Assembly (NCBI GenBank): GCA_009760855.2
Contig: WPIO01000036.1
Location: 1,941,001 to 2,005,000 of the forward strand
DNA length: 64,000 nucleotides
Direction of reading: 5' to 3'
Origin: Cristatella mucedo
Taxonomy: Eukaryota; Bryozoa; Phylactolaemata; Cristatellidae
This document shows, in pieces, positions 1 to 64,000 of the stretch (positions within the stretch are counted from its first letter, which is position 1; each line of letters opens with the position of its first letter). The position numbers and the translations under genes are program-made. A model generated the notes under the pieces. The model did no database searches. It saw nothing but the letters and a program-made list of their open reading frames with translations, and was not told where the DNA came from.

Positions 1-325
1 CGCTGTATCAGCTTGGCTTGAAGTTTCATTTTGGCTAGGCTAACTCAAACAAAAACAGCAGGCCACTGCCATAATACGGAATATGGCTGCTATGCTAATT
101 GACTAATCCCGGTGGTTTAACCGTGTACATCCTTTGCTGAAGGAGCTTCGTTGGCTTCTGGTTGATTTACAGATACAGAGTAAAGTTCTTACAACGATGC
201 ACAAGGCCCACTTCAGCTTTGCTTCTTTGTACCTATTGAACTGCTGCACCTGTTTCAGTCTCGTCGTATCCTCGCATCCACTGTGTACGATAAATTAGCA
301 GTTCTATTCGTCAGCTTATACATCG
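1..325 (+). mobile_element. LINE family A, 3' fragment (degenerate)
   Basis: Nucleotide similarity to the C-terminal RT region of the better preserved family A copy at 49503-52898 is visible, for example the stretch for 'NMAARL', the LLKEL-like stretch and the NKLAV-like stretch near 290. No frame stays open. It is joined abruptly at about 326 to an RT segment that belongs further upstream in the element, so this is a rearranged or stacked pair of copies. Confidence 0.6.
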
Positions 326-1790
326 ATGGCAACTTTGGCTTTTTCTCTGCAGTTCAATCGGGGTTCAAGAGGTACCACTCAACCAACTGAAACTGCTCTC
401 ATCCGTGTTAACAATGACATCCTATATGGCAACGATGACGCTAATGTCACTGCCCTAGCTCTGCTTGATCTATCAGCTGCCTTCGACGCCATTGATCAGG
501 ATGTCCTAGTTGAACGATTGAGAACTACGATCGGTCTGGCAGACGATCTGGCAGACGAGACATTAGAGCGGTTTAAATTGTACTTGTCTGGTCGTGTTTA
601 ATCCGCGTCGTTAGGGGGTCAGGTCTCACACACGAGACAGGTCACCTGTGGAGTCCCTCAAAGGTCACTACTCGGTCCCTTGCTGTTCTCTATTTATACT
701 CAACCTCTGGGGAAAGTGAGTAAGGCGCACGGATTAGGATGTCACTTTTATCCTGACGATACTCAGCTGTATTTTTCATTCAAACCGTCGGAATCTGCTG
801 CAGCACCTGAGAAACTGAAGGCTTGCCTTGCCGACATTCTCCTGGGTGTCGCAAAGTTCTTAAAACAAAACGACGATAAAACTGAACTGCTGCTCATATG
901 ACACCCTTAGCGTTTGCCTGTATTAGAAGGCTCTGCTATTCTAATAGGTGATGTTGTGCGATCAGCATCACGCGCTTTAGTTTTAGGTGTCGTTTTTGAC
1001 AGCTGGTCAAATTTTTGAAGCTTCATTCGGAAGACTGCTTTTACAGCTAGTGATCTCGTGCACACCCTATCTAAGATGAATAGTTGTCTTCCGCTGTGGC
1101 TTGCAAACGAATTAACAAGCTCCTTAGTTCTGTATTGGCTAGATTATTATAATTTCATTTTGACTGGGCTACCAATGAAAGCAACTAGGCCTCTGCAGAT
1201 GGCAATGAATATGGCTGCAAGGCTAGTTTGAAAGTCCCAGCTGCTTAACCATGTGTCTCTTTTGCTAAAAGAGCCAGGATGGCTGCCGTTTGATCAACGG
1301 ATACAGAGCCAAGTCCTTACGCTGGCTAACAAGGCTCTCCACGGCTTGGCTCCTCCGTGCCTAGCTGAACTGCTGCACCAGTTTCGGCCTAATCGTGCCC
1401 TCGGGTGCTGTATGGACAATAAATGATGTGTTCCATTCCTCCGGTTAAAGACCGTTGGCAACAGAAGCTTTGGCTCTGCAGGTCCTGGACTGTGAAACCC
1501 GTTTCCACAATTCTTAAGCAACGACAGCTACCTCTTCTGCTGTCAACTATGGCACATTCATTCTAGCAGTCGTGATCTGCTACTACCATGCTACTCCCTA
1601 CCTCAATCACTTTCCTGACTCTGCTATGCTTCCCACTGTCTCTTTTCTGTGTGAGACGAAGTCACTTGGCTACCGAATGCGTACCTGAAAATATCTTAGG
1701 CTGTGATTTTGCTATATGAAACTCTCCTGCGTTACACCCACATATTCTTTGTGGCATAGTGGAGTCACAGACGGAGATTCATTACATTAC
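326..1790 (+). mobile_element. LINE family A (CR1/L2-like), reverse transcriptase fragment with 3' end
   Basis: Broken frames encode RT motifs: 'LALLDLSAAFDAIDQDVL' at about 455-510, then 'LLFSIYTQPLGKV' (680-720) and a mutated YADD box read as 'YPDDTQLYFSF' near 750-780, followed by a KTELLLI motif near 875-900. The rest can be followed through the C-terminal region to the family 3' end 'acagacggagat' near 1770, after which come cattacattacatta pentamers. Frameshifts and stops make it inactive. The RT motifs place it in the CR1/L2 group of non-LTR elements, which lack LTRs and end in a short microsatellite. Confidence 0.8.
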
Positions 1791-1794
1791 ATTA

Positions 1795-2095
1795 GGTACT
1801 AGATTGTAGAACTCTGTTCGACCATTTCCGATTAACGGCATGTATACAGCTGCTTCCGAATATGGCTCATCCTTTCCAGCGATCCTGAGCTGCTACTTCT
1901 ATGCTACTCGCTACTTTAACTGCCCTTCTGACTCAGCTATGCTTCACATTTTCTCTTTATTGCGTGAGATGAAATAAGTTGACTTCCGAAACGAGTAACG
2001 AAAGCCGGGTAGGCGTAGGGTGAGCTATAGCAAACTCTCCTGCTCAACACCCGTGTAGCTTTCTGAGGCTTTTTTGGCGCTGAAGATGAAGACGT
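1795..2095 (+). mobile_element. LINE family A, second 3' fragment
   Basis: A second, truncated copy of the family A 3' region follows directly after the pentameric tail of the previous one. It includes the segment for 'LSCYFYATRYFNC' (about 1890-1920), the S-L-L-R-E-like stretch, and the 'aactctcctg' 3' untranslated part near 2032. It ends about where the candidate transmembrane exon of gene 1 on the other strand begins. Confidence 0.6.
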
Positions 2096-2110
2096 GTTGC
2101 ATTAACTTAC

Positions 2111-2203
2111 TCCGTAACAATAATTTCATGACATCGGTGGCGATGCCAAGCAGAGGCATTGTTATAAGACCCGTACTTATCATGGCAGCCATAAGGATTG
2201 CCC
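2111..2203 (-). CDS. Gene 1 candidate exon 5: transmembrane segment
   Basis: Read on the minus strand, 93 bases give 31 codons in phase 1-1 with a hydrophobic run including 'AAMISTGLITMPLLGIA', then basic 'KLLLRS'. The donor is A|GTAAGT, the same sequence and phase as the donor of the transmembrane exon of gene 2. The joining codon with exon 4 is G|GG (Gly). Against it, the acceptor (ataag, 2204-2208) lacks a good pyrimidine tract. It is the only hydrophobic, phase-compatible stretch I found downstream of exon 4. If it is wrong, gene 1 may encode a secreted or broken protein. Confidence 0.35.
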
Positions 2204-2341
2204 CTTATTCCTACGCCCAGAACAACGTTACCAATGAGTAATTTCCTATTTCCTACATGCACTCGACGAGCAACCACTTAGTTCGTGTATACAAAACACT
2301 GTTATTTTAAGCTATACTGTTTCTCCACTCGCGGATCTTGC

Positions 2342-2547
2342 CTAATATCTATGAAAATCATGTGGATCTTGAACTCTTCTTGATTGATTGTAGCGTTTGC
2401 TTCCATACCCTAATGAAAAATCATGGCTCCGCCTGACATCTTCCATAGACAAAAGTGCTATCCTCGATGCCTGCATATGGCCGCTCACCAATCTTACTCC
2501 GCCGTTCACAGAAAAGGGGATTTCTTCAGCACGGAGCTTATTTATTT
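2342..2547 (-). CDS. Candidate exon (unassigned) downstream of gene 1 module C
   Basis: An open minus-strand stretch of 67 codons starts after an AG at 2548 in phase 1 and ends at TAG. It encodes a polar peptide with 'SMEDVRRSHDFSLGYGSKR'. Composition and phase would suit a juxtamembrane or alternative cytoplasmic exon of gene 1. However, it lies between exon 4 and the candidate transmembrane exon and has no phase 1 donor. The acceptor is weak. It could be chance. Confidence 0.2.
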
Positions 2548-3304
2548 CTAGTCAGCTAAGCAGTTTAGCTTTCGTAATGGGGGCGATGAGTATTGGTCTA
2601 TACGAATCAATAAATCAATCAAATTGATTGCACTGCCAAAATGCAACACTATGGTTATCCTTCGCCCGATGCATTTACCTTCTCAAGAACCATTGCGGCG
2701 ACAAGATAAACCGGGGAAATAAAGTGCAAAACCGAACGCAGCTTTATAAAGCAATTCACGTGGTCAATACATTTTTTTAGTTAACAAGAATAATATTTAC
2801 GATAAATTGCTATAGTTTCTATAATTCCAATCTGTATTTGTACTCGTAAATAGGCCAAGTTACGCTACAGAATAACAAGTTAAAACTAGATGCCGTTTTT
2901 ACATTCCTAATTAGGAAAGTTTGATTCAACTGTTTTCAAAATAATGATTAATTCATAGTGCACATCTGTAAAAGCAATGGCGAAAAAACTAAGTGAACTG
3001 TGTCAATGAAAGGTGAGACAAGCTTCCATTTTCCAAGGCGTATCCATTGCGCATCATTCTTCCTCTTTGAAAGCTTACTAACCTGTGGGACAGTCTCAAG
3101 AAATTGTTGCTTTGATGTTCTTTGAATTTTCGATGCAAATGTTAGTCCGCCAGTGTGTTATATTACTTAGAAAGAGTAGACATAGTCATGTCAGTAGCTC
3201 GATTTGTTATTGCTATTTATTAGCTTTCATCTCAGAGATAGAATGCGAAATTTACTAGTAATAGCTATGATGACTTAGGCTCTTATGTTTTAGAAAATGC
3301 TTAC

Positions 3305-3703
3305 CAATTTTAAAATATGTGACAGTATTATAAGTTTGGTTAGTAATCCTCTTTGAATAAGGTTGGTTTGGTTGCATAGCCTCTGCCTCGGGCGCTGATA
3401 TGGTGATAATGGACGATCGAGCAGTAGGCACGCTTGCTAGTTGCATTGCTCTCTCACAGTACACTTCATATTCTTGTGTCCCGACGTAAAGGTCCATGTA
3501 ATATATGAGCTTAGAGCTTTCCTGACCGTCTACCACCGCTGACACAATCGACGGTTTCCTATCCGTTATTAGGATATCTCCATTGACGTACCAAGCGATG
3601 GTGACATAGGCCAGGAACGGTGTGTTGTCCATCTTGCAGGATATCCTCATCGTCGAGTTGTTATTAAACCATTCATCTCGCATTATTACAATCAGGGGGA
3701 CAT
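3305..3703 (-). CDS. Gene 1 exon 4: Ig-like module C
   Basis: The exon is 399 bases (133 codons), phase 1-1, between acceptor tttgatttcag and donor G|GTAAGC. It encodes an immunoglobulin-like domain: strand B 'MRISCKM', strand C 'VTIAWYVNG' with the core Trp, and strand F 'YEVYCER', then 'VPTARSSIITIS'. The paralogous exons of gene 2 (34927-35310) and gene 3 (63872 onward) share the CER motif and the following VP..(A/V)(R/K)S block; gene 2 also shares TPFL and IAWYVNG. Sequons NNS, NST and NQT suggest an extracellular, glycosylated domain. The tail after the domain is longer than in gene 3. An open frame runs 5' of the acceptor into unrelated GC-rich DNA, and I do not count it as coding. Confidence 0.85.
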
Positions 3704-3744
3704 CTGAAATCAAATCGATTTCCAGCTTTAGAAAACTACTAAAA

Positions 3745-3895
3745 ACGTAACAGGCGACGGGACGGCAGCCCTGGGGGACACCACTGAGACACCCTGCTCT
3801 ACAGGGGGGAGGGGCTCCGGCGCCGCCCTCCCCATCCCTGGGGTCCCACCGGGATCGCACCGGGGTCGCACCGGTGCTCCAAACCTGGCTTCGCC
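3745..3895. other. GC-rich insertion in gene 1 intron 3
   Basis: About 150 bases of very GC-rich DNA, with repeated 'caccgg' and 'gatcgcaccgggg' elements, sit in AT-richer surroundings 40-190 bases upstream of the module C acceptor. It is unlike any other repeat here. It may be the end of a DNA transposon or a short dispersed element. I see no coding content. Confidence 0.4.
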
Positions 3896-3899
3896 TCTG

Positions 3900-4085
3900 C
3901 TACGCCAAAATATCTTTGCATTGGTAAGCGGGAGTAAGAGAATGCATGAGCTTTAAAGCGAGTAACAAAACCCTGAACTCAATACGGGACTTTATAGAGA
4001 GCAGGTGAAGTTCTTGAAAGGATGTGGTATTATGGCAATTATGATTTTGACGAAAGACTAGCCTAGCTTCAGAGATTTGCACCAC
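3900..4085 (-). mobile_element. LINE fragment, RT C-terminal region (third, diverged family)
   Basis: The minus frame reads 'EARLVFRQ', then 'LLSIKSRIEFRVLLLALK', then 'TPAYQCKDIL'. This is the region just after the RT fingers/thumb that is typical of CR1/L2 proteins (xARLV.R ... LHWLPIKxRIxFKVLLL ... APxYLxDLL). It is closer to the general CR1 pattern than to families A or B in this window. It is truncated at both ends. Confidence 0.6.
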
Positions 4086-4289
4086 CCATATGTACCCTAT
4101 TGCTCAATAGACTGCAGGATATCTTTCCCCGGTCTTATTCTCGAATACTCGATACTCGAAATTCACTACTCGTGTCAGGTTTTTTAGTCAGGCAGCAGAA
4201 ATTGTTCCGTTTTCTACTGCAATCGGAATTGATAGTCACTACAGCTCTTTGGCCAGCTAATGCACGAGGCCGTTCCATCAGCTAATCTC

Positions 4290-5160
4290 TTTACTTTACT
4301 CTCTCTCTATCGTATGATTCAGACATCGAGCTTCATCGATCAGGATAGTTATTATCACGTTATAATTGTCCCTAAGCGCAGCTAGGAGTTTCTTGGCTGT
4401 ATATCCTGACATTAGAATCTTTGGCTTACCGTTTTCTCAGTACTGTTAAATATTTTGCAACTTCACCACAATTTGAGATATTTTAGCAGACGATTTAACT
4501 AAGAACACTCGATTTGACAGAACAAGCAGCTAGTTCCGCGGTCAAGCTATTCAAACGTCGGTGAGCCATGTCAAACGGATTAGGACTGCCGAGATACGGT
4601 TTGTTAGGTACAGCTATCTGGAGCGGTGTCATATGCTATCTCAGAACTTAGTGTGACCCGGCGTAATGGCCAAAGTCTTATCATAGTTAAGAGTTGTGCC
4701 CTAGGCTTGAATCCATGGCAGTTGCACTCTAGATTTCAAGCTATCCAGCTGGGTTTCGCTACGGGCGTCGTGTTGAATTTTGTGCATGCTATCACTGATG
4801 ATGTACATTTTTAATTTTCCGAGACTTTTTGAATACTTTTTTCGGTTTTTCTGGACTTAAACCCATTATACTAACGTATGCCACTAACGTTGACATACTG
4901 GCTAGCATCGTTGCTTTATCTAAGCAGTTGATAGCCGCGATTTAAATCTGTGAGTCGCGAATGTATTTGTCACACTGCATCATGGACTTCATTGCCATTA
5001 TAAGTGCTGCATTTGTGCCCGAAGAATTTCGCGATATTCCACTCTAGCACCAATGCAATGCAATGCAACGTATATGCGATGTATGTGTGATGTATATGCA
5101 ACGTAAACATGATGTGCGTGTAATGCATGTTTTATGTAAATTTAGTATATATATAATTTA
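4290..5160. other. Intron 3 of gene 1, no gene seen; degenerate short tandem repeat at 5055-5150
   Basis: I see no supported gene. At 5055-5150 there is a loose tandem array built from 'atgcaatgcaacgtatatgc'-like units with much variation. Confidence 0.5.
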
Positions 5161-5174
5161 GATTTAATGTATGT

Positions 5175-5290
5175 TTAATAATAATAATAATAACAACAAT
5201 AACAATGCACTTGAAAAAGCGCCCCCAGAGAACTCAATCTCTTCTTAGGCGCTTTACATTTGCTGCAAAGGGAGGTATGTGTCATGCATA
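5175..5290 (-). mobile_element. LINE family B 3' tail
   Basis: (ATA/ATT)n, then 'aatgcacttgaaaaagcgcc' and 'aggcgctttacatttgctgc', mark the conserved 3' hairpin and untranslated end of family B in minus orientation. The copy stops at about 5290. Confidence 0.75.
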
Positions 5291-5889
5291 CGTAATATCT
5301 ATGTAATATAAGCGTAATTGGATGCAATGTATTGCTGTTTGGAGCTCCAAATAGGTATTAAGACTGAGTGGGTGGTAGCAGAAGCGATTTCTATAGCACG
5401 CTCCAAGCCTCAGCAAAGCTTTCGATAGCTCAGTCAACTTCTGCATCGGTGTACGCCAGATACAGTTCAGTGTCAAAAGCTGCCACAACATTCAGGCTGT
5501 TGTACTCACATTTTCGTCAAAACAAATAAACTCTACATTCGATGAATCAGGTACAAAATAAGTGTCTTGAAGGACCAAGAAACTATTCGCCGGTTCTCAG
5601 TACTCAGCTCTCACCTCAGCCTTCGGAGCTCTTAACGCTGTTTTGCGTCTTTAAAGCACGAATAGTTAGTAAAGAGCCTTATTGCCAGTAATTAATACCG
5701 GTAGAACTGTGGTAGAACCGGTGGAAAGACTCAAATTTTGAGTCGAAGCAGCATCTTTGCTATCGCGTGTCTATTAAATATAGATTATTATAGATTAAAT
5801 ATAGATTAAAGTGGAGCGCTAAAGCAATCGAGATCAATTCGATTGTAACGCAGAGATGTCTTTTTCTTAGATTCTACTTCCATATTCCA

Positions 5890-6085
5890 CAGAATGAGCA
5901 CCGTGTGTCAATAGGTTGGTGGCTGGAAGATAACCAATCGAGTATCCAAATCACTTTTCTCGTTGTTGGCAATCCAGTTCGGAGGTTTGAGTCCTGCTTT
6001 GAGCAATACTTTATTGCCCACTGAAAGCAGTGGTGACAGCAGCTAAATCCCTTCTGCCGCTATAAAAATGAATCTCTCAAATCAA
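5890..6085 (+). mobile_element. tRNA-derived SINE, family 1 (degenerate copy)
   Basis: It contains a B-box-like 'ggtttgagtcct' (5984 area) and ends in 'cttctgccgctataaaaatg', matching the 3' part of the copies at 30213 and 57275 ('cttctgtcgctat'). The A-box region is decayed. Confidence 0.55.
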
Positions 6086-6089
6086 TGAA

Positions 6090-6895
6090 TCTCCTATACT
6101 TAAGCTAGCACATAGCTCAAAGAATGCGATACTCATTATTACTTATGAACTAAATATTCTAGCAGCCGCAGTCGAGGAAACGTGGTAACCCGTATGCATT
6201 TCTCTTAGTACGTATAAGAAAATTTGCCTGATTCAAGCAATATACCAGTCAATTTATAGAAGCACAAAAGATGTGAGTGGATTAGTTATATTTGAATTGT
6301 ACTCTTTATCTTTGCAAACCATTTTTGGCTCTCTTAGAAGCTCCAACTAACCAGAAAATATATCTCTACTAGCTGTGCTGCTAAACTTGAAACATTTTGC
6401 TGCGATACGCCATCAACCTTCTGAAAAACTACCTCTAGCAGAAAAAGCATACTCAGCAGATTGCACACTGCTGTTCCTTGCTTGCATTGCCGATGGAAAA
6501 ATAAAAGGATAGTCCACTTTGTTGATGTTTTTAGTTTACTGCATATATTTATAATAATTTACCTAGTCAGTAAAATATTTCATAAGTATTTTTAGCGCCG
6601 GAGTTATATTCCAGATTTTCTCGTTAAATCCTTGCTGGATACATTCGTGTTTTAATCCAGTTGAAATTTTTCGTCTTTAGCTTATTTAGGGCGCCTAGAA
6701 TTATATTTAATCTCTTAACGGCTACACAATTTTGATTTATAATTAATATTAGTACTAATGTAGCTGTTTGGTGCGGAAAGTACTGCTTATGACTTATGAA
6801 GTCTTGACAGCGTTATTCACACACCGAAGCGCGAATATGCTCAAAGAGTAAGGTCGTTATGATTCTCTCACCTATTTTATTCGCGAAAAGCTGGC
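6090..6895. other. Gene 1 intron 3, no feature seen
   Basis: AT-rich unique sequence. I found no exon with matching phase and no recognisable repeat. Confidence 0.4.
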
Positions 6896-6901
6896 ACTTA
6901 C

Positions 6902-7252
6902 CTCTAATTTGATAAGCAGCTTCTTCTGAACGTATCAAATAATCGTGGCTGTAATACTGCTGGTAGACTCCAACGGAACAAGAAAATCTAGCAAAACTAA
7001 CAGAACTGTTGAGCTTGGTAACGGCGATAACGGTTTGTCGAGCGCATAAAACTACACTGCTCTCTATTTCTTCAGACGCCATGCCATCGTGAAATTCGTG
7101 GCCAGTGACCGATTCGGCGTTGTAATGCAGCTTCGCTTCCGTTATGCGAAGTCCAGTCAAAGAATTGCACTCGCACGTGACCACGAAGGCCTCACCCGCT
7201 GGCATCTGCGATAGAGAAGTCACGGCAGGCGTAATGGCCACAGTTGGACGAG
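6902..7252 (-). CDS. Gene 1 exon 3: Ig-like module B
   Basis: The exon is 351 bases (117 codons), phase 1-1, acceptor tttggtttcag, donor G|GTAAGT. It encodes a four-cysteine Ig-like module: 'GEAFVVTCECNS' with a CxC motif, 'VVLCARQTVIAVTKLNSS', 'FSCSVGVYQQ', and a closing 'AAYQIRG'. Every one of these blocks has a counterpart in gene 2 exon 3 (GEAYLASCDC, SVCPSGSVVIVTRLGSS, LQCSAGIYQE, YQIQG). It lacks the core Trp expected of a classical Ig fold, so the assignment to Ig rests on the cysteine spacing, phase and neighbourhood. It is predicted to be extracellular and N-glycosylated (NSS). Confidence 0.83.
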
Positions 7253-7373
7253 CTGAAACCAAAGCAGGACATCGGTCCAAGGTGGGCACGGAAATTGCGC
7301 CTGCTTCTCAACGCACTCAAACCCTGTGCAACCGTACTGCCGGATTTTAGTTTCCTAGCTTCTCTATTCGAGT

Positions 7374-7434
7374 CGTAATGCCATCATGCATGATCAATGC
7401 ATCACGCATGCCATCATGCATTCGTAATGCCATC
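7374..7434. repeat. Short repeat cluster with inverted symmetry
   Basis: The words 'cgtaatgccatcatgcat' and 'cgcatgccatcatgcatt' recur, and 'atgcatgatcaatgcat' is nearly palindromic. This is a small local repeat just upstream of module B within gene 1 intron 2. Confidence 0.5.
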
Positions 7435-7799
7435 GGACTGTTGTTGCAATCGCATTCAACACTCGAAAAGCCTCTGAATGCATTTAACGCATCTGCACTA
7501 CGCAAACAGCTGAGATCTGAGCATGAAGCGCAAGTAACTGCCCAAATAACTGCTATGGCGCTGAGGACCTCACAGGCCTGTAATAATTCACCAGTTTTCA
7601 GACTTGATCCGCAAATTATATTTTTAGAGGAGGCAAAGCTTAATAAAGCTGGACAGAAACGGATCGCCGTTGGGGCCGAACGGACATTAGAAAGCTTATA
7701 TAACTGCAGCACTTCGAAGTGTTTTCTTCCTACCGCGGCACACTTGAGCAGCGACTGAAATCATTTGATTCAAATAGCAACATCCAGGTTGTCCTTTGC

Positions 7800-7930
7800 G
7801 TTCGCCATAATAATAGTAGTAGTAAAATTAATAGTGATAGCTCTAGTATAGCTACCTCGAAGAACTCGCTTTCTTTCAAGGCACTTTACATTTGCTGCAA
7901 AGATAGCACTCTGGGCATCGCGGTCAGTCA
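7800..7930 (-). mobile_element. LINE family B 3' tail
   Basis: Begins with (ATA/GTA)n and runs into a decayed 3' hairpin ('ctttcaaggcactttacatt' and 'tgctgcaaag'), minus orientation. Confidence 0.6.
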
Positions 7931-8284
7931 GCAGGCAGGGGCCATCTCTCTTTCCGCGAGCGTTCAATCTGAACTGACGAGACAGGAATGACAGTCAGCA
8001 GGCGCCGAACTAGGAGCCGAAAAGAAAGGAAGCACCAGGAGCGTTCTGTGTGGATGAAAGCGGCACAGCGAGCCCTAATCCCCGTTGTGATGGTTTTGTC
8101 CGCGTCCGCCCAAAGCCGCTTTAAGTGGAGTTTCGAAGCGACTCAAAAGCGTCAGTTGCATAGCAACAGTGTATCCGTGGTAGCTATCAGTCCCTCGTTC
8201 ATTGGTCAGTACAGTAATGCCAGCGGCAGAAGGATTTGAGCTTCCGAGGAGATCGGCGTGCGGTACGGGCACCTTGCGAGTAGG

Positions 8285-8420
8285 TTACAACTCACGCTGC
8301 TTATCAAGCGTGATACCACTCACCACTCAGTTGCTTTTCCTTTGCAGAAAATGTAAAGCGCGTAGACAGAGATTGAGTTGTCTAGGAGAGCTACGCTAAA
8401 TTTATTATTATTATTACTAT
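8285..8420 (+). mobile_element. LINE family B 3' tail
   Basis: 'tatcaagcgtgataccactc', 'tttgcag' and 'gtaaagcgcgtagacagaga' followed by (TTA)n match the last part of family B on the plus strand. Confidence 0.7.
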
Positions 8421-8589
8421 TACGGCAAACACTACGGACAACTGCTATGCTGCTACTTAAATAAAATGTTTTTAGTCGCTACACGCAAAATAGAAAAATG
8501 CAAGCACTCTATATTTTAATACTATTTTTGTAATTAACAAATGCCAGTACATTAATTTACCTTACGCGGCTTAAACGAAGTAGCATGAG

Positions 8590-8635
8590 CTTAAGCAGCA
8601 GAAGCAGCAGCAGTTTGCAGCAGCAGCAGCAACAG
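8590..8635. repeat. (CAG)n-like microsatellite
   Basis: Imperfect AGC/CAG triplets, for example 'gcagcagcagcagcaacag'. It is intronic with no coding frame I would support. Confidence 0.8.
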
Positions 8636-8769
8636 TCTGCCTATTCTCGCTCGCTGGATTACTAACAACGAGTGAAAGGTCTAGAAAGATTTTAGCTATA
8701 CGTGTGGCGTATTCATGGACGCCGCTGTCAGTTGTATTAAGGCTGACGACGAGTCCGCAGGCTAGTTCC

Positions 8770-11761
8770 AGCTTGTAATAGAATGTAGTGTATCTCCGTC
8801 TGTAACTTCACAAAGCCATAAACACTATATGGGTATTACGCTTGACAGGTTTTTTTTATAACAAACTGACAGCCGAAGCGGCTTTCAGTACGCCTTCGGT
8901 AGCCAACAGACTTCGTCTGACGCAGCAAAGAGAAAGTGGAAAGCATAGCAGAGTCAGGAGGGCAGTTCAGGTAGTGAGTAGCATGAAAGTAGCAGCTCAG
9001 CACTGCTGAGAAGGATGAGCCATAGTCAGCAGTAGGAGAGTAGTTGTCGTTGCGAAAGAATTGTGGAAGCGAGTTATACATTCTAGGACCTGCAGAGTTA
9101 AAGCTTCCGTCGCCAACGGTCTTTAAGCGGAGGAATGAAACAGCTAATTTATTGTCCACACAGGACCTGAAGGCGCGAAGAGGCTGAAACTGGTGCAGCA
9201 GTTCAGCTAGGTACGAAGGAGCCAAGCCGTGGCGGGCCTTGGGGGTCAGCCTAAGAACTTTGCTCTGTATCCATTGCTCAACCGGCATCCATCCTAGTTC
9301 TTTTAGCAAAGAAGACACGTGCTCAAACCTCTGGGACTTGAAAACTAGCCTTGCAACCATATTCATAGTCAGCTGCAGTGGCCAAGTTGCTTTCTTTGGT
9401 CGCCCAGCCAAAAGTCAATTACAATAATCAAGCCGAGACAGAACTAAGGAGCTAGTCAAATTGTTTGCAAGCCACTGTGGAAGACAGCTCCTAATCATGG
9501 ATGGGGATCAGACGTGATGGCTAGCTGTAGAAGCAGTCTTCTGAATGATGCTTCTGAAATTTAGGCAGCTGTCGAAAACGACGCCTAACTTTCGAGCACG
9601 TGGTGGTGAGTGCACAACAGCATCAACTATTAGAAGAGCAAAGCCTGTTAATCCAGCAATACGCTAATGGTGTCCTTAGAGCAGCCGTTTGGTTTTATCG
9701 TCATTTATTTTTAAGAAGTTTTCCGACATACAGGATCGAATGTCGGCAAGGCAAGCATTCGGTTCTCAGTTGCTGCAGCATATTCCGGCGGTTTGAATGA
9801 CAAATACAGCTGAGTATCGTCAGCGTAGAAGTGATATCCTATTACATGGTTCTTAATCACTTTTCCCAGAGCTGTAGTACAAATGGAGAACAGCAAGAAA
9901 ACGAGTGCTGACCCTTGAGGGACTCAACAGGTGACTGTTCTCGTGCGTTAGAAATGACCCACACACAATACGGATTGAAAACGATCAGACAGGTGCGATT
10001 TAAACCACGCCAGTTCCTCTTCTGGCAGACCGATCGTTGTTCTCAATCGTTCAAGCAGAACATCGTGATCAATGGTGTCGAAGGCAGCAGACAGACCTAG
10101 CGGAGCTAGGGCAGTGACATTCCCGTCATCATTGCCACGTAGAATGTCATTGTTAACACGGAGGAGAGCAGTTTCGGTAGAGTGCTGCATCTTGAACCCT
10201 GATTGAAATGTTTCTGACATTCCGTTATTTTCAATATGTTCAACTAGCTGCTTAGTAACAATTTTTTCAAGAATCTTTGATAAGAACGGAAGGAGAGAAA
10301 CTGGACGATAGTTTGCTAGGACTTCTGTGTCTAATCCAGGCTTTTTAAGAATAGGTCTAACGATTGCCGATTTGAAGGACTTGGGACGACCCTTTCTCCC
10401 AAAGAAGCTTTAAAAATCTCAGTTAGGGCAGGGCTAAGTTGGTCTGCAAGTGAAGACCACGGACAAGGTGGTATAGGGTCTTCAGGAAACGAGCTCTTTT
10501 TACTTGACCTTATTAAGATAGCCACATCGCATGCAGAAACCTCGGAAAACTTTTTAAGGAAGGTCACGGGTTGTGATTCAGCAATTGCTTTAGTCGGATG
10601 GGGCTTTATGGAGGAACGAACGTGCACAATTGTTTCAGTAAAGAAAGCTGAAAACCTCTCGGCTGAGCCCTTAATATCTGGGGAGTCAGACCTCTCAGCA
10701 TTGGCCAGTAAATGGTTCACTGTCTTATAAATCTGTTTAGGGTCCGACTAGCAGGAATTTAGCTTTCGAGTGAAAAACGAAGCGCTGACTTTTTAGCTTC
10801 CGGGTGTAAACTCGAAGGAAGTCTTTGAAATTGACGGGATGTGGATCAGACCTCGATTTCTCGAAACGACGTTCAAGTCGGCGCTAAAACCGGCGCATTT
10901 TTAGCAGTTTTTTTGTAAATTGAAAGGAATCTACGCGACTCTGTACACGGACGGAACGAACGGGAGCACTTGTTCTTGGTTGTCAAGAGCACTCCTGCGT
11001 GTCACGTTTACTGCATCAGTATCAGTGAGGGTACCGAGGCTGCCGATCGAGTCTGAATGCAGATCAAGAAGAACTGCACCACAAACAGATTTGCGTTTGA
11101 TGAGCACCTGATTGCAACCGATTCCAACGATGGCCCGTGCGAAAAACGATTCGAGAACAACAATTGCAACCCAGCCAACCACCTTGTCAGAACGTGTTGG
11201 CTGATAAAATGAGAACCCGGATGGAGTGGTCTCAGATATACAGCTACTGAAACAAGGCGTCATCCAAGTTTCGATAAGCAGAAATGCATCTAGTTTCTCC
11301 TGGACCACCTGATCGCGGATAAGTAACCCGTGTTTTTAGCGAGCGGGCATTTTAGTAGGCGGAATATAAGAGGTTGTCCAACAACTGGGCGACGGCAATG
11401 AAGTGGCTTGCATTCACGTCGACGTGTATCCGGCCCGGCAGACGCGGGCCCTTCGAATTTGAATTGGACCTTAGTAACGGCCGCCGGTCGCCGTTCCACT
11501 GCACGCTGGGCCACGGCATGTGAGTACTACCGAAACGAGTACTATTCAGCGCTTAAAACCTACGGGTCGTAGGTTTGAGAGCCGAGCTGTTGATAGGGCG
11601 AACGCACAATACAGGAAGGTTCTCTCTGACCTGCCGAAGAAAGCCTGCTAGTAGGTAGCGACTAACGGCGACATCGCACCGTGTGCTAAGCAGGTCCTGT
11701 CTTGTGTAGCAAATCCGAGGACAGCTCATAAATAGTCACAGCGAAGATAATAGCGGAATAC
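8770..11761 (-). mobile_element. LINE family A, near full length (5' end to 3' end), disrupted
   Basis: Read on the minus strand: the 5' end at 11761 ('tattccgctattatcttcgc') coincides with that of the copy ending at 52898. Then comes the endonuclease region with 'KLDAFLLIETWMTP' (about 11310-11270), a linker, and RT with '[19 protein letters not shown]' and '[17 protein letters not shown]' (10220-10040), '[14 protein letters not shown]' (about 9840-9795), and the C-terminal 'LVFKSQRFEHVSSLLKELGW' region (9345-9290). The 3' end 'acagacggagat' is at 8790. Many frameshifts; not active. It lies in gene 1 intron 2. No separate ORF1 is visible. Confidence 0.85.
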
Positions 11762-11769
11762 TAGCTTAC

Positions 11770-13150
11770 CAAAATACAGTCCAGCGAATGTCTTCAAACG
11801 ATTTTGGCAAGTAAAGGCTTCTTGCCAGTTACGAATCTCGTCTCTTCTGCCACGGTATGGCATGCTGCCTGCGTTCGTTCGCAGTCAGTTTTTGAGCATA
11901 CGAGGCTGTTGTAGTGATCGACAGACATAGTTACTGAGCAGCTGCATTGCAGTCATCTGCTTTTTTCCTGACGGGCATGCTAATTTACAATTGACAAGCC
12001 TTACTATGCATGGATAGCTGGATCGGATCGAAAGCAGTTTGTCGCTCAATGTCGCTCAGGGTCCGCTGTAGCGAACTTAAATCGCCGGAAATGCTTTTGA
12101 CGCGCTATAGTGGGTGTGGCTAAACCTGCGGCAATTTACTCTTTGGTAGTTGATCTAAAATTGCTAGTCGTGTGCATAGGTTCGATGCAACTCTGATAAA
12201 TCCAGGTTCGACGCCAGTACGGTTTTTGCAAAGTTGCGACTCCATTGCATTTCTCAAAGTCGCTGATTCTGCAATGCTTTGTGAATTTCTTGCGTGGTTT
12301 AGAAAACCAAGACTATTTAATAGCAGGGAAGGAAAAGACGCATCTGCGTAAATTTGTTGATGGCTCCGGGACTCCCAAAATGAAGATACGTAGCCATTAC
12401 AGTTATCATTTGAATGTACTCTTGTAACGTATCTCCGTCTGTAACTCCACAGATTCATAAAGACCAAGGTCAGCTGTAATCCCTCGACCCATTCTTCCAA
12501 ATTAAATTCCCGTTCCATATGCAATATACCATAATAATATCTGACATTATTCTTGAATTTACCACTGAATTACGTCCACAGCGCCGAAATTTTGGACATC
12601 GGCTTATTGGTTCTTTTATGATAAAAGTTGCCTTTATACTCTTCCGTCGTGAGCTTACAAAATGTACCACTGGACCACTTCCAGCAAATCTTCAGTGACT
12701 CATCATCAAGCAGCATATCAACTTATTATCAACTTATATCACCTTATCAACTTGTCAACAATTTCTGTCATTCTCGTCTGGTTCCAGCCATTATTTAGCT
12801 CCACTAAGCTTGCCTATCTGAAGTTTTTCCCGAACTAACTTCTAGGCGCAACACACTTTATGTATGACCCTGACCCACACGATTACGCCACTGCCGAGCT
12901 TCGAATGCCTAACACTGATCGTGCCTGGAGCTCTTACTAAGGTCTGTAGCTTATGGCAGACTGCATTTCCCGATTCTTTTCATTGGACGACGTTCAAATG
13001 GAGCTGAAAAAACTTAATCAGCTGGCACAGCCTTAGCTGTGCTGGTGTCATCCCTTTGTTTTAGTATGGATCTGGGTGATTTTGATCTCTATGTTTAGAA
13101 AGCTAGTAGGGTGCTTTTGAATCACGTTCGATGTGCTTAAATATAAAATG
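11770..13150. other. Gene 1 intron 2, unassigned; LINE A 3' scrap at 12427-12470
   Basis: 'acgtatctccgtctgtaact' followed by 'ccacagattcataaagacc' at 12427-12466 is the family A 3' end in minus orientation with an acgtt-like target. Otherwise I see no gene or known repeat. Confidence 0.5.
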
Positions 13151-13154
13151 TTAT

Positions 13155-13275
13155 TTATACATATAGTACCCTGCGAGAACTTAATCTCTATTCAGGCATT
13201 TCACATATGCAGCGAGGCTCGAGCCTTTGACCTTGGCCAGACCTTCGTCAGGACAAGTACCTTTGCCACTTCGGT
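13155..13275 (-). mobile_element. SINE family 2 (tRNA-derived), decayed
   Basis: 'gagaacttaatctctattca' and 'ggctcgagcctttgacc' match the copies at 46095 and 53008. Minus orientation, as the tRNA-like B box lies at the high-coordinate side. Confidence 0.6.
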
Positions 13276-13279
13276 GAGT

Positions 13280-14380
13280 CGATTTAGGCACTGAATAAAT
13301 ACATTTTTATTGTTTTAACCTGGTTTCTCTCAAGACCAGCGCCTATGATGCAGATATATCCAGTAAACTTCCTAATAGAGCCTGGCTGGAGCGAATAATT
13401 TTTCTTTCATCAGTCGAACAAGCATGGATGTATGGATTGGAGCGTAGCCTGAAGGGTTACTTCTGACACGCTGGATGAGCAAATGCCAGTTTAGATCACA
13501 GGCTGGCAGTGTTCAATGAAGTGCGATGCCATATGAAGTACGGATGCTATATGAAGTATGAATGTTTTTTTCCAATCCATTCGTGATTCTGTTGCATCCA
13601 GGTGCATTTCAAGTCGGACTCAGAGGACATGTCATGAAATCGGCTCTTTATCAAGTCGCTGAAGCAAGTCAAATCTGTAGTTTAGGCTGAGCAGACAAAT
13701 GGTCGACCAGCTATTTGACAACAGTGCTTCGACATGCTTTTGCTAAAGGCTCGTTCAGCAGAGGTATATAGTGACATTCAGCATTCACTCCTAGACCGAA
13801 CACACAGTGATGGAAATCTAGGTGTAATTAGATCTCCATGATTTCTTTCTAGGTCTGTCTGCGGAAGTGTTACACGGGATTCTGGGTTCGATATGCCTGG
13901 ATTTGTATTGTATATTATATTTCATATTTAATTAAATTGTATTATATTATTATGCTGTATTTACATATTATGCTATTTTATTCTTTATTTTATGTATTAT
14001 ATTTTAAAGCATATTACACTATATTATATTATACTATATTACATATATTAAACTACATTATATTGCATAGGATTTTATTATTGGAAGCTTACATCTCCGG
14101 GCTTGATAGGAAGTATTCACAAGCTGCCTAAAATGCTTTGCAGATGTCAAACCTCCAGAACCGCCAGGCTTAAGCCACGAGACATTAAACTCATTCAAAT
14201 TCTTAGGCAATCTCGTAACGTATAAACATGAGACCTGAGGCCTCATGCATTGGCAATGAAACCCAAAAAATACTCTCGCTGGGATCGGTGAATGACTGCG
14301 TAACCTTTGCAGTACAGTGGAAGTGGCTGTAAAAAGCTGCTCCGCAACCTCTGGGCTACCACTGTAGCTCTGTAACCGAT
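13280..14380. other. Gene 1 intron 2, unassigned; AT-rich tract 13905-14070
   Basis: The AT-rich tract consists of imperfect 'tattatattata'-like units. I see no gene. Confidence 0.5.
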
Positions 14381-14389
14381 TGAGCTACC

Positions 14390-14878
14390 GAGATTGCTCC
14401 CCCGAGACTGCTCCTCCGAGACTGCTCCCCCGACACTGTTCCTCCGAGACTGCTCCTCCGAGACTTCTCCCCCGGTACTGCTCCTCCGAGACTGCTCCTC
14501 CGAGCCTGCTCCTCCAAAACGGCTCCCCGACACTGCTCCTCCAAAACTGCTCCTCCAAGACTGCTCCTCCGAGACTGCTCCCCCGAGACTGCTCCCCCGA
14601 GACCGCTCATCCGAGACTGCTCCTCCGAGACTGCTCCTCCGAGACTGCTCCTCCGAGACTGCTCCTCCGAGACTGCTCCCCCAAACTGCTCCTCCGAGAC
14701 TGCTCCCCCGAGACTGCTCCTCCGACACTTTTCCTCCGAGACCGCTCCGCCGAGACTGCTCACCTAAGACTGCTCCCCGAGACTGCTCCCCTGAGACTGC
14801 TTCCCGAGACTGCTACCCCTAGACTGCTCCCCAGAGACTGCTCCCCGAGACTGCTCCTCCAAGACTGCTCCTCCGAAG
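14390..14878. repeat. Minisatellite, 14-bp unit (tgctcctccgagac), about 34 copies
   Basis: The unit 'tgctcctccgagac' repeats with variants (ccccga, ccccaa, tccaaa). Because 14 is not a multiple of three and the unit has no stop in these registers, long open frames appear on both strands, giving PPRLLPRDCSSETA-like or SEEQSRRSSLGGAV-like peptides. These are artefacts of the repeat. The array abuts a LINE B fragment at 14880. Confidence 0.9.
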
Positions 14879-14879
14879 G

Positions 14880-15960
14880 CCTCAGTTGCCACATCGCATA
14901 ACTTTTCGCCGACCTGCACTGGCTACCAGTCAAGCAACGGATCGACTTCAAGGCTTTGTCGCTCACGTTTAGGGCCTTTTTATTCTTTAACTCTAGTCTA
15001 TCTATCAGATCTATTTTCCCACCTGGCCAAGCATTGTACAAGCATTGCCGAGCATTGTACCACTCGCTTTTCGGAATCCAACTGTTTACCTATACCTCGT
15101 ACAAACCTCATATTCTTCGGAGACCGGCATTTAGTTGGTATGCTCCCAAAGCCTGGAACTCCCTCCCGACTTGCGAAACGACATCCCCTGACTTGACCAC
15201 ATTTAAAATGAACTTGAAAACGCACCTATTTATGACAGCATTTAGTCGGTGCCTTGATTCTTTCTCCGTGTGCTTATGTGCTGACACTGTGCATGCTGCC
15301 ACTAGCCACACTTGCGTGCTGACACTGTGCATGCTGCCACTAGCCACACTTGCATGCTGACACTGTGCATGCTGCCAACTAGCCACACTTGCATGCTGAC
15401 ACTGTTCATGCTGCCACTAGCCACACTTGCATGCTGACCCTGTGCATGCTGCCACTAGCCACACTTGCATGCTGACACTGTGCATGCTGCCACTAGCCAC
15501 ACTTGCATGCTGACACTGTGCATGCTGCCAACTAGCCACACTTGCATGCTGACACTGTTCATGCTGCCACTAGCCACACTTGCATGCTGACCCTGTGCAT
15601 GCTGCCACTAGCCACACTTGCATGCTGACCCTGTGCATGCTGCCACTAGCCACACTTGCATGCTGACACTGTGCATGCTGCCACTAGCCACACTTGCATG
15701 CTGACACTGTGCATGCTGCCACTAGCCACACTTGCATGCTGACACTGTGCATGCTGCCACTAGCCACACTTGCGTGCTGACACTGTGCATGCTGCCACTA
15801 GCCATGTTATTCATGTCGTTTATCAAGCATGATACCACTCTCTATTTGATCGTGTTTCCTTTTCAGCAAATTTTAAGCATCTATAAAGAGATTGAGTGCT
15901 TTGGGGGCACTTTGTCGACTTAATTTTTATTGTAAATATTATTATTATTATTAATGTAAG
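14880..15960 (+). mobile_element. LINE family B, 3' part with expanded 3' UTR minisatellite
   Basis: It starts within the RT C-terminal region ('FADLHWLPVKQRIDFKALSL' equivalent, about 14908-14970) and continues through 'SWYAPKAWNSLPTC' (15130-15170) into the 3' UTR. The UTR is enlarged by a 38-bp tandem array (15278-15805). It ends with the family hairpin remnant and (ATT)n at 15935-15955. Confidence 0.8.
15278..15805. repeat. Minisatellite, 38-bp unit, about 14 copies, derived from LINE B 3' UTR
   Basis: The unit begins 'tgctgacactgtgcatgctg' and continues 'ccactagccacacttgca'. Ordinary LINE B copies carry one to two related units (…gacactgtgcatgctgccac…). Variant units (ccaact, gttcat, gaccct) occur in the same order twice, giving a four-unit higher-order repeat. 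Confidence 0.93.
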
Positions 15961-15969
15961 TCTAAGTGG

Positions 15970-16078
15970 TATTTCGTATGCATTCAGTAGCCAACAGCCT
16001 TCATCTCAGGTAACAAAAAGAAATTGAGAAGCTCCGCTGAGGCAAGAGAACAGTTAAGGTAGCAGGTAGCATTGTACC
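15970..16078 (-). mobile_element. LINE family A 3' scrap
   Basis: 'cattcagtagccaacagcct' and 'ggtagcaggtagcat' match the C-terminal coding/3' UTR junction of family A in minus orientation. Confidence 0.6.
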
Positions 16079-16264
16079 ATATCTACATTGTATACCCAGT
16101 GAGAGAGTTTCAACTCTTTCTAGGCACTTTACCTATGTTAGTAAAAGAAGCATTGTAAAATTATTAGTGGCAGAATGCACACTAAGCAAATATTAGCTAA
16201 TTTTACGATCTCATTTGTTTAGCAACAGAAGATCCTAGATGGCTATAACGACAGCTTACAGTTA

Positions 16265-16640
16265 GCAGTAAAGGATTGCCCTCTGCATGATTAGACCCCT
16301 CGTCGACCTCGGTCGTGAAGAGTGAACACCTTACCTCCTGTGCTATTACAGCCCATACAATGTCAAAGGGCATAGCATGGTTAGATGTGACATGTTAAGT
16401 GTCAAAATTTTAAATTACAGTGTCAGTGCGTATAATTCTTCATAGCCAGTGCTGCAACAGTAACGAGGGCCCTTGCATAAACTTGGGCCAGTCAACCTGA
16501 TTCAAATAGTAGCCGAGATTAAAAAACTGCAGCCACGACTAAGACATAGTATATTGTAATTCATATGTATAGCGCGCTAAGAGAACTCAATTTCTATTCA
16601 GGTGCTTCACATGTGCCAGTACGAATCATGAGTATTGCAC
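16265..16640 (-). mobile_element. SINE family 2 remnants
   Basis: Two pieces: 16275-16345 with 'ctcgtcgacctcggtcgtga' and 'agtgaacaccttacctcct', related to 60405-60490, and 16565-16640 with 'gagaactcaatttctattca' and 'ggtgcttcacatgtgcc', related to the family 2 tail. Confidence 0.5.
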
Positions 16641-16936
16641 AAAATGACCCTAGTTGTCGTTAGCCGGATGTTTCTCAAGATGGATTTCCGTATTCGCGAC
16701 TCTTTAGATAAATACACTTTCGAAGCCTTTCGGTGCTCACTTACTAACCAATCGTATGCAATTACCTAGTGAGTAGCCTCAGACCTAAAACAAATTGCTT
16801 TTATTTATCAAGGTTTGAAACTGCTACTCCAGTCATTCACTGTATTTACCTGGTGCACTTGATGTGGAATCAATAAAAGGCTGTCCATACTTGCTAAATT
16901 AAATATTTTAATACATATCAAGTAAACATGAGCTCA

Positions 16937-16938
<2 letters not shown>

Positions 16939-17006
<68 letters not shown>

Positions 17007-17027
17007 ATAGCTATATATAGCCAAGAA
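16939..17027. repeat. (TA)n microsatellite
   Basis: A nearly pure TA run with one interruption near 16994. Confidence 0.97.
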
Positions 17028-17538
17028 GCATCTCACATTTTTCTAATCCATTGAGCGAATAATTTCTCGGCCAAGGCATAAATTGGCGGAACATGCTCAG
17101 TTTTGAGTTTTGTAATTATTTTAAGCTATCTCAGGCTAGGTCGCCCACTAGTGACTGAACAACCTCAACGATACCATAGCGGCTCACGCTGATTCACTTT
17201 TTCCTGGCATGGGCCTGCTTATGCGGGCGACGGAAATGCTCTGTGTTGCACAACCGCTGATATTGTCAAGGTTTGACACTCAAAAAAACAAGGACTTGTT
17301 GGAAATCATCATTATTAATCCTCATAAAAATATTATCGTCGTTGTTTCCAGCTGCGATTTTTCAGATTCCTTATCGAGGCTAACTTTCAAAAGATATTAA
17401 CACCACGGTGAGCTTTGTTAGTTTGTTACTTTTAAGCTTCTAGTTAGTTTTAGCTAAATCAACACAAAAATCAACCAAAAAGTGGTCACGTCAATGCACA
17501 AACGGTAAGCATTATCAATGAAAATCATTGAAGCCTAC

Positions 17539-17979
17539 CGCAGAAGGTGACGTTGCCTAGCTCAGAATTTGAATCGTGAAATTCTGTATCATAGGACACG
17601 TCAGTGTAGCTAACGCCGCACCTCAGATTGTTAACCAGAACTAAATACATAGGGTTCCTGAGGTTCCATGGAAATGTGAAAGTCACGCTCACGTCGGTTG
17701 GGTTGTGTGCATAGTCGTCCTTGATCTTGCATCTAGTACTCTCAAAGTTGAACGGCTCTCTGTTGTAGCGTGAACCATGAGGAAGATCACCAAGGCCAAG
17801 ACCAGATGGCATGCTGCACCAAACGTAAACTAGCTTGTTGCGAGACCTCTCAGTGCTGGAATGCATTTGCATTGATAGTGACCTCAGCCTTTTGCTTGGC
17901 AATGAGAGCACCTGGCACGTGATGCTGTACATAGCCGACATGTTCACACATGACTGGCGAGTGGTTGTGATAGTCAAAC
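17539..17979 (-). CDS. Gene 1 exon 2: six-cysteine module A
   Basis: The exon is 441 bases (147 codons), phase 1-1, acceptor ccgtctctaag, donor G|GTAGGC. It encodes the first extracellular module after the signal peptide. Six cysteines are conserved with gene 2: 'RQSCVNMSAMYSITC', 'YVWCSMPSGL', 'FESTRC', 'NNLRCGVSYTDV' and 'NVTFCG'. A signature 'VSVTFTFPWNLR' also matches gene 2 'LNLTFTFPWENR'. I do not recognise the family; the cysteine pairing and beta-rich look would allow an Ig-like or other sandwich fold, but this is inference. Two usable N-glycosylation sites (NMS, NVT). The donor is weaker than its neighbours' but keeps phase and position. Confidence 0.83.
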
Positions 17980-18529
17980 CTTAGAGACGGTAGTTCCAGC
18001 AACAATTAAGTTTATGGTATTTACGAGCGCATTTAACCGTTTAGCAATACAGATTCATGCTCGGGTATTACAAAATCTAATATCTTTGTGCACTTCATGG
18101 ATGTTCAAAGTATTTTCAGGTACTTTTGCAACTTGTCTGATGCGAGCATCACACAGACGAAGAATGCAACTATCTAGCCTCTAAACATGGAGGCAAGATT
18201 GACCATTGAGCATTGTATGCGAGTTATATGGCTGCTGCTTGATTATCTAAGACGTTAGGCCAAGATGCTCCTATCCTTGGTTGTGCTAGCTCATTGTACT
18301 AATTGCATTCATCTATGGTTTGATGACCATAGTTAATTTTCATAATTCTTTGAAATCATTACAATTTCAAAAGCTTGAACAAAAGTAACTTAAGTGAGGC
18401 ATCTGTTAAATTAGTTTAACTAAAGCTATCTTAGAAGTGCCGGTAGAAACTGGCTTCAGATTTAAATTTACCGGAAGTATATGCATATATCAACAGCATA
18501 ATATTTACTGAAAAGGCTAGCTTCACCAA

Positions 18530-18617
18530 TACTTTATTAAACCTAAAAATTCAGTTGGGCCTTGGCCAACTTGTACTTTATTAAACCTAAAAATTCAGTT
18601 GGGCCTTGGCCAACTTG
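18530..18617. repeat. Tandem duplication, 44-bp unit x2
   Basis: 'tactttattaaacctaaaaa' through 'ttggccaacttg' occurs twice in perfect or near-perfect direct repeat, immediately 5' of a LINE B fragment. Confidence 0.9.
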
Positions 18618-18639
18618 TGTGCTAAAGCTTTTAGGAAGC

Positions 18640-19075
18640 TATCTCGTCATCCTGTTCCAAAGTTAATCGATCACATGAATTCAACCTCAAATCCTTTGGA
18701 GACCGTGCCTTTAGTTCGTATGCTCCCAAAATCTGGAACTCACTCCCGACCTGTAAACAGACATCTCCTGACATGCTCACATTTAAAAAGAAGCTAAAAA
18801 AACTTACCTATTTATGACAGCATTTAGTAGGTTCCTGTGATTATTCCTTCAAGTGCTTATGTGTGCTGACACTGTTGCATGCAGCCGTTAACCATGCTTG
18901 CATGCTAACCCTGTGCGTGTCACCCCTAACCATGTTATTCTTGTTGTTTATCGAGCTTGTTACCACTAACCATTCGATCTGGCTTCCTTTGCGGCAATTA
19001 TAAAGCGCCTAGAAAGAGATTGAGTTCTGTGAGGCGCTTTATTAAATGTATTATTATTATTATTATTATTATTAT
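18640..19075 (+). mobile_element. LINE family B, 3' fragment
   Basis: Contains 'FGDRAFSSYAPKAWNS'-equivalent sequence (decayed), the 3' UTR with 'gctgacactgttgcatgcag', the terminal hairpin 'aaagcgcctagaaagagatt' and (ATT)n at 19050-19073. Confidence 0.8.
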
Positions 19076-19079
19076 CAAG

Positions 19080-19925
19080 TGCACCGTCAATTCTGCAAAC
19101 TTTCCTTTATGTATAATATTTTAAGAATTGAGCCTTCTTAGGCAAGCATGCCATAACCAGGCGGTAAAATAAGACGTTCGCAGTTTCTAAAAACAACGCC
19201 GAATCATCCTTGCAAGTCGCGAACATTGCAATATTCCACATTTCTTCAATTTCACTGAACATAACTCGCTTCTAACAAGCACATAATATTTACTTAAAGA
19301 TAATTCCACCGTGCATAAAAGTACCTTCGTTCTTTCGTAACGGCCCGCTAATCAGCTATTTGAATTGTTAACAGATTCAGGTATAAATTGTACAGTCTTC
19401 TCTTCATCTCGAATCTCTTAGCAGTACCTCTAACTAACCTCAACTCCTTGGATACCGTTAGTTTAGTTCGTATGCTCCCAAAGACATGAACTTACTGTCG
19501 ACTGAGGTCTTGAAAAACCCTAACTTGACGAAAATTAAGTGAATGCTAGAAAACCCACTTGCTTTTCATTTAAGTTGCCAGGTTTGCATCAATAAACCGG
19601 TCTTTATTGTTTCTGCAGATAGTCAAAATGAACATTTTAAGAAAAATAGAAGCTTTCGATTTCACCTGCACTGTTATTGGACCAGTGTTCACAACTATAA
19701 TGTTAAGTTACCTTTACAATAACGACTATGTAATTGTTTTATAATTTACGTCTGTCTCTGAGGTCTTCTATTTCACCGAACACGGATGGATTTTTAGTTC
19801 AGAAATGCCTTTATACTAAGCCATTAAAAATCCTCACCTTGAAAGTCGGACTTAGCGGCAGGATTTTAACACATTGATTCTAGGTCGCTGAGTAGAAAAA
19901 TCTCATAGGAATATTTGCTTGTCAG
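19080..19925. other. Gene 1 intron 1; LINE B scrap at 19395-19560
   Basis: The scrap has 'cgtatgctcccaaagacatg' corresponding to the YAPKAW region. The rest is unassigned intron between signal-peptide exon and module A. Confidence 0.5.
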
Positions 19926-19930
19926 CTTAC

Positions 19931-19997
19931 CTTCAGCCAGTAATTGCTCGATAATGGCAAGGACGAATAATGCAAAAGTAGACGCCACTGAAAGCAT
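19931..19997 (-). CDS. Gene 1 exon 1: signal peptide
   Basis: ATG at 19997 opens 'MLSVASTFALFVLAIIEQ' plus 'LLAE', a typical secretory signal peptide. The exon ends G|GTAAGC in phase 1, and the split codon with exon 2 gives Gly. Length (67 coding bases) and donor phase match exon 1 of gene 2 (73 bases). The first ATG was chosen because it places the hydrophobic core directly after the start. The 5' UTR and promoter were not defined. Confidence 0.75.
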
Positions 19998-20340
19998 TTT
20001 ATAGGATTCTCACTGCAAAAGCTCTGTTGAGCGTTGTGAGCTTCTGACTTTGCGTTCAAATAAATTCGAAAGTCGCATTAATTGGAAATCATTGTAGCTT
20101 TCACATTAACATGATATATTTTAAGAACCTTTATTAGCTTCAGTTAGTCAGAATGTCACCTATCCGATTGATTCGCCAAAGAAGTGAATAAGTAGCCATT
20201 CCATTTTCAAATTCGTGGCGATAGCTGTAAAAGATCCGGATTTTCAGTTTTTAAATAAAGGCCGTGGACTTGTGCCTGCAGTTTCTGTGAGGATCGGAGC
20301 AAAGTTGCCAAAAACCAGTAACTAATGCCCATATTTACAT

Positions 20341-20565
20341 TGAAATGACGTCACTGACTTTTTGGAAAGATGGCTTGAGGTGGACGAAATTACTATGCAG
20401 ATATCATACACTGCCCTCAGAGGCCGCGCTAGCTTTCAAGGATCTCGTCTACATTTGGAACTTATTTCTCCTGAAGCTCGGGCTAGAAATAATATTTACT
20501 ACCCAGGCGAAGCAGCTGGGAAGCCTTACTTTAATGCTACTCAATCTACCCCTGTAATGAGCTAG
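20341..20565 (+). CDS. Candidate exon, unknown protein
   Basis: An open plus-strand stretch ends at TAG (20563-20565) and encodes, in part, 'RWLEVDEITMQISYTALRG', 'RLHLELISPEARARNN' and 'GKPYFNATQSTPV'. The amphipathic beta-like pattern and the sequon NAT look like a real extracellular domain piece rather than repeat. An AG at 20369 (ctttttggaaag) could be an acceptor; no good donor precedes the stop, so it could be a last exon. I do not recognise a family. It lies about 350 bases upstream of, and divergent from, the gene 1 start. Confidence 0.3.
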
Positions 20566-20788
20566 TTTTTTCGCAGCCCGTAAACTAACTAACGCAAACT
20601 AACTAACTAAACTAACGAGTACGTCATGTTGTACTTATAGTACTAATACGACTGTACAGTCGTGAATAGTGTTCAAAAAAGAGAGAGAGAGCACTGCACA
20701 CTCGTAGTTTAAATTGAATTTTTCAGATGCTAGAAATTCGCAAGAACACGGAGTTGGAAATATTGCTTTCAAACGGTGGCCTCCATCA

Positions 20789-20918
<130 letters not shown>

Positions 20919-21389
20919 ACCATCTTGCGTTCTCTGCGTTGCATCTCTTTGCTGTCGCTTTAAGAGATGACGATTCTCCAGCTTTTGCTTTGGCAAGCAT
21001 TGCTTGTGTACAGCAAAGCAACCAGAGTGAGCGACACCGAATCGGAAGTCGTGCTGACGCTAAACCTTTAGTAAAAAAAATAATCTGCAGGCACATAATC
21101 TGCCTGATATTCTTAACGGGGAATAACGTGTAGGCAATATACGATTCAAAATGGCCAGTAAGTAAATGCATTCCAAAAATAAAACCTCAAGTTAATGGGC
21201 TACCCGGTCCTGACCAAAATGTTTCACAAAATTTGACTTACATTTGCATGTCAATATTTTTTGTAAAAATAAAACTAATATAGGTTACTTTTAAATACGT
21301 TTTCTTTTTTTCTCCTACACAGATTTCGCTCCATTAAGTAAGAACCCTAATCTTGCCAGTCGGTGGGGCTGTCTCACCAGCTAGGTCGG

Positions 21390-22735
21390 CGAAATGTAAT
21401 GTATCTCCGTCTGCAACTCCACAAAGTCATAAAGACTATGTAAGTGTTACGCAGGAGAGAATTGTAAAGCACACTCGCAGCCTAAGCAGCTTTTGGTACG
21501 CATTCGGTAGCCAATCGACTACATCTCACACAACAAAGAGAAAGTGGGAAACATTGCAGAGTCATTACAGCAGTTGAGATAGTGAGTAGCATAGAAGTAG
21601 CAGCTCAGGAATGCTGAAAAGGATGAGCCATATTTGGCAGGTGGAAAGTAGTGGCCATTGCGTAGGCAAAAGAACTTTTCTCTGTATCCGTGGCTTAGTC
21701 GGCAGCCATCCTAGTTCTTTTAGCAAAGGAGACACGTGCTCAAGCCTCTGGGACTTAAAAAGCTAGCCTTGCAGCTATATTCATAGCCAGCTGCATTGGT
21801 CTAGTCGAATTTTTGGTAGTCCAACCAAACGAGAATTACAATAATCAATCTGAGACGGAACTATTTAGCTAGTTAAAATTTTTGATGGCCACTGTAGAAG
21901 ACAGCTCCTAATCTCAGGTAGGGATCGGACGTGACGGCTAGCTGTAGAAGCAGCCTACTGAATGAAATCTTTGGAATTTAGGCCGCTTTTTAAAATGACC
22001 TCAAAAGCATGAGCTCTTTGTGATAGTTGCGAAACAGAATCACCTATGAGAAGAGCGAATCCTTTTTATCCAGCCACTCGCTTAGGGTGTCCTATGAGCA
22101 GCAGTTCGGTTTCATCGTAATTTAGTTTCAAGAAGTTTTTCCACCTTCAGGATCACATTCGGCAAGGCAACCATTCAGTTTACCAGTTGCTCCAGAAGAT
22201 TCCGACGGTTTTAATGACAAATACAGCAGAGTATTGTCAGCATAAAAGTGATATCCTATTCCATGGACTTTAATTATCCTAGAGATTGGGTATAAATGGA
22301 GAACAGCAAGGGACCGAAGATGGACCCTTGAGGGACTCTATAGGTGACCCGTCTCGTGTGTGAGACCTGACCCCACGACACGGATTGAATACAATTGAAC
22401 GATTTAAACCACGCCGCCAGTGCCTCGTCTGCCAGACCAATCGTTGTTCTCGATCGTTTAAGTAGATCATCGTGATCAATTGTGTCTAAGGCAGCTGATA
22501 CATCTAGCAGTGGTAGGGCAGTGACACTCCCGTCTTCGTTCCCACATAGAATGTCATTATTGACACGTAGGAGAGCAGTTTCACTGGAGTGCTGTCTCGT
22601 AAACCCCGATTGAAATGCTTCTGACATTTCATTCTTTTCAATATGTGCAACCAGCTGCTTACCGACGATTTTTCAAGAATATTTGACAAGAAAAGAAAAA
22701 AAAACTAGGCGATAGCTAGCGACGACATCTGCTTT
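21390..22735 (-). mobile_element. LINE family A, 3' portion (interrupted copy, part 1)
   Basis: 3' end 'acagacggagat' analogue at 21400-21411 (minus), then the C-terminal region, and RT motifs 'LDVSAALDTIDHDDLLKRS' and 'VPQGSIFGPLLFSIYTQSLG' (22480-22274). The YADD region at 22200-22250 is decayed. The copy is interrupted near 22735 and resumes at 23150. Confidence 0.8.
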
Positions 22736-22739
22736 GACA

Positions 22740-23145
22740 TCTATTTTGACATATGTGTCTTCTTTTCTTAGTTAAAATTGTTTATTTAAGTTTGAATGGA
22801 ATGTCTATTCGCATGCTTGATGGGCATATCTGCTGTCAGTTTTGCGATAAAGATTTCTAAATCACCATGTCTTGGTAAAACGTATTACCGCATTGTGTCA
22901 TTACGTATATTTGTAAGTGTGCTTAGCGTAGATTAGTGCATCACATAATCTTGTTTTTTATACAGCGGTGGCTACTGAACAACTAAAGATCATTAAAGCT
23001 TATCGTGTTAATCCCCGATAACTGTTTACTGCTAAAGAAGATTTCCATTTACCATGCAGCAAATGTAAAGTTCGTTGAAAAAGATTGAGTTATCTGATGG
23101 CACTTTATCAAGTGTTTGACATCAAGCTTTATTTGTAGTTTGCCA
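22740..23145 (+). mobile_element. Insertion inside LINE A carrying a LINE B 3' tail
   Basis: Foreign sequence splits the LINE A copy. Its right part (23050-23110) has 'ccatgcagcaaatgtaaagt' and 'gcactttatcaagtg', the family B end in plus orientation. The left part is unassigned AT-rich DNA. Confidence 0.55.
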
Positions 23146-23149
23146 GAAA

Positions 23150-24060
23150 TTCTGCATCTAATCTACGTTTTTTAAGTATGGGTTTAACGATTGCCGATTG
23201 GAAAGATTTTGGTGTGACCCCTCTTTCCAAAGAAGCCAAAATCTCGGTTATGGCCAGGAAAACTTGATCTGCCAGTTAAGACCACAAAGATGATGGTATA
23301 TGGTCTTCAGGAGACGAGTTCTTTTTACTAGACCTTATTAAAGTAGCAACATTGCATGCACAAATCTCGGAAAACCTTTTGAGGGAGTACACAGGTTGTG
23401 ATTCCACAATTGCTTTAGTCAGACGGGGCTGAATGCACGAATGTGCACAATTGCTTCAGTAAAGAAGGCTCAAAACGTTTCGGCTGAGCCGTTAAAACCT
23501 GGGGAGTCATACCTCTCAGCATTTGCCAGTAGATGTTTGAGTCTTGCAAATATTTTTAGGATCCGACTCACAGGAATTCAGCTTTCAAGTGAAAAATGAA
23601 GCCCTGGGGTTTGAAGCTTCCGGTTGCAAACTCGAAGGAAGTCTCTGAAATTGACTAGATCTGTATCAGACCTTGATTTCGTAAAGCAACATTGAGGCCT
23701 GCGCTTAACACGGTGCATCATTTGAAGTTTTTGTACATTGAAATGAATCTCCACGACTCTGTACACGTGTAGAATGAATGGGGGCATGCTTTTCAATAAC
23801 ACTCGTAAGTGTCGTGTTCACTTAATAAGTAACGGTATCGAGACTGTCGGTCGAGTCTGGTTGCAGTTCCAGAAGAAATACATCACAAAAAGTATTCAAA
23901 AGTGCGCCTATGTCGATGCTTTTTAGGTTACGTTGCTTGACAAGTTCGACGTTGTCCTATACGTACAATTGAGTAGAAACAGCAAACGAGACTGATCAAT
24001 GATCTGAGAGGGCCGGGTGGCTCATCACAAGGTCAGTGGGTAAAGACATCCTTAGTGATC
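23150..24060 (-). mobile_element. LINE family A (interrupted copy, part 2)
   Basis: Continues the copy of 21390-22735 upstream in the element: the linker between EN and RT (for example 'cctcggttatggccaggaa'-like DNA near 23250) through the region equivalent to 51100-51900 of the better copy. It stops at about 24060 against LINE B. Confidence 0.7.
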
Positions 24061-24079
24061 ACGAAATCTAGAAGGTTCA

Positions 24080-24240
24080 GTTCGTATCTCAGTGGGAGAC
24101 TCCAGAGTATTGACGTGAATGGACAACGGTCATCCTAGGTAATTCTGAAAAGTGGGGTACCTCAGGGCTTCGTGCTAGGCCCGGTTTTTTTCATGGCTTA
24201 TAATCTCCCTCTAGCTTATGTGATTGCCAAGCACAATCTA
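24080..24240 (+). mobile_element. LINE family B, RT fragment (split copy, left part)
   Basis: DNA for the RT region just before the YADD box, with 'VLGPV'-like and 'LPLAYVIAKHNL'-like sequence (24165-24240). It is cut at 24240 by another LINE B in the opposite orientation and resumes near 24764 with 'ctgcacttctatgtggatga' (YADD equivalent, FYVDDSQF). Confidence 0.7.
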
Positions 24241-24755
24241 ATAATAATAGTAGTAATAACAATAATAATGCACTTGATAAAGCGCCCTCAGAGAACTTAA
24301 TCTCTTTCTAGGCGCTTTACATTTGCTGCAAAGTGAAATGCAATTAAATGGTAAGTAAAAATCATGCGTGAAAAACAAACAAAATGATTAACATAGTTAG
24401 GGGTGACATGCACAGGGTCAGCATGCAAATGTGGTTAGTGGCAGCATGCACAGTGTCAGCACGCATAAGCACGTGAAGGACAAATCATAGGGACCCACTA
24501 AATGCTGTCCTAAATAGGTGTGTTTTTAAGTTCCTTTTAAATGTGGTCAGGTCAGGGGAAGTTCTGACGCAGGTCGGGAGGGAGTTCCAGGCTTTGGGAG
24601 CATACGAACTAAATGCACGGTCTCCAAAGGATTTGAGGTTTGTACGAGGTATTTCTAGACTGTTGGATTCCGAAAAGCGGGTGGTACGATGCTTGGCCTG
24701 GTGGGGGAGTATGTCGGAGAGATATTATTCCAATTTCTGAATCACACTGGGTTTT
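24241..24755 (-). mobile_element. LINE family B, 3' fragment nested in another LINE B
   Basis: (ATA)n tail at 24241-24270, the hairpin 'aaagcgccctcagagaactt', the 3' UTR, and the region antisense to 'FGDRAFSSYAPKAWNSLP' end abruptly at about 24755. Nested insertion. Confidence 0.75.
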
Positions 24756-25875
24756 CCAGTGTGAATCCTAGCCTGCACTTCTATGTGGATGACTCTCAGT
24801 TTTAACTTTGCTTTGATCCCTCCCAGCCTTCAAGCACCTCGGATTCTCTCAACTCACTTGCTGCATGTATTCATGACATCACACATGGAGGGCAGAAAAT
24901 TTTCTAAAGCTTAGCGATGATAAAACTAATTACTAGCTATGGGAAAACCCAGTGTGATTCATAAATTGGAAAGGCTGACGCTCAAAATTGGATCTGCCAG
25001 CATATCTCCAGTTGAATCAGCTCGAAATCTAGGTATCATGTTCCGAAGTGACCTCTTGTTAGACGACCACGTCAGCTCCACCGTCAAATCCGCCTATTTT
25101 CATCTACATTACGTTGCTAAAATTCGGGCTTGTTTAGATAACGATACCACGTCCAAATTAGTCCATGCATTCGTGACATCCCGTCTCGACTTCTGCAACT
25201 CACTACTTACTGGCCTACCAGCATGTGCAATCAGGCGATTGCAGCTGGTGAAAAACTCTGCAGCTAGGCTTGTCTGTCGTGAGCTTCGCAATTACCACAT
25301 TACACCACTTCTCGCCGACCTGCACTGGCTACCAGTCAAGCAACGGATTGACTTCAAGGTTTTGTCGCTCACTTTTAGGTCCCTTTATTCTTTGGTTCCA
25401 GCCTATCTCTCAAATATACTCCCCCACTAGGCCAAGCATCGTACCACCCGCTTTTCGGAATCCACCAGTCTACCAATACCTTGTACAAACCTCAAATCCT
25501 TTTGGAGACCGTGCATTTAGTTCGTTTGCTCCCAAAGCCTGGAACTCTCTCCTGGCCTGCGTCAGAACATCCCCTCACCTGACCACATTGTAAAAGAACA
25601 TAAAAACACACCATTTTAGGAGAGCATTTAGTGGGTTCCTGTGATTCGTCCTCGATGTGCTTATGCGTACTGACACTGTGCATGCTGCCACTGACCACAT
25701 TTGCATGCTGACCCTGTGCATGTCACCCCTAACTATGTTGTTCATTTTGTTCATTTATCAAGCATGATATTACTCACCAATCAATTGCATTTCCCTTTGC
25801 AGCAAATGTAAAGCGCCCATAGAGAGATTAAGTTCTCTGAGGGTGCTTTATCAAGTGCAATAATAATATTATTAT
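24756..25875 (+). mobile_element. LINE family B, RT C-terminal and 3' end (split copy, right part)
   Basis: An open frame at 24939-25430 encodes 'GKPSVIHKLERLTLKIGSAS', 'VTSRLDFCNSLLTGLP', 'AARLVCRELRN' and 'LHWLPVKQRIDFKVLSL'. It is followed in another frame by 'FSSFAPKAWNSLLACVRT', the 3' UTR with 'gacactgtgcatgctgccac', the hairpin and (ATT)n at 25858-25885. CR1/L2-like; the frame breaks at 25430. Confidence 0.85.
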
Positions 25876-25879
25876 TATT

Positions 25880-26335
25880 ATTACTATATCCCCTGACTCG
25901 ACATTTGAAAAAGGCTAAGAATCCATCTTTTCCCGATAGAATGCATGTGCTAGAATATTGAGACTGTTCTGTGTTTGCCTAGGTTTGCTAACGCTGTACG
26001 TATATCTACTAACCTTATTTTGCCAGTTGACACTGTGAAGGCTGGATCAAATGCATTATGGTTATTATTATTACCACTAACGATACGATCTTAATTTTTT
26101 TAAAGATTATGTAAAGTGCCTACACATAGAATAAGTTATCTGATGGTGCTAGTCTAGTCGAATGTATTATAATTATTATCATCATTAATATTACTACTCT
26201 TGAAAAGTGCCAACTAGGTGCTTTATCGCTCGTCACTACCATCCTGCGACTAGATGAAACAAATGCAGACTAGTCATAAATCGTTCTTCTAAAAGTGAGC
26301 AAGAAAATTCTTTTCAGGAAGCAAATAGATTTAAC
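25880..26335. other. Decayed LINE B 3' material and unassigned DNA
   Basis: Scraps such as 'tgtaaagtgcctacacatag' (26108-26130) followed by ATT-like repeats at 26165-26200 look like old LINE B tails. No gene seen. Confidence 0.4.
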
Positions 26336-26339
26336 AGCA

Positions 26340-26426
26340 ATTTGGTAATCTGTATCGCACGTGAATACGCGACAACAAATTCTCCTCTCCGTCGATTAAA
26401 TCTCTTTTCTCTGCAGCCGTCTTTCT

Positions 26427-26479
<53 letters not shown>

Positions 26480-26830
26480 CTGTGTATCTTTTCATCTCTG
26501 CTTCTCTTGTGCATTTCGTTATCTCACTTTCTCTTTTTACGATTTCTCTTCTCCCCTTTCTCACTTTTCCTTCCTTTGTTCGACCCTCTTTTCCCATCTG
26601 ACTCTCGTTCTTCGTTCGTCAATTCATCTTCACTTCTTATATCTCTTTTACCAACAGATCCTTTTCTTTGTTGCTCATCCATCAGTTCATCGTCATCTCT
26701 TGCTTCCCGTCTCACTAGCTCTTGCTCACTTTTGCATCACCCTGTTTCCCAGTATTCTGACAGAAACATGTATGCACACACTATCTGTTTTTCCTTTATC
26801 ATTCCCTTACTCTTTCTCTGCCTACTACCA
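26340..26830. repeat. Strand-asymmetric pyrimidine-rich tract with (TC)n core
   Basis: A pure (TC)n core at 26431-26474 within nearly 500 bases of T/C-biased plus strand (ctcttttc, ttcccttt). The Ser/Leu/Phe-rich and Arg/Glu-rich frames here are composition artefacts. Confidence 0.8.
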
Positions 26831-26929
26831 TTTATTAAGGAAGTTGCTGCTGGTTTCGAAAAACCTTTTAGCATATGAACCGAAGGCTTAATCCCGTGGT
26901 AGTAGTGCATCCCGTGATAACTGTATAGC

Positions 26930-27030
26930 GGCGCTGGTTTAGCCTCACCGGCTAAGGTGCTCACCTCGACCAAGGTGAAGGTGAATGGATGACCGAGGTT
27001 GATGGATCCAGCCCTGTGGTATATGCAAAG
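26930..27030 (+). mobile_element. SINE family 2 head (tRNA-like part)
   Basis: 'tttagcctcaccggctaagg' and 'tgctcacctcgaccaagg' match the tRNA-like half of the 63360 copy. The tail is lost. Confidence 0.55.
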
Positions 27031-27034
27031 AGTC

Positions 27035-28690
27035 TGAGCATTAGTTAAGTTCTCTTGGGATGCAGTGAAAATGAAATCCATTTTTTTCAAAGGGAGTGCG
27101 TCACTGTACGCGTTAGATTGGGGGCTCCCTACAGCTTTCAGATATTTGCCATCGTATCTGGGCTTTCAGTTTAGTTCTTATTATGACCTTGGCTCTAAAG
27201 ACAGGTCGGACTTCTTGAAAACCCTACATGTAGATGAGATAAAAATGACGAATTTCCATTTAGACTGACGGAATGCGTGGCTGGCTGGATAATGGGGAAA
27301 GTGTCAATTTGAGGTATGAGAAAACCGACACAATTGGAAGCATTTTTGGCCATCCCTTCTAACTCATTAAAGTTCAAAATCTGTTCTTTCGTCGTGGGCT
27401 AGATGGCAACAAATACTTGCGGGAGTGACGTGTAATAGACTTGTAAATTTATGCAGAGCATTGTGTTTCTACCGCGAGTCATTGAAGCGAGTCCACTGAC
27501 AGCGACCTCTAGTATTTGATACTCGCGAAGCCCTACAGGTCCTGCTCAAGCTGTACGGGAAGAGAAAGCTACTAAAGGTCCACAGAATTCTAACACTCTG
27601 CGATCTCGTTATACAAATACTTGTAGATGACTAAAGCCATTCTGCTCGCCAAGACCAAAAGTCGAGTTTTTGCGAAGCTTATGCTTTCGCCAAACAGCAA
27701 ACTGCAGCAACAGTGAAACCTTAAGAGGCTGGAGATGCAAGTTACAGCCTCTTACGCCTCTTGCATCTGGAGAGAGAGAGAGAGAGAGCGAGAGCGAGAG
27801 CGACCGGGCCGTCGCGCAGCGAGCCTCGCCCTCGTCCTTCATCCGCTTCTTCTTCTTCTTCTTCTTCGCGCCGACGCCCGCACTTCCGCTTCCGTCCGCG
27901 ACTGCACGGTTAAAGTTGGAGCCTCTAAACTACTTCCACTAACAGATCTTCATGCAGCGCTTCACCGGCTACACTCTGGCGCTGCTACTGGCAAAATCAG
28001 TGACCCAGAATACGACTTAGGCTTCACCATAACCGCTGGTCAGCCAGAGTTAGAGCCTGGCCGGCTGTCCTTCGACGGCTTGTCCGAGCGCTGACTGCCT
28101 GCGCAGACCTTCACCCTGCTCTGACTCGCTTCGGATAGCATCCTGACTGAACCCGTGCAGTTCCAGCGCTCCAGCCTCTGCCGCGAGTCACAAATGTACA
28201 GGACCTGCTGCCTGCTGCTGCTCCTCCCCCTCCATCTGCTCACGCAGCCTCTTCTTCTTTACTCTGCGTGCGTGAGTTGGCTTTTTTGATCAGGTGCTAC
28301 ACTAACGAGCTAAGATGACGCCTTTAGCATATTTAAAGGGTCTATGAAAAATTGGATCTCTTTGGAAGTATGTAAGCGCATATTATTAATCTTTATAGTA
28401 ATAGCAGCAGTTGTAGTAGTATTATTGTGCCTGTGCTGCAGCCATAAGTAATGGTAGCACGAAACGTGGACACACGCCGAGCGGTCCATGTTTTCGAGAC
28501 AAATTCATTGTCTGACTGGGTTCGTAACCTTAATTGTGATTTCCAATAAGCTGCAGCGGAAGAACTCCGATTCGCTCACGAGCCGATGGACCAGTCCCGA
28601 ACGCTCACAGAGCGAACGCCGTTTCAGTTGATCGAAAGGAATCGCCAGCCTTGGTGACTATCGCTAGCCAGCTGTCATACCTCAGAAAGA
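27035..28690. other. Intergenic, no supported gene; GC-rich purine repeat near 27770-27805
   Basis: 'gagagagagagagagagcga' repeats and a GC-rich block at 27770-28250 give several overlapping frames on both strands, none with splice or homology support. Confidence 0.45.
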
Positions 28691-28695
28691 CATTT

Positions 28696-28781
28696 GCCGA
28701 CACATCCTGGCTGGTATTCCTTCGCTGACGCATCCTGGCTGGTATTCCTTCGCTGACGCATCCTGGCTGGTATAATTTAGC
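28696..28781. repeat. Tandem repeat, 28-bp unit x3
   Basis: The unit starts 'gctgacgcatcctggctggt' and ends 'attccttc'. Two complete units plus a diverging third. Confidence 0.85.
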
Positions 28782-28803
28782 CAAGGCATCTTGTCTGCTC
28801 GCG

Positions 28804-29040
28804 TTATTGGGAAAGCATGAGTTTGGATTTTCTAAGCCCGCTGCTGCGCAGGCTTAACCGCACCCTCATCCGACCTGTGGCGATGCAGTGGCGATGCTCG
28901 CTACATTCGATGCTCGGTTTAGCGCTCAATAAATTGGTATGAGCTCCTTTTACTTTCCCGCGCTTTTGTTGAAAGCCTGCGAAACCATCATTCGGATAAT
29001 AGTACGTGTTATAGTTTAGAGGGTCTTGCAAGTCAATTGA
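28804..29040 (-). CDS. Candidate cytoplasmic exon of gene 2 (weak)
   Basis: Open minus frame with 'YKPKSIDLQDPLNYNTYYY' and 'AKPSIECSEHRHC', ending in a stop at 28804. A phase 1 junction is possible after an AG at about 29021, but there is no pyrimidine tract. Tyrosine-rich, so it would be interesting as a signalling tail. It lies downstream of the gene 2 transmembrane exon in the right orientation. Confidence 0.2.
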   Translation of the reverse strand, partial: SIDLQDPLNYNTYYYPNDGFAGFQQKRGKVKGAHTNLLSAKPSIECSEHRHCIATGRMRVRLSLRSSGLRKSKLMLSQ

Positions 29041-29224
29041 TTTTGGTTTGTAACCTTTCAACTGGGTTCATTTCTTCACTAGTCCGAGTATTCGTAATCC
29101 GGATTGTTCGTCAGCCCATGCACGTTCGTACCCAACACCCTACGATGCATAATTTCAATTATTAGTAGTATTAATGCATAACCCTACGGCACATGCACGT
29201 TTTGCAGTGAACTGCTAAACGATA

Positions 29225-30172
29225 ATAAAATGAACTTACTAGTAATGAGCAAACCCAGTGTGATTCACAAATTGGAAAGGCTGACGCTCACAATTGGCTC
29301 TGCCAGCATATCTCCAGTTAAATCAGCTCGAAATCTATGTGTCCTATTCCGAAGCGACCTCTCATTGGACGATGATATCAGCTCCACAGTCAAATCTGCC
29401 TACTTTCAGCTTCATAACATTGCTAAAATTCGGGCTTGTTTAGATAAGGATATCACGTCCAAGTTGGTCCATGCATTCATGACATCCCGGCTCAACTTCT
29501 GCAACTCACTGCTTCCTGGCCTACCAGCATTTGCAATCAGGCGATTGCAGCTGGTGAAAAACTCAGCAGCTAGGCTTCTCTGTCGTGAGCGTCGCATCTG
29601 CCACATTACACCACTTCTCTCCGACCTGCACTGGCTACCAGTCAAGCAAAGGATCGACTTCAAGGTTCTGTTGCTCACTTTTAGGTCACTTCATTCTTTG
29701 GCTCCAGCCTATCTCTTAGATATACTCCCCCACTAGGCCAAGCATCGTACCACCCGCTTTTCGGAATTCACCAGTCTACCAATACCTTGTACAAACCTCA
29801 AATCCTTTGGAGACCGTGCATTTAGTTCGTTTGCTCCCAAAGCCTGGAACTCTCTCCTGGCCTGCGTCAGAACACACCCTGACCTGACCACATTCAAAAA
29901 GAACTTATTAACACACCAATTTAGGACAGCATTTAGTGGGTCCCCGTGATTCGTCCTTCACGTGCTTATTCGTGCTGGTACTGTGCATGCTGCCACTAAC
30001 CACATTTGCATGCTGACCCTGTACATGTCACCCCTAACCATGTTATTCATTTTGCTCATTTATCAAGCATGATATTACTCACCATTCAATCGCATTTACC
30101 TTTGCAGCAAATGTAAAGCGCCTAGAGAGAGATTAAGTTCTCTGAGGGCGCTTTATCAAGTGAATTATTATT
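29225..30172 (+). mobile_element. LINE family B, RT C-terminal and 3' end
   Basis: A 168-codon open frame (29230-29736) with 'KPSVIHKLERLTLTIGSAS', 'TSRLNFCNSLLPGLP', 'LHWLPVKQRIDFKVLLL' and 'LAPAYLLDILPH'. Then a frameshifted 'FSSFAPKAWNSLLACVRT' region, the 3' UTR, the hairpin 'aaagcgcctagagagagatt' and (ATT)n at 30163-30180. 5'-truncated. Confidence 0.88.
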
Positions 30173-30212
30173 ATTATTATCATTTTTATTACCTGCGTGA
30201 TTTCAAAGATAG

Positions 30213-30390
30213 ATTTGGTGAGCCGTAATGGCTCACTAGGTAAGGCGGTTGCTTTTCCCGGCCTCGGCCCGAGGTCGTGGGTTCGAATCCTGCGGTGGAT
30301 GATCCTTATTCGCAGCTGCAAGCGGTGGCAATATCCGTAAAGGCTCTTCTGTCGCTATAAAAAATTGAGGCTGTTAAATCAGCTTGTATT
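30213..30390 (+). mobile_element. tRNA-derived SINE, family 1
   Basis: The tRNA-like head has an A box 'tggctcactagg' and a perfect B box 'ggttcgaatcc' (30279-30290 area). The tail 'ggctcttctgtcgctataaa' is shared with 57275-57405 and 5890-6085. Short AT-rich end. Inserted directly behind the LINE B copy. Confidence 0.85.
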
Positions 30391-31560
30391 TATTTATTTA
30401 TTTTGTATAAGATGATTATGGTATTAGACGACAGATTTGCACGCTTCAATATTTACTTGACCTTTTCATTCTCCACCAGAGACTAGAAGTAAAACAAATC
30501 ACTTCGGCTGCGGCAGTCAATAGAGGCTTGGTAATTTTTTGAAAGCTTAATCGCCGGAGCATTGGAGAGGATGCGAAAAGGTGCCTAAAGTTAGAGGCAA
30601 CATCTTGGAGCTAATGGGCTTGTTGACGAGCCATTGCTTGAAAAGGCTAGCCAGCGTGAGTCCCATTAATGTCGTATGTTATCGATGCACGTACGTATGA
30701 CGTCAGCAGCAGTTTTAAATCGATGGAATAGCCAGGAATGAAGCTAGAGTTCAAGCAACCATCTCAGCGAGCTTTTCATCAATGAAATTCCGTGTCCGGT
30801 GATATTGCTAAAGACGTAATAAAATTGCTCTTACTTTACAGGGCAATTTCAGCATATTCCTAAATTCCGCCCAAAAAATTGACCTTTTTGAACGGACTGC
30901 TATTTTATAAACTGAGCTCTATCTCAGCTTGAATAAAACGGTATCTGTTGTTCTTTGAGTAATTAGGTTTAACTCAAATTCTAATATTGTTATTATGACG
31001 TATTATTCGCATTATGCATATACTTTATGCATATTATGACCAAATATCTTTGCAAATCTTTCTTATTTACTGAACTGCCGTTTAATTGTTGGCTGAAAAG
31101 TAGTCGACGAGATCCCGGACGTGGTGCTAAGGGTTTGACTCAGTCCTGACTGCCAATCCATCGGGTTTGAATCGCTGTTGTGAGCTCGCGACAGAACGGT
31201 CTTGAATCAACCGAAAGAATGACGAGACTTCGAATCAAGCTGCGTCTCAGTGGTGCCATAGGCAAGAGCTGGCGTGCCGGAAGTAAGAGATCGCATCATG
31301 CCCCGCTACTGCAAAGGCTCGTCGCCTTTTCTCGCACGCTGTTTTGCATCCGCTTCGCCTTCGAAGTTGACCTTGGCGTCTTTGCCTTCCGCCAGAACGG
31401 ACTGTGTTCCAGAGAGGCCAGCTGTAAATGGCGGTAAAGATTTGTCTCCTCCAGCCCACTAGCGCTTTGCCTGCGAATCGAGCCGGTGATCAATGCAAAC
31501 GCGAAAAATTCGGACTCGCTTGCAATCGCGTCCTCACTGGAGAACGAGATGCTTGATGCT
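30391..31560. other. Downstream of gene 2 transmembrane exon; no confirmed exon
   Basis: At 31296-31529 a minus-strand open frame follows a good-looking acceptor (ctcgttctccag). It needs phase 2, while the gene 2 donor 40 bases upstream is phase 1, so it cannot be joined to it. In the phase 1 register a stop comes after 15 codons. No other feature. Confidence 0.4.
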
Positions 31561-31576
31561 GCAACTTATGACTTAC

Positions 31577-31774
31577 TTCCTTCAAAGTTTTCTTTACGCG
31601 AAAATATCCTTCCGAACATGCCGTTAAAGCAAAATATATTTTTCTTTTTAAAAACAGTCACCGTAAGAACTCCGATGACTAATAGTACGGCACTGAGAGC
31701 TATTGAAATTATCGGACTCGGTCCCAACGTGGTTCTAGTCATTTGGCTTGTAGTTTGTGCAGTCGGTATCGAAT
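31577..31774 (-). CDS. Gene 2 exon 5: stalk, transmembrane helix, start of cytoplasmic tail
   Basis: The exon is 198 bases, phase 1-1, acceptor gcgtttctgcttcag, donor A|GTAAGT. It encodes a Ser/Thr stalk ('SIPTAQTTSQMTRTTLG'), a hydrophobic helix 'PIISIALSAVLLVIGVLTV' and a basic stop-transfer 'FKKKN', then 'RIFSRKENFEG'. The split codon from exon 4 is G|AT (Asp). If the donor is not used, translation stops at TAA 31566-31568 after three more residues, giving a tail of about 30 residues. The donor sequence and phase match the candidate exon at 2111-2203 in gene 1, which favours further tail exons. None was identified with confidence between here and gene 1. Confidence 0.75.
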
Positions 31775-31829
31775 CTGAAGCAGAAACGCGTCAATTTGCA
31801 TATTTAGTCACAGCACACAGAAGGTAACA

Positions 31830-32435
31830 CGTCACAGCATTGCCAAGAAGCAGTATGTCGGGTCAAGTGGGTGAATGGTTTGAAGATATTGTGTACTTTT
31901 TTAAGTAGCATTTAGTAAGCATGTGTCAAAGAATATCGCAATATACGTACACGTTGTGATTGTGTGCTACAAATGATACATGAATACAATTCCTGCCCAC
32001 AATTTAAGCTTTTTAGCGACCAAGCGTCCCCTAGTATTGGTCATTTTGCACATCCCTAAATCAAGCCAAAGAGAGCCAACTATCCATTTTTCATTTACTT
32101 CTTCTTTATTTTTAGAGTTTTCTTTAGAATAAATAATATTATTATCAATCATAGTGATTTCAAGCAACCCATCAATACATTGCAGCTTGTTAAGTAGGCT
32201 GAAGTATACTAGCGTTATGCAATACTCAAGCATACTTTAAATCTTATATACAAGCACGCTCACAATATAGAAAACCGTGCACCTATCAGGAACAGGTGAC
32301 TGAGCTACTAAGGGAAATTTAAATCAATTTATTTCAGTAAGAATAATAATAATCAGGCATTTATATAGCTAAATTATTTATATAGCTAATTTATACAGGA
32401 CTAAATCTATTTTTGGGGAGTTTCGATGTACTGTA
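31830..32435. other. Gene 2 intron 4, no feature seen
   Basis: AT-rich sequence without supported exon or repeat. Confidence 0.4.
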
Positions 32436-32990
32436 ATAATAATAGTAATAATAATGCACTTGATAAAGCGCCCTCAGAGAACTTAATCTCTCTCTAGGCG
32501 CTTTAAATTTGCTGTAAAGGGAAATGCAATTGAATGGTAAGCAAAAAATCATGCTTGAAAAACAAACGAAATGAATAATATGGTTAGGGGTGACATGCAC
32601 AGGGTCAGCATGCAAGTGTGGTTATTGACAGCATGCACAGTGTCAGTGCGAATAAGCACATGAACGACGAATCACAGGGACACACTAAATGCTGTCCTAA
32701 CTAGGTGTGTTTTAAGTTCTTTTTAAATGTGGTCAAGTCAGGGGATGTTCTGACGCAGGTCGGGAGTGAGTTCCAGGCTTTGGGAGCATACGAACTAAAT
32801 GCACGGTCTCCAAAGGATTTGAGGTTTGTACGAGGTATTTCTGGACTGTTGGATTCCGAAAAGCGGGCGGTACGATGCTTGGCCTGATGGGGTAGTATAT
32901 CTGACAGATAGGCTTGAGCCATAGAATGAAGGGACCTAAAAGTGAGCGACAAAACCTTGAAGTCAATCCGTTGCTTGACTGGTAGCCATA
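32436..32990 (-). mobile_element. LINE family B, 3' fragment
   Basis: (ATA)n at 32436-32452, the hairpin 'aaagcgccctcagagaactt', the 3' UTR, and a frame with 'RAFSSYAPKAWNSLPTCVRT' (about 32830-32740). Truncated at 32990, where a second copy in the same orientation begins with its own (ATA)n. Confidence 0.82.
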
Positions 32991-34400
32991 ATAGTAATAA
33001 TAATAATAATAATAATAATGCACTTTATTAAGAGACCTCAGAAGACTCAATCTCTTTCTAGGTGCTTTACATTTGCTGCAAAGGGAAACACGATCGAATG
33101 GTGTTTAATATCATGCTTGATAAACAACATGAATTACATGGTTAGGGGTGACATGGACAGGGTCAGCATGCAAATGTGGTCAGTGGCAGCATGCTCAGTG
33201 TCAGCACGCATAAGCACATCAAGAACGAATCAATGGGACCCACTAAATGCTGTCCTAAATAGGTGTGTCTTTAAGTTCTTTTGAAACGTGATCAGGTCAA
33301 GGGATGTTCTGACGCAAGTCGGGAGGGAGTTCCAGGCTTTGGGAGCATATGAACTAAATGCACGATCTCCAAAGAATTTGAGGTTTGTACGAGATATTGG
33401 TAAACTGTTGGATTCCGAAAAGCGGGTGGTACGATGCTTGGCCTGGTGGGGGAGTAGATCTGAGAGATAGGTTGGAGCCAAAGAATAAAGTGACTTAAAA
33501 ATGAGCGACAAAACCTTGAAGTCAATCCGTTACTTGACCGGAAGCCAGTGGTGTGATGTGGCAACTGTGACACTAACGACAGACATCCCTTGCCGAGGAG
33601 TTTTTTACAAGCTGTAAGCACATTGATTGCACATTCCGGTAGGACAGCAAGCAGTGAGTTACAGAAGTCAAAACGGGTTTTCACAAATGCATAGACCGAC
33701 TTACACGTGGTATCCATATCTAAACAAGCCCGAATTTCAGCAATGTAATGTAGCTGAAAGTAGGCGCACTTGATTGTGGAGCGCTAATGTGGTCGTCTAA
33801 CGAGAGAGGTCACTTTGGAACATGACATCTAGATTTCGAGCTGATTCAACAGGAAATATGCTGACAGAGCCAATTTCGAGCGTCAGCCTTTCCAATTTGT
33901 GAATCACACTGGGTTATGCCAAAACTATTACATTAGTTTTATCATTGTTTAATTTAAGAAAATTTGCTGCCATCCATGTGCGGATGTCATGAATACATGC
34001 AGCAAGTGAGTTGAGAGAATCCGAGGTGCTCGAAGACTGGGAGGGATCAAAGCAAAGGTAAAACTGAGTGTCATCCTCTTAGAATTGAAAGCCTAGATTG
34101 TGCTTGGAATATACATCATCAAGAGGGATAGCATCAACCGTGAAAAGAATCGGACCTGGCACTGAGCGCTGAGGTACCCCATATTTTAGAGGCACCTCAG
34201 AGGATGTTTGTCCATTCACGTCAAAACTCTGGAGTCTCCCACTGAGATAGGACCTGAACTATTGCAGAGCAGTTCCAGTGATGCCCAGGCGAGATAAAAG
34301 GGGCTCTAGAAGAACTTGGCGATTGATAGTATCAAAAGCTGCCAAAAGATCGAGCAAATCAAGCAAATATATTCTACCCATGTCTGCATTCCTAAGTAGT
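32991..34400 (-). mobile_element. LINE family B, RT and 3' end, tandem to previous
   Basis: (ATA)n at 32991-33020, the hairpin, the 3' UTR, 'FSSYAPKAWNSLPTCVRTS' (33380-33290), 'KTRFDFCNSLLAVLPECAI' (33690-33620), an 'FYADD' region remnant near 34080, and 'LDLLAAFDTINRQVLLEPL' (34370-34290). Many stops. Confidence 0.82.
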
Positions 34401-34926
34401 CCCCGAAACCATAAAAAATTAGAGCATACAATTAAGATTTTGTGGCTGATTAATGCCACGGAACTCAAGGATTCACTAGCTACTTTTTATAATGCACTCA
34501 TGGAATTTTCAGTACCTACAGTGGTGTCAGCCAGATGCTAATTCATTGTAATTGATCTCGCCTAACTCTTAGCTTATATTTATTCGAAGCATCCATTGGC
34601 AAACGTCGGAAGCCCTGATCTGAGCAATTGCTTGTGAATGTCTTTGACTTAACATGCTTCGTTACTGCATGAGGGTAAAATGAACTTTAATGTCAACATC
34701 GAGTCATTAAATATATATAACAACTACTTTGCCACACTGCTATTCGCATTCACAAATGTTTAATTTGCTAGAACGCTAATCATTTTATGGCTGCTACATT
34801 CTTGTGGTAGGGTCAATTGAACCTTCCCAGTCAGGTTTTTTCGTCCCTGTAAATTTCGAAGGTCTCATATTAAAATCCGAATTGTATTAAATGAATTATT
34901 ATTGACACTGTTGTATTGCACCTCAC

Positions 34927-35310
34927 CTGAATTCACTCCAGAGCCTGTTGCCTTAGCATAGACTTCTGTGATTAATTCCTTGGCTTTATCTAAAGGCGAC
35001 GAAATCACAATAGAAGGTGATCTCGCAGGAGGAACATCTCCGAAAGCCAGAGTTCGCTCGCACTCAACATTTTTGCTGATTGAGTCTACTGGAATATCGG
35101 ACTCGTACACTGACCATAATCCATTTTGGTTCGGCATTGACTGAGCAGTTTCGATTGGTTGTGCGTTTCTCTCGGAAATCTTCACCCCATTAACGTACCA
35201 GGCAATCTTTATCCTGGTAAGGAATGGAGTGGGCTGGATTTTACAGAGCATTCTGAATGACCTTGTTGCGTTTGACCATGGACCTTGAACAATGCCGACA
35301 GTGGGACTAC
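34927..35310 (-). CDS. Gene 2 exon 4: Ig-like module C
   Basis: The exon is 384 bases (128 codons), phase 1-1, acceptor tctatcttttag, donor G|GTGAGG. An Ig-like domain: 'FRMLCKIQPTPFLTRIKIA' (strand B Cys), 'IAWYVNGVK' (core Trp), 'KNVECERTLAFGDVPPARS' (strand F Cys), then 'IVISSP' and a membrane-proximal stretch. It aligns along its length with gene 1 exon 4 and, where visible, with gene 3. Sequon NAT near the start. It sits between module B and the transmembrane exon, so it is the membrane-proximal ectodomain. Confidence 0.87.
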
Positions 35311-35319
35311 CTAAAAGAT

Positions 35320-36845
35320 AGAGATCACCGGGGGCGGGGAAACACGTTGCTTCGGTTGAATGCTATCTGTTTTTTACATGATAAGTCGACATGACTTTTG
35401 AAATATACGGCATGGAGAAATCACATCGCATTCCGTAATAAAACATGTATCCTTAATCGTAAGCAAAATCTTATCAACGCCATGTTCCCAGAATTTTGAA
35501 ATTCCGATCGACCCTCGTATTGATGATATACATTTTATCACGAAACCATCAAAGTTTGACATTATTTTGTGTCCTTGTCTTTAGCTATATGCGTGCTTAA
35601 ATTTTTTTCTTTGAACGAATTCTGGTGGATTTTTTATCATCCAGTAAGAGCGCAGAGCTTCTTTGGAGATTGATTATAATATTATCGTAATATACTGTAA
35701 AGAGTGGCGTAAAAGTTTACCTTCTACCGTGCCTTAATAAAATGGCCATTCTAAGCTTAAATATTGTATTTACGTAACTCTTAAATTCACCGTAAACTAC
35801 TTTAGCTTATTTTTCAAATGAGTCCCTTGGCAGCCCACAAATCTTTATTTATCAAGACTTTTTATTCTTCAATCAACTAAAATTATTACATCAGCAAAAT
35901 ACTAGTACTAACTGTTCTTTCATAAATAAATGGGAAGTTAATGGACGTTACGATAACTCTTTCTCGATGCATTTGAAATGCTGAAGCAAAATCAGAATTG
36001 GAGGACGGAAACGGAAATGTTTAGAACAAAATTTCTAATTTCTTGTGTTGAGTAGTGAACGGCCAGAACTTGTCCAGCAACATAATCGGTAAACAAAAGA
36101 AGCATCGGTTGCCTGAGCATGCTTCTCCCAAAGAGCAATTCATTGTTAGCCTTTAGTTCAACAGCCGGCTGTATCCGCTGGCTCATTAACAACAATAATA
36201 TGTACTAATAATAATAATAAAAAATGGCATAATAATAGCTTTTCTTTTTACATTCGTTATCACTCTTTGTATTATTTGGAATACCGACAAAAAATAGCAT
36301 ACCTCTACAGCAAGCGATGACCGCGGCTCCGAGACTAATAACTTGAAGAAATATAGTCGTTTGTGTCATCACCCAGAGGCACACTGAAGGCTGGCGCGTA
36401 ATCAAAAGACACTTAGCAAAGTGTTTCACCTTGACCCACGAGGAATGCTATAGACCTGTTCCGTAATACCTAGCTGTTTGTTGCACTCGTATCATTCTCC
36501 TCCTGCATTCCCGCCTCCAAGAATCTCAAACAGGCAAAAAATGAGCTCCGCTATTCTTTCACTTACAGATTTTCGGCGACAAAAGCTTTCGCTGCACCAC
36601 ACCTCTGACTGTCCGTCTGACCCAGCAACGCTTTTCACTTTCTCTTTGCGAGCGATCCAACGTCAGCTGACTACGGTAGCTGTGTGCGATTGGCTTTTAC
36701 TTAGCTGTAGTAAACTTCCTAGCAGAAAACCAACTTCGCTGCCCTGCTTTATTGAGCTACTCGCGGAGTTACATAAATGCGTAGGCACAAACCGCCAAGT
36801 TAATCGGTGTATTTTACCTTTTTCCCGGCAGTCTTTTATGCCTTT
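35320..36845. other. Gene 2 intron 3, no feature seen
   Basis: I found no repeat or exon that I can support. Frames at 36478-36879 (+) lack splice sites and homology. Confidence 0.4.
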
Positions 36846-36849
36846 AAGC

Positions 36850-36945
36850 TTAATAACAATAATAATAAGTTTTATATAGCGCCGTCGGGGTACTAAATCT
36901 CTTTCTAGGCACTTTACTTTTACAGCAAGGGGAACACGATTGAAT
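36850..36945 (-). mobile_element. LINE B / SINE 2 type 3' tail
   Basis: (AAT)n, then 'tatatagcgccgtcggggta' and 'ctaggcactttacttttac', the shared hairpin tail in minus orientation. Confidence 0.6.
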
Positions 36946-36949
36946 ATCT

Positions 36950-37570
36950 AGTGGGCAGGAGCAGACAGGCCGTGTCTTTGTGCGATGAAAGTCACAGCTG
37001 CCACATCTCAACCCGCTTCAAGACCTTCACTGGCTGCCTATCAAGCTGTGCTTATTTTACCTGAAAAATATAGTTCATTTTATACCACCCGCGGAGAACT
37101 GGATCTGAAATCCAGGTGCTGCATATATGCAGCAGGGCGTGAGCCGAAGACCACGTTCGTCAAAGGGTACCTTAGTCACCTTAAACCTTAAGCCTTAGTC
37201 ATTGGGTCGAACCAGGGTGCTTGCGATATCAATGTCATGTCACTCGCTTTAGAGCTGTCTCATTGTTTTGTATTTCTAAACCCTCAGACCGAACCTCGGT
37301 GCACTAAATTTCCGATTGGCTCTTGTCAATTAATGCGTCTCTAGCCTTAAGCTTACTACAGATCACTTGGAGGCACCACACTGGGAGATATATGCACTGT
37401 TATCACTCGGAGGCATCGTGCCTCCAATCCTGAGGCTCTCGTAGAACGGAACTTGTTGCCGATTGACTGGATGCCATCCTCTGACTTTATTCAAAGAAAG
37501 CTGCTCTTAGTAACGTTGACTCTCTGCTTATGTTGCCTAGCAATATTCCTTTCACTCCGTCAGTATTAAT
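36950..37570. other. Gene 2 intron 3, unassigned
   Basis: A possible scrap of LINE B near 36990-37035 ('ctgccacatctcaacccgct'), otherwise nothing recognised. Confidence 0.35.
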
Positions 37571-37573
37571 GGG

Positions 37574-37574
<1 letters not shown>

Positions 37575-37620
<46 letters not shown>

Positions 37621-37667
37621 ATGTGTATATATATATATATTTATATGTATATATATATATATATATA
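37575..37667. repeat. (AT)n microsatellite with GT interruptions
   Basis: Alternating AT with 'atatgtgtatgtgtatatat' and 'atatttatatgtatatat' interruptions. Confidence 0.96.
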
Positions 37668-38194
37668 ATTGAGCCGTGGTTGTGCATTTCCTGGATACTA
37701 AGTAGCTGTTCGTGCTGCCTTTACAAAATGCTGCATGCATAGTGCTTAGGCAGAGGAGATTTTGTTCTCCTCGGGAGTGGCTAATTTTAATTTAAATACA
37801 AATGCATTTATGTTTATTATCCATTACATCAGTCTGACAAGCACATACTACCCGTTGAGCAGGGCATAGACTCCATGGTCCAGTTGCTCGCTTTCAGGCT
37901 CTCTAGTGCTTTCTGTGTGTACCTATGCTATGTTCTTGGCTCTCAGAAATTTGCTGGAACCAGATGCTCATCGTTTAATCTAGTCCTTTAGCTTGGCCCT
38001 AACCGTTTTTGGGCTGTCTTCATTTCCAGTAAATTTTCGGCTTGGCATTCTCGATTGATTGACATCTGATATGCCTGAATGAGATATCTTTAATGGTAGA
38101 TTTGTATTGCACACCAGATTGAATCCTGGTGCATTTACGCGAATGAATCATCTCCTGTGTCCTAGTGTGAGCTGCCATAGTGCTTGCTATATCT

Positions 38195-38640
38195 CAAGGC
38201 AGCTTTCCGGAATCCAACAGTTTACCAACATCTCGTACAAACCCAAAGTCCTTTGGAGACCGTGCATTTAGTTCATATGCTCCCAAAGCCTGGAACTCTC
38301 TCCCGACTTGCGTCCGAACATCCCTGACCTGACCACGTTTAAAAAGAACTTAGAAACACACCTATTTAGGACAGCATTTAGTGGGTCCCTGTGATTCGTC
38401 ATTGATGTGCTTATGCGTGCTGACACTGTGCATGCTGCCACTAACCACACTTAGATGCTGACCCTGTGCATGTCACCCCTAACCATATTATTCATTTTGT
38501 TTGTCTATCAAGCATGATTTTACTCACCATTCAGTTGCATTTCCCTTTGCAGCAAATGTAAAGCGCCTAGAGAGAGATTAAGTTCTCTGAGGACGCTTTA
38601 TCAAGTGCATTATCGCTTTATCGAGTTCATTATTATTAGT
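38195..38640 (+). mobile_element. LINE family B, 3' fragment
   Basis: It begins near the 'FRNPTVY' equivalent, passes through the 'YAPKAWNSLPTCVRTS' equivalent (38278-38330) and the 3' UTR, and reaches the hairpin 'aaagcgcctagagagagatt'. It ends in a duplicated 'gctttatcaagtgcattatc' with (ATT)n. Confidence 0.82.
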
Positions 38641-38755
38641 ATTATTATTAAGGCAGCAGAAGTGCTTAGTTGCCTGAAAGGATCAAGCTAAAGCCGACGA
38701 CTATCTCAATTATCGTAGTGGCGGATCTGCTGGCTCTGCAATTGCACTCAATTAC

Positions 38756-39109
38756 CTTGAATTTGGTAAGTTCGCTCTTTAGACGCCAAAAAGTATGGTG
38801 CGTCGGAGTCCTCCTGATAAATGCCAGCAGAGCACTGTAAGCTGACAGAGCTCATTGAGCTACCCAAGCGCGTGACAATCACTACCGAGCCGCTAGGGCA
38901 AACACTAACGGCTGACCTCCGGTTGTCGACGTCGCTAGGCTTTGAGTTACCAGGATCTTTCACCAGAACAATGGGTCCGCTATTATTCCACGTCGTGGTT
39001 AGCACCTTGTAGCCTGCGGCTGGCCGGCAGTCGCAGCTAGCTAGGTAGGCCTCACCTTCCGCTAGGGTTGACGACGTAGGTGACGGATCGGTCACAACCA
39101 CTGGCTCTC
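38756..39109 (-). CDS. Gene 2 exon 3: Ig-like module B
   Basis: The exon is 354 bases (118 codons), phase 1-1, acceptor tgttcatttag, donor G|GTAATT. Four cysteines in the module B pattern: 'GEAYLASCDCRPA' (CxC), 'AVSVCPSGSVVIVTRLGSS', 'SLQCSAGIYQED', closing 'ERTYQIQG'. Gene 1 exon 3 shares each block and the module length (117 codons). The sequon NNS is present. As in gene 1, there is no obvious core Trp in the usual place, although 'TTTWNNSG' offers one after the CxC. A frame continues upstream past the acceptor but loses similarity there. Confidence 0.85.
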
Positions 39110-39344
39110 CTAAATGAACAAACATCGTCAGAAGCCCAGTCGGAATGCGGACCAATCATCAGCCAGATGACCAATCCGAGGATTGGCCAATCTGAAAGAT
39201 ACCGACGACGCATTGCTCAGGAAGGCGAGCCAGCTTCACGAGAGCCATCGCTGCTCTATATTAGCCGCTTATTGGGCTCTGCTACGTTAGCAATGCCTTT
39301 GACAGCGTTTAGCCCATACTAAAGCGTTTCGTTAGCACATGCTG

Positions 39345-39611
39345 CTTATCACTACTCACACATTGCTTGCCGTTGCTCACACGTTGCTTGCCTTTGCTCA
39401 CACATTGCTTGCCGCCGCTCACACATTGCTTGCCGTTGCTCACACATTGCTTGCCGCTGCTCACACATTGCTTGCCGTTGCTCATACGTTGCTTGCCGTT
39501 GCTCACACATTGCTTGCCGCTGCTCACACTTTGCTTGTCGCTGCTCACACGTTGCTTGCCGCTGCTCACACTTTGCTTGCCGCTGCTCACACGTTGCTTT
39601 TTATTGCTCAG
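39345..39611. repeat. Minisatellite, 21-bp unit, about 12 copies
   Basis: The unit is 'cacattgcttgccgctgctc' plus a. Because the unit is 21 bases, both strands stay open as heptapeptide repeats (HTLLAVA or TRCLPLL on plus, VSSGKQC on minus). I regard these as repeat artefacts. It lies about 230 bases 5' of module B in gene 2 intron 2. Confidence 0.92.
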
Positions 39612-40052
39612 GCGTTGTCTCGGCTACCTTGACACATGCACATCGCGGAACGTGAAAATCTTATCAGTCGAGTTTCATTAGCCGAACTCTCGCTCTGAAT
39701 TGAAAGAATAGTCACTTTTGAATTCATAGATCACTCGAGCGATCTGCTGCATACTAAATCAATGCTATACCCGACAGCAGCCGATTACCCAATCAGGTAG
39801 CATTTTTACTTATCCATCTCTCACACAGACCTGGTTAGGGTTAATGCAGGAGTTCTAGAAATTAAATCGTGACAGTCAGTTTCACTTACATCAGAGAAAC
39901 TAAGACTGTAGCCACGATTACTATCAATGCCTCAGAGGATTGCCGTCACCCCGACTGCGACACGATGTAATGCGTTTTCTTTCTGTTATTGCACGACAAA
40001 TGTTTTTGTGCTAACGTTTTGTGTGCGTTTTTGTGAGCTTGTGTATGTGTCC

Positions 40053-40053
<1 letters not shown>

Positions 40054-40089
<36 letters not shown>

Positions 40090-40125
40090 TGTGTGAATGT
40101 GTGTGTGCGTGTGTATGTTTGTGTG
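40054..40125. repeat. (GT)n microsatellite
   Basis: A GT run with a few interruptions. Confidence 0.95.
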
Positions 40126-40129
40126 AATT

Positions 40130-42630
40130 GGCACTTATGCAATAAGCAGGGTCGCTTCAGTGAGCAGATCGCACCGACTGGGTATAACCTTACGATTGCG
40201 CTGGAGATGACGATGCACCGTTGAGAAGATTGACTACCTGGCTAAGGGTGCATCAACATCAAACTGGATGTCCTAGCTCATACCCTACGGACGAGAATCT
40301 GCTAGGTTACCTAGCAGGCTTTTTGCCAAATCCGCTCGGACATTTTTACGAATCCTGTTACAATACTCTATTAAACTATAATGACTCTATTTAAATATGT
40401 ACATGATTTCCTTATGGTTCTCAAAAGCTGTGCATTTCTAACTAAAGTCAATAAAAATTTCTGCTTATTTCTTGTTTAATTAGCATCAGTTATAGAGAAC
40501 TCACTGACCGAAGCCAGTAATATGCTGCACTGCTAAAATGCTTAAAAATAATTTGGGCAATGGCTTATATTAATTACCTTGCCAGCTTCCAAAGGAAACT
40601 TCCTTCACTGACTTTTTTCAAGTAATAATTCTACATCAATAGCTTAACCAGAAAATGAAAATACGGAAATAGCAGCCGCCTAATTTCTTTTAATTCGCAA
40701 GATAACAGTAAGAACAAAGATGTTTTTACTCTCTATCCAGTAGCCGTTCGCGTTCCCTTGCTCAAGAAAGTACCGTGCGATAGAGTAAAGATTAAACGCT
40801 AATAATTAGCAGTAATAATTAACTAAAATATGTATTATTACTTAATACGTTGAGTAAGTATGCATGTATCTGAGGAGAGTTTCATTTTCCTTTTACCTAT
40901 TCCGTAAAAGCATATAAAATAAACAATATTTCCCGCCGATTGAACTTTTGCTTGCAGGGTAGGAATGAATATGAACTTGACTTAGTTTTGAAAATGTATT
41001 GCATAAACTAGTATAGAAAAATTATCGCGTTAAATCAAAAGATTCATATTTGTTTTTAACACTATTTTTATTATGTAATTACGCACGTAAATCATATTTA
41101 AGTTACACTCAGATTATCGTTTAAACGTCGACCTGTTCACTGTTTGATGTTCTTAGTTTTAGTGCTGACCACTAATTTACATGCCGATTTTTCACCAGAC
41201 GTCAAGTGCCCAAAATTAAATTTAGTTCTCAAAAGGTACTAGGCGCACGTGATTATCACGGTAACCCGACATATAAGCTCGCCAGAAAAAAGTGCACGGA
41301 CAGATGTGCGCAAAAATAGTTTCTAGGAATGCTGGTTTAAAAATCTATTCAACTTTTGGATTATTTCGTTCGAGAATATTCAACATGCAGCAAAACTCGC
41401 GTAAAAAAGCGGGCTAGAGGAGCCGCTTAAGTGGCGTTAGCTTGGAGTCTGGAGCCACAACTAGAGCGGCGGTGGCCAGGAGCAGCGGCGGCTAAAGCGG
41501 CAGCTCAAGCGGCTGTCGCAGGGCGAACAAATCTTGATAGAGCTGGCTGAGACTGCGATAAGTAGCAACGTCGTAACGGGTTGAAGGGTTAACTGGAATG
41601 AGTCTATGTGCATTATGCGCATCCTAATAAATTCAATGAAAATCTGGGTCTCGTTCAGAGTAGCGATGTGAGCGCTTTCGCACTTTCCCTAATTCCCTAG
41701 ATTAGACGCGTCGATATTGAGGAAAGTATAAACAGATCATAATCCAAGAATGCATTGAGGTTTATTTATGCAATTGATTTACAGTATAAGCGTAAAACTC
41801 GACAGGCGATGATTTAAATCCTATATGGTCATTTTCATTACACCAGTACAAATTCGTTTTAATTGAAACTAATTGTAATTGAAATTCGTATATATTTTTC
41901 ATCTTTTTCTTAATTAGTACGAACCGGGAGACGCGGATCCTTATGTTTTCACATTGAAAATTTGTAAATTTCAATATTATATTAGTCCAGGTCACACAGT
42001 CAAATAATCCGATGAGAAATGGCGGCCATTTTGGATACTTTTGAGGCGTAAGCAATTAGAAAATCTCCCTTGCCACCCAAGGAAATCTTTAGGTTTCATT
42101 TTCCTGATCCGGGAGCCAAGCAAAAATGTATGACGATCAACAGATTAACGATCATAATCTGATTCAACAGCGTCGTAGTCATACTAGCGAAGACCTTTGA
42201 TTGACTCCATTCCCCTTGCAGCAACCAGCAGCAGTGGTTTCTCAGCTGCGTCTACCTCGCACCTTATGCCTAAGCGACGTCTATTCGCTAGCGGCAGCCC
42301 ACGAAAAACTCAACTGCTCGCAGTGGTTGCCATGAGGCACTGCGTAATCACGAAATGCCTGCACGAGTCATCACTTGCATGCAGCCCAGGTCTGCTGCTA
42401 TCTGAGGAAGACTTGGGAGCGGAAGCTTCCGGAAACATGAAATCATATCTGCATTCTGTGAGAGGCGACATCTTAGGGTCGCGGGGATTCAAACGCAGTC
42501 TCAATTAGAGATACTCGGGCGATACAAGCTCACTGATCTTGCTCGTTGTATTGACTCAATTTATAGATGATTTAAATAGTTACATTATCGCACAAGACAA
42601 CTTACTTGCACAATTACCGCATTTTTACGA
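40130..42630. other. Gene 2 intron 2, no gene seen; GC-rich patch 41400-41530
   Basis: Mostly AT-rich unique sequence. At 41400-41530 there is a patch rich in 'agcggcggctaaagcggcag'-like words. Confidence 0.45.
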
Positions 42631-42634
42631 TATT

Positions 42635-42715
42635 TACATATATTATATTGTTATATATTATATTATATTATATATATTATATTATATATTATATATTTAG
42701 ATATTTTTTACATTT
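42635..42715. repeat. AT-rich tatat repeat
   Basis: Imperfect 'tatattatattatatat' units. Confidence 0.9.
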
Positions 42716-42869
42716 TTAATTTATTTTTTATTTGCTTTAGTGTAAGTAGCAACAAGTATAAGTCGCAATCTAGGCTAATGGACATGATTTTTTGAAAATA
42801 AATTTTTTGAAAATAATATTACTGAATACATAGTCCATGTTTGTATTAATATAAGTTTACTTGAATCAT

Positions 42870-43820
42870 CACAGTTAATAAACCCAGTGTGATTCCGAAA
42901 TTGGAAAGGCTGACGCTCAAAATTGGCTCTGCTAGCATATCTCCAGTTGAATCAGCTCGAAATCTAGGTGTCATATTCCAAAGCGACCTCTCGTTAGACG
43001 ACCATATCGGCTCCACAGTCAAATCTGCCTATTTTCAGCTTCATAACATTGCTAAAATTCGGGCTTGTTTAGATAAGGATACCACGTCCAAGTTGGTCCA
43101 TGCATTCGTGACATCCCGTCTCGACTTCAGCAACTCACTGCTCGCACTGGCCTACCGGCATGTGCGATCAGGCGATTGCAGCTGGTGCAAAACTCAGCAG
43201 CTAGGCTTCTCAGTCGTGAGCGTCGATGTTGCCACATTACACCACTTCTCGCCGACCTGCACTGGCTACCAGTCAAGCAACGGATTGGCTTCAAGGTTTT
43301 GTCGCTCATTTTTAGGTCACTTCATTCTTTGGCTCCAGCCTATCTCTCCGATCTACTCCCCCATCATGCCAAGCATCGTACCACCCGCATTTCGGAATCC
43401 AACAGCCTACAAATACCCCGTACAAACCTCAAATTCTTTGGAGACCGTGCATATAGTTCGTATGCTCCCAAAGCCTGGAACTCCCTCCCGACCTGCGTCA
43501 GAACATCCCCTGACCTGACCACATTTAAAAAGAATTTAAAAAAACACCTATTTAGGACAGCATTTAGTGCGTCCCTGTAATTCGTCCTTGATGTGCTTAT
43601 GCGTGCTGACACTGTGCATGCTGCCACTAACCACATTTGCATGCTGACCCTGTGCATGTCACCCCTAACCATGCTATTCATTTTGTTTGTTTATCAAGCA
43701 TGATATTACTCACCGTTCAATTGCATTTTCCTTTGCAGCAAATGTAAAGCGCCTAGAGAGAGATTGAGTTCTCTGAGGGCACTTTATCAAGTGCATTATT
43801 ATTATCATTATTATTATTAA
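42870..43820 (+). mobile_element. LINE family B, RT C-terminal and 3' end
   Basis: A 209-codon frame (42889-43518) with 'LERLTLKIGSASISPVESAR', 'SDLSLDDHIGSTVKSAYFQL' and 'VTSRLDFSNSLL', then one frameshift. The neighbouring frame carries 'LHWLPVKQRIGFKVLSL' and 'YAPKAWNSLPTCVRTS'. 3' UTR, hairpin and (ATT)n at 43795-43820. One of the better preserved B fragments, 5'-truncated. Confidence 0.88.
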
Positions 43821-44109
43821 GAAACTCGTCATACGCACTACTGCTAATATCCTCATAGTTTTTGTTACATTCTCAATGTCTCAATCGTCACTTTCACTGT
43901 ATTCAGTGATTGGCACTGACTTGCGGTGTATTAGTCACAGGTTTATTTTTTCAAAAACATTAGAAAAATTTAGACTTTACTCTTAAAAATACGGTAGGCA
44001 ACTGTACCTCGTTAAATATACAGGTTTCACTAGTCTTAAAAATGTGATGGCAACTGAGCTTAATGCACAGGTATTTACTGGTAAAACCTAAAACGATAGG
44101 TCCGAAGCC

Positions 44110-44850
44110 TAAATATACGATTCAACGTTGAGCGTCTCGCGTGGCAGCAGTTGCTTCTGCTAATTCAAACAGTTCACGAACCCGCAAAGAGAGCGTCGCA
44201 TATTGGTCAAAATCTCTTTTGGCTGGGCTACCAAAGAAAGCAGCTAGGCCACTTCAGCTGAGTATGAATATGGCTGCAAGGCTAGTCATCAAGTCCCAGA
44301 GGTTTGAGCACGTGTCTCCTTTGCTAAAAAAGCAAGGACGGACGCCGGTTGATCAACGGATGCAGAGCAAAGTTCTTACGCTGACCTACAAGGCCCGCCG
44401 AGGCTTAGCTCCTCAATACCTATCTGAACTGGTGCAGTAGTTTCAGCCTCTTTGTGCCCTCGGGTCCTGTATGAACAATAAATTAGCCGTTCTATTCCTC
44501 CGCTTAAAGATCGTTAGCGACAGAATATTTAGCTCTGCGGGTTCTAGACTGTGGAACTCGCTTTCACAATTCTTATGCAACGACAGCTACTCTCTACTGC
44601 CGACTATGGCTTATCCTTTTCAACGTTCCTGAGCTGCTACTCCCATGCTATTTACTATCTCAACTGCTCTTCTGACTTCGCTATGCTTCCCACTTTCTCT
44701 TTGTTGCGTGAAATGAAGTCTTTTGGCTACCAAATGCCTACCGAAAGCCGCTTAGGCTGTGGGTGCGCTATGCAAAACTCTCCTGTGTAACACCCACATA
44801 GTCTTTACGGCTTTGTGAAGTTATAGAAGGAGATACTTGGAGACGAACAA
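44110..44850 (+). mobile_element. LINE family A, RT C-terminal and 3' end
   Basis: 'LLAGLPKKAARPLQLSMNMA', 'RLVIKSQRFEHVSPLLKK' and 'KARRGLAPQYLSELVQ' (44219-44440), then 'LNCSSDFAMLPTFSLLREMK'. The 3' end near 44840 is imperfect ('aggagatactt'). Confidence 0.85.
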
Positions 44851-44993
44851 TCATCTTGGACCGAATACGAAGACACGGCCAAGCTTTACTTGCATTACCC
44901 TCAAAAATGAAATTTCGATACTGTTAATGATGTTTTACCCTCGATTGCTTTTGAAATCCGTGGATTCAAGCTCGGAGCAAACTCGAAACTCAC

Positions 44994-45443
44994 CGCAAAA
45001 AGTGACGTGTCCAGGCTCGCGGTCCGAGTCCACCGCGTTCTCGCCGTGCAGTACGTCCGTGTAGACCAGACCGCATCGCAGACTGTTAATGAGAGGCAAC
45101 AACTTGGCAGTCCGATTTTCCCACGGAAACGTGAACGTGAGATTAAGTGGACTGGGTGGCTTCATGTGCCTCAGATCTGGAAGGACGCACTTTGTCCCGT
45201 CGAAGCGCAACGATTGATTCGGACTAGTAGGTCTATCGGCTACGCGCAGGCCGTACGGTGGCGTACACCAGGCGTACGCTCTAACGCCGGCGTAATGATG
45301 GCTCCTGCTGTATATGCTCCTTTGCAGTTGCAACGTGTAAGATAGTATGGCGGGCATCGAAAAGGCCGAGCACGTGATGTTGTACGTGCCCGTGACGTTC
45401 ACGCAGTGCTGGCGTATTGTTTTGACTCGCGTCGGTGCCACCG
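44994..45443 (-). CDS. Gene 2 exon 2: six-cysteine module A
   Basis: The exon is 450 bases (150 codons), phase 1-1, acceptor ttgcattacag, donor G|GTGAGT. It follows the signal peptide directly; the split codon G|CG gives Ala. Conserved with gene 1: 'RQHCVNVTGTYNITC', 'AYAWCTPPYGLRVADRP', 'FDGTKC', 'LNLTFTFPWENR', 'INSLRCGLVYTDV' and 'HVTFCG'. Six cysteines are shared. Five sequons (NVT, NIT, NQS, NLT, NRT) point to a heavily glycosylated membrane-distal domain. I do not recognise the module. It is GC-richer than the gene 1 copy. Confidence 0.87.
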
Positions 45444-45449
45444 CTGTAA

Positions 45450-46090
45450 TGCAATACTTAGGACTTGCAATGGTTTTCCAAAATTAGCGAAGCGCTTTCT
45501 CCGCTTTCTCACGCAAGGTGAAGGCCGAGAATCTGCTCGAAACCCACAGCACTGGTCAGTGCCAGTATGGCGGCGACGCTGCACGAGGCGTTGCAGCTCG
45601 AAAAGGCGACCTAGCACGTGACATTCTAAATATTGTTTCATCTCTAAACAAGAGAATTGCTTTTGAAAAGCCCGCTTTTTTGAACGCACGACGATTGACC
45701 ACTTTTCTGTATCAGCATTTCAAAATGACGCCGCCGAACGTCATCATCATCGCAGTGACGCGTGCTGAGCTCCTTTCTCAGCTCACTGGCCAGTCGCCGG
45801 AGACAGCTCGACCGACCGTAAGTTTAGTTGACTCGCCGTTACAAAAAGCAGAACGACCAGTGGGAGACAGATAGACCGTGAGCAACCAAGAGCGGAAAGT
45901 GCTCGCCTGCAGAAGCGCCGGGAATTATCCGGCAATTTCTGCTGTTTCTCCACGATACGCACGTACCTGCTGAGCTATTGTGGCTCGTTTTTGCCGCTGT
46001 CAGCTCGGTGCCTAGAGCATCGTCTTTTGACGATCACTTGTGCGTGCGTGCCCCAGGCATTAGGCCAGCAAATGTCTTGGCCTTCAGCCG
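45450..46090. other. Gene 2 intron 1, no feature supported
   Basis: Moderately GC-rich with overlapping open frames on both strands, none with splice support or similarity to the paralogous intron. Confidence 0.4.
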
Positions 46091-46094
46091 GCCT

Positions 46095-46257
46095 ATATAT
46101 ATATAATATATATAATTCATTTATATAGCGCCCCAAGAGAGCTTAATCTCTATTCAGAAGCGCTTCACATATGCCTCGGCGCTCGAGCCCATGACCTCAG
46201 TCAGACCTTGGTCGGGGCGAGCACCTTAACCGCTAGACCAAACCAGCTCGGCCTCGA
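46095..46257 (-). mobile_element. tRNA-derived SINE, family 2
   Basis: Plus-strand reading: 'ttcatttatatagcgcccca' and 'agagcttaatctctattcag' (3' tail), then 'gcgctcgagcccatgacctc' (B box in reverse) and 'cttaaccgctagaccaaacc' (A box in reverse). The element is therefore on the minus strand. The tail resembles the LINE B 3' end. Confidence 0.8.
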
Positions 46258-46549
46258 GTTGGCTATATTCGGTTTGATGTTCTCAAGAGCGTTTCGCGCC
46301 TCCAGAAGTTTGAGTTCTGAGGAGCTCCAAGGGTGAGCAAAGGCCGTGCGATAGGTCAGAAATTTCCATCGTCTACCCAAAAATTAGATAGGTCAGAAAT
46401 TTCCATCGTCTACCCAGAAATCGTATATTTAGGCTTCGGAGCTATCGTTTTAGGTTTTACCAGTAAATATCTGTGCATTAAGCTCAGTTGCCATCGCATT
46501 TTTAAGACTAGTGAAACTGGAATATAATATAATCAAATTTATCAAAAAT

Positions 46550-47390
46550 AGGTCAGAAATTGGAAAGCTTGACGCTCAAAATTGGCTCTTCCGGCATTCC
46601 ATCTTCTCTTGCATTTGTGCCGAATCTAGGTCCCATGTTCCGAATTTACCTTGCACTAGACGACCACAATGGTACCACAGTAGAGTCTGCCTACTCTCGG
46701 CTACATAGCATTGCCAAAATTGGGCTTCTACCGGCATGTGCAATCAGGTTCTTACAGCTGGTGCAAACTCTGCATCTAGGCTTGTCTGTTGCGAGCGTCG
46801 CAGTTGCCACATCACAACCCTTCTCTCATCGACCTGCACTGGCTCCTAGTCAAGCGGCGTATCGACTGTAAAGAAATTCTGTCATTCTCTTTTATGTCCG
46901 TTCATTCTTTGGCTCCAGCCTACTTATCGTGTCTACTCCCCCCCCCCCCCAGGCTAAACATCCTACGACCCACTTTTCCGAATCTAATTGTGTACCTACA
47001 CCTCCTACGAACCTCATATTTTTGGCCACCGTGCATGTAGTTGGCATGCTCTGAAAGCCTGGAACTCACTCCCAACTGACATCACAACATCCCCTGACTT
47101 GACGCCGCTTAAAAAACTAAAAATGCTTCTATTTTTGACCGCATTGGTTGGGTTCTTGTGATTTTTGCGTTATGTGCTCCTGCGTGCTGACACTGTGCAC
47201 GTTGCCATGGACCACATTTACACGTTGAACTTAAGTATGCCACCTCTAACCTTGTTATGTTTTTTGACATTGAGCATGGCTGCCACTAACCGTTTCTCAT
47301 GCTTTTTGTACAGCACATGTTAATATGCCTCGAAAGATGTTTTCGTTCTACGTGGGCGCTCTACTAACGTATCACTGTCATTAGGATCGT
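46550..47390 (+). mobile_element. LINE family B-related, old diverged copy
   Basis: 'LESLTLKIGSSG', 'MFRIYLALDDHNGTTVESAY' and 'LPACAIRFLQLVQT' (46560-46780) match family B with many substitutions. It then passes through a 13-C run at 46938-46950 and a YAPKAW-region remnant (47035-47065), ending near 47390. Confidence 0.75.
46938..46950. repeat. Poly-C run (13)
   Basis: A homopolymer within the LINE B relic. Confidence 0.95.
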
Positions 47391-47559
47391 GAAACGTCCC
47401 GTTACCATGGGGTTTTATCAGGCCCAGTCAACTATCTCTAGGGCTGTCAATCTGGATGAGGTAGTGTGCCAAAATTTCAATACGCAGCCTCTGACTAGGC
47501 TCAGAGGCTGAGTAAAAAGATTTTCATATAGAGTGAATCACATTGCATGACTTTATGCG

Positions 47560-47700
47560 CGATACAACTCATTTGCATAGCGCCCCAAGAGAGCTTAATA
47601 TCCCTATTCTGGCACTTCACACACACGCCTCAGAGATAGAGCCCACGAACGCTGGTAGTCAAAGGCTGCTCACCTCAATCCCTGGGCAAAGCTGCGGTGG
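47560..47700 (-). mobile_element. SINE family 2, decayed
   Basis: 'tttgcatagcgccccaagag' and 'agcttaatatccctattct' match the family 2 tail. The tRNA-like part to about 47690 is degenerate. Confidence 0.6.
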
Positions 47701-47721
47701 GGCTACCGCGACGTATGATTA

Positions 47722-47737
47722 CCCCCCCCCCCCCCCC
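47722..47737. repeat. Poly-C run (16)
   Basis: A homopolymer directly after the SINE relic. Confidence 0.95.
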
Positions 47738-47739
47738 GG

Positions 47740-48322
47740 TGCACGCTTACTTCCGTCCTTTCTTCAAATGATTTACCGCCATCACCTCTCGACGCTCCTA
47801 AGGTCTCTCTAGCGCGATCGACATCGTGTCTACCCTGGCCTGGCCTGGCTTTAAAGGGTCCTTCCGCTGGCAAGATCGTCTGCTGCCAGCGCGGCCAGCA
47901 GGATGATGCAGCCTCGATGTGGTGCTTCTGTCGATACGCCAGCGAGGCTGGTTTATCAGCAGCTCGAGCGGCCACTCGCTCGCGCACGCGGCGTCTGCTT
48001 CGACTCGGTGCGACTCGAGCTCGCTACAGGCTCCCGGTTTGCTCCGACTCCCCATTAGGTTCAGCTCCTAGCATTCTCCATCTCTCTGACGAGACTCGGC
48101 GGCCACAGTCACAAGCAGAGCCCTGGCGGCATGCCCGGCATCGAAGACTAAGTCGTAGCTGCTGCTCTGGCTGTCAAGCTTCGGCAATCGAGCATCGCTA
48201 GAATTTCCGGTTAATTGTGTTACTCTGTACTCTGGCCCGAGTGTAAGTGATGTCGGTGCCACTTGCACACATCTGCTGAGTGGCGTGAGTGCTCATGTCG
48301 CAAGAGTTTAAGCTGAGTGCAT
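47740..48322. other. Gene 2 intron 1, GC-rich, no feature supported
   Basis: Overlapping open frames on both strands follow from GC content. No splice-consistent exon found. Confidence 0.4.
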
Positions 48323-48328
48323 CCTTAC

Positions 48329-48401
48329 CTTGACCGTCGACAGCAAAAGTAGAAAGATAGACAGCTGTAAGGGACGCCGAGAAGAGCATCTCAAAGCTCA
48401 T
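48329..48401 (-). CDS. Gene 2 exon 1: signal peptide
   Basis: ATG at 48401 opens 'MSFEMLFSASLTAVYLSTFA' followed by VDGQ, a plausible secretory signal peptide. The exon ends G|GTAAGG in phase 1. An in-frame TAA lies upstream, so this is the first Met of the frame. Without splicing the frame would run to a stop at 48198, but the consensus donor and the match in phase and length to gene 1 exon 1 favour splicing to module A. The combined product is about 485 residues up to the exon 5 donor. Confidence 0.75.
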
Positions 48402-48589
48402 GCCGCCGACCAGCTCTGATTGTTATGCGCAAAGCATTTCCTTCACTAGTAGTTTGCAAACCGACAAAAGCTAAAAAATTTGGGTATTATATAGTTAGTC
48501 TACAAAAGTCTGTTTCTGCATGAGCTGAAGGAAATGGCAGAAGAACATTATTTGGGCATCGATTTATAGGTTTAAGTGATTCACTTTGC

Positions 48590-48655
48590 AGCGAATGTAA
48601 AGCACCTAGAAAGAGATTGAGTTCACTGAGTGTGCTTTATCAAGTGCATTATTAT
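48590..48655 (+). mobile_element. LINE family B 3' tail
   Basis: 'gcagcgaatgtaaagcacct', 'gattgagttcactgagtgtg' and ATT repeats, located about 190 bases upstream of the gene 2 start codon. Confidence 0.75.
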
Positions 48656-48879
48656 TCAGTCCGTTTCGACTTCTTATAATAAAAGGATCGAACTTGGAAT
48701 AGTTCTGCTGAACTAATCGGATTTCCTGCAATTTTGAATCGCGTGTCTAATCAAAGATATTCAATCAGCTTCTGTCTTCGGTATTCGCTACTATAAAAAA
48801 GATTTTGAAAAAGCTCATTACAATGCTTTATTAAAATCATCATTAATCAATTAAAAACGCTTATCTCTTGTACTGCAGC

Positions 48880-49465
48880 TCCTGAGTGAGTGAAGACTTC
48901 CCTAAAGCGGCCTACAGGCTCGTGGGAGAGCATTCACTTGACGACCACGTCACGTCCTCCATTGTCAAGCCTGCCTACTTTCAGCTGAGAAACGTTGCAA
49001 AAAAATGCGTGCCTGCTTAGACAGGGTTTCCAAACCCGTTTTCCATTATTTTGAACCATGCCCTTTCGACTTCTGCAGCTTACTACTGGAAGGTACTCCG
49101 CTCAGTGCAATCACTTGGTGCAAAACTCTGCAGCCAGGCGTTTCTGTCGCGAATGTTGCAGTTGCCAAACTATACCACCTGTCACCGACTATCGATCAGG
49201 TGCTATAGTAACTCCAAGTTTTTCCCACTCATTTTTCTGTTCATTAATTCTTTTTTCGATCCAACCAACTACTTTTTTTTGATCAACCCAAACTACTTCC
49301 CAATCAGATCAAGCATCGCATCACCTCTTCATCTGACTCAAGTCTTATGACTGTGCCTCTAACCAATCTCAAAGTCAGAGGAGACGCTTTGGTTATTATT
49401 TTCGCAAAGCCTGAAGAACACTGCCGAATAATTTCTCGACATTCCCCGACCTATTGACAATTAAA
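48880..49465 (+). mobile_element. LINE family B-related, old diverged copy
   Basis: DNA for 'LDDHVTSSIVKPAYFQL' (48938-48985) and a CNSLL-region relic ('ttctgcagcttactactgga', 49071) show an ancient copy without open frame. Confidence 0.65.
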
Positions 49466-49502
49466 AGTACGTTACAAATACGTATGTACGCATGTATGCA
49501 TG

Positions 49503-52500
49503 GATGGATCTCCGTCTGTAACTCCACAAAGTCATAAAGACCATGTAGGTGTTACGCCACAGAGTTTTGTATAGCTCACTCCCAGCCTAGGCGGCTTTAG
49601 GTAGCCTTCGGTAGCCAACAGACTTCGTCTCACGCAACACAGAGAAAGTGGAAAGCATAGCAGAGTCAGGAGAGCAGTTGAGGTAGTGAGTAGCATGAAA
49701 GTAGCAGCTCAGGACCACTGAACAGGATGAGCCATAGTCGGCAGTAGGAGAGTAGTTGTCGTTGCATAAGAATTGTGGAAGCGAGTTCCACAGTCTAAGA
49801 CCTGCAGAGCTAAAGCTAATGTCGCCAACGGTCTTTAAGCGGAGGAATGGAACAGCTAATTTATTGTCCACACAGGACCTGAGGGCGCGAACAGGCTGAA
49901 ACTGATGCAACAGTTCAGCTAGGTACGATGGAGCCAAGCCGTGGATGGCCTTGTGGGTCAGCGTAAGAACCTTGTTCTGAATCCGTTGGTCAACCAGCAT
50001 CCATTCTAGCTCTTTTAGCAAAGGAGACACGTGCTCAAACTTCTGAGACTTGAAGACTAGCCTTTCAGCCATATTCATAGTCAGCTGCAGTGGCCTAATC
50101 GCATTTTTTGGTAGCCCAGCCAATAGGGAATTGCAATAATCAAGCCGAGAGAGAACTGAGGAGCTAGTTAAATTGTTTGCAAGCCACTGTGGAAGACAGC
50201 TCCTAATCTTGGATAGGGATCGGACGAAATGGCTAGTTGCAGAAGCAGTCTTCTGAATGAAGCTTTTAAAATTGAGGCAGCTGTCGAAAACGACACCTAA
50301 ATTCCGAGCACGTGGTGACGGTCGCACAATAGCATCACTTATTAGAAGAGCAAAGCCCTCTAATCTAGTTATACGCTTAGGGTGTCCTATGAGCAGTAGT
50401 TCGGTGTTATCGTCATTTAATTTCAGGGAGTTTTCCGACATCCAGCATCGAATATCGTAAGCATTCAATTTTTCAGTTGCTGCAGCATATTCCGACGGTT
50501 TGAATGACAAATACTGCTGAGTATCGTCAGCATAAAAGTGATATCCTATTCCATGTGCTTAATCACTTTTCCTAGAGGTTGTGTATAAATAGAGAACAGC
50601 AAGGGGCCAAGTACAGACCCTTGAAGAATTCCACAGGTATCCTTTCTCGTGTTTGAGACCTGACCCCCACACGACACCGATTGGACACGATCGGACAAGT
50701 CAATTTCAGCCAGGCCAGTGCTTCGTCTGCCTGATCGATTGTTGTTCTCAATCGTCCAAGCAGAACATCGTGATCAATGATGCCAAAGACAGCAGACAGA
50801 TCTAGCAGAGCGAGGGCAGTGTCATTCTCGTCGTAGTTGCCACGTAGAATGTCATTGCTAGCACAAAGGAGAGCAGTGTCAGTGGAGTGCTGCCTCTTGA
50901 ACCCTGATTGAAATGTTTCTGACATGTCATTCTTTTCAATTTGTTTAACTAGCTGCTTAGCAACAATTTTTTCAAGAATACTTGACAAGAAAGGAAGAAG
51001 GGAAACCGGGCGATAGTTTGCAAGGATCTCTGTATCTAACCCAGGCTTTTTAAGTATGGATGTAACGATTGCCGATTTGAAGGACTTAGGGACGACCCCT
51101 TTTCCCAGAGGCTTTAAAAATTTCGGTTATGGCAGGGCTAAGTTGGTCTGCTAGTGAAGACCACAGAGATGAGGGTTTAGGGTCTTTAGGAGACGAGCTC
51201 TTTTTGCTTGACCTTATTAAGGTAGCCACGTATCATGCAGAAACCTCGGAGAACCTTGTAAGGAAGGTCGCAGGTTGTGGACCCCCATTTGCTTTAGTCG
51301 GAGGGTGCTAAATAGAGCCACGAATGTGTACAATTTTTTCAGTAAAGAAGGCTGCTAACTTTTCGGCCGAGTCCTTAATATCTGGGGAGTCAGACCTCTC
51401 AGTATTGGCCAGTAAAGGGTTTACTGTCTTACAAATCTGTTTAAGGTCCGACTGGCAGGAATTCAGCATTTGGATGAAAAAATAAGCCCTGGCCTTTTTA
51501 AGCTTTCGGGTGTAAACTCGAAGGAAGTCTTTGAAATTTACCAGATTTGCATCAGACCCCGATTTCTTGAAACGACGTTCCAGCCTGTGCTTAACCCGGC
51601 GCATCTTGAGGAGTTTTTCTGCAAACTGAAAGGAATCTCCACGACTTTGAACACGGATAGAATGAACGGGAGCATGCTTGTCAAGAGCACTCCTGAGTGT
51701 CATGTTCATTGCATCAGTGAGGGTATCGAGGCTGCCGGTCGAGTCTAAATGCACATCAAGAACACCTGCTTCACAAACAGATTTCAAAAAATTGTTTACG
51801 TCAATGCTTTGTAAGTTACGTCGTTTGACAAATTCGACGTTACCGTGTACGTACAAGGGAGCAGGAACAGTAAAGGAGACCGAACAATGATCCGAGACGG
51901 TCGGTGGGCACACCATAAGGTCAGTGAGGAGGACATCCTTTGTGATCACAAGATCCAGAGTATGGCCACCGACGTGGGTGGTATGATATACGTGTTGGAC
52001 CAAACCAAAATTCTCCAGACAGTCGAGAAATGAGCGGACCTTGCTGTTGCTAGGGTTGTCAACGGGACTATTGAAGTCTCATGCAATCAGTAACGGCCTG
52101 TCACACGCAAATATTTTAGTAAGGAACTCTGAAAACTCCTCTATAAACAAGTTTAGACAGTCAGAAGTAGGCCGGTATATCACAACAGTGAGAGGCATTG
52201 TCTTCGATGAAGACCTAACTGCAACCGATTCAAGCGATGGCCCATGCGAGAAACTGCATCTGAGAAACTGTACATCTTTGATTCGCGAACAACAATTGCA
52301 ACCCGCCAACAACCTTGTCAGAACCCATGGACTTTTTGAATGAGAACCCGGGTGGGGTTGTCTGAGAAATACAGCTACTGGAACAGGGCGTTATCCAGGT
52401 TTCGGTAAGCAGAAATACATCTAGCTTCTCCTGGTTCACCTGATCGCGGATAAGTAACCCCTTGGTTTTTAGCGAGCAGACATTTAGTAGACGGAATTTA

Positions 52501-52898
52501 AGAGGCTGTCCAACAACTGGGTGACGGCGATGAAGTGGCTTGTATTCACGTCGGCGTGTGTCCGGCCCGGCGGACGCGGGCCCTTTGAATTTGAATAGGA
52601 CCTTAGTAACGGCTGCCGGTCGACGTCTCACAACATGCTGGGCCACGGTGGGTGGGCTACTACCGCAACAAGTACTATTCAGCGCTTTAAACTTAAGAGT
52701 CGTAGGTTTGATAGCCAAGCTGATGATAGGGCGAACGCAGGATGCAGGAAGGTTCTCATTGACCCCCTGAAGAAGGCCAGCCGGTAGGTATCAACTGATG
52801 GCGACATCGCACCTTATGCTAAGCAAGTCCTGATTTGTGTAGCATGTGTATCCGAGGACTGCTCATAAATAGTCACAGCGAAGATAGCAGCGGAATAC
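49503..52898 (-). mobile_element. LINE family A, near full length EN-RT element, disrupted
   Basis: Read on the minus strand from 52898. A 5' leader, then a frame with 'RLLNVCSLKTKGLLIRDQVN' and the endonuclease motif 'LDVFLLTETWITP' (52718-52410). Next come 'GHTLDLVITKDVLLTDL' and 'PTVSDHCSVSF' (51960-51860; the SDH catalytic motif of AP-endonuclease-type LINE nucleases), a linker, and RT 'FQSGFKRQHSTDTALL' and 'LLDLSAVFGIIDHDVLLGRL'. A 307-codon frame (49587-50510) covers the thumb and C terminus with 'LNDDNTELLLIGHPKRITRL' and 'LVFKSQKFEHVSPLLKELEW'. 3' end 'acagacggagat' at 49506. Several frameshifts. Confidence 0.9.
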
Positions 52899-52999
52899 CC
52901 GAAGGTATCACGAGAAATTAGGTAAAGGTCCACACCGCGCTAGGAGTCGCCCGAGGCCGCTCTCTAGCGCGGGGAGGGAAAAGGTGAAGCACCTGAATT

Positions 53000-53205
53000 G
53001 ATATTAAAATATAAATATAATTCATTTATATAGCGCCCCAAGAGAACTTAATCTGTATTCAGGCGCTTCACATATGCCTCGGGGCTCGAGCCCATGACCT
53101 CAGTCAGACCTTGGTCGGGGCGAGCACCATAACCGCTAGACCAAACCATCTCGGCAATTAAGCTCTCTTGGGGCGCTATACAAATGAATTATATTTATGT
53201 TATTA
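53000..53205. mobile_element. SINE family 2 copy with an inverted second tail (fold-back)
   Basis: 53008-53160 is a minus-orientation family 2 SINE ('ttcatttatatagcgcccca' to 'ataaccgctagaccaaacca'). At 53156-53203 the same tail reappears in the opposite sense ('ttaagctctcttggggcgct', 'atacaaatgaattatattta'). The ends are thus inverted repeats of about 45 bases around a roughly 100-base centre. Confidence 0.8.
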
Positions 53206-53254
53206 TTGTTATTGGATATGTGCATTTAGATTCGTATACTGAATGCGGAAGCTC

Positions 53255-53320
53255 GTAGGTTCGTGCATGCGTGCGTGCATACCTGCATGCACAGGTGTGT
53301 ACATGCATGCATGCATACAA
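53255..53320. repeat. (GCAT)n-like cluster
   Basis: 'gtgcatgcgtgcgtgcatac' and 'acatgcatgcatgcatac', alternating purine-pyrimidine tetramers. Confidence 0.85.
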
Positions 53321-53630
53321 GACACTCGCCCATGTATATGCAGATGTGTACTAAAGGAATTACAACGAAAGTGGTTCTCGCGTTTCATCAAGAGACTAGT
53401 GCCGTTGCTGGGCCTCATAAATCGTCTGGAGTAGTTGCCGGACACGGGAAGCCTGAGTGATCTCCTGACATAAGCTGTAGCAGGATATTTACTTTGCGAA
53501 TTAGTTATCAATCACATACTGGTATAGCCATTACGAAGTTTCAGTCGATGCCAGCTCACAAAATTCTAAGCGTTACGCCGGATGGGCGCGAGGACAGCTC
53601 TAACTGGCCACCCTTCGCTCCGCCCCATTA

Positions 53631-53642
53631 CCCCCCCCCCCC
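53631..53642. repeat. Poly-C run (12)
   Basis: A homopolymer, the third in this window. Confidence 0.95.
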
Positions 53643-53649
53643 ACTACCG

Positions 53650-54210
53650 CTGTCGGTTACTCTGCACTTAGAGTGAACTACTGCGCTTAGAGTGAACGCC
53701 GCCGTTTCGCCGGCTGCGTTCTGTCGTGCTAGGGTGCACTTGCTTCGTCCGTGAGTCAAAATAGATTTAAAAAGCCCAGCTTAAGTTAGGTATTTCCGAC
53801 AATAGGATTTCCGTATTGCTATTCCATCACCCACGTGATTGATTTTCTTCTGCTTCTGCTACTGCTTCCGGTTCAAGCTCACACTTATGGGCATTTGGAG
53901 AATACACTGATTCGCTGTGCCTGTGCAATGCAAAGAAGACAGTGTCGATATAGGAGTAACTTTATATTTTCATGTATTGCTTATCTCCGTCTGAAACTTC
54001 AGAAAATCCCAACAAGACCTTGCGGTCGCAAGGCATTCATTGTCTTTCCCTTAAGTAGTGCAATCTATGTTGCTCCACTTAAATAAAAGCCTCTTAGATT
54101 AAAACGAGCCTGGAAGTAGCAGCAGAGAAACTAGGTTTTAATAGACTGTCCGGCATCCGGCGGTGTCTGGAAAACCTATGATCTTTCTGTTCTTGGAACT
54201 AACGTGACCT
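53650..54210. other. Intergenic, unassigned; LINE A 3' scrap near 53988
   Basis: 'ttatctccgtctgaaacttc' resembles the LINE A 3' end on the minus strand. No gene. Confidence 0.4.
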
Positions 54211-54214
54211 TAGG

Positions 54215-55345
54215 TTATAATAATAATAATAAAATTATGCACTTGATAAAGCGCCCTCAGAGAACACAATCTCTCTCTCTCTAGGTGCTTGACATTTTCT
54301 GCAAAGGGAAACGCGATTGAATGCTGAGTAATATCATGGTTGATAAACAACATGAATAACACGGTTAGGGGTGACATGCACAGGGTCAGCATGCAAATGT
54401 GGTTTGTGGCAGCATGCACAGTGTCAGCACGCATAAGCACATCAAGGACGAATCACAGGGACCCACTAAATGCTGTCCTAAATTGGTGTGTTTGTAAGTT
54501 CTTTTTAAATGCAGTCAAGTCAGGGGATGTTCTGACGCAAGTCGGGAGGGAGTTCCAGGCTTTGGGGGCCTACGAACTAAATGCACAGTCACCAAAGGAT
54601 TTGAGGTTTGTACGAGGTATTGGTAAACTGTCGAATTCCGAAAAGCGGGTGGTGTGATGCTTGGCCTGGTGGGAAAGTAGATCTGAGAGATAGGCTGGAG
54701 CCAAAGAATAAAGTGACCTAAAACTGAGCGACAAAACCTTGAAATCGATCCGTTGCTTGACCAGAGCAGGTCGGTGAGAAGTGGTGTGGTGTGGCAAAGC
54801 CCGAATTTTAACAATGTCATGTAGCTGAAAGTAGGCAGACTTGACTGTGGAGCTGATGTGGTCGTCTAACGAGAGGTAACTTTTGAACATGATACCTAGA
54901 TTTTGAGCTGATTCAACAGGAGATATGCTGGAAGAGCCAATTTTGAGCGTCAGCCATTCCAATTTCTGAATCACACTGGGTTTACCCATTACTAGTAAGT
55001 TAGTTTTATTATCGTTTAGTTTTAGAAAATTTGCTGCCATCCATGTGCGGATGTCATCAATACATGCTGCAAGTGAGTTGAGAGAATTCGAGGTACTCGA
55101 AGGCTGGGAGTGAACCAAAGCAAAGGTACAACTGAGTGTCATCCGCATAGAAGTGAAAGCCTAGATTGTGCTTGGCAATCACATCAGCAAGAGGGAGAGT
55201 ATAAACCGTGAAAAGAACCGGACCTAGCACAGAGCCCTGAGGAACCCGATATTTTAGAGGTACCTCGGATGATCTTTGTCCATTCACGTTAATACTCTGG
55301 ATTCTCCGACTGAGATAGAACCTGAACCATTGCAGAGCAGTGCCA
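54215..55345 (-). mobile_element. LINE family B, RT and 3' end
   Basis: (ATA)n at 54220-54232, the hairpin, the 3' UTR, then frames with 'GKPSVIQKLEWLTLKIGSSS' (about 54985-54930), 'AACIDDIRTWMAANFLKLND' (55075-55015), '[14 protein letters not shown]' (55165-55125) and 'YRVPQGSVLGPVLFTVYTLP' (55260-55200). It includes the RT catalytic YADD. Truncated at about 55345. The best view of the family B catalytic region here. Confidence 0.88.
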
Positions 55346-55377
55346 GGCTATTATACTCACCATACTGCTATGATATA

Positions 55378-55450
55378 AATAATAATAACAGTAATGGAGC
55401 ATTTATATCGCGCGAAACTGCAGCTAAATCTCTGTCTAAGAACTTAACAT
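55378..55450 (-). mobile_element. SINE-like tail remnant
   Basis: AT-rich start, 'catttatatcgcgcgaaact' and 'aaatctctgtctaagaac', resembling the SINE 2/LINE B tail. Confidence 0.4.
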
Positions 55451-55829
55451 ATTTTGGAATGGAGCATAGTACATATGACGTCGCAGGGAAGCCTATATAA
55501 ATCGCATTTTGGAAAAGCATTAGCCTAGGCGAAACGACTGAAAGCTAGAACCTTACGCCAGTGTAGCGGTGAACGATAAGTTCACATAGATTCGACAGCA
55601 CACTGCGATAGATATAAGTTCCCAGCTCATTAAGTTTCATTGTATCTGAAGAAAGCAGTGCAGTTGCATGACGCTGGTGATGCGGTAGCTGCCTTAAGGT
55701 ACACCGTACTACATTCGTGAGTACATGCTGATTTAAGCGTGTGTATACATTGTGCACCACATCTGCAGGGTTTGCAGAGGATTGCTTTCGACAAAGTTGT
55801 TAACAGTAGGATGAGGTAACACGCACCCG

Positions 55830-55971
55830 CTAGGTACGTATCTGCCAGAGTTGATCATTGGTCCCAATGAAATAGTTGAAGAGGTTGAACGAGCTAGGGC
55901 ATCCAGGGTCATTGGTCACGTGTTCACTCGATACGTCCATGGTCACATAGAGAGATTTCCCAGAAACTTTT
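55830..55971 (-). CDS. Candidate exon, unknown protein
   Basis: After the acceptor tttttactttactccag (phase 2) the minus frame encodes 'GKSLYVTMDVSSEHV' and 'CPSSFNLFNYFIGTNDQLW', then a stop at 55830 or a possible C|GTACCT donor at 55838. The sequence looks like a folded extracellular or lectin-like piece ('GTNDQLWQI' recalls QxW motifs of ricin-type lectins), but one motif is not enough to assign it. It is not similar to modules A, B or C. Confidence 0.3.
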
Positions 55972-56023
55972 CTGGAGTAAAGTAAAAACTTTTCAGCGTA
56001 GCTATCACTTATGCACATCAGTT

Positions 56024-56275
56024 ATGCACAGTGCCTACTTGCGGTTCGTTGCTGTGCTCACGCTTTGTGTGAAGGTGCTGAATACGGTACCCGGACGGTC
56101 CGAGAAACCTTCTCTCTATCTATTGCCGTGTGAAAGGCAGCTTGAACGCTTGCACACTCATCAAGCCAGCGTATCTGTGTACCCAGAAGTGCTATGCACT
56201 GAAAAATGTTTTCAGGGTGCGATCAGTATCTTCGTTCGACCTTCTTATCAGCATCTGCTCTGCTTATGCCTCTGA
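56024..56275 (+). CDS. Candidate signal-peptide exon or short secreted protein
   Basis: ATG at 56024 opens 'MHSAYLRFVAVLTLCVKVLN', a credible signal peptide, then 'SLYLLPCERQLERLHTHQA' and 'PEVLCTEKCFQG' up to a stop at 56275. It lies just 5' of the plus-strand Ig-like exons and could be their first exon, for example through the phase 1 GT of CCG T|GTGAAA near 56128, but no donor is strong. It could equally be an independent small secreted protein of 83 residues. Confidence 0.35.
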   Translation: MHSAYLRFVAVLTLCVKVLNTVPGRSEKPSLYLLPCERQLERLHTHQASVSVYPEVLCTEKCFQGAISIFVRPSYQHLLCLCL

Positions 56276-56300
56276 ATTAATTTGCATCGCATTTTTCTAG

Positions 56301-56428
56301 ATACGTCGATGATTTACGGCATCCCCTACGGTGTACTAAGAAAACCGGAAATAACACAAAAAAATAACATCTGTGCAGCTGAGCCGGTGGTGATCTTGAA
56401 GTGTGAACAGCTGGTTGAAAGGGGCAGA
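56301..56428 (+). CDS. Plus-strand Ig-like gene, exon a
   Basis: Acceptor gcatcgcatttttctag (phase 1), donor AGA|GTAAGT (phase 0), 42 codons. It encodes 'YGIPYGVLRKPEITQ' and 'EPVVILKCEQLVERG', the latter looking like strand B of an Ig fold with its Cys. The intron to exon b is 95 bases. Both splice sites are strong, which is the main evidence. It lies on the strand opposite to receptor genes 2 and 3, between them. Confidence 0.5.
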
Positions 56429-56523
56429 GTAAGTTCAATAATGCAAAATAGAAAACGAACGATAACCTAGCCATGTATAACACTCTTTAAAATTAGAACC
56501 CTTTTTGTAGTTTTTCATTGCAG

Positions 56524-56600
56524 GAGAGGATCCAACTATTCCCTTTACAGCACCAACCACTTGAATTCCATATTGAAGTAGAAGCAACGGCTCCACTCAA
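56524..56600 (+). CDS. Plus-strand Ig-like gene, exon b
   Basis: Acceptor gtagtttttcattgcag (very good), phase 0; donor CTCAA|GTGAGG, phase 2; 25 codons plus two bases: 'ERIQLFPLQHQPLEFHIEV' and 'EATAPL'. Joined to exon c after a 71-base intron, the split codon gives Asn. The reading frame is kept across all three exons. Confidence 0.5.
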
Positions 56601-56671
56601 GTGAGGGTTTTTTAATGAAGATATCCAGCAAAATCTCAGAGACCTATATATTTCATGTCAATTTTCTTCAG

Positions 56672-56769
56672 CCATACATGCTTTGCTGCTATTAAAAAAA
56701 CTTCCAAGAAAATGTTGACTGTTTCATTTTTCACAGAGAGCCCCTTTTCAGCTGACTCATATGTGGACG
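56672..56769 (+). CDS. Plus-strand Ig-like gene, exon c
   Basis: Acceptor catgtcaattttcttcag, phase 2. It encodes 'NHTCFAAIKKTSKKMLTVSF', an F-G strand pattern with the second Cys and a sequon NHT, then 'FTESPFSADSYVD'. A GT at 56770 would end the exon in phase 1, so exons a-c together make a phase 1-1 Ig-like domain; otherwise the frame ends at TGA 56786-56788. No core Trp is visible. No downstream exon was identified. Confidence 0.45.
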
Positions 56770-56871
56770 GTACCTTGATTATATGCTGAAATTTCACTTA
56801 GAAAGTTAGCACGTGCAAAATCCTTGCCCTTTAACTAGTCTTTAAGGTTTATTTTACGCTGCATTTGGCAG

Positions 56872-56895
56872 AAAGACATGCTCCGGCATGTCTTT
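56872..56895. repeat. Perfect 10-bp hairpin with TCCG loop
   Basis: 'aaagacatgc' tccg 'gcatgtcttt'. It lies just 3' of the plus-strand Ig-like exons. Role unknown; it could be an RNA structure or chance. Confidence 0.7.
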
Positions 56896-57274
56896 TTCGG
56901 GATTTTATGCAGCTAGATAATACTCTGACTTTAGAAAGTCGTGGACGCGATTAAAAAATGACGCCTGATTTTCTTGATAGTTATTTTATTCAGCCATGCC
57001 GAGCCCGACATGACTTTCAGGGGTTCTACTTTGTCTACTTCGACGATGATTTTTCCTTCACCGTCACTTGCCGATTTTCCGACGTTCAATCGTCGGGTCG
57101 GCTGAAGCTCGCCGTGCGTTGGGCATGGCCCAAACTCGCTTTCTTCCGCTGCCGTTCGCCGTCGCTCGCTCTTCCTGCTCAGCCTCGTCGTCGCGCACGC
57201 AGACACACACGCAAAAGCTTCCCACTCGATTTTCCAGGGCTTAGAGTCCCCGAAGGCACAGGAAGGTAAATTGC

Positions 57275-57405
57275 TTGCTCTTCAAAACCGAGGTCGTGGG
57301 TTCGAATCCTGAAGTATGCGATCCTCTGTTGCTAACTGCAAGCTGTAGCAATAGCCGTTAAGGCTCTTCTGTCGCTATACAAATGAGGCTGCTAAATCGG
57401 CAAAA
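57275..57405 (+). mobile_element. tRNA-derived SINE, family 1 (5' part lost)
   Basis: B box 'gggttcgaatcctg' at 57298-57312 and the family tail 'aaggctcttctgtcgctata' at 57360-57380, as in the copy at 30213-30390. The A-box half is missing. Confidence 0.75.
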
Positions 57406-57439
57406 TACAGGCACACACACACACACATATATTAGCGCA

Positions 57440-58198
57440 CCGGCTCGAAGAGACTGGCGGCTGATGCTTCCGGAAACGTATCGCTGCCACTGAATCGGGC
57501 CGAGACTACTCACGCTCGCAGCCTTGGTCTCAAGCCACTGGCCAGACGCCAGACAGAGCGGTGACCTGCCACTGCTTTTGGAGAGACGTGAGAACGCGGC
57601 GCACCTCTTCTGTTTTGTTCTTTAACAAATTCCTCGAGAAAATCACGCGCCTACCACCAACACCAACACTCGTTGGCGGTCTGCGCCGGCCGAGCGGCCT
57701 TCTCCTCCGAGGACAAGTGAGACGAGAGAGCTCTCGAGAGCTACGAGCTGACGAGAGAGCGACGCTGCCGTGGCTGAAGTGCGTTCGCTCGCGTGCGCTC
57801 GTGTGCGCGTCTCTCTCGTCTCTTTCGCGCGTCACTTGCTGGATTTGGGCCCGCTTGCCCGACTTCCTATTCCCAAAAACGGTCAAGCTTAAGGCAGCCG
57901 GTTTCTCGGGGTTGCCATGGCCGTGCAATGCGCTGCCGCTGCCGCAACCTGGAGCGGCGCGAGCGAGCGAACGAGAGAGCGAGGAAGAGAGAGAGAGTGC
58001 GAGCTGACCGCTCCCTCTTCTCTCTTCCTTTTGGAGCTGGCGAGCGAGCGCGAGATCGCTCAGTTAAGGCTGGCGCTGGTTTGGAGCGCGTTCGGCCGCA
58101 GGGTGCAGCGTCCTTCGAGGGCGACTCCTTTCACAGCTGTCACCGCTCACGTTCGAGCTGGACGGCTCCAGTCCGTCACCTTCGAGCAAGGCTTTCTT
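57440..58198. other. GC-rich block 3' of gene 3, no supported gene
   Basis: High GC and CpG content with purine-rich 'gagagagcgaggaagagaga' tracts. Open frames on both strands up to about 150 codons overlap one another and are Arg/Ser/Ala-rich, as expected from composition. May contain the gene 3 3' UTR. Confidence 0.5.
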
Positions 58199-59253
58199 TC
58201 ACCGCCACGCCTTCGAGCCACCGCGGCGGCCGCTTCGGGTGGAGCCCCGCGAGCCCGACGCTGGCGTTGTAGCGACTCTGCTTTGAGCGGCCGAGCTCGG
58301 CGAGCCATCTGAGCGCCGAGAAGAGAGCGGGTTCGAACCGGCAGCCGACATCTTGGATCTGTCGCTGCGGCCTGCCATCGGCGAGTGGGTCGCTCGTGGC
58401 GACTCTGCTGCCTTTGACCTGACGTGGTCGCTGCGACCGGCCGCCGGCGACCGGATTGCCGCTGAGGATGAGATTGATGACACATGCGGCCGGCCGCTGC
58501 TGCCGCGGCTGTGGGCATCGCGATTCGCCATCAGCGATCTGGCCGCCAGCGGCGGTCTGGCTGCCTTCTGCATTGCGTTCCTGTCGTCGTCAGAGGCCGT
58601 CATCGGCAAGAGCGTCGCCATGAGCTTGCTTGGCGCCACCGCCTTGCCGACGTCGTGGCGAGTTGGCACCGATTGCTGGCGCGAGGCCGATGTCATCTGT
58701 CGACCCGAGCGAGCGGCCTGAACCCAGCCGTCGACGACCGCCTTTGGCGACAGAGCCACCGTCGGTGAGTGAGATCGCGGGGATGGCCAGCGCGACGACC
58801 GGCCACCGCCGCCGTCAGCGCCACCGCCGCGGCCGACGTATCGAAACGCCGTCCTCGCTTCTTCCGGCCGCCGGCTCTCTCGCGACGTCACTAGACCACC
58901 TGGCGCAGCGACGCCACCTAGCGCAGCGACGCCAGGTGGCGCGCTTCTCGACGCCTCGCTCTGCTGAGCCATGGAAGAGAGCGAGACGCTGTAGGTTGTC
59001 GTTGCCAAGGTCTCGTCGAAGGTTTCGGCGATTTCGAGCGGCTCCAGCACTTCAGCCGACGTCACCGACGAGGCCGCCGCCACCGCCGCAGGCAGCGCTG
59101 GCAGTGCTTGACGTCTCCGTCTCCTCTTCCTGATGAGCACGACTCCAACCCAAGCAAAGGCGCAGAGCGCACCGAGGCCTACCACCGATCCGATGGTCGC
59201 TGCGAACAGCTTTTTTGGCGTCACCATTGTCTTCAGGATTCTTATTTCGATTT
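58199..59253 (-). CDS. Gene 3 last exon: transmembrane helix and long basic cytoplasmic tail
   Basis: The acceptor tgtttttcttttcctcag precedes a phase 1 frame of 350 residues to a stop at 58199. The split codon with the module C exon at 63872 is G|AA (Glu). It encodes a short stalk ('IEIRILKTMVTPKK'), a hydrophobic helix within 'LFAATIGSVVGLGALCAFAW' and 'VGVVLI' (residues about 16-38), and a strong stop-transfer 'RKRRRRRQ'. About 300 residues rich in Ser, Ala, Arg and Pro follow, with imperfect internal repeats ('AAGRSDHVRSKAAESP', 'MAGRSDRSKMSAAG'). No ITIM/ITAM fits; the two Tyr contexts (TTTYSVS, FRYVGRG) lack the +3 hydrophobic residue. Tail likely disordered. Base composition differs sharply from the ectodomain exons. 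An internal ATG at 59227 could be mistaken for a start. Confidence 0.75.
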
Positions 59254-59259
59254 CTGAGG

Positions 59260-60600
59260 AAAAGAAAAACAGCTCGCTCGCCAGCTAGATTCGCCGTTTT
59301 TCTAGATTCGCCTTTTTTTTCGCCATTCGTTTTTTTAGATTCGAGTGCGCACGCGCCTCGCGTCCCTCTCAGTTAGCGACAGACGCCTCTGTGATGCAGA
59401 CACCAGTGTTGCCTGCGAGAGCCAAACGATTCTCGGACTCATTTCGTCTCGTGGAGATTTATTTCCTTATTTGCCGAGTGACGGCGACGCCCAAACGTCA
59501 GGCAGCTTGGCGAAACCCTGACGTTAATGCATTTAGTAGCACTCATTACCTGACACTGTCAGCGCGATTTGATCTATCCTGAGTGGATGTAGCTTATACT
59601 ATTATTAATTTATTAGCCTGTATACGTTAAAAGTCACAACTTTAAATTTTCCTTGGAAAATTAGCCTGGGTGTCTGCTGTTCGAGATGGCTAGACCACGC
59701 TAGTGACGAGTAGTATACTTAAATTGAAATTTATTGAATTGAAAAATGTTGAATTACAGATAAATGTAAAATTAAATTAAATTTCAATTATTTTCAAATT
59801 ACAGTTATGGTAAGTGCATTTAGTCATTCGCAAACTGTTTCACGGGCTTTCCTGCCATTGGTTAGTGCCGGCTACCAGAATAATTAGTGACTTCCGATCA
59901 CCAGGCGAACACACGTTACTCATGTATATTTCCGCAAAGCTATGTGAATGTAATAAATTTAACTAATTATGTTTTGTTAGTAGCAAAAATGGATCACTTT
60001 ACAGCGCCCTAAGAGCTCTCAATCTCAACATAAGCACTCTAAAATACGCAGAAAGATAATTATTAAACTAAGGAATTGGCGACATATAAGGCTTCCACAA
60101 ACGAGTATCGTGCTTAGGCTACACTGTTAATGCAAGTGTATGACATTAAGTGAGTAGGAACCAAGTAAAGATCACCGAAATATTTCAGTTAGTGCGAATA
60201 ACTTACAGATAACTGGATACTGGGAAGCTGGCTGTGCGACAAGGCACTGGAGAAACAACGAAGTCGGACAGGTAGGCTTTTGCGAGTGAGAGCAGCGACC
60301 TGCAGCGACAGACAGAGGATCATTAAAAAACTATTAGCTGATTTTCCAGCCTCATTTCTGTTGAGGCAAAAGAGCGTTAACGGCCATCACCACTGCTTTC
60401 ACTTGTTAATACAGGATTGACCACTGCATGACTAGAACCCAAAACCTCGGTCGTGAAGAGCGAGCACCTTACCTCCTGGGCCCTATCAAGGCCCCACAAA
60501 ATCATAACATGAAATCACTCTCACTGAGGCTGAAGTGATTTAAAGGCTGATGAAGCATAGAGAAAACAAGGCACGATGTGACAGCTATACCGTTGGCTGC
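59260..60600. other. Gene 3 intron; SINE scraps at 59995-60060 and 60405-60490
   Basis: 59995-60060 has 'ctttacagcgccctaagagc' and 'tctcaatctcaacataagca' (family 2 tail). 60405-60490 has 'aacctcggtcgtgaagagcg' and 'agcaccttacctcctgggcc', like 16275-16345. The rest is unassigned. Confidence 0.5.
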
Positions 60601-60612
60601 ACATCAGAGGAC

Positions 60613-61470
60613 GATAATAATAATAATACACTTGATAAAGCGCCCTCAGAGATCTCAATCTCTTTCTAGGCGCTTTACACTTGCTGTAAATGAAACGCGA
60701 TCGAAGGGTGAGTGGTATCACGCTCGATAAACAACATGAATAATATGGTTAGGGGTGACATGCACAGGGTCACCATGCAAGTGTTGTTAGTGGCAAAATG
60801 CAACAGTGTCAGCACGCATAAGTGCATAAAGGACCAATCCCAAGGACCCACTAAATTCTGTCCTAAATAGCTGCATTTTTCAGTTCTTTTTGAATGTGGT
60901 CAAATCAGGGGATGTCATGACAGAAGTCGGGAGGGATTTCCAGGCTTGGAAGCATACGAACTAAATGCACGGTCTCCAAAGGATTTTTTGTTTGAATGAG
61001 ATTGGTAAACAATTAGATTCCGAAAAGCGGGTAGTATTATGCTTGGCCTGGTGGGGGAGTAGATCTGATAGATAGGCTGTGGCCAAAAATTGAGCGACCA
61101 AACCTTGAAGCCGATCTGTTGCTTGATTGGTAGCCACTGCAGGTCGGCGAGAAGTGGCGTGATGTGGCAACTGCGACGTTCACGGCAGACAAGCCAAGCT
61201 ACAGAGTTTTGGACCAGTTGTAAGCGCCAGATTGCACATGCCCGTAGGCTAGAAAGTAGTGAGTTACAGAAGTCAAGACGGTATATCACAAATGCACGGA
61301 CCAACTTAGATGTGGTGGCCATATCTAAACAGGCACGAATTTTAGCAATGTTCTGAAACTGAAAGTAGGCAGACTTGACTGTGGAGCTGATGAGGTTGTC
61401 TAACGAAAGGTCACTTTAATACATGACACTTAGATTTTGTGCGAATTAAACAGGAGATATGCTGGCAGAG
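60613..61470 (-). mobile_element. LINE family B, RT C-terminal and 3' end
   Basis: (ATA)n at 60617-60630, the hairpin 'aaagcgccctcagagatctc', the 3' UTR, then 'VIYRLDFCNSLLSSLRACAI' and 'LQWLPIKQQIGFKV' (61290-61110) and an upstream relic to about 61470. Confidence 0.82.
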
Positions 61471-61479
61471 TCGATCAAC

Positions 61480-62390
61480 CGAGTTGGGAACCAGTTACAG
61501 ACGATTAAGGGAGTTGGCAGGGAGTCACTAATAAGGGGAACTGCATTAATCTATTCAGGACATCACAACGGCATCAAATAATTTTGCTACGGCACCCTTA
61601 AATAAGGATGCCTTTAGTTTTTAAATTTTTCCTATTTGCATGTAGCCAGAGCCAGATATGATATGAAGTTCGTTTTTATCTATCGACAAGTCATTTTAGG
61701 ATATCGAGCCTAGACTAAGGGTGGAAGTCGCATTGATCGATGCGTCGATCGATGCGACTTCCATCTCTCTGATTCATCAAACTAGTCTCATGTTTCTGAA
61801 CACACAGAAGTAAACTTGCTTCGTTGCAAATGAAATATGTGAAATTTGCATCTCCCTCTTCCTCTCCAAATTTCTTTCCGTCTTTCGTTCAGGTTATAAT
61901 CTCAAGCTTAACACATCTTTAGTGATGATGTTACTGGAGCCGTCCGCTAAAACGTTTCTTAAATGGCATCGTGAGAAAATAATGCGATTTATTTCATCGC
62001 CGTGACTTAATGTATTACGCCACGCCTAATGAAAAGAAAACGTGGTCTTGTCTTTAATGAGATTCTTGACATATGCGACCGTAAGAAGTTTTGGACGTCA
62101 ATTACCATCATTGTGAACTATCCTTCTTTCCGAGCTAGTACGATGCGTGCAGAATCCCCGGTCAACGGGCGTTGGCGGCGTCGGCAATCTGTAGAGCATG
62201 GCCTTCGAAACGTACGTACGCTAATTTCGAGTTAAAAGAAAATCTATCGCTCGGATCACCAACTCAAACCGGCCTTCAAATTGATTCTACAGTTGGTATA
62301 GCTTGGTAATTTGGTCTAATCGGTCTAAATTTTGGTGTGGATGACAACTTGTGGACAATTTCCCAGCCTCCCTTCGGCTTTCTAATGCAA
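61480..62390. other. Gene 3 intron, no gene seen; contains palindrome 61723-61762
   Basis: Unique DNA without supported exon. Confidence 0.4.
61723..61762. repeat. 40-bp near-perfect palindrome
   Basis: Arm 'ggaagtcgcattgatcga', loop 'tgcg', arm 'tcgatcgatgcgacttcc'. 17 of 18 arm positions pair. Confidence 0.9.
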
Positions 62391-62394
62391 TGTA

Positions 62395-62690
62395 GCGTAT
62401 CTCCGTCTGTAACTCCACAAACCCACTAGGACTGTGTGGAGGCTACGGGGGAGAGTTTTCTTGAAGGAGAGTTTTCTTGAGCGCACTCAAAGTCTAATAG
62501 GCTTTCAGTACGCATTCGGTAGAAAACAGTCTTCGTCTCACGCAATAAAGAGAAAATGAGAAGCATAGCAGGGTCGGGAGAGCAGTTGAGGTAGTGAGTA
62601 GCATGGAAGAAATAGCAGCTCAGGACCACTGAAAAGGATGAGCCATAGTCGGCAGCAGGAGAGTAGTTGTCGTTCCTGACCAGAGGCACC
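62395..62690 (-). mobile_element. LINE family A, 3' fragment
   Basis: 3' end 'acagacggagat' at 62399-62410 (minus), flanked by 'acgctacattgcatt', with the C-terminal frame 'LNCSPDPAMLLIFSLLRETK' (about 62600-62540) and 'NDNYSPAADYGSSFSVVLSC'. Truncated near 62690. Confidence 0.82.
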
Positions 62691-62699
62691 GACGGACGT

Positions 62700-63355
62700 T
62701 TCACCACTCCTAGTCTGCATTGAGATTGCATTTGATTGCATTTTCTAACACGTTATCTGCGATGACCTTTCAGAGGGTGGATAATAAACACAGCCCGCTA
62801 GTGAGGATTTCGACTGGACGAGACGATCGACGCCGGGGACCGTTCGTCTGTCACGTGGCTTTGTCGCGCTTCGCTGCGCCATCTTCGCATGCCTTGAGGA
62901 TGGCGAAGCGTTTGCACTGCGTATTGTTTGCTAAGTTTCTGCGTCCAATCGCGATCTTACAGCGATGGGGCGGATTGGATGAAGCGGCCAATTCGAGTTC
63001 TCCCTCAAAGACGCCCAGCTGTCGCTCAGCGACGCGTCGGCACGTCCGCATGCGCTCGACGTCCTCCTATGCGAGAGGTTCCCACGTCTTTCTCGCCGCC
63101 AATTATCCGCTCCCGCGTGAACAGCGAGTGAGCTCTTTCGAGTGAATCTCGATGACCTCCGACCTACACTGCCGCCCACAGCTGCCTTCACTGCCAGCTA
63201 AGCCGCAACGATGACGTCAGCTACCACGTGTCGTCGGGACCTGTCGGAACAGCCAATCAGCTGCCACTCTCTGTCGCCTAAGGGTCATTGCCGAAGAACG
63301 CTCGTGCTCCCCCACTTGAGGTCTTCAGCAGCGAAAGCAGGTGCTCCAGTCGCAT
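62700..63355. other. Gene 3 intron, moderately GC-rich, no supported gene
   Basis: Open frames on both strands at 62720-63190 overlap and show no splice or family support. Confidence 0.4.
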
Positions 63356-63359
63356 GGTG

Positions 63360-63530
63360 CACTACGCACTGCTTTGGCCCAGCGGTCAAGGTGCTCGCCT
63401 CGACCAAGGTCTGATCGAGGTCATGGGCTCGAGCCCCGAGGCTAAGTGAAGCCCGTAAAGAGAGATTAACCTCTTTGGTTCTTAAGTTCTTTCTAAGTTC
63501 TCTTAGGGAGCTATAAAAATGAACCACGTA
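63360..63530 (+). mobile_element. tRNA-derived SINE, family 2
   Basis: Plus orientation: A-box-like 'tggcccagcggtcaaggtgc', B-box-like 'gggctcgagccccgagg', then the tail 'gtaaagagagattaacctct' and 'ttagggagctataaaaatga'. It shows the tRNA-like head in full. Confidence 0.8.
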
Positions 63531-63871
63531 TATTTTTGCATGTACTCTTCGCTTCGCTAACTCTGATCTTTAGAGCGCGACTCCGATCTGACCTTCGAAT
63601 AAACCGCAGCTCCAGTCCTTTATGCGAATTAACAACCGCTCCACTCGTGCTAGCGTAGAAACAGCAGCTCTGGTCTTCCGTGGTAATAAACAGCGACTCC
63701 AGCATTGAACGATAATGAAAAACACTACTCTATTCTTAACAATGAATAAAAATAGCTAAACTTTTTCTTTTAAGTCGATGAGCATTATGCCTCGAACAGC
63801 TGCAACGACCAAGTAGGTTCAACTGCGAGTAAATAAGCTTTAACGGCACACCCCAAAGAATGCACTCTTAC

Positions 63872-64000
63872 CCGGTTTGACGAGGATGCTGATTACGTTG
63901 GACTTTACCGGCGGGATATTTTCGACGGGCACGTGACGTTCGCACTGGAATCTGTTCGCACCCACTTCGAGACTTGCGTCGAACTCTACCAAAGGTAGCA
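63872..64000 (-). CDS. Gene 3, end of Ig-like module C exon (partial at window edge)
   Basis: The minus frame from the window edge reads 'PLVEFDASLEVGANRFQCER', then 'HVPVENIPPVKSNVISILVK' and ends CCG G|GTAAGA in phase 1. The 'CER' motif after strand F and 'VP/PPVKSNVISILV' match the end of module C in gene 1 (YCER ... VPTARSSIITIS) and gene 2 (ECER ... VPPARSPSIVIS). Phase and position make it the penultimate exon of a third paralogue whose last exon is 58199-59253. The rest of the gene lies outside the window. Confidence 0.75.

What the first reader, a model, noticed from the sequence alone, without database searches (positions are those of the whole stretch)
2111..64000. Tandem array of three paralogous single-pass receptors built only of phase 1-1 exons
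Three minus-strand genes in a row share the order signal peptide, six-Cys module A, CxC module B, Ig-like module C, transmembrane exon. All intron junctions I could place are phase 1, which allows modules to be shuffled or skipped without frame loss. All split codons at predicted joins are sense codons. The layout recalls known immune or allorecognition Ig-superfamily arrays (for example cnidarian Alr-type complexes), but modules A and B are not ones I recognise. Function is inference.
Basis: partly seen in the sequence, partly recalled or inferred. Interest (0 to 1): 0.88.

Follow-up and report, generated by a model that had tools for sequence, protein, structure and literature searches.

The report
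Tandem array of Ig-like receptor genes
This stretch of an invertebrate genome holds part of a row of related genes for cell-surface receptors built from immunoglobulin-like blocks, members of a larger gene family in the same genome; it looks like a new family of a familiar kind, and whether it recognises microbes, other individuals or neighbouring cells is not known.

Summary
Modules A (six invariant Cys), B and C are real single-exon, minus-strand modules; 16 of 16 copies in 264 kb can be bounded by phase-1 splice sites, and each left-out copy is found again by a profile of the others at E 3.8e-10 or better. I read six genes over about 173 kb, not three: five A-B-C-TM and one A-TM. Gene 3 runs off the right window edge (A and B near 73.0k and 68.3k); the best TM exon of gene 1 lies left of the window. 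Elsewhere in the genome: a same-strand cluster on C288 (24 C and 16 B matches at E<=0.001 in about 650 kb), three A copies on C71, and scattered ones. C is Ig-like (C1-set-like signature), B perhaps Ig-like, A matches nothing in Pfam or PDB. Phase 1-1 exons are normal for extracellular animal modules. A recognition or adhesion receptor is likely; immune or allorecognition use is plausible but unsupported: the few close B and C copies tested show dN/dS below 1, five of six tails tested lack ITIMs, and outer module A is not the most variable.

The parts
63872..64000 (-). gene 3, module C exon (3' part; exon continues to 64183 outside the window), phase 1-1
58199..59253 (-). gene 3, transmembrane plus long Ser/Arg/Ala-rich cytoplasmic exon with stop; phase-1 acceptor
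44994..45443 (-). gene 2, module A exon (six Cys), phase 1-1
38756..39109 (-). gene 2, module B exon, phase 1-1
34927..35310 (-). gene 2, module C exon (Ig-like), phase 1-1
31577..31774 (-). gene 2, transmembrane exon; phase-1 acceptor, possible phase-1 donor gtaagt after 31577 (else stop ending at 31566)
19931..19997 (-). gene 1, candidate signal-peptide exon (MLSVASTFALFVLAIIEQLLAE), phase-1 donor
17539..17979 (-). gene 1, module A exon, phase 1-1
6902..7252 (-). gene 1, module B exon, phase 1-1
3305..3703 (-). gene 1, module C exon, phase 1-1; its best TM exon lies outside the window at about -8936

Best explanation
The window carries part of a six-gene head-to-tail array coding for single-pass type I membrane receptors: signal peptide, module A (about 145 aa, six invariant Cys), B (about 120 aa), C (about 105 aa, Ig-like), transmembrane helix, divergent tail. 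Each extracellular module is one class 1-1 exon. The genes arose by old tandem duplication and have stayed under protein-level constraint; a related cluster on C288 is built of alternating B and C modules, includes recent duplicates and broken copies, and looks like birth and death. Shown: open module exons, splice-site phases, order, paralogy, copy distribution. Inferred: transcription and joint splicing, membrane topology, the Ig fold of B (and perhaps A), and function. Most likely function: extracellular recognition or adhesion through the outer modules, without an ITIM of its own in the tails tested.
For: Profiles recover A 6, B 5, C 5 copies in 264 kb, all on one strand, each whole within one open frame; leave-one-out E 3.8e-10 or better for 16 of 16 and phase-1 borders for 16 of 16; one TM candidate in each of six gene intervals; non-synonymous below synonymous differences in 34 of 35 module pairs of the array; C profile matches Ig domains, best E 1.2e-7, and one C copy (C376) passes the Pfam C1-set cut-off, 22.6 against 21 bits; A-B-C order again on C254, B-C on C111 and C376 (the C111 and C376 B matches are weak, E 0.02 and 0.013); N-glycosylation sequons 31 against 14 for the reversed motif in 16 modules.
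Against: No transcript data. The TM scan also gives 7 hits on the other strand and 4 minus-strand hits that fit no gene, so single TM assignments, gene -1's above all, could be wrong; its thresholds were set after a first look. A and B have no significant match to any Ig domain, and A, B and C profiles do not match each other significantly. One of 35 pairs (B of genes 1 and 0) has pN 0.593 above pS 0.569.
Confidence: 0.66

Rival explanations
1. Immune or allorecognition complex: the family (C299 array, C288 cluster) encodes polymorphic self/non-self receptors, comparable in role to Hydractinia Alr.
For: Multigene, tandem, same-strand clusters with broken copies on C288 (7 of 27 C places with stops, places as); Ig-like module, single pass; low identity between array copies (17-41%).
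Against: dN/dS 0.32-0.42 for 4 close C pairs and 0.48 for 1 B pair on C288 (5 of 27 C and 2 of 23 B places used, few changes, A not testable): no module-wide diversifying selection, though single sites could differ. Module A is the most alike in 6 of 10 gene pairs and never the least alike alone. No ITIM in 5 of 5 tails tested of six. Polymorphism untested.
Confidence: 0.35
2. Neural or tissue adhesion family, in the manner of arthropod Beat/Side or Dpr/DIP (recalled, not tested): combinatorial ligand pairs, old and constrained, with one lineage-specific expansion.
For: Old duplicates under constraint; tails tested without ITIM; the C profile lists Beaten path Vb, but only over 15 residues at E 0.31.
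Against: No orthologue-level match in the libraries searched; the C288 expansion with broken copies is unusual for a wiring code (inference).
Confidence: 0.35
3. The exons are relics or belong to unrelated genes, and the apparent gene order is accidental.
For: Introns are large and rich in repeats; no transcripts; genes 2 and -1 lack a clear signal-peptide exon (4 hits against 4 on the other strand, and 4 against 26).
Against: 16 modules each whole in one open frame, shared splice columns, the same order in five genes and in C254.
Confidence: 0.05

Closest known systems
Hydractinia Alr allorecognition complex (IgSF)
   Same: Family of single-pass Ig-superfamily receptors in clusters, low identity between members, many pseudogene-like models (PMC11067881, passages)
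   Different: Alr domains are described as V-set and I-set (PMC11999971, passages); no C, B or A member here matched Pfam V-set or I-set at E<=1; C is C1-set-like; A has six Cys and no match; no polymorphism data; mitochondrial code points to a protostome
Gastropod FREPs
   Same: Invertebrate multigene family with Ig-type domains (PMC11999971, passages)
   Different: FREPs are described there with a C-terminal fibrinogen domain; modules A-C match none in Pfam, and these genes have TM exon candidates
Oyster CgIgIT2
   Same: Mollusc Ig-domain receptor tied to immunity (PMC11999971, passages)
   Different: Described there with five extracellular Ig domains; that it carries an ITIM is recalled; none found in the five tails tested here
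Vertebrate C1-set Ig domains
   Same: Module C profile aligns best with heavy-chain constant domains (IgE Fc E 1.2e-7)
   Different: 2 of 11 C members match Pfam C1-set at E<=1, one over the cut-off; only 60 of 3115 PDB matches were listed, one of them a light chain over residues 22-88, where a V domain would lie; in the genome two other loci score higher

Membership tests
Immunoglobulin superfamily (module C) | Cys...Trp...Cys core and profile match to Ig domains | tested here: met
   C23, W38, C83 invariant in 11 of 11; PDB profile E 1.2e-7
Immunoglobulin superfamily (module B) | profile match to Ig domains | tested here: inconclusive
   five-member profile: FceRI alpha E 0.29; ten-member profile, one member of it doubtful (C44): no Ig match among 8 listed at E<=5; two Cys invariant, one Trp nearly so
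Immunoglobulin superfamily (module A) | profile match to Ig domains | tested here: not met
   no significant Pfam or PDB match (two antibody heavy chains at E 0.56 and 1); fold not predicted, so an Ig fold is not excluded
C1-set | Pfam PF07654 over its cut-off | tested here: inconclusive
   1 of 11 C members over 21 bits, 1 more below; the genome search listed 3 places, two unrelated ones over the cut-off and the C254 copy at 18.7; it did not list the C376 copy that passes, so its list is incomplete
Class 1-1 modular extracellular proteins | domain equals exon, phase 1 on both sides | tested here: met
   16 of 16 exons (no transcript check)
Alr-type allorecognition receptors | clustered Ig-superfamily single-pass genes | tested here: met
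   (layout only; A and B not shown to be Ig)
Alr-type allorecognition receptors | highly polymorphic ectodomain controlling fusion or rejection | not testable with these tools
   one assembly only
Alr-type allorecognition receptors | V-set/I-set-like domains | tested here: inconclusive
   no V-set or I-set Pfam match at E<=1; Ig_3 at 0.028 for one C copy; folds not predicted
ITIM/ITAM immune receptors | tyrosine motif in the tail | tested here: not met
   no ITIM in 5 of 5 tails tested, at most two Tyr per tail, none as YxxL/I; sixth tail (0b) not tested by script; further 3' exons not excluded, for gene 2 above all

The most novel reading that the evidence does not exclude
A lineage-restricted recognition system of a protostome: an old A-B-C receptor array plus a fast-turning cluster of about 650 kb made of alternating B-C receptors, with a membrane-near domain of C1-set-like type, serving as a self/non-self or allorecognition complex independent of Alr and of vertebrate MHC.
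Probability: 0.17. Interest if true: 0.82.

Novelty: new member of a known kind. Interest (0 to 1): 0.46.

Why it matters
Large Ig-like receptor clusters are candidates for self/non-self recognition in animals without antibodies. Here exon borders, a copy map and a probable B/C-less gene are given, so expression, polymorphism and binding can be tested directly. If the function proves to be adhesion, it is still an unnamed Ig-like family with an unmatched six-cysteine module.

Tried and rejected
Pfam scans of A and B gave only chance-level hits. Profile-profile comparison of A, B and C with each other: not significant. Trees of A, B and C copies are mostly unresolved (the one well-supported fork joins C of genes 1 and 2), so shuffling of modules between genes could not be tested. 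The C1-set idea as a special link to vertebrate immunity was weakened by the genome search. The organism: COX1 fits invertebrate mitochondrial code 5 (AGR as Ser, AAA as Lys, judged by eye against recalled canonical residues), hence probably a protostome, perhaps a lophotrochozoan; searches by assembly size and mitochondrial terms and passages of one bryozoan genome paper (size does not fit) did not name it. Paper searches: for a similar family; for Alr 63; for C1-set in invertebrates 78; for exon phase 93. Listings were seen, and passages only of PMC11999971, PMC8001218, PMC11067881 and PMC13326412; no listed title or abstract start describes these modules. The Alr family paper (Huene et al. 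2022) is not held.
Full report
What is there. The window is C299:1941001-2005000 of an unnamed 572-Mb, 688-contig genome. I fetched 100 kb on each side and searched the open frames of the 264 kb with profiles of the modules. Module A occurs 6 times, B 5 times, C 5 times, all on the minus strand, each whole within one open frame. In window coordinates, read 5' to 3' (right to left; negative numbers lie left of the window): gene 3 A 73002-72565, B 68300-67944, C 64183-63872, TM 59253-58199; gene 2 A 45443-44994, B 39109-38756, C 35310-34927, TM 31774-31577; gene 1 A 17979-17539, B 7252-6902, C 3703-3305, TM about -8936; gene 0b A -20177 to -20617, TM about -29366; gene 0 A -38379 to -38807, B -41014 to -41385, C -54037 to -54366, TM -57872 to -58179; gene -1 A -80017 to -80460, B -81664 to -82017, C -84711 to -85037, TM about -91026. 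The window itself holds gene 2 (without a clear signal-peptide exon), gene 1 without its TM exon, and only the 3' end of gene 3.

Is it more than chance? Single-sequence searches link the copies, from E 1.5e-30 (A of genes 2 and 1) to 0.025 (B of genes 1 and 0). Leaving each copy out and searching with the rest finds it again at E 4.8e-36 to 3.8e-10 in 16 of 16 cases, with no frame outside the known copies listed at E<=10. Splice borders: one search looked for phase-1 sites only and found a pair for 16 of 16 exons; five borders in four exons have a second phase-1 site in range, and one search shows AG and GT in other phases nearby. What carries weight is position: the A donor directly after the last Cys (6 of 6), the B acceptor and donor (5 of 5 each) and the C acceptor (5 of 5) lie in the same alignment column, while the A acceptor and the C donor vary.

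TM and signal-peptide exons. TM exons were picked by hydropathy, basic residues and a phase-1 acceptor, with thresholds set after a first look: 10 minus-strand and 7 plus-strand hits in 264 kb. Six of the 10 fall one per gene between its last module and the next gene; four fit no gene. Single assignments are therefore uncertain, although the set is convincing. Signal-peptide exons with a phase-1 donor were found for gene 3 (82365-82302) and gene 1 (19997-19931) by a stricter scan that gave no opposite-strand hit in those two intervals. Looser scans offer candidates for genes 0b (-13786 to -13861; 3 hits against 5 on the other strand) and 0 (-34178 to -34262; 8 against 4), and nothing clear for gene 2 (4 against 4) and gene -1 (4 against 26).

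An A-TM gene. Gene 0b has module A and a TM exon with a phase-1 acceptor, and no B or C in the 8.7 kb between, even with enlarged profiles and filters off. It is what loss of class 1-1 exons without frame loss would give; divergence of B and C beyond recognition is not excluded.

Sequence constraint. Between the array's genes identity is 17-41%; synonymous differences are mostly near saturation, and non-synonymous ones are lower in 34 of 35 module pairs, the exception being B of genes 1 and 0. Module A, the outermost, is the most alike of the three in 6 of the 10 gene pairs that share all modules and is never the least alike alone; for genes 1/2, 2/3 and 1/3 identities are A 38, 41, 40, B 31, 32, 24 and C 32, 27, 17.

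Elsewhere in the genome. With the C copy of C254 as query there are 44 matches at E<=1, 33 of them at E<=0.001; with B of gene -1, 31 matches, 21 at E<=0.001. On C288 these include 24 C places (one split match counted once) and 16 B places at E<=0.001, all on the plus strand, between about 1.51 and 2.15 Mb; with weaker matches 27 C, 23 B and one A. B and C alternate in long runs, and the order C-B-B-C-B-C-B-C appears three times (some members at E 0.002-0.01). Seven of the 27 C places contain stops. C254 repeats A-B-C; C111 and C376 have B-C with weak B matches; C71 has three A copies about 90 kb apart. Close C288 copies give dN/dS 0.32-0.42 for four C pairs and 0.48 for one B pair; these use 5 of 27 C and 2 of 23 B places and few changes, and no A pair was close enough. 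The tool states that its counts of large families are lower bounds; matches at E near 1 may be false.

What the modules are. C: Cys, Trp and Cys invariant in 11 of 11. The 11-member profile puts heavy-chain constant domains first (IgE Fc E 1.2e-7; 60 of 3115 matches listed, one a light chain over residues 22-88, where a V domain would lie), and one member, from C376, passes the Pfam C1-set cut-off. A genome search with C1-set listed three places: C5 and C332, unrelated and over the cut-off, and the C254 copy below it; it did not list the C376 copy, so it is incomplete. I conclude that C is an Ig domain with a C1-like signature, not evidence of kinship to vertebrate constant domains. B: the five-member profile gave the Fc epsilon receptor at E 0.29, which was not listed with the ten-member profile (one member, from C44, is doubtful). 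A: nothing significant.

How it most likely works. A type I membrane receptor with three extracellular modules, a helix and a tail that differs from gene to gene; in the five tails checked (of six) there is no ITIM and no YxxL/I, so signalling, if any, would go through partners, other motifs or further exons. Cell-surface recognition or adhesion is the likely role; between immunity or allorecognition and tissue or neural adhesion the data do not decide.

Novelty. The kind (clustered Ig-like receptor families in invertebrates) is known: Alr, FREPs and others. This family was not met in the listings of the paper searches, and A has no match in Pfam or PDB sequence; I file it as a new member of a known kind.

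Noticed in passing
G000:C288:1497303-2154558: Large same-strand cluster of alternating B and C modules (51 places incl. weak ones), 7 of 27 C places with stops, some copies 93% identical.
   Followed up: partly
G000:C71:396179-579940: Three module-A copies, same strand, about 90 kb apart: another array of the family.
   Followed up: no
C299, window coordinates -20177 to about -29640 (left of the window): Probable gene with module A and a TM exon but no B or C found.
   Followed up: partly
G000:C299:1861690-1861824: Partial second copy of the end of module A upstream of gene -1, with 4 TAA in the matched stretch.
   Followed up: no
window 9400-11300, 24900-25600, 29200-29700, 42900-43600, 49600-52800: Broken LINE-type reverse-transcriptase frames within introns and between genes (type judged by eye); described only.
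   Followed up: no
window 14360-14883, 15279-15851, 39294-39660: Tandem repeats of 14, 38 and 21 nt; the 14- and 21-nt ones stay open in several frames.
   Followed up: no
G000:C166:4375626, C83:3121 and 2826, C549:2641741, C299:634220: COX1-like pieces outside the mitochondrial contig C688, some with TAA or TAG: possibly nuclear copies of mitochondrial DNA.
   Followed up: no
G000:C5:1037974 and C332:12005026: Two loci match the Pfam C1-set model over its cut-off (27.8 and 26.1 bits) and are not among the places found by the A, B or C searches.
   Followed up: no
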